DNA from: a virus
IMG/VR virus record: IMGVR_UViG_3300032893_000677
Span: 1-21,597 of that record
Length of the DNA stretch: 21,597 nt
Reading direction: 5' to 3' (one strand)
The notes below the pieces were generated by a model. That model saw nothing but the letters and a program-made list of their open reading frames with translations, was not told the origin of the DNA and made no database searches. The position numbers and the translations under genes are program-made. Positions 1-21,597 of the stretch are shown piece by piece; within the stretch, counting starts at the first letter, position 1, and each line of letters starts with the position of its first letter.

Positions 1-120
1 GACGTGCGCCGCATCTGCCTTAAATAACTTCTTCAGAACCTGCGCTACCAGCGTAACGCCAAAGCCCCCCGCGAATAACACCGTTACGAACGGCCAATAG
101 TTACTAATATCTAAGTTCAT
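1..120 (-). CDS. Holin-like membrane protein, N-terminal part (cut by window edge)
   Basis: Only the first 40 codons are visible. They begin MNLDISNYWPFVTVLFAGGF and continue out of the window at the left edge. Residues about 9-27 form one hydrophobic membrane segment, followed by a basic stretch (QVLKKLFK). The ATG overlaps the endolysin stop codon in the four-base form ATGA, so translation is probably coupled to the lysin. A small membrane protein next to the lysin is the expected place and shape for a holin, which would make holes in the cytoplasmic membrane at lysis. This is inferred from position and one membrane segment; no family-specific motif is seen, and the number of membrane segments is unknown because the gene is cut. 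Confidence 0.6.
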   Translation of the reverse strand, partial: MNLDISNYWPFVTVLFAGGFGVTLVAQVLKKLFKADAAHV

Positions 121-1664
121 GACCTTCTTCCTCTCAGTCTCTTAATTAAACCGACGGCTGTACCTGCTACGGCGGCAGTCTTGTGGTGACCCTTGTGGTA
201 CCCCGCCGCTGTCTCTGAGCTTCGAGCCTCATCAGGGTCGAACAAATCTTCCGGCAACAAATCGTCGTCAGGGTCACCGACACGCTGCAAGCTCTCAATC
301 GGCAGTCCATACCATGTCCCCTTCTCAATGCTGCTCTGACCGCGGCAGTACTTAACTCCATCTTTCTCGAACGTCCCGCCCGCCATGACCTTGGTACCGG
401 CCGCATAGCTGACGTCGGACTGTTCGCCAGAAAGGTCGTGGAAGGTTGAGTCAACCGTCAGGCGATACTCGACCGGATTCATAAAGCGCTGGAAGGTGCG
501 TTGCCAAGCATCCGGCGCGGGCGGCACTACACGCACCTCGATTTTCTGCTCGTCTGATCCGGCGGGGTTGGGATCAGGGCTTAGAGCAACAGTCTTGACG
601 CTTAGCTGACCGTCGTTGAAGAACACGCCGTGCTCGGTCTCGTATTTGCCGATAGCGGTGAACTTGCTGTCTTTCGGCACGGAACCGACCACTTCACCAG
701 TCGCGGGATCGTAAGTGTCGGTCGGGTCGTTCTTAGTCAGCAGGTGCATGGGGTTGTCGAAGCTAGTCAGTGCTGGTGGTCTTGGGCCTGGTGCTGGCAC
801 CACCTCGTTGACGGGAACGCCGCCGACCTGGCTACCGGCTGGAGCGCTCGCGTCCTCGCCTTCGCCATGGCCCACACCCGGGAACTCAGCCAGCGTGTCA
901 GGACCGGCGTAGATGGCGACCTCGCCAAAGTCCTGGGTCTGGATGAGGTAGACGTTCGGCACTGGACTTCCGAGGATGTCGTACGTCAGGCCACCGAACT
1001 GATGCGGATCAAGTACATGAGTTGCATAAGGCAGCGTGTACGGGCCACCCGGCTTATAGACGTGCCAAGCGCTTATGCTCGGTGGCAAGTAGAGCTGTGC
1101 GGGAATTGACGGACCTGACGGCTTCGGCGAAGTGCCAGCGGCTTTCGGCGCTGACACAACTGCCGCTGGAGTGGCTGTAGCCGAAGGGTGTGAGGTGGTG
1201 TAGTACTCGTAGGTTGCCCACGCTACTGGCATACCGTAGTACGACTCATACTGCGCAGGCGTTTTTACTTTACCATCCCACGAATCAATAATCGACTTAT
1301 CAGCGTGGCTGTTGACTGCGCAGAAGTGGGTGATCTCCTGGCCGTTCGAGGCTTTGTAGCGGAACTCGACCGCAGCCAGATCGTTTACGGGGAACCCGGC
1401 GACACCCGTAGCCGTAGCCACCAGCTGCGGACAAAACCTTGTGACACTGTTCCAATTCAAGTCATCATTAGCGTGGTCGGCAACGTCGTAGATATAGACG
1501 TTATGAGCAGTGTAGAATCTGTTTAACGCCTCGGGGTCTTCGGTTATATCACACTTCTTTAATAAGTTCGAGCCGGTCGTCTCAAGACAGCCAGCAACCG
1601 AGATGGCAACGTGAGAGTCGCCGATATATTCGGGGTAATCTATTTGAGCAAAATACTCTGCCAT
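117..1664 (-). CDS. Endolysin: C39-like cysteine peptidase domain, SH3-like modules and basic tail
   Basis: 515-residue putative peptidoglycan hydrolase. Residues about 10-155 resemble a papain-like C39-type peptidase: Cys26 in AGCLET, His113 in EITHFCAV and Asp127 in IIDSWDG form a likely Cys-His-Asp triad, and GMPVAWATYEYY closes the domain. A Pro/Ala/Ser linker (about 158-195) leads to three beta-rich stretches (about 200-260, 315-370 and 405-470) with the look of SH3-like wall-binding modules, for example WHVYKPGGPYTLPYATHVLD. The last 28 residues (488-515) are GYHKGHHK, a small hydrophobic stretch TAAVAGTAVGLI, then KRLRGRRS. No signal peptide is seen, so export would need the holin encoded just after it. 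The ATG follows a GAGGA site at 1673-1677 and a TACACTAAA box at 1679-1687. It could instead be a virion-bound lysin, but its place next to a holin-like gene favours lysis. Confidence 0.75.
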   Translation of the reverse strand: MAEYFAQIDYPEYIGDSHVAISVAGCLETTGSNLLKKCDITEDPEALNRFYTAHNVYIYDVADHANDDLNWNSVTRFCPQLVATATGVAGFPVNDLAAVEFRYKASNGQEITHFCAVNSHADKSIIDSWDGKVKTPAQYESYYGMPVAWATYEYYTTSHPSATATPAAVVSAPKAAGTSPKPSGPSIPAQLYLPPSISAWHVYKPGGPYTLPYATHVLDPHQFGGLTYDILGSPVPNVYLIQTQDFGEVAIYAGPDTLAEFPGVGHGEGEDASAPAGSQVGGVPVNEVVPAPGPRPPALTSFDNPMHLLTKNDPTDTYDPATGEVVGSVPKDSKFTAIGKYETEHGVFFNDGQLSVKTVALSPDPNPAGSDEQKIEVRVVPPAPDAWQRTFQRFMNPVEYRLTVDSTFHDLSGEQSDVSYAAGTKVMAGGTFEKDGVKYCRGQSSIEKGTWYGLPIESLQRVGDPDDDLLPEDLFDPDEARSSETAAGYHKGHHKTAAVAGTAVGLIKRLRGRRS

Positions 1665-1678
1665 TTCGCTTTTCCTCG

Positions 1679-1687
1679 TTTAGTGTA
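1679..1687 (-). promoter_or_regulatory. TACACTAAA promoter box before the lysis genes
   Basis: The minus strand reads TACACTAAA, then CGAGGAAAAGCGAA, then the endolysin ATG. TACACT can act as a -10 hexamer. A -35-like CTGACA lies 15 bases upstream of it (1703-1708). The same nonamer, with C or T at the third base, stands before three other blocks in this window. The box lies in the 32-base gap after the tail fibre gene. Here a Shine-Dalgarno site (GAGGA) also falls between box and start, so the mRNA may have a short leader. The promoter role is inferred. Confidence 0.5.
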
Positions 1688-1696
1688 GCACGTTAT

Positions 1697-2698
1697 TTAG
1701 ATTGTCAGAATCCAAATTTGCACAGACCCACCCATGCTCGTCAAAGTGCTCCCGATACGCTGCGTTGCGTACACGTTCAGGGCGGTTGTACTCGATTGTG
1801 CGGCTGGCATCTGGATAGTGCCGTATACTGAGGATACATTTGCAGTATTGGTAATCGTGCATTGAACGAATGTGCCGCCCAAGTTCGACATGCCGACCGG
1901 AAGCGCCGCGCCTGTGACTAATTCATACTCGGCACCACTCGCCCAGCTAGCCACACTCCAGCCCCAGGCGCGAGCGTAGAGTACGAAAGACCCGAAGGTA
2001 TATATTGTCCAGCCGTTGGCGTCCGTAGTCGGAGTCGCAAAGGTATTGGAACTGTCGAAGGTCTTGTTTTTAACCGTAGCTGTCGCATTATTGAGCATCA
2101 CCGTGTCGTCGGCTACATTTGGCACTACATGGCCAGACGTGTTGCTGGAACCGCCCCAGATCCTAGCGTAGGTAGCAAACGGCGGCCTGGCGTCGGCTAT
2201 GTAGGCCGTCACGATCTGCGTGGCATTCTGCGGCACAGTCACCTGGGCAAGCCATATCCAAGGCACGCCAGCTCCCAGCGCGGCCTGTATAGCCGAACTG
2301 TTCGGAGCGACAGGGCTGCTTGCGGGCGTTCCCTGCACGTCCATGAAGGCCAGGGAGCCAGGGTTATTACTGTTCGTCGAACTGACCGCCGACATGTTTA
2401 TGTAGGCAACTACGGCGTCGATGCGGGGATTGAGCGCACTTGCCGTTCCGATAGCTAAGTTGCTTGGGGCGTCTTGCCAGCCGTTGTATCCAAACGTACC
2501 AAGTGAGTTCGGGAGTAAAGCCGAACCGATCGAGATGTCCACGGACATATTTGCACCAGCCGCGTGCTGGACAACCTGTAAGCTCGTCGGCTGATAGATA
2601 CTGGGCACCCCTTGGTTGCCGAGGAGCATCGAGATTGCCTTGTAAAAACCCTCGGCGGACGTTTTCCCGTTGTCTATGATGGCGCTATAGGTACTCAC
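1697..2698 (-). CDS. Tail fibre / receptor-binding-like protein
   Basis: 333 residues, placed between the tail-tip genes and the lysis genes, where siphophages keep receptor-binding proteins. The N-terminal half resembles baseplate-attached fibre proteins: a GANMSVDISIGSALL segment, then NPRIDAVVAYINMS, and WLAQVTVPQNATQIVTAYIADAR, a pattern common at the base of siphophage fibres. The C-terminal half (about 185-333) is rich in Thr, Ser and Gly, with aromatic beta strands (WTIYTFGSFVLYARAWGWS) and a final QIWILTI, as in a beta-sandwich tip. It would bind the host surface. The start is GTG, with no Shine-Dalgarno site; the frame is open only six codons further upstream. A nine-codon ORF (MRILPREYL, 2686-2715) overlaps the start in another frame. 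Confidence 0.65.
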   Translation of the reverse strand: MSTYSAIIDNGKTSAEGFYKAISMLLGNQGVPSIYQPTSLQVVQHAAGANMSVDISIGSALLPNSLGTFGYNGWQDAPSNLAIGTASALNPRIDAVVAYINMSAVSSTNSNNPGSLAFMDVQGTPASSPVAPNSSAIQAALGAGVPWIWLAQVTVPQNATQIVTAYIADARPPFATYARIWGGSSNTSGHVVPNVADDTVMLNNATATVKNKTFDSSNTFATPTTDANGWTIYTFGSFVLYARAWGWSVASWASGAEYELVTGAALPVGMSNLGGTFVQCTITNTANVSSVYGTIQMPAAQSSTTALNVYATQRIGSTLTSMGGSVQIWILTI

Positions 2699-2743
2699 GA
2701 GGAAGAATCCGCATTGTTACTTAATCGTTTCGACGTGAACATA

Positions 2744-2772
2744 ATCTTATTACTCAGTTTATCATATCGCAA
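2744..2772 (-). promoter_or_regulatory. Possible sigma70-like promoter for the tail fibre gene
   Basis: On the minus strand TTGCGA (2767-2772) is followed after 17 bases by TAAGAT (2744-2749). Each hexamer matches four of six consensus bases. Transcription would start near 2737 and leave a leader of about 39 bases before the GTG at 2698. This gene lacks the TAYACTAAA box seen before the other blocks. The call is weak, since AT-rich sequence gives such matches by chance. Confidence 0.3.
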
Positions 2773-2797
2773 TTGGGCCTTAAAGAGGGCATACGCC

Positions 2798-2828
2798 TTG
2801 ACAGCAAGTACTAATAGTAGTATATATT
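2798..2828 (+). promoter_or_regulatory. Strong sigma70-like promoter for the lone plus-strand gene
   Basis: A perfect -35 hexamer TTGACA (2798-2803) is followed after 17 bases by TATATA (2821-2826), or after 19 bases by TATATT (2823-2828). Transcription should start at about 2832-2836, that is at or next to the ATG at 2835. No Shine-Dalgarno site lies between promoter and start, so the mRNA is probably leaderless. The promoter faces against the late genes around it. Confidence 0.7.
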
Positions 2829-2834
2829 ATATCG

Positions 2835-3482
2835 ATGAAGCTACCGAAATTAGATTTCAAAATAGGTGTTGCGACTATCGCCGTGACTTTTTTAGGCGGT
2901 GTCGCCGTGGCTGCGACGCCATCATCTCAGCCACCGCATGAGTTACATCTGACTTCCGACACAAGCCAACCGGCAGCGAGTCAGACACCCCAGAGCGCCC
3001 CTTCGGCAAGCCCGACCGACGCACAGCAAAGCAGCGGGACGCACGACCAGGCGAGCAGCTCGGCCAGCCCATCGATCGCATCGTCTACTGTCACTGCGCC
3101 GCACGCTGCCACGCATGACAACACGACAGGCACTACAGCCGCCTCTACAGACTCGACCAGTACAACCGACCAAACTCAAACCCAAGACGACCCTGCGCCG
3201 CCTGTGACCGCCGTGAGCGCAACCATGTCCGATTGGACAGATCCGGTTCCCTACACGCCAAGCCCATTCAGGGAGATCAATACGGTAACTGGTCAGGCCA
3301 CAGTCTTTCCAGCCACCGTCTCATACGAATATTGCACCTACACCTACAGCGACGGTTCGACGCAACAAGTCCTGGCTGGCACTAGCTATGCACAGGCACC
3401 GGGTTCCAGCGACACAGAGTCGATGACGGCGGGAAACATTGGTGCGGCCTGCACGCTCGCTAATGCGCCAGCCGCTAACTAG
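2835..3482 (+). CDS. Secreted Ser/Thr/Pro-rich protein, moron-like; function unknown
   Basis: 215 residues and the only gene on the plus strand. The N-terminus is a Sec signal peptide: basic MKLPKLDFK, a hydrophobic core IGVATIAVTFLGGVAVA, and a likely signal peptidase I site after AVA (about residue 26). There is no lipobox Cys. Residues about 28-125 are low-complexity Ser/Thr/Ala/Pro/Gln/Asp, like a wall-spanning or O-glycosylated stalk. Residues about 125-215 look folded, with aromatic beta strands (YEYCTYTYSDG) and two Cys (YEYCTY, GAACTL) that could form a disulphide. It has its own promoter and no ribosome-binding site. Such isolated genes in phage late regions (morons) often alter the host surface, for example to exclude other phages; that role is inference here. 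No homologue is recognised. Confidence 0.7.
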   Translation: MKLPKLDFKIGVATIAVTFLGGVAVAATPSSQPPHELHLTSDTSQPAASQTPQSAPSASPTDAQQSSGTHDQASSSASPSIASSTVTAPHAATHDNTTGTTAASTDSTSTTDQTQTQDDPAPPVTAVSATMSDWTDPVPYTPSPFREINTVTGQATVFPATVSYEYCTYTYSDGSTQQVLAGTSYAQAPGSSDTESMTAGNIGAACTLANAPAAN

Positions 3483-3739
3483 CCACTCTTGGTACTTACC
3501 GTGCTCGAATTCCTGGAGGTGGCGATGACCCGACCTGTACCCTCACTGAATGCCAGGTTATGCGTAGGTGTCTTCTTTAGCAGTTCGACAAATTCTTCGT
3601 GACTGATGTCCAGCCTTGTGCGCCTAACAACATCGGTAGTTCGTCCGACAGTTACGCCGACGCTGGGTCCACGTTTAATTAGCGAACTCGTGCCATCTTT
3701 CAACTCAACCAGTTCAAATATAAATTCTTTGTCGGTCAT
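3479..3739 (-). CDS. Small hypothetical protein at the end of the tail-tip block
   Basis: 86 residues from the ATG at 3739, which overlaps the preceding stop as TGATG; a GTG one codon earlier is also possible. It starts MTDKEFIFELVELKDGTSSL, a short beta-rich domain, followed by LDISHEEFVELLKKTPT, which looks like one helix. There is no signal peptide or membrane segment. Coupling to the upstream gene suggests it is made with the tail-tip proteins and may be a minor tail or assembly protein, but no family is recognised. Its TAG stop shares the palindrome CTAG (3479-3482) with the stop of the converging plus-strand gene. Confidence 0.6.
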   Translation of the reverse strand: MTDKEFIFELVELKDGTSSLIKRGPSVGVTVGRTTDVVRRTRLDISHEEFVELLKKTPTHNLAFSEGTGRVIATSRNSSTVSTKSG

Positions 3740-4248
3740 CACGTTTGATTCAAGTTTGGCAAGTATGCCTTAAAGAATAGGTAGTAGGTATGCACGGAAG
3801 TGTCGTTGTTAATAAGCCAAAACTTCCAGACGCGCCCATTGGTCGAATCTGACGAATTAGCCCAGTCGGCATTGTGATGAAGTTGAAAGTTGAGTTGTCC
3901 AGGCGTCAGAAAAGAAGTGTCCTGAGATAGCGGCCACTGATGTTGGGCATCAGGAATACCCCCGCTAGAAAAAGAAGTTGGATCGATATAGAGCGTCCAA
4001 AACAAGTTCCACAAGGTAAGAGTATTACTGTCGGGCTGTAGACTGACCAGGAATGGGTATTCCCCTCCCCCCGAGCTCAGGCTAATGGAAACCGAGTAGA
4101 CACTACCGGCAGTCGGAAGACTCTGCACTTGTAAAACATCAGCCCCGATCTTCTGCGGTGTCTTTAGCTCGCGGATGTTGCGGGACTGCGTCTTGATTGT
4201 ATTTATCAAACGCCGCTCGGGACGGAGAGTAATTTTATTCAAACTCAT
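3739..4248 (-). CDS. Hypothetical tail-tip protein, beta-rich
   Basis: 169 residues. It opens with a basic segment (MSLNKITLRPERRLINTIKT), then becomes a beta-rich fold with many aromatics (TLWNLFWTLYIDPTSF, GRVWKFWLINNDTSVHTYYL) and ends near FFKAYLPNLNQT. The start lies one base after the stop of the tail-tip gene before it (TAG-C-ATG), and its own stop overlaps the next start. No strong Shine-Dalgarno site is seen, so translation is probably coupled. The compact jelly-roll-like composition suggests a minor tail-tip or receptor-binding accessory protein. No family is recognised. Confidence 0.6.
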   Translation of the reverse strand: MSLNKITLRPERRLINTIKTQSRNIRELKTPQKIGADVLQVQSLPTAGSVYSVSISLSSGGGEYPFLVSLQPDSNTLTLWNLFWTLYIDPTSFSSGGIPDAQHQWPLSQDTSFLTPGQLNFQLHHNADWANSSDSTNGRVWKFWLINNDTSVHTYYLFFKAYLPNLNQT

Positions 4249-4249
4249 G

Positions 4250-5416
4250 CTAATTCAAGCTCGTCGTAATTGTTACCTGCTCGAAGTCGTTATCGTCGAT
4301 CTGCACCTTGACTTGCTCCACGCGGTACATACCATTTATATCATTATACAATGGATGGTTACGCACGCGCACGTGTACCCAGTCACCCATGCTAAAGTCC
4401 GTGATATACGGCGGCTTGCTGCCATCAATTATTATACTCGGCAACACTAACGGCGACTGGTAAAGTGCTAAGTTCCAGTTGGCATAGTCCTGAAGCGAGC
4501 TATCGCCAACGTCGAGCGAGCTGGGGCTGACGTATTGCTGTCGGACTCCGTAAGCTTGCATTGAGGCAGCAGCCGGTGTGCCCGTGACGGGGTTCGGTGC
4601 GGTCCATATATTCTGTGCGGTCGTACCATTGCCAGAACCCTGCGCAATAATTTGGTTGAAAACTTGCGTGCCGTCCTCGATGGCGTCAACCTCAATGATA
4701 TTACCGGGATACTCGAACAATATGTCCGGTCGCTGACTGCCGAGTATGGTGTAGGTATTGAAGCGGTTGAGGTAGTCGAACTTGAAGTCGAAACTGCCAG
4801 CGTTGGTGTTGGCGAAGTCGGTCAGGGCGTCAGACAGCGCCATGTTGTTGTAGACCCGATCATGATTGCCGACCGTGGCGAGCGAACCCTGAGTTATCCC
4901 TAGATTCCAATACGAAGTCGGCACCAGGCCACCGGAGTACTTGCCCGTCGTAGTATTGAGCGTGCCGGTCGTATCATTGCCGCCCGTCTGAAACGTGTTG
5001 ATTAAGTCCCAGGCGATAGCGGACGCATCTGTAGCCGTGTATGTCTGCCCTGGACCAGTAAACGCGGTTGTCAGTAAGTTGTAGAAACCGGCAGCCTTGA
5101 TCTGCAAAAGGTTACCGCTACTGTTCTCGGCGAGCGTCCCGTACTTGTAGTTGAGCTGGCCTGCCGCGAAATATTGTCCCAGGCGCTTGATGCGCACGTT
5201 GGTCTGGTTAGTGACGAAGATTGTCCGCGGATCAGTGTAAGTCTTGTGGCAATACTTCTCTATCTCATCGATATTCAGATACCACTCGATGTCATCGGCC
5301 GCATTACGCGTGACGGTGAAGCTTCTGTTGGCGGCTCGACCGCCTAACTCGGCCAGGACTTGGCCCGCGGGATTAGCTAGTTCAACTGAATACTTACTGG
5401 ATGGGTAGGCGCTCAC
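4250..5416 (-). CDS. Tail-tip / baseplate hub protein (ReqiPepy6 Gp37-like)
   Basis: 388 residues directly after the distal tail protein, the usual place of the tail-associated hub. The N-terminus has GRAANRSFTVTRNAADDIEW with a TNVRIKRLGQYFAAGQLN strand, typical of the first hub domain. The middle has SYWNLGITQGSLATVG and FANTNAGSFDFKFDYLNRF. The C-terminus (MGDWVHVRVRN, then INGMYRVEQVKVQIDD) matches the end of siphovirus Gp37-like tail proteins, where a beta domain closes the tube. No peptidase or lysozyme extension is present, so it is a short structural form. The GTG start has no Shine-Dalgarno site but lies nine bases after an extended -10 element, so the mRNA is probably leaderless. 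Confidence 0.7.
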   Translation of the reverse strand: MSAYPSSKYSVELANPAGQVLAELGGRAANRSFTVTRNAADDIEWYLNIDEIEKYCHKTYTDPRTIFVTNQTNVRIKRLGQYFAAGQLNYKYGTLAENSSGNLLQIKAAGFYNLLTTAFTGPGQTYTATDASAIAWDLINTFQTGGNDTTGTLNTTTGKYSGGLVPTSYWNLGITQGSLATVGNHDRVYNNMALSDALTDFANTNAGSFDFKFDYLNRFNTYTILGSQRPDILFEYPGNIIEVDAIEDGTQVFNQIIAQGSGNGTTAQNIWTAPNPVTGTPAAASMQAYGVRQQYVSPSSLDVGDSSLQDYANWNLALYQSPLVLPSIIIDGSKPPYITDFSMGDWVHVRVRNHPLYNDINGMYRVEQVKVQIDDNDFEQVTITTSLN

Positions 5417-5422
5417 GATGGC

Positions 5423-5434
5423 TTTAGTATATCA
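5423..5434 (-). promoter_or_regulatory. TATACTAAA promoter box with extended -10, before the tail-tip block
   Basis: The minus strand reads TGATATACTAAAGCCATC and then the GTG start. TGA-TATACT is an extended -10 element; no good -35 lies 16-18 bases upstream. Start of transcription at the usual distance would be near 5419, about three bases before the GTG. The box lies in the 64-base gap after the distal tail gene, one of the few true gaps in the tail region. Confidence 0.55.
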
Positions 5435-5480
5435 AAGCAACGGCGGCGACTGTAGCGCAGCCAACGCCCCGATCCCTGAA

Positions 5481-6350
5481 TTAGACGCCAGCGTAGGCCG
5501 GATACACCGATACGCTAACGTAGCCTCCGTCCCCTGAGTTACTTGTGCTCAGCTGAATCGTGTTCTGGCCCGGTAATATCGTCCACCAGAAGTTGTTCGT
5601 CGCGTCCATGGCGCTGATGAGATTCTGGCTGCCGTTCAGCACAACCGTCTTGTTGTACATGTCCACGACCACACTGCTGCCGCCAGGAATCGTGTAGTCC
5701 AGCTGGAAAGCGTAGCTGCTCGTCTGGTTCTGCACATATGGACTCGTCAGCGGGCCGGTGAATGTAATGATCGGATGGCTCTCAACGTTGCCGCTATTGG
5801 TTATGGTTGCCGAGCCGCCCGAACTGCCTGACCCGATGACGGGCACGACGCACGGCACCACGAAGCCGCCACCGATGAGCGTAGTAATACTGCCGATCGT
5901 CTGCTGACTCGTCCCGTAGATACGACCGTCTGGTGCAACTAAGCTCACCTGATACTTCGTCCATGTTAGGTAGGTGTCAGCAAAGACTGGCCTCTTGGGG
6001 ATGACGTTTACGAAGTAGCTGTTGCCGTCCATGGTTGTGAACTGTAGCTTGGTCGTTACTGGATAGCCGTTACTGTCCCGCTGTAGTAAACAAGCTGTGG
6101 ATAACGCCTGGCGTCGCTGTCGGTAGTCGGTCGGATTTTGGCCTTGTATCATTCCTTCAAGTGTGATAGTCCGGGCGTCGTAGAAATTAGCGCTGACGCG
6201 GGCGTAGTCCTGGCCGGGGATCGGGTACTGCACGATGCGGTAGTCAGGGGCATCAAGACCCTGGACGTTCGGACTCAGGGTAACGCCGTAGCCAGAGGTC
6301 GGAGCTGGACCGCAGATGAAAGCCAGAGTGCCGAGCGTCATATTCTCCAT
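5481..6350 (-). CDS. Distal tail protein (Dit-like)
   Basis: 289 residues, starting in a TGATG overlap with the tape measure stop. Distal tail proteins follow the tape measure gene in siphophages, form the ring at the tail tip and join the tube to the baseplate. The N-terminal part (YPIPGQDYARVSANFYDAR, ITLEGMIQGQNPTDYRQRRQ, LQFTTMDGNSYFVNVIPKRP, WTKYQVSLVAPDGRIYG) has the strand-and-helix pattern of this family: inner ring strands and a helix with RQRRQAL. The C-terminal part (about 180-289) is a beta sandwich (IITFTGPLTSPYVQN, ILPGQNTIQLS), which matches the galectin-like or carbohydrate-binding domain many of these proteins carry. A second ATG three codons in is possible but has poor spacing to any ribosome site. 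Confidence 0.75.
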   Translation of the reverse strand: MENMTLGTLAFICGPAPTSGYGVTLSPNVQGLDAPDYRIVQYPIPGQDYARVSANFYDARTITLEGMIQGQNPTDYRQRRQALSTACLLQRDSNGYPVTTKLQFTTMDGNSYFVNVIPKRPVFADTYLTWTKYQVSLVAPDGRIYGTSQQTIGSITTLIGGGFVVPCVVPVIGSGSSGGSATITNSGNVESHPIITFTGPLTSPYVQNQTSSYAFQLDYTIPGGSSVVVDMYNKTVVLNGSQNLISAMDATNNFWWTILPGQNTIQLSTSNSGDGGYVSVSVYPAYAGV

Positions 6351-9118
6351 CAGCTACCCACCGCCGTAGCTAATTTGAAGGCTAACTCTCGATTGGCTTC
6401 GGTCATATCCACTTGATTATATATGTTGTTTTCTTGGTTGAGGACTATGCCGCCGTTGCTACCGCCAGCGCTCGTGAGGCCGCTCCCCGAACTCAACATG
6501 CTCCGCGTTTGACTGTTTGTGAATATCTGTGAACCCTGCGGAACGTACATCGCCTCTGGCCCGCTTTCACCAACAATAGCCATGCCACCTGGTGCGCTTA
6601 CGGTGCCACTTGCAAACGTGCTGGTATAGGTAAGAGTACCGCCGCTCCCCTGCTGCACCATCTTGACATTGCCCTTGCCGGTCGAGGTTCCCCACCCACT
6701 TTTCTCGGCCTTCTTATCGAGAGCATCTATGGCGTTGCCCTCATCGATCAAATCTCCCTTGAGTGTCTTCGTGATACCGTCGAGTACAGACTGTGCACCC
6801 TGAAGCTTCGGCAAGTCCTGCGCCAATTTGTTAGCTGCTTGCCGAGCTTTGTCGGAATTTGGACCGAATAACTTGACTGCGATGTTTAAGTTCTTCTGAT
6901 CGCTATCCAACTGTAGCGTCCACTTATCCACCTCCTGCTTAGCCTTAACTTCCTTATTATGTTCCTGGTATACCTTGTCGCTGGCTAGTGCCTCATTCAA
7001 CTTCGCCTTCGCCAAGTCATTTTGTGCAACCTTGAGCTTTTCTGATATTGCGTTATCTTGGTTCTTTGCCTTTGTAGCAGCTTCTTGAGCGGACTTTTGT
7101 TTACTCTCTGCGCCAGTCAGATTCTCTACAGCCTTCACGTACTGCGGCGAGTTGGCCCCATATTTATTGTAGGCAGTGATGACGGCCTGCGTGTCCGTGG
7201 CAACCAGTCGATTCGCTCTGTCGAGGTCGTATTGAGTCTCCGTTACGGTAGCGGTTGCTTCTCCCTGCTGCTCAGTTAGGGTTGTGACAGCTTGCTGCGA
7301 TTTGCTCAAGTACTCTTGGGCGGCGTTCAGGTTTGTAGCCGATGCATTCTGAATATCCTGCGCGTTCGACACGCCTAGAACGGCGTTCTGCATGGCCTTC
7401 TGTTGGTCTGTGTACTTCTTGAACGCCGCATACCCAATGCCCGTTGCGGCGGCGGCACCCAAAATTCCAAGTGTTACTGGCCCACCAATGAGCGACGCGA
7501 AACCGGCCAGCATAGTTTCGCCTTCGCCAGCTTCAGTCAACCCTCCAACTCCCCCAAGCAGGCGCGCTATGAGTCCGACCTTGCCAGCGTCACCCGCCAC
7601 ACCGCTTGCCGCGCCGCCAGCCGCAGAAGCCGTGTCGATTAGCCCAATGCCTTTAGCGATAGCCATTGCCGCACCGCCGAAGGTCTTGGACAGCGTCAGT
7701 ATCTCATTGATCGACTTAGCAAAACTTCCGAATATAAATAGCACTGGCCCTACTGCCGCAGCCACACCGGCAGCATCTATCACAAACTGTTTCTGGCCAC
7801 TGCTCAAATGCTGGAACCAGTTACTAAGATCAGATACGTCGTGAGCCACGCCCTTCATTGCCTTCGACACATCCGGCATAATCGCTTCGCCCAGCCGTAT
7901 CATATCGGCCTCGATACCGCCCCACGCCTCGTCCCACTCCTGCTTCATGGTCTGCTGCTGCGACTGCCAGTTGCTAGCGAAGTTGCCTGAGTCGGTGCCG
8001 ATCTGCTGATACTTAATATCTAAGCGACTAGTAGTGTCGAGTAACTGCAACAGAGCGGCATCAGTACGACCACCCCCAAAGGCTTTAGCTAGAACGGTAT
8101 CCGTCTGGCTAGCGCTTAACCCAGCTGCTTCAAGGTGTTGTTGCAGGTCTTGGATAGCGACACTTATGCCATTTGGCTGTCGCAGGTCATCGGCTAGCTT
8201 AGTTGTGGATAACCCAGTCTCGGCAAAGACCTGATTCATCGTCCCGGTAGCCGTGCTCACTTCGTTCGTGGTTAGGCCGAGGTCGCCAAGTATCTTGGCG
8301 GCGGCTGCTGACGGCGACGCCATCAACGTCAGCATCATGCGCAGCCGTGTACCGGCAACAGCTCCACGTTCGCCTAAGTCACCGAAGTCAGCCAGCGCCG
8401 CGCCAGCTGACCGTAAGCTCACGCCAAAGACGGAGAGTGTGCCCATGAGGCCGGTGCCAATAACATCGTTCAAGTCCTGCAAGTGCATATCACCGGCCTG
8501 GACGATGCCGAGCAGTGTACCCATGGTTTGGTTGTAGTCGGTTGCGCCTTTGACGTTTGCAGCCAGCGTCGAGGTCAGGGCGTAGGTTGTATCGTCTAAG
8601 TTAGCCTGTCCGACAGCCGCACCTTGAGCCGCCACTTTCAACTGGTCGAGCATCTGGCTCGTGCTGAATATGCCTTGACCGGCGGTCGCAATGTGGTAGA
8701 ACGCCTGGGCTAAGTCATTCGGTGTCTGACCGACTTGGGCGGCGAGGTTGAGTATAGAGTTGCCTAAGCTCTTAATCTCGTCTTGGGGGATGCTGGCGTT
8801 AGTATGTAACAGTTCCATCGACTGCTGGAACGTCATCGCCATCTTGACTGCTTCGTATCCGATGCCAACAATAGGAGCAGTCACGTAGGTGGATAACGAG
8901 CGACCGACTGCCTGAGCTTGGCTGCCGAAGGATTTAAGACCGCTATTAAATGTATCGAAGTTTGATGAGGCAGATATGGCTGATGCGCCACTCTTTTTTG
9001 CCTCGTCCCCCAGGACTTGTAACTCAGCCGTTGTAGTCTTCAGCGCTCCATCGTCAGCAACGGTGGTAATCAATACCCCGATAGTATTTTCGCTGCCAGC
9101 CGAGGGTAAAACCGCCAT
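6350..9118 (-). CDS. Tail tape measure protein (TP901-like core)
   Basis: 922 residues, the longest gene here. It sets tail length and passes with the DNA through the tail. Residues about 95-300 match the TP901-type tape measure core (FQQSMELLHTNASIPQDEIK, GQTPNDLAQAFYHIATAGQG, FGDLGERGAVAGTRLRMML). Hydrophobic segments lie at about 450-475 (FVIDAAGVAAAVGPVLFIFG) and about 535-570 (GGPVTLGILGAAAATGIGYA). Residues about 575-800 are Ala/Gln/Lys-rich coiled coil. Near the C-terminus MAIVGESGPEAMYVPQGSQI is the conserved tail-end motif of many tape measures. At about 0.15 nm per residue the tail would be near 140 nm, as an estimate. It follows the chaperone frameshift product by 32 bases. No close Shine-Dalgarno site is seen; GGAAAGG lies about 15 bases upstream. 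Confidence 0.9.
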   Translation of the reverse strand: MAVLPSAGSENTIGVLITTVADDGALKTTTAELQVLGDEAKKSGASAISASSNFDTFNSGLKSFGSQAQAVGRSLSTYVTAPIVGIGYEAVKMAMTFQQSMELLHTNASIPQDEIKSLGNSILNLAAQVGQTPNDLAQAFYHIATAGQGIFSTSQMLDQLKVAAQGAAVGQANLDDTTYALTSTLAANVKGATDYNQTMGTLLGIVQAGDMHLQDLNDVIGTGLMGTLSVFGVSLRSAGAALADFGDLGERGAVAGTRLRMMLTLMASPSAAAAKILGDLGLTTNEVSTATGTMNQVFAETGLSTTKLADDLRQPNGISVAIQDLQQHLEAAGLSASQTDTVLAKAFGGGRTDAALLQLLDTTSRLDIKYQQIGTDSGNFASNWQSQQQTMKQEWDEAWGGIEADMIRLGEAIMPDVSKAMKGVAHDVSDLSNWFQHLSSGQKQFVIDAAGVAAAVGPVLFIFGSFAKSINEILTLSKTFGGAAMAIAKGIGLIDTASAAGGAASGVAGDAGKVGLIARLLGGVGGLTEAGEGETMLAGFASLIGGPVTLGILGAAAATGIGYAAFKKYTDQQKAMQNAVLGVSNAQDIQNASATNLNAAQEYLSKSQQAVTTLTEQQGEATATVTETQYDLDRANRLVATDTQAVITAYNKYGANSPQYVKAVENLTGAESKQKSAQEAATKAKNQDNAISEKLKVAQNDLAKAKLNEALASDKVYQEHNKEVKAKQEVDKWTLQLDSDQKNLNIAVKLFGPNSDKARQAANKLAQDLPKLQGAQSVLDGITKTLKGDLIDEGNAIDALDKKAEKSGWGTSTGKGNVKMVQQGSGGTLTYTSTFASGTVSAPGGMAIVGESGPEAMYVPQGSQIFTNSQTRSMLSSGSGLTSAGGSNGGIVLNQENNIYNQVDMTEANRELAFKLATAVGS

Positions 9119-9150
9119 ATTTTTTTATGTGAGCCTTTCCACTGCGTACA

Positions 9151-9713
9151 TTATGCCATGTTCGGCGGCTGTTGCATGCGCGCGGCCTTAATTTGGTCTT
9201 CAATTTCAATCATCTCAAGATAGGTATCGAGATGTTTACGCGGCACTTTCAGCAATTCCCAGTACGGCATGTTAATATCTTCGCGCCGAGCGATTTGCAA
9301 GAGCTTATATTCCAGCGGCGGCTCTACATCAATCTCTTTGCCGTCAGCCAGGTTATCGAGGTAGAGAATTAAGTTTTTTTTTCCGTAGTCGAGAGGCCGG
9401 TTTCCGGCTCATGCATCTTCTGCTGCGTTAGGTACTCGAAGTCAACCTTCGGCATCCGTAAAATAGCTTCAAACGAGACAGGAATGGGTGTGAGGTCTTC
9501 TTCCGTAAAGTTCCACTCGACAATACGCTTGCTCAGCCAGCGGGCGAAACGCACATAGCTGTTCGGGTCAAAGTCACTGTAGACAAGTGAATCTTCAACC
9601 CGAGCAGCGCTAAGGTCGATCTTGACCCAGGCTTGTTTGTCCTGCGGCAGACTTTTCGTCGATGGTAAGAATAGCTGCTTAATGTACGGCTCGTAGGTAG
9701 GTAGGACTGGCAT
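9151..9713 (-). CDS. Frameshifted tail assembly chaperone (gpGT-like), made by -1 slip at the A9 run
   Basis: Ribosomes that slip back one base at A-AAA-AAA (near 9375) leave the short chaperone frame just before its TAA and read 74 more codons to a TAA at 9153-9151, giving about 187 residues. The extension begins NLILYLDNLADGKEIDVEPP and contains LEYKLLQIARR, NMPYWELLKVPRK, YLEMIEIEDQIKAARM and ends QQPPNMA. It has no start codon near its beginning and fills the space between chaperone and tape measure genes. This is the arrangement of lambda G and GT, where the fused form recruits the tape measure protein and tail tube subunits. The open frame and slippery run are seen directly; the slip itself is inferred from the well-known family behaviour. 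Confidence 0.85.
9369..9713 (-). CDS. Tail assembly chaperone, short form (gpG-like)
   Basis: 114 residues from the ATG at 9713, which shares one base with the HNH gene stop (TAATG). An earlier in-frame ATG at 9737 lies inside the HNH gene and is less likely. It begins MPVLPTYEPYIKQLFLPSTK, has a middle FDPNSYVRFARWLSKRIVEW and ends HEPETGLSTTEKKT. Its position between tail tube and tape measure genes, its size, and the frameshift site at its end identify it as the chaperone that coats the tape measure during tail assembly and is absent from the finished virion. A GGAAGAAAG stretch upstream may help initiation, but coupling to the HNH gene is likely. Confidence 0.85.
   Translation of the reverse strand: MPVLPTYEPYIKQLFLPSTKSLPQDKQAWVKIDLSAARVEDSLVYSDFDPNSYVRFARWLSKRIVEWNFTEEDLTPIPVSFEAILRMPKVDFEYLTQQKMHEPETGLSTTEKKT
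9374..9382 (-). promoter_or_regulatory. Programmed -1 ribosomal frameshift site (A9 slippery run)
   Basis: The minus strand reads ACG GAA AAA AAA ACT TAA in the chaperone frame. The nine A residues contain the heptamer A-AAA-AAA in the correct phase, so both tRNA-Lys can re-pair one base back. The zero-frame stop follows two codons later, and the -1 frame is open to 9151. No obvious downstream hairpin or upstream Shine-Dalgarno stimulator was identified by eye. Confidence 0.85.
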
Positions 9714-10393
9714 TACGCTGGTACTTCTTTCTTCCATTTAACATCTCTAAAGTAATTCCACCCTATGAGCTTATGGCATGGTTTACAAAGTGTGCGGCCA
9801 TTGCTAATGACTAGACGAAGATCGGGATATAGACTGAAGGGTTTAACGTGGTCCACTTCAAGGCTACCCCCGCGCTGCCCACACTCCTGGCAAGTAAAGT
9901 TGTCCCGTTCAAATACAGCTTTGCGCCATCCCTTATACTCCTTGGATGTACGAATAAGGTGGTTGACCGAGCTAACGCCGCCCCTCCAATTATTATTGTT
10001 GTTGCGACTTTGGCTGGCGCTCATCTTTTTTCTTGTTTCAGGAGTACATATATATCGTACTCTGCCTTTATTAGCAGCTGATACTTTACGGCGCCACTCT
10101 TCATTGTGCACCTCGGCAGTGATCTTACGAACACCTACACCGATTTTCCGTCTGTGCTCTTCGCTGATTGGAACGCCCTTTTTTGTTCGGATGTTAAAAT
10201 CAGCGATGTTGGCCGAGCCTTCAGGAGATAAATTATTTTTCCTGCCCACCTGGGCCATGTTGCGACAGTCAAGGCCACAATACTTGTACTGACCACGCTT
10301 GAGATAGATTGGTGCAACTTCGAATCTCTTACCACAGTTCTGACAAGCGGTTTCCTGTAAGTTGCTATATCTGGTAGCTGCCTTAGCGATCAT
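9713..10393 (-). CDS. HNH endonuclease with NUMOD3-like motifs (free-standing homing type)
   Basis: 226 residues. An N-terminal zinc ribbon (CQNCGKRF, then KYCGLDCRN) is followed by two NUMOD3-like DNA-binding motifs (GVPISEEHRRKIGVGVRK and TPETRKKMSASQS). A C-terminal HNH nuclease domain has CQECG, LEVDHVKPFSLYPDLR, NGRTLCKPCHK: the DH pair, the Asn and the Cys pairs for structural zinc are all present, so it should be active. Such genes cut DNA lacking them and spread by repair; they are not virion parts. It overlaps the tail tube gene (ATGA) and the chaperone gene (TAATG), so it splits the usual tube-chaperone pair without changing either frame. Confidence 0.88.
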   Translation of the reverse strand: MIAKAATRYSNLQETACQNCGKRFEVAPIYLKRGQYKYCGLDCRNMAQVGRKNNLSPEGSANIADFNIRTKKGVPISEEHRRKIGVGVRKITAEVHNEEWRRKVSAANKGRVRYICTPETRKKMSASQSRNNNNNWRGGVSSVNHLIRTSKEYKGWRKAVFERDNFTCQECGQRGGSLEVDHVKPFSLYPDLRLVISNGRTLCKPCHKLIGWNYFRDVKWKKEVPA

Positions 10394-11784
10394 GCGATTG
10401 AGCTTGTACCATTTATTACCGAAACTGAAAACATCTGCGAGTCTCCCGTGTCGTATTGCGTGGAGTATTTAATATCGGAATAGTTGACCGCCTTACTCTT
10501 TATGTTCGGCGTTGGGTTTGGCGTGACAAGGTGGTTGATGGTGATTCGCATCTCATATTGGTTGCTGGACCCAGCGAAGTGCCTCACGACACAAGCCGTC
10601 TTCGTCAAATCAGTGAAGTTGATCGTGTCATCAGGTGTATCGAAAAAGTGCTTGACATCTAAGTTGGCCTTGCCAAGCATACGGACAAGTGACGCCGGGT
10701 CGGCGCTACCGGAGCGCTGTGAGCCGCTGTCACTCTCGAAGCCGTAGTCCAGCTCCCATGTGCTGCCTTGCTCCAGCCGAGTCTGCGTAGCGGACAACGC
10801 GGCGCTGGCGGTTGCACCAAAGCAGAACTGCGTGTTGCTCCACAGGAACGGGTTCAGTAGCGAGAAGCTGACTGTCTGCGGTCGCAAGTACATAAAGCCG
10901 CCAGAGCTAAAGCTGCTGACGTTCGTGGTCGTCGTTATCGTGTTGCCGTTCGTAATGCTGGCAACCGTAGCGTCAACCGTGGCGCTACCGGATTTGTAGA
11001 AACGAATCAGGTCGCCTACTACAAGCTTGCCGGTCAAGTTCGGGTCGTAAGTGCTGTCGAGCACAACCGTGTACGGGCCTGAGCCGCTGACGCTCGTAAC
11101 GTTCGCGCCTTCAAAACTGCCGAGCGCGCTCACGCTGCACTTCAACATGAGTTGGTTCTTACTCTGGCTCATGGCGATCTTAGAACACTGCACCCCGACA
11201 AAGCGCTTCACGACGTTGCCGGTCGAGATGTCCACAGTTTTGCTATTCGGGATCGTGGACGAGCTAAGCGTGAATGGCCAAGTGTCGGTGGTGTTAGTGG
11301 CAGCCGAGAAGGTGATTGTCGAGTCGCCCGTACCTGACGCCTTGGTCAGAGTGCCAGAAGTAGCTGGCGCACCTGAGCTAGTCATAAGGAGCGTGGTAGC
11401 TGATGAGATAGTAGCGACGACCGTGAACGTCACGCTGTTATTGGTGTAGGTTGCGCCGACGGTGGCGTTGGCGCTGCTAACAGTGAAGGTATAAGCCTGT
11501 GTTACTGTCCCGCGTGTCAGAAACATATCAAAGACTTCAGCCGCGGTGTTCGGCTCAGCCACCATACTTATGTCGCCCTTGTGGTCACGAAGACCTGGCA
11601 AGACTTGAAACGTCTGGGCCGGGTTGCCGAAGATCGGCTCCTGGTCTTCGAGGTTATAGTTGGTGTTCAAACTTTCTTCATCGATCAAAGTAAAAACGGT
11701 CGGTGTCACTGCCGTACCAGGGGTTGATTCAGTTACTAAAGCCACATAACCTAAGTTACCAACCCATTCGCCGTGGTTTGCCAT
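10390..11784 (-). CDS. Major tail tube protein, enlarged
   Basis: 464 residues. The start (GYVALVTESTPGTAVTPTVFTL), the NTNYNLEDQEPIFGNPAQT segment and LRDHKGDISMVAEPNTAAEV are typical of siphophage tube proteins, which stack as hexamer rings around the DNA channel. Core strands return near RFVGVQCSKIAMSQ and at the C-terminus (WELDYGFESDSGSQRSG, TACVVRHFAGSSNQYEMRIT). Most such proteins have 150-300 residues; here two Thr/Ser/Gly-rich stretches (about 100-165 and 230-305) seem inserted. The first (ATVGATYTNNSVTFTVVATI, then APATSGTLTKASGTGDSTIT) looks like a separate surface domain. The start overlaps the preceding stop as TAATG and has an AAGGAG site. Confidence 0.82.
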   Translation of the reverse strand: MANHGEWVGNLGYVALVTESTPGTAVTPTVFTLIDEESLNTNYNLEDQEPIFGNPAQTFQVLPGLRDHKGDISMVAEPNTAAEVFDMFLTRGTVTQAYTFTVSSANATVGATYTNNSVTFTVVATISSATTLLMTSSGAPATSGTLTKASGTGDSTITFSAATNTTDTWPFTLSSSTIPNSKTVDISTGNVVKRFVGVQCSKIAMSQSKNQLMLKCSVSALGSFEGANVTSVSGSGPYTVVLDSTYDPNLTGKLVVGDLIRFYKSGSATVDATVASITNGNTITTTTNVSSFSSGGFMYLRPQTVSFSLLNPFLWSNTQFCFGATASAALSATQTRLEQGSTWELDYGFESDSGSQRSGSADPASLVRMLGKANLDVKHFFDTPDDTINFTDLTKTACVVRHFAGSSNQYEMRITINHLVTPNPTPNIKSKAVNYSDIKYSTQYDTGDSQMFSVSVINGTSSIA

Positions 11785-12059
11785 TACTCATTCTCCTTGT
11801 TTGCTGGTTGTTCGTTTTGGGGCGGCGTAGTGGATGGATTATTTGGAGCCGGTGGCGTGGCCGCTTGAACGGGCGCGGGGATCGAGGCAGCTGGCGCAGC
11901 AGGGGCAGTTTGTTGCGGCGGTGGAGTTTGCTCGTCCACCCTCACCAAGTTGGCGCTCTCCAGGTTTTCCGGGCCTTCGATCTTGCCATTGACAATGTCG
12001 CCGACACCAGGCACAAAGCCCGTCTTCGTCCCATCTTTTGTTTTGTATAGCGCGCACAT
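11784..12059 (-). CDS. Small protein with Pro/Ala-rich tail, before the tail tube gene
   Basis: 91 residues. The first 45 or so form a small beta-type domain (MCALYKTKDGTKTGFVPGVG, DIVNGKIEGPENLESANLVRV). The rest is low-complexity Pro/Ala/Gln/Thr (DEQTPPPQQTAPAAPAAS) and likely disordered. A strong GGAGG site lies seven bases before the ATG. The same plan, small domain plus Pro/Ala/Gln tail, occurs in two proteins of the capsid region. It lies between tail terminator and tube genes and may be a minor structural or assembly protein. No family is recognised with confidence. Confidence 0.65.
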   Translation of the reverse strand: MCALYKTKDGTKTGFVPGVGDIVNGKIEGPENLESANLVRVDEQTPPPQQTAPAAPAASIPAPVQAATPPAPNNPSTTPPQNEQPANKENE

Positions 12060-12099
12060 AGTTTTCCTCCATTCTGATTTATTGCGTATTCTTTGTCAA

Positions 12100-12618
12100 T
12101 CACGAGCGTCCTTGTACGACCACACGCCGCTGTGTGCTTAACCTAGTCAGCGCATAAGCAACGTTTGTGATGTCGTCTTGTAAACGCCCGACGTCATAGC
12201 TTGTCTGCACGCTACTATCGATAAGCCAGATCGCACCGCTCGACTGTAAGAGCGTCAGGTAGTGCCTGAGCATGTAGTACAGCGTGTCGGCCTTATAGTC
12301 GAGCGACGTAGGGTCTTGACCCTGGACAAACATCTCTAGCTCGCGCTTGGCATCAGTGCGCGGATTTTCACCGCCTACTGAGTCGGCGAGGCTTCGCAGC
12401 ACGCTTATGTCTATGACCTCGGTAACTTCATCAGTCTGCGTCGGGCCAAGCACGGCTCCGTCGGTCTTGCGGTCAATAATCAGACAGGGCATTTCTTCTT
12501 TCACTGGCGGCGTGAGGGGGAAAGCCGGATAGACCGTATAGACGTCCCCAAACTGGCCCTGTAATAGCTCGTAGAGCCGCTGGACAGTGTCTTTGGCGTA
12601 GAGTTGGTGGTTGTCCAT
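12100..12618 (-). CDS. Probable tail terminator protein
   Basis: 172 residues, starting in a TGATG overlap with the tail completion gene. It begins MDNHQLYAKDTVQRLYELLQ, has a conserved-looking VYPAFPLTPPVKEEMPCLII strand pair and a later ADTLYYMLRHYLTLLQSSGA helix. Terminator proteins (lambda gpU type) cap the tube once its length is set; they are small alpha/beta proteins with an N-terminal helix and are encoded just before the tube protein, as here. The call rests mainly on gene order, size and fold type, since the sequence family is not recognised. Confidence 0.6.
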   Translation of the reverse strand: MDNHQLYAKDTVQRLYELLQGQFGDVYTVYPAFPLTPPVKEEMPCLIIDRKTDGAVLGPTQTDEVTEVIDISVLRSLADSVGGENPRTDAKRELEMFVQGQDPTSLDYKADTLYYMLRHYLTLLQSSGAIWLIDSSVQTSYDVGRLQDDITNVAYALTRLSTQRRVVVQGRS

Positions 12619-13094
12619 CAGACACTTGTCCCCGCTATCTTTGCGCGGATGTCCGCTTCCATGACCGACTTAATCATCGCCTCGACGGTCGAATTGACGC
12701 CGATCATTTGGCGAGCAGGGATATTGTGCCCACGACCTCTACCCTCCGAGGTGCCAAGCTGATGGTAGGGAAAATATGGTACGGAGTTAGATACCAAGAG
12801 CGTGTCGGGGGTTACATTGCTATAGAAACCCTGCTGCATCGCGCCGGTACGTACCAGCATCCCGCGTCCACGCCAGTCACGATCTTTTTCGGCTTGGGTC
12901 GACGCTGCTAGCGGCGTCCAACGCTTGCCAAGTGCCGAGCCTTCCGATATAAACACACTCTGGCTATAGAAGATAATCAACTGCTTGCCGAGCGTTGTCA
13001 GCGCGCTCGTGAAATCGTGCAAACTCGCACCAAGTTGCGTTAGACGTTCCTGTGCCTTATCAAGTCCCGTGACGTTGATTTGAATACTGAGCAT
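12618..13094 (-). CDS. Tail completion / virion morphogenesis protein (Mu gpG / HK97 gp10-like)
   Basis: 158 residues from the ATG at 13094, which shares a base with the adaptor stop (TGATG); a TTG one codon earlier is an alternative. The N-terminal part (INVTGLDKAQERLTQLGASL) is a helix-rich start. WTPLAASTQAEKD, RTGAMQQGFYSN, FPYHQLGTSEGRGRGHNIPA and RQMIGV follow the pattern of phage virion morphogenesis proteins, in which a (F/Y)xxxHQxG motif is followed by IPAR and a hydrophobic strand. These proteins sit at the head-tail junction and finish tail assembly. The next gene starts in another TGATG overlap. Confidence 0.8.
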   Translation of the reverse strand: MLSIQINVTGLDKAQERLTQLGASLHDFTSALTTLGKQLIIFYSQSVFISEGSALGKRWTPLAASTQAEKDRDWRGRGMLVRTGAMQQGFYSNVTPDTLLVSNSVPYFPYHQLGTSEGRGRGHNIPARQMIGVNSTVEAMIKSVMEADIRAKIAGTSV

Positions 13095-14098
13095 CAAAAC
13101 ACCTCGTCAATCGTGGCCTGGAAGCCGTAGTCGTTGCCTGCTGGCGGTGTAGCGACGTTCGGGTTGCCGTAGACGTTCTGGGCAAGCTCGGTCGTCTCGT
13201 CTGGCCAGCCAGCGACGCCCTGGCCTTCTTCAGTCACCAGCTCGTTGTAGTTGGCGTCTTCGAGTACTACCGAGCGGTCGCGCAGCTCGTCGAGCGAGGT
13301 GTGCGAGCCTCCGCCATGCCGGGCCATGTCTGCCTTGGCCTCACCCTCGGCCGCCATCGCAGGATTGACTTCTAAGTACTCCTCGTGCATCAGCTCGCCC
13401 GCAGCGATGTTTAGGGCTATCTGCTGGACGATCGGGTTCGTCGGCTGGGGCAGTGGAAACTGATACAGCGCCGTCAGGGCACCGTTGATCTCACGCTCGG
13501 CAGCATCGCGCTTCTCAGCAATGATGTCATCAGTGACTTTCAGGTTTGTTCGGAAGCCAGCCGCACGTCGAATCTGGTCAAGGCTGACGTAGTGGACGGC
13601 ACCGGCCTGGACGGCAACGCTGTCACTCAGGAGCGTTTCGCCGGTCGAGGTCGAGTCGTAGTACGTGAACTTGTACCACTGGCCAGCCGTGCCACTCGCG
13701 TCGGTGTAGGCAGTAAATGGCCTATTGGCCGTGATAGTGACGGTCGAGATCTTATTGAAGTTGGCGTCTGGCGGTTGCGTGCCGTTACCGGCTACATCGT
13801 TGGCTCGGTAGACGTTGATCTGGTTGCCGAATAATAGCGTGACGGGATCGTTGAAGTTGTGTTGCAGCAGCGTCCCGCTCGATGTAGTGATGCTTGTTGA
13901 AGTTGGCGCTGCACTGGCTATCAGCATCTCCGATGTGCTACTGCCGAGTGCGCCGATAATAATGTAACCGCTTGACATGCCGGAACTGTTGTTGACGGGC
14001 AACGTGGTCACGCTAGTACTGGTCAGATCGGAACTCAGCTGTGTCTGAGCAACGATATTGTTTGAATCGAAGTTGTCGATGTCAATAGTTTGGGACAT
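13094..14098 (-). CDS. Head-tail adaptor (Gp36/DUF1320-like) with extra N-terminal beta domains
   Basis: 334 residues. The C-terminal part (about 165-290) looks like a head-tail connector of the Mu gp36 type: SLDQIRRAAGFRTNLKVTDD, IIAEKRDAAEREINGALTAL, YQFPLPQPTNPIVQQIALN and IAAGELMHEEY give the bundle of helices that contacts the portal. In front are two beta domains. Residues about 20-95 (SSGYIIIGALGSSTSEMLIA) and about 95-165 (INVYRAND, AYTDASGTAGQWYKFTYYDS) look like small sandwiches, the second fibronectin-III-like. Usual adaptors have only 100-150 residues. The ATG has no Shine-Dalgarno site and lies eight bases after TATACT, so the mRNA is probably leaderless. It begins the connector-tail block. 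Confidence 0.72.
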   Translation of the reverse strand: MSQTIDIDNFDSNNIVAQTQLSSDLTSTSVTTLPVNNSSGMSSGYIIIGALGSSTSEMLIASAAPTSTSITTSSGTLLQHNFNDPVTLLFGNQINVYRANDVAGNGTQPPDANFNKISTVTITANRPFTAYTDASGTAGQWYKFTYYDSTSTGETLLSDSVAVQAGAVHYVSLDQIRRAAGFRTNLKVTDDIIAEKRDAAEREINGALTALYQFPLPQPTNPIVQQIALNIAAGELMHEEYLEVNPAMAAEGEAKADMARHGGGSHTSLDELRDRSVVLEDANYNELVTEEGQGVAGWPDETTELAQNVYGNPNVATPPAGNDYGFQATIDEVF

Positions 14099-14103
14099 TT
14101 GGT

Positions 14104-14112
14104 TTTAGTATA
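14104..14112 (-). promoter_or_regulatory. TATACTAAA promoter box before the connector-tail block
   Basis: The minus strand reads TATACTAAAACCAA and then the adaptor ATG at 14098. TATACT serves as the -10 (14107-14112); transcription would start near 14100, two bases before the ATG. No TTGACA-like -35 is found at 16-18 bases; ATGACA lies 22 bases upstream. The box spans most of the 16-base gap between the repeat protein stop and the adaptor start. Confidence 0.55.
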
Positions 14113-14114
14113 GC

Positions 14115-15542
14115 CTATTTTAAGTGGATCGTACTGTCATCCTGCTTGCCGTGTAGTGTTTCAGGATTGCTCTTGACATGAATTTCGGTCGGCCTGCTTC
14201 CCAATGTCGGCCTGCTCTGGTCGGAGCGGATATGCAGGATGTCTTGCGTGAGATGTAGGAAGATAGGCTTAGTAGGAGTCGGCACGCTGTTGCGGTAGCT
14301 ATTCGTGAGCACACTGGCGAAGCTCAGGGCACCCCTCAGTACTTTGTTTACTTGCCGACTAAATGTGCCGCTTGGGCTGACCGACGCCGAAGGTAGGCTC
14401 TTATTGACTTGCTTAGTCTGGGTGCCGCTGAAGCCAACACCAGCTAGCAGCCGCTTGAAGGTACTTCTTGGTAGGGTGCCTGCAAAGCTAATTCCGGCGG
14501 CTAGACTCTTGAAGATCGAGCGCGTTAAGTTTGCACTTGGCAAGATAGTAGCCGAGAAGACTTTATCGACAAGCCTCGTGAGCGAGCCGTCTGGCGATAC
14601 CGCGGCCGACAGGTTCTTGTACGCCGTCTTACTGAAATTTCCGCTTGGGCTGACGCTGGCTGAAGCGAAGGTCTTGTCGGTCTGTCTGACCAGGGCGCCA
14701 GTCTCGGTAAGGTTAGCGGTCAGATTTTTTCGTACCTGTCTGCTCTGCGAACCACTGAAGGATAATGATGCGCTGGTCAGAAGCTTGTTGACTTGCTTGG
14801 CTACGGTGGCCGTGAAATTTATTGTCGCCGTTAATGGCGCTTTGGCGATGGACTTGATGAAACTGCCTGTGAACGTAACACCGGCAGATAGAGTCCTAGA
14901 GATTCCCCGGCTCTCACTACCCACGAACGTTACAGTACCGCTTAGGTTCTTATTAACCTGCTTTGATTCGCTGCCCGTAAAGCTCAAACTGCCGGTCACG
15001 CTGCGGATGTAGGCTTTGCCGCTCGTAAGCAAGCCGCTGAAGCTCAGCGACGTCGCTGTCAGTATCTTGTTGATAGACTTGGTTAGTGAACCGCTCGGCG
15101 TCTCACTGGCGACTATAGTCTTGGTGATAGCCCGACTCTCATTACCCGTAAAGGTTAAGCTGCCGGTGAGCAACTTATAGATGTTCTTAGGGCTTAGGAG
15201 ACCGGCGAACGAAACAGTAGCGCTAAGTAGCTTCGCCACAGATTTATTAACGCTGCCGCTGAATGTTACTGAGGCTGCCGTTAGTTGCTTGTTGTCTGAG
15301 CGGTTGAGTATGCCCGTGAAAGATAGCGACGCCACGACGAACTTCTGAATCGCCTTCGAAACCGAACCGCTGAACGTGAGAGATGCTTGGAAGTTCGTGT
15401 CGGCCAAACTTATGGCCTTGGCCTGCGCCCCAGTGAAAGATAAACTGCCTGATAAACTCTGCGTGTGAAGTACCCCCCCAGCGGCAGGCGGAGCTTGCGA
15501 GACGATCGCGCGACTCGGAAACGATCGTCCAAGGCGAGCCAT
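14115..15542 (-). CDS. Basic repeat protein, about 21 copies of an 18-19 residue unit
   Basis: 475 residues. After a 29-residue start, residues about 30-418 are tandem units of consensus ASLSFSGSxSKxVNKxLT, with the aromatic (or Pro) and Gly most constant. Alternating polar and hydrophobic residues suggest one beta hairpin or solenoid turn per unit. Lys/Arg recur twice per unit while acidic residues are rare, so the repeat part is strongly basic. The last 57 residues differ (FLHLTQDILHIRSDQ, RPTEIHVKSNPETLH) and may be an anchoring domain. The start shares a base with the preceding stop (TGATG). Its place among capsid-associated proteins suggests a virion surface or capsid-decorating fibre; binding of an acidic polymer is possible but unproven. 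No named family is claimed. Confidence 0.7.
   Translation of the reverse strand: MARLGRSFPSRAIVSQAPPAAGGVLHTQSLSGSLSFTGAQAKAISLADTNFQASLTFSGSVSKAIQKFVVASLSFTGILNRSDNKQLTAASVTFSGSVNKSVAKLLSATVSFAGLLSPKNIYKLLTGSLTFTGNESRAITKTIVASETPSGSLTKSINKILTATSLSFSGLLTSGKAYIRSVTGSLSFTGSESKQVNKNLSGTVTFVGSESRGISRTLSAGVTFTGSFIKSIAKAPLTATINFTATVAKQVNKLLTSASLSFSGSQSRQVRKNLTANLTETGALVRQTDKTFASASVSPSGNFSKTAYKNLSAAVSPDGSLTRLVDKVFSATILPSANLTRSIFKSLAAGISFAGTLPRSTFKRLLAGVGFSGTQTKQVNKSLPSASVSPSGTFSRQVNKVLRGALSFASVLTNSYRNSVPTPTKPIFLHLTQDILHIRSDQSRPTLGSRPTEIHVKSNPETLHGKQDDSTIHLK
14289..15455 (-). repeat. Tandem protein-coding repeats, unit 54-57 bases, about 21 copies
   Basis: The repeat part of the basic repeat protein. 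Units are clear at protein level but strongly diverged in DNA, so this is an old array kept by selection and not a recent microsatellite-like expansion. There are no unique spacers between identical repeats, so it is not a CRISPR array. The phase of the units keeps the opposite strand open over long stretches, which makes antisense ORFs that should not be called genes. Confidence 0.75.
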
Positions 15543-16750
15543 CAGTAGTTACCCGCCCGATTGACAGCCTGGCTTATGGTCACTGCATTGGCGACTGGTC
15601 CAGCGGAAGCCACCGAGAGCAGCATGCTGTTATAGGCGTGTAAGCCGGTAGGCGTGCTCGTCGCGGTCGCCGCAAAGTCAATTAGGTCATCGTCGTTGAC
15701 GACAACATTCTGTCCGGTGAGGTTATTTGCCCGTCCCGACGAGCCATCATTCGGCGAAGGCGAGGCGTCGTTAATGGTATCGGTAGCTGTTGTATTACCG
15801 GCGTTCTGTCTGACGGTGAAGGCATACGCCTTTGGCGACACGCCTGGCGACACACTCGTCTGAGAATAGATACCAAGTATAGTGGATGCCTGTAACATGA
15901 ACTGAACGGCTGTTTCGGTCGAGTTCCAGCTAGCGGTACCAGGACCAATACCTTCATAATATTGTGTTCCGCTGGTTGGAGTGTTGCCGCCACTAACATG
16001 CCCAATGAAACTCTGGCCGTCGGTTGTCGGCGCGAAGCTAATACCCCAACTGCTAGCCCTACCCGTACCGGAGTTGGCAATGGAGACTCTATCTCCAGCT
16101 ACTACCGTGAAGGTATGAGTCGTGTCGTTCGCCGTCGTGCCGCTCATACTGCCGGTGGTCATTGTCTGGGCTGAGCCGTTTTTATAAACAGTGAAATTGG
16201 CGCCCGATGCGCTGGATACGACGTATAGGTTTTCGATTGTCCCGCCAGTCGGAACGATAATGCCGGCGTCCCCCGTCGCAAGCGTTGTAGTATTATAGCC
16301 CATGACAGAGAATTGGCCTGTGAGGGTCGTGTTAGCTGTTCCGAGTATGGCGGTCAAGCCGGTCGCGGTTTGGCGGCCGGTCCAATACAGCGTTCCAGGC
16401 AACGTAGCGCTGGAACTCGGCGTTATCTGGAGCGTGATGAGATCCCCAGCAGAAAACGCAACGCTATCAGTCAAGTCCTGCGCCGCCTTATTAGTACCGG
16501 ATATGGTCGTGGTAAGGGCGGTTGTCGAGCCGTTCTTTAAGACAGTGAAGACGATGTTATTGCCCGAACCTGGAGCGGTACCAACTTTGACCCTCAAGCG
16601 ATCGAGAGTTATAGCATGTGGTAGCGGCTGCTCGAAGCCTGAGTTTACGGCATTTGACCAGTTGTTCGCGGAGTTGTAAACGAAGGGAAGGTAGTTATTG
16701 CTACCAGCCGTTCCGGTGCCGGTATTGACACCGACCAGAAACGACTTCAT
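15542..16750 (-). CDS. Large beta-rich virion protein with three diverged domains
   Basis: 402 residues rich in Thr, Ser, Gly and Asn. Three tandem segments resemble each other: about 45-130 (LDRLRVKVGTAPGSGNNIVF, FTVLKNGSTTALT, FSAGDLITLQI), about 160-240 (NLYVVSSASGANFTVYKNGS, HTFTVVAGDRVSIANSG) and about 295-385 (AYAFTVRQNAGNT, VVVNDDDLIDF). Each has a FTVxxN(G/A) strand pair followed by a (A/V)GDxI(T/S)(L/I)-type strand, as in small jelly-roll domains of phage surface proteins. It starts two bases after the preceding stop, with a GAGGT site, and ends in a TGATG overlap. The likely role is capsid decoration or a capsid fibre; the exact function is unknown. Confidence 0.62.
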   Translation of the reverse strand: MKSFLVGVNTGTGTAGSNNYLPFVYNSANNWSNAVNSGFEQPLPHAITLDRLRVKVGTAPGSGNNIVFTVLKNGSTTALTTTISGTNKAAQDLTDSVAFSAGDLITLQITPSSSATLPGTLYWTGRQTATGLTAILGTANTTLTGQFSVMGYNTTTLATGDAGIIVPTGGTIENLYVVSSASGANFTVYKNGSAQTMTTGSMSGTTANDTTHTFTVVAGDRVSIANSGTGRASSWGISFAPTTDGQSFIGHVSGGNTPTSGTQYYEGIGPGTASWNSTETAVQFMLQASTILGIYSQTSVSPGVSPKAYAFTVRQNAGNTTATDTINDASPSPNDGSSGRANNLTGQNVVVNDDDLIDFAATATSTPTGLHAYNSMLLSVASAGPVANAVTISQAVNRAGNY

Positions 16751-16751
16751 C

Positions 16752-17285
16752 CTAGACCTCGATTATTACATAGCAATACATGTTCACGCTCGCGCCAAAC
16801 GTGACACGTATCCGCAGACAGTTACCTGGCTTTAGTTCAGGCTCACGTCCGAGCGGGAACTGTTTGACATACTGGTTGGTCGGGGCAATGAGCTGGCTGT
16901 CGAACTCTCTCGTCGCAGTTATTGATCCCTCGGTGCCGGAAGCTGTGGCAAAGCCCGTGAGGGCAGTGCCGAGGTTGAAGGGCACGCCCGAGCTACCGGA
17001 AGTGTTCGCTGGCGCATTGGGATCGTTCCAGGGGATGATGTCGCCGACAGCCGAGGCCGTCGATACAGTGGCAAATACAGTGCCGGTTTCGACAAGCTCA
17101 ATCTCTCCTGGTGTGGCTGCGGCGCTGCCATCGAATGAACAGCCCCACTCGACTACTCTCGCCGCTGGAAACGTGCTCGACAGGGCAACCTGTAACATGG
17201 TGCGAATAGCAGTGCCGGTCGGCTGCTTCACTGGCGCGGCAGTGGTGGTGCCTGTTGTGTTTTGGATTAGGTAGAGTTGTGCCAC
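16752..17285 (-). CDS. Hypothetical capsid-associated protein
   Basis: 177 residues from a GTG at 17285, beginning MAQLYLIQNTTGTTTAAPVK. The sequence is beta-rich and suggests one compact domain: TMLQVALSSTFPAARVVEWG, GEIELVETGTVFATV, then EFDSQLIAPTNQYVKQFPLG and CLRIRVTFGASVNMYCYVII at the end. No signal peptide or membrane segment is seen. The GTG has no Shine-Dalgarno site; a perfect TATAAT lies 25 bases upstream, after the HNH gene. It heads a group with the three-domain protein and the basic repeat protein, so all three are probably made together and may form one surface structure. No family is recognised. Confidence 0.6.
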   Translation of the reverse strand: MAQLYLIQNTTGTTTAAPVKQPTGTAIRTMLQVALSSTFPAARVVEWGCSFDGSAAATPGEIELVETGTVFATVSTASAVGDIIPWNDPNAPANTSGSSGVPFNLGTALTGFATASGTEGSITATREFDSQLIAPTNQYVKQFPLGREPELKPGNCLRIRVTFGASVNMYCYVIIEV

Positions 17286-17310
17286 GCAAATAAGTCTTGT
17301 TTATGCTGGA

Positions 17311-17316
17311 ATTATA
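17311..17316 (-). promoter_or_regulatory. Possible -10 element (TATAAT) after the zinc-ribbon HNH gene
   Basis: A perfect TATAAT lies on the minus strand 25 bases before the GTG at 17285. No -35 match is found 17 bases upstream (TAGCGT). It could restart transcription for the three surface-protein genes after the inserted HNH gene. A lone hexamer is weak evidence. Confidence 0.35.
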
Positions 17317-17323
17317 AACCAAA

Positions 17324-17346
17324 GGCGCGGGTGACGCTATAGCGCC
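17324..17346 (-). terminator. Weak terminator-like hairpin at the HNH stop codon
   Basis: GGCGC (17342-17346, minus strand) pairs with GCGCC (17324-17328) across a 13-base loop that holds the HNH stop codon TAG. TTTGGTTT follows. The stem is only five pairs and the T run is broken by GG, so this is at best a leaky terminator. Confidence 0.2.
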
Positions 17347-18047
17347 GCAAACACAATATTGTGTGAACCGCAGTCTCCGCAGATAGCTTGGGCGCCCCTC
17401 CCATGACGGCCGGAGCGTAACTGTAAGTTTTCGATACGGTTATCAGTCTTGTTGTTATTGATGTGGTGGACTGTTTCGTGGCGTTCTAGTTTGCGACCGA
17501 AGTGCTTCGCCATAACCACGCGATGCTCAAAAGCCTGACCCGATGGACGGTCCGAGTATTCTGGTGCATAGATCAGTACGTAACCTTGGGCTGTAAGGTA
17601 CTTGCTGTCATCACTCTTATGTAAGTAGCACGGACGACTGCAATATATTTGGCCAGCCTTCTTCTTCGGATGAAATGTCTTGCCACAAGTTTTGCAGTTA
17701 CGGTCACCGAAGGTGCGGGGTCGGCCAGGAGTACACTTAATCGAACAGTACTTTTGTGAGTTACGCCAGGGGCTATATGTTGTCCCACAGGCCAGACATT
17801 GCTTGGGTGGCGTGCTTTTATACCGAACTTTAGAGCACTCCTTAGAGCAGTACTTTTGTTTATCGTAGCGCGTATGAAAGAGTTTGCCACAGTTAGGGCA
17901 GTTTATGTCAGGTCTCCTGAGCGGTCTGCCAGGTCTACACTTTAACGAGCAGTACTTGGAGTATCTGTCCGGTGGCCTATATATCTTACCGCATGTATCA
18001 CAATGTCTATCCACTAAAACTCTAGGTCTACCAACTTTACTTGTCAT
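17337..18047 (-). CDS. HNH homing endonuclease with four zinc ribbons
   Basis: 236 residues. Four treble-clef or ribbon-like units of form CxxCG(K/T)xxxP...KYCSxxC occupy residues 1-150 (CDTCGKIYRPPDRYSKYC, CPNCGKLFHTRYDKQKYC, CLACGTTYSPWRNSQKYC, CKTCGKTFHPKKKAGQIYC). GRP-containing linkers (VGRPRVLVD, PGRPLRRPD, PGRPRTFGD) precede units one, two and four. The nuclease domain follows: FEHRVVMAKHFGRKLERHET, VHHINNNKTDNRIENLQL, with the HH pair and the Asn of HNH_3-type enzymes. A last CGDCG lies near the end. It should cut a specific DNA site and spread by homing. It has its own promoter and interrupts the run of capsid-associated genes. Confidence 0.87.
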   Translation of the reverse strand: MTSKVGRPRVLVDRHCDTCGKIYRPPDRYSKYCSLKCRPGRPLRRPDINCPNCGKLFHTRYDKQKYCSKECSKVRYKSTPPKQCLACGTTYSPWRNSQKYCSIKCTPGRPRTFGDRNCKTCGKTFHPKKKAGQIYCSRPCYLHKSDDSKYLTAQGYVLIYAPEYSDRPSGQAFEHRVVMAKHFGRKLERHETVHHINNNKTDNRIENLQLRSGRHGRGAQAICGDCGSHNIVFAAL

Positions 18048-18051
18048 ACAC

Positions 18052-18083
18052 TTTAGTGTATTCTATTCGTTGGCATAAATCAA
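18052..18083 (-). promoter_or_regulatory. Promoter of the zinc-ribbon HNH gene, with TACACTAAA box
   Basis: On the minus strand TTGATT (18078-18083), a 17-base spacer, then TACACT (18055-18060) followed by AAAGTGT and the ATG at 18047. This is the best -35/-10 pair among the four TAYACTAAA boxes. Transcription should start about one base before the ATG, so the mRNA is leaderless; no Shine-Dalgarno site exists. The box lies in the 54-base gap after the capsid-associated gene upstream. Confidence 0.6.
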
Positions 18084-18101
18084 TACTAACTTGACTGAAT
18101 T

Positions 18102-18995
18102 CTACCCACCCGAGTTAATGGTGAGTTTGTATGTGAATTGAATGCTATCTAGGTTGTTAACATTTACTGCGCTGAACACCTTGTGATCCCATAAGACCGG
18201 CCTCAAGGTAAATGCCTCGGTGTTACCGGGAGTTGTGCCAGCGCCGTCGTTGCTGTTGGCATACCATGCCGGGATCGTCAAAACGGAGGTGGTGTTGCTC
18301 AGTACTAGGCCCCAAGAGGCAGTTGTGCCAGCGAATACTCCCTGGAACTGTTGACCGGCTACGGTTGAACTGGATGCGGTATAGGGCGTACCTGTAACTG
18401 TAGCCGTCGTGGAAGTTACTGCCGTGAACGGCGTGCCAGTCGTAGCCGACAGTGTGCCGCTCGTATGCAGCCCCCACTCAGTCACGGCTTCCGATCCGGT
18501 GTAGCTTATCGTCGCAACCGTCTGATAAATCGGCGCTGTACCAGAAGCCACCAAACTCTGCGTACCGGCAACCGCGGATATGGAGTCCCACGTTTGCAGC
18601 TTCTTGTCGGTAGCAGCTGCACTAGTTGTGCCGGTACCCGTGGCGTGATAATTAGCAAGCGCCAATACGGTGTTTACTGAGCCAGATGGGTTAGCCCAGG
18701 CGTACTCGTTCGCCATCGCCAGGACGCCGATGTCAGTCACAAGGCCAGTACCGAGATTGATGCGCAAAGCGTTTGACCGGATGTTGTTCCAGAACCGTGC
18801 TGAACGGCTCATGACTTTCTGTGCGGTTTTCGGCTTGCCGTCAGGCCCAAAGACTACAGCCGACAGGTGTCCTTGCGGTCGTGAGCCGCCAAAGATGTCT
18901 TTGTGGATAGCACCGACACCTAAGCCGGACTGTTCGCGCGCGACTGGGTTACCAACAACTACGCGCCCCACATATGGGATTTTGAAGTCAAGCAT
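18102..18995 (-). CDS. Capsid-associated protein with beta-rich C-terminal domain
   Basis: 297 residues from the ATG at 18995 (MLDFKIPYVGRVVVGNPVAR). An AGGAG site lies about seven bases before it, and it overlaps the preceding stop by eight bases. A longer in-frame start at 19094 lies inside the upstream gene and has no ribosome site. The N-terminal 120 residues (VMSRSARFWNNIRSNALRIN, LGTGLVTDIGVLAMANEYAW) contain a probable helix and look folded. The C-terminal part has Thr/Ser-rich strands (TVATISYTGSEAVTEWGLHT, then TGTPFTAVTSTTATVTGTPY, a short internal repeat) and ends FTYKLTINSGG, like decoration or fibre domains. The EAVTEWGLH pattern recurs in many phage structural proteins. Function beyond a virion part is unknown. 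Confidence 0.6.
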   Translation of the reverse strand: MLDFKIPYVGRVVVGNPVAREQSGLGVGAIHKDIFGGSRPQGHLSAVVFGPDGKPKTAQKVMSRSARFWNNIRSNALRINLGTGLVTDIGVLAMANEYAWANPSGSVNTVLALANYHATGTGTTSAAATDKKLQTWDSISAVAGTQSLVASGTAPIYQTVATISYTGSEAVTEWGLHTSGTLSATTGTPFTAVTSTTATVTGTPYTASSSTVAGQQFQGVFAGTTASWGLVLSNTTSVLTIPAWYANSNDGAGTTPGNTEAFTLRPVLWDHKVFSAVNVNNLDSIQFTYKLTINSGG

Positions 18996-19344
18996 TGGTT
19001 TGATCTCCTGTATTTGTTTCGATCTCTGAGGCACCCTGCACGTTCGCTGGCTGTGCTGGAGCGGCGCCCTGTTCCTCAACCTGTTGCCGAACACCTAGCG
19101 TCGGTTGGCCTGGATTAGTGGCTTTCCAAGCCTTGTAGGCAGCCTGACCTTCAGCTACTTTCGCCTTGTGCTCCTCATCTGTAAGCCCGCTGACTTCGAC
19201 GATGCCGGGAAAGTTAGCTAAGTTGACTGGCGTCGGGTATTCACTAACGACGCTGAGCCGATCGCCCGCCGGAATATCGCCGATGCCCTGGACGTATATC
19301 GTCTCGTCCGTCGTATTTTCATACAGCTTTGTTATTTGCGCCAT
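18988..19344 (-). CDS. Small protein with beta mini-domain and Gln/Ala-rich tail
   Basis: 118 residues. Residues 1-60 form a small beta domain (MAQITKLYENTTDETIYVQG, IGDIPAGDRLSVVSEYPTPV, NLANFPGIVEVSGL), a kind often encoded near phage capsid genes. Then comes a helix (DEEHKAKVAEGQAAYKAWKA) and a disordered tail (VEEQGAAPAQPANVQGASE). A GAGGAG site lies just upstream of the ATG. The gene overlaps the next one by eight bases, so the two are probably made in fixed ratio. It may be a minor head protein or assembly factor; the function is not known. Confidence 0.62.
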   Translation of the reverse strand: MAQITKLYENTTDETIYVQGIGDIPAGDRLSVVSEYPTPVNLANFPGIVEVSGLTDEEHKAKVAEGQAAYKAWKATNPGQPTLGVRQQVEEQGAAPAQPANVQGASEIETNTGDQTNA

Positions 19345-19362
19345 GCATACTCCTCGTTTGTT

Positions 19363-19845
19363 TTAGGCTGACGTTACCGTAGCTCCACCCGATAGAGCTT
19401 TCCAAAACGCATAATAGGTAAGTACGCCAGCGGTAATGTCGGCTGTCCCGGCCGTGGCTATGATTGTCTCGGAGTTGAGGGCCACCTGGTTTGGCGTCAC
19501 ATTCGGTGCAGTGCCAGCAGTAACTAGCCCCGTAATATCCCACGTCTTGCCAGCCGTGAGCGTTGTAGCAGTGAGCGACGGCAAGTAGCGGGCCGCAGAT
19601 GTTGAGTTACCAACTTCGAGCGTTGCAGAAGCTCCAGTAAGCGTGGTACTGCAAACCGCGATGACTGCGATGAGTACCTGACCGGAGACATTGAATAATG
19701 TCTGTGGGTTGCCGGTGCCGTCGTAGTCACCGTTAGCATTAGCGCCGTTTGTGTACGTGACTGTCTTACTAGCAACCGCGCCTGTCATCGACAACATGCG
19801 TAGTGACTGACTGGCTGTGTCGAAAGCAAGACCTTCGTAGCTCAC
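19363..19845 (-). CDS. Hypothetical beta-rich capsid-region protein
   Basis: 160 residues from a GTG with an AAGGAG site six bases upstream. It begins MSYEGLAFDTASQSLRMLSM. FNVSGQVLIAVIAVCSTTLT and GASATLEVGNSTSAARYLPS, followed by TLTAGKTWDITGLVTAG, form alternating strands of one beta sandwich. It ends ADITAGVLTYYAFWKALSGG, a pattern that could pack on a capsid lattice. No signal peptide or membrane segment is seen; the LIAVIAV stretch is too short and lies in a strand context. It may be a head decoration protein. This is inferred from position next to the capsid gene and from fold type. Confidence 0.6.
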   Translation of the reverse strand: MSYEGLAFDTASQSLRMLSMTGAVASKTVTYTNGANANGDYDGTGNPQTLFNVSGQVLIAVIAVCSTTLTGASATLEVGNSTSAARYLPSLTATTLTAGKTWDITGLVTAGTAPNVTPNQVALNSETIIATAGTADITAGVLTYYAFWKALSGGATVTSA

Positions 19846-19858
19846 TGGGCACTCCTTA

Positions 19859-20320
19859 CTACTTTACTGAGGCTGCCGTAGCAGCGACTTCAGCCTCACT
19901 TGGCTGCGCGTTCTTGTCGGCAGTTGGTTGTTCAGCCGGTGGCTGCGGTGCCGGTGGCTGTTGCATTTGGCCTTGGGTCACAGGCTGTTCAGCTGCCATG
20001 CGGGATTTGAAGGCTTCCTGTTGCTTCTTCACGGCGTCAGCCGACGGCGCTACGCCGGACGTGCCGAGCGGTACAGCTTCTTGAGCGGCGTTGACGAAGT
20101 TACTAGAGTGCGTTGCTGGGTCACTCGTCTTCTCGACCAGGCCGCGGTCAATGAGACTGTCAGCTAACTGCTTGAGACCACGCGCATCTTGGTCAAGATC
20201 GACCACCATCGCCGGGATGGCCGGTGACGTTACGAGCCCAGCCTCGTTTTTCTTCTCAGGCTGTGCTGCCTTGAAGATGATGCCGTTGTGCATCACGTTG
20301 CTTAAAAATTTCAGGTTCAT
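19859..20320 (-). CDS. Small capsid-region protein with mini-domain and Gln/Pro/Ala tail
   Basis: 153 residues. The first part (MNLKFLSNVMHNGIIFKAAQ, then MVVDLDQDARGLKQLADSLI and DRGLVEK) resembles a small domain common beside phage head genes, in which a FLxxVxHNG start is followed by a hydrophobic strand and a helix ending near a Gly. The second half is disordered and rich in Gln/Pro/Ala (QGQMQQPPAPQPPAEQPTAD), after a charged stretch KKQQEAFKSRMAAEQ that may be a helix. A GGAG site lies five bases before the ATG. A scaffold role is possible but scaffold genes usually precede the capsid gene, so a minor head protein is preferred. Confidence 0.62.
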   Translation of the reverse strand: MNLKFLSNVMHNGIIFKAAQPEKKNEAGLVTSPAIPAMVVDLDQDARGLKQLADSLIDRGLVEKTSDPATHSSNFVNAAQEAVPLGTSGVAPSADAVKKQQEAFKSRMAAEQPVTQGQMQQPPAPQPPAEQPTADKNAQPSEAEVAATAASVK

Positions 20321-20341
20321 TGTCTCTCCAATCCTCCGTTA

Positions 20342-20893
20342 TTAGCTGGTTGCAAACGGCGTGGCGATTGTGCCGCTGCCGCTATCGAAACCTGTTACTT
20401 CCCATTCAGTTGCGCTGACACATTCGAAGGCTAAACGCGTGCCAATCAAGCCTCCGGTAGTCGTACCATTCATGGTGACTGCTACATGCGTAGCGCCATC
20501 GCCGAAGGTCGCCAGGTTCGTGCCGTCAGCTGCCTTCGTTACCAAGATTGTTCCTTGCAGGAACACGGTGCCTGCACTGGTGATGATCTTATAGCTGTTA
20601 CTTGTCACAGAAGTCGTCACCACAAAGGTGTACTTGAGTCCCGCTACTGGGCTTGGCAACGTAACTGTCGTGCCGGCTGCACGATTCAGCAAAAACGCTG
20701 TGCCAGACTGAGCCGCGGTTGGCGCATAAGTGGCGACGTTGCCGATAGCGACGACGCTAGCTTGCTCATTGACCGGACCAGCATTGGTTATGCCGCCCGC
20801 GCCGACCGTCACACTGTAAAGATACGCATTGTTGTTTGACGTGTTCTGCGCGCCAGGCTTGTTGACCTGTCCTAAGTATGGTTGTCCCCACAT
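20342..20893 (-). CDS. Probable capsid decoration protein
   Basis: 183 residues directly after the capsid gene, the common place for a decoration or capsid-stabilising protein. The N-terminus (MWGQPYLGQVNKPGAQNTSN) is an extended arm. The rest is beta-rich: GTAFLLNRAAGTTVTLPSPV, AGLKYTFVVTTSVTSNSYKI, then MNGTTTGGLIGTRLAFECVS and ATEWEVTGFDSGSGTIATPF. The TVTLP...GLxYxF pattern and the GGxIGxxxxF...WxVxG pattern recur in phage surface proteins. It has the best ribosome site in the window, AGGAGG seven bases before the ATG, overlapping the capsid stop codon. That fits a protein needed in amounts like those of the capsid. Function is inferred. Confidence 0.65.
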   Translation of the reverse strand: MWGQPYLGQVNKPGAQNTSNNNAYLYSVTVGAGGITNAGPVNEQASVVAIGNVATYAPTAAQSGTAFLLNRAAGTTVTLPSPVAGLKYTFVVTTSVTSNSYKIITSAGTVFLQGTILVTKAADGTNLATFGDGATHVAVTMNGTTTGGLIGTRLAFECVSATEWEVTGFDSGSGTIATPFATS

Positions 20894-20900
20894 AATCAGA

Positions 20901-20907
20901 CCTCCTA
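20901..20907 (-). promoter_or_regulatory. Strong Shine-Dalgarno site built on the capsid gene stop codon
   Basis: The minus strand reads TAGGAGGT: TAG is the capsid stop (20905-20907) and AGGAGG (20901-20906) is the ribosome site of the next gene, seven bases before its ATG. Ribosomes ending the capsid gene would be placed to start the decoration gene. Confidence 0.75.
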
Positions 20908-21597
20908 AGCCACTACGCTTTGCAGCATGTAAAAGGCTTCAGGGCCGACGAGGAATTGACTGTAGTAGTCGTTAACGCGAACGTAGGTCACCTTCTTGTC
21001 AAGGACTGGCCAGCCATCAACGTAGCGACCGTTGCGCAGTACGAAGGTGTACATGCCGTTCACTTCTCGCAGCGCAGGGCTATTAGTGCAGTAAGCCAGC
21101 CATAGGTTCTTGCCCCAGATGTAACCGTTCGAGAGTGTGCCTGGTTCCGGCACCTGGTCGGTGCTGGTGTCGTAGACAGCTCGTCCGACGTACACATTGG
21201 TGATCTGGATGCCAGCCGCATCGCTGATGATCTGACCGAATAACTCGGTCGTCAATGTGCCAAGTCGCGAATACTTAACGCGGTCAATGAAGTCTGGGTG
21301 GTTGGCAAGTTGCTGCCACACCTGGTAACCCATAAAGATTGTATTCGGAGTGCGCAAGCCATTAAGCAGAATCGTGCTGACAGCGCTGGTAATGTCCATG
21401 ATGGGCGAACCGGCACCTGTCGAGGCGTTCCACTGCGTGCTTGGGCTTGAGTACTGTGTAACTGTTGACGTGCTACTAAGCGTTGTGGATAGGTTGATCT
21501 CACGCTCTAACTGCATGTCGTCCATGACTTTGCGGGTCGCGTCCATCATCGGCTCTAGCGGGGTCAGCGATTGCTCTACCTCATCCTTGGTAACACC
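20905..21597 (-). CDS. Major capsid protein, C-terminal part (cut by window edge)
   Basis: About 230 residues are visible. The frame is open to the right edge, so the true start lies outside; an internal ATG at 21549 is not the start. The visible part has a helix DATRKVMDDMQLEREINLST like the capsid spine region, followed by TPNTIFMGYQVWQQLANHPD and FIDRVKYSRLG, a segment typical of HK97-fold capsid proteins. Later strands include IQITNVYVGRAVYDTSTDQV, GKNLWLAYCTNSPALREVNG, and a C-terminus VNDYYSQFLVGPEAFYMLQS. It forms the icosahedral shell. Portal, protease and terminase genes would be expected beyond the right edge. Confidence 0.85.
   Translation of the reverse strand, partial: GVTKDEVEQSLTPLEPMMDATRKVMDDMQLEREINLSTTLSSTSTVTQYSSPSTQWNASTGAGSPIMDITSAVSTILLNGLRTPNTIFMGYQVWQQLANHPDFIDRVKYSRLGTLTTELFGQIISDAAGIQITNVYVGRAVYDTSTDQVPEPGTLSNGYIWGKNLWLAYCTNSPALREVNGMYTFVLRNGRYVDGWPVLDKKVTYVRVNDYYSQFLVGPEAFYMLQSVVA

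Follow-up and report, generated by a model that had tools for sequence, protein, structure and literature searches.

The four copies of the nonamer TAYACTAAA found in the window, a 21.6-kb IMG/VR fragment (21,597 nt) carrying a siphophage structural module, are very probably the -10 elements (TATACT or TACACT) of promoters that lie in the direction of transcription and head blocks of genes. The reading that we favour, with a probability of roughly 0.6, is that each TAYACTAAA is a sigma-70-family -10 element starting short-leader or leaderless messages at the block heads, the primary sigma factor of the host being its simplest reader; the boxes are thus most likely ordinary bacterial-type -10 promoters and no new kind of signal. 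The sequence features behind this reading are the enrichment, position and spacing of the boxes, the absence of Shine-Dalgarno sequences, conserved -10-like sites at orthologous block heads and an extended -10 element distributed clade-wide. Comparisons were made with seven related viral contigs (G001-G007) obtained by protein searches, with major capsid proteins 59-72% identical where present; all records, the window included, are fragments, and a simple ORF rule was used to place the gene starts. Searches for further relatives with the tape-measure, Dit, connector, tail-tip and endolysin-like proteins retrieved none that were new.

Scanning of both strands with the exact motif yielded four copies, all on the minus strand (1679-1687, 5423-5431, 14104-14112 and 18052-18060) and all in gaps between minus-strand genes, and none elsewhere; an earlier note on this DNA had given the same coordinates, 7-17 bases before genes, and had seen no other copy. 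The expectation from dinucleotide shuffles was 0.22 copies, close to the 0.3 of that note, and four copies were reached in none of 100 shuffles. Since the motif had been picked after looking at the sequence, its choice was corrected for by admitting any nonamer with at most one two-fold position in the 13 gaps (605 nt). TAYACTAAA was the best-shared nonamer, present in four gaps; no other nonamer was common to four, and this number was reached in none of 500 shuffles. The same test at k=8 was matched by 2 of 500 shuffles, and the TAYACT hexamer by itself was not significant (104 of 500). The enrichment of the nonamer in the window is real.

The end of TAYACT lies 17, 9, 8 and 7 nt before the start codons of genes 117-1664, 4250-5416, 13094-14098 and 17337-18047, respectively (Table 1). 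In the first case the start codon is ATG, with CGAGGAAAA between and a GAGG-like leader, while boxes 2 (GTG), 3 (ATG) and 4 (ATG) precede genes without a Shine-Dalgarno sequence, which was found in most window genes following a gap. TGN was absent from boxes 3 and 4, and a conventional -35 at the usual spacing was seen only for box 4, so that box 3 has neither. The boxes were absent from the output of a conventional -35/-10 promoter scan, which itself performed no better than on shuffles. Rfam and tRNA scans of the sequence gave no matches.

Table 1. Promoter-like elements and associated genes in the window
Feature	Position	Strand	Basis
Box 1: TGC TACACT AAA, extended -10	1679..1690	-	exact motif, TGn, G004 ortholog
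Endolysin-like gene, box 1 at head, 515 aa	117..1664	-	residues 179-259 match Listeria phage endolysins
Box 2: TGA TATACT AAA, extended -10	5423..5434	-	exact motif, TGN
Tail-tip / prophage endopeptidase-like tail gene, box 2 at head	4250..5416	-	phrog_1885, PF06605
Box 3: TATACT AAA, -10	14104..14112	-	exact motif, G004 ortholog site
Head-tail connector gene, box 3 at head	13094..14098	-	phrog_195, Phage_Mu_Gp36
Box 4: TACACT AAA, -10	18052..18060	-	exact motif, position
TTGATT, candidate -35 of box 4, 17 nt spacer	18078..18083	-	sequence
Free-standing HNH endonuclease gene, box 4 at head	17337..18047	-	PF13392
TATAAT before gene 16752-17285	17311..17316	-	sequence
TATGATAAACT, putative extended -10 (TRTGN + TAAACT), upstream of gene 1697-2698	2756..2766	-	sequence
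TTGACA-17-TATATA, putative promoter of gene 2835-3482	2798..2826	+	sequence; -10 ends 8 nt before ATG
TTGACA-17-CAGAAT, promoter-like site before gene 11784-12059	12071..12099	-	G004 counterpart TTGACA-17-CAAAAT

The structural genes of the window comprise a truncated major capsid gene (phrog_1005) and the connector, tail completion, tape measure, Dit and tail-tip genes, followed by the 515-aa endolysin-like gene. The boxes do stand at block heads as the earlier note had proposed, but its HNH block is a single gene, because the gene that follows, 16752-17285, is preceded by a TATAAT of its own, and the lysis block of the note is represented by one weak endolysin match covering only the middle part of the 117-1664 product (ortholog in G004 40% identical). 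Gene 16752-17285 is without a Shine-Dalgarno sequence and its G001 ortholog has one instead of the TATAAT; this contrast downstream of the HNH gene would suit an insertion of the HNH gene together with its own promoter, a parallel for which, an intron homing endonuclease with its own promoter, is reported in Kayvirus (PMC7698491).

Several further features of gene organization were recorded. Gene 2835-3482 is the sole clear plus-strand gene of the window and encodes a Ser/Thr-rich, secreted-looking product; the corresponding position in G003 is occupied by an opposite-strand gene (oriented 35676-36245). A 475-aa protein with degenerate repeats (SLSFTGS...) is encoded by 14115-15542 (-), which separates the head genes from the connector gene; the G004 gene in this position specifies a protein of some 1194 aa whose repeats are similar. 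NUMOD3 and HNH domains mark a second HNH gene, 9713-10393 (-), flanked by the large gene 10390-11784 and the chaperone gene; the orthologs of these two flanking genes adjoin each other in G003 and G004. A programmed frameshift likely joins the two tail-assembly chaperone frames at a nine-A run (GGAAAAAAAAACTTAA; 9369-9384, minus strand) at the end of 9369-9737, after which an extension ORF without its own start (9152-9368) stays open before the tape measure gene.

Comparison with the relatives led us to reject the nonamer as a clade-wide motif, its exact form being absent from G001, G002, G003 and G005-G007. Of the two exact copies in G004, one falls at the end of a tail gene, where it is read in frame as Tyr-Thr-Lys, and the second stands before a gene outside the structural module, within TTTGATATACTAAA, a 14-mer identical to box 2. 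Since all relatives but G004 lack it, what is conserved in the clade is not the exact nonamer. The recurrent unit is the extended -10 element TGNTANNNT: 19 copies were found 6-23 nt before the 170 starts of the eight contigs, where about 3.6 were expected, and 17 of the 19 lie outside the window. These were distributed as 9 (6-11 nt), 5 (12-17 nt) and 5 (18-23 nt) against 1.2 expected in each bin, with 0-2 per bin beyond 30 nt. Within the window the exact nonamer occurs only at block heads, whereas TGNTANNNT precedes both structural and non-structural genes in the clade. A de novo search for shared k-mers in the relatives gave none that were significant.

A -10-like element is kept in the related phage G004 at three block heads. 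At the connector start, GCTATACTAAAAC of the window and GCTATAATAAAAC of G004 are identical at 12 of 13 positions (1 of 200 shuffles), the hexamers being TATACT and TATAAT, respectively; TAAGAT, TGTAAT and TATGAT were found at the connector starts of G002, G003 and G005, though the single-ortholog -10 tests for the connector were not significant one by one against shuffles (p 0.09-0.56). The endolysin-like start is preceded by TGCTACACT in the window and by TGATAAACT in G004; the gene before it carries TATGATAAACT in the window and TATGGTAAAAT in G004, and this 11-mer TATGATAAACT recurs before the endolysin-like start of G004. In the G004 gene positionally equivalent to the tail-tip gene, TACACTAAA lies 24 nt upstream of the start and also reads in frame as Tyr-Thr-Lys. 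All four relatives having a portal gene carry a TGN -10 before it (TGATAGACT, TGCTACGAT, TGCTATGAT and TGCGACAAT), although these sites were individually not significant in gene-by-gene shuffle tests.

Only 4 of the 22 structural starts of G004 have TANNNTAAA within 34 nt, and all three equivalents of boxed genes are among them (hypergeometric 0.0026). Of the 11 TANNNTAAA sites, 10 have T at -17 and 7 have G at -14, a pattern that would fit the TRTGN extended -10, and TTGACA-like -35 sequences at 16-18 nt were not above chance (P 0.27). Occurrences of TA...TAAA numbered 5 in the window (0.48 expected), 7 in G004 (2.9 expected) and 0 in the upstream segments of G001-G003. With -10 weights set to textbook frequencies, -10-like hexamers at 6-9 nt were found for 14 of the starts without Shine-Dalgarno in the eight contigs against 6.0 expected (1 of 400 shuffles), and for 10 against 4.5 when the window was omitted (3 of 400), while at Shine-Dalgarno starts they were depleted (3 against 7.9 expected). 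Taken with their transcription direction and their place at block heads, the -10-like elements kept at three heads in a related phage support the proposal of the earlier note that the boxes are phage promoters. On the contrary, its view that the conserved part runs past the -10 into ACTAAA found no support, the extension seen in the clade being upstream (TGN), nor did late specificity, because TGNTANNNT, and once the exact 14-mer of box 2, precede genes outside the structural module of the relatives.

From these features we infer the transcription starts, the sigma factor used, the timing and leaderless translation. TAYACTAAA would consist of a -10 element, TATACT or TACACT, followed by an A-rich discriminator. 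Recognition would proceed through the -10 with no general -35, aided by TGN at boxes 1 and 2 and by TTGATT at box 4. As the boxes lie almost on top of the genes, transcription would begin no more than a few bases ahead of the first start codon of the block, with a leader of about 0-11 nt, so that boxes 2, 3 and 4 would give leaderless or near-leaderless messages and box 1 a short leader with a weak Shine-Dalgarno sequence. In the simplest case the reader would be the host RNA polymerase with its primary sigma factor (sigma-A). Short-leader promoters of the -10 or extended -10 type would explain the position of the boxes, the missing Shine-Dalgarno and -35 sequences, the TGN of boxes 1 and 2 and the exchange of TATACT for TATAAT. 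A generic sigma-A -10 does not fully explain the YACTAAA common to the four sites, including the AAA and the C of TAYACT; C is uncommon at the fifth -10 position. The unexplained AAA and C, and the excess of TA...TAAA in the window and G004, leave room for a lineage-specific factor.

Such a factor could be a phage sigma-type protein reading the boxes as long -10 promoters without a -35, which we consider a distinct minority possibility, kept at that level by the Kayvirus late promoters, where a phage sigma uses a long -10 (TGTTATATTA) without a -35 (PMC7698491). The entire nonamer is common to the four block heads, the TANNNTAAA sites of G004 fall at the equivalents of three boxed genes, and G003 encodes a 253-aa sigma-70-family protein. 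The gene for the latter (L018:16032-16793, plus strand) lies on the strand opposite to the structural genes, beside a C5-cytosine methylase; its product scored 44.7 bits with TIGR02937 (cut-off 42.9) and matched phrog_351 at 4e-7, nearly all fold matches listed were sigma factors or sigma-containing complexes, albeit from a low-confidence model (mean pLDDT 46), and distant matches were found in Microbacterium phage AvGardian and one gut phage. However, G003 itself is without TANNNTAAA in its upstream segments, two of the G004 TANNNTAAA sites are part of an extended -10 read one step further (TATGATAAACT and TATGGTAAAAT), the exact 14-mer of box 2 also stands before a G004 gene outside the structural module, and neither the window nor the other relative contigs, which are partial, yielded a sigma gene. 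The phage-modified polymerase or alternative sigma factor suggested by the earlier note is not required, though a relative does encode a candidate. A more specific version, in which a G003-like phage sigma would read TAnnnTAAA, fixed here as TAYACTAAA, and start leaderless late messages at each structural block head, the spacing to the start codon having shrunk from 21-31 nt in G004 to 7-17 nt here, is somewhat less probable still. On the same G003 contig, the large terminase gene (L018:5071-7746, minus strand) has an intein-like insert of about 330 aa, which the 72% identical L005 terminase lacks.

A role in translation, as a non-Shine-Dalgarno initiation signal or an A-rich ribosome-binding leader, would accord with the lack of Shine-Dalgarno at three of the four boxed genes and with an A-rich part ending 4-6 nt before the start codon. 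It is improbable, since box 1 lies 17 nt away with the GAGG-like leader between, other window genes without Shine-Dalgarno have no box, and in G004 and G005 the -10-like element is further upstream with a Shine-Dalgarno sequence between it and the start. Least likely of all is that chance or a coding bias for Tyr-Thr-Lys/Asn yields the nonamer: most TAYACTAA copies of G003, G004 and G005 are indeed intragenic, many in frame as Tyr-Thr-Asn or Tyr-Thr-Lys, but all those of the window lie outside genes, and the shuffles allowing for motif choice largely refute this explanation.

Several known systems come close to the boxes. In TA-led leaderless genes of bacteria, TANNNT, resembling a -10 box, precedes the start codon by about 12 bp (Zheng et al. 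2011, PMC3160421), and mapped promoters of M. tuberculosis have TANNNT and no -35, with TGN in 7% (PMC3898074). Boxes 4, 3 and 2 have the first T of TANNNT at distances of 13, 14 and 15 nt from the start and likewise lack a Shine-Dalgarno sequence, while box 1 departs on both counts (23 nt, GAGG-like leader). The TA-led genes were, however, described in cellular genomes, whereas the boxes lie in a phage structural module and share a narrower sequence, YACTAAA. With extended -10 (TGN or TRTGN) sigma-A promoters, the TRTGN form of which was named for Kayvirus early promoters (PMC7698491), the clade shares TGNTANNNT enriched 6-23 nt before starts and a dispensable -35, but only boxes 1 and 2 have TGN, box 4 having a -35-like hexamer and box 3 neither. 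Kayvirus late promoters are alike in standing before structural and lysis genes with a long -10 and no -35; their consensus differs, their sigma gene has no equivalent in the 21.6-kb fragment, and similar sites of the relatives precede non-structural genes. T4 late promoters (TATAAATA, gp55; PMC1524935) also place a short -10-region motif without a -35 before late genes, but their sequence differs and they are read by gp55 with gp33 and gp45. A literature search for TATACTAAA as a promoter returned only an unrelated plant paper.

Proteins of the clade gave distant matches or none against 50,697 annotated phage records, and a search of genome contigs with the major capsid protein and terminase for prophages that would indicate a host found none. 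For this uncultured siphophage clade the boxes give candidate operon heads useful for reading phage gene control, and they suggest near-absent leaders and a reliance on the -10 alone in these phages. A box seen in a single genome needs to be read against its orthologs; here the conserved unit is the -10 with its TGN extension and not the whole nonamer.
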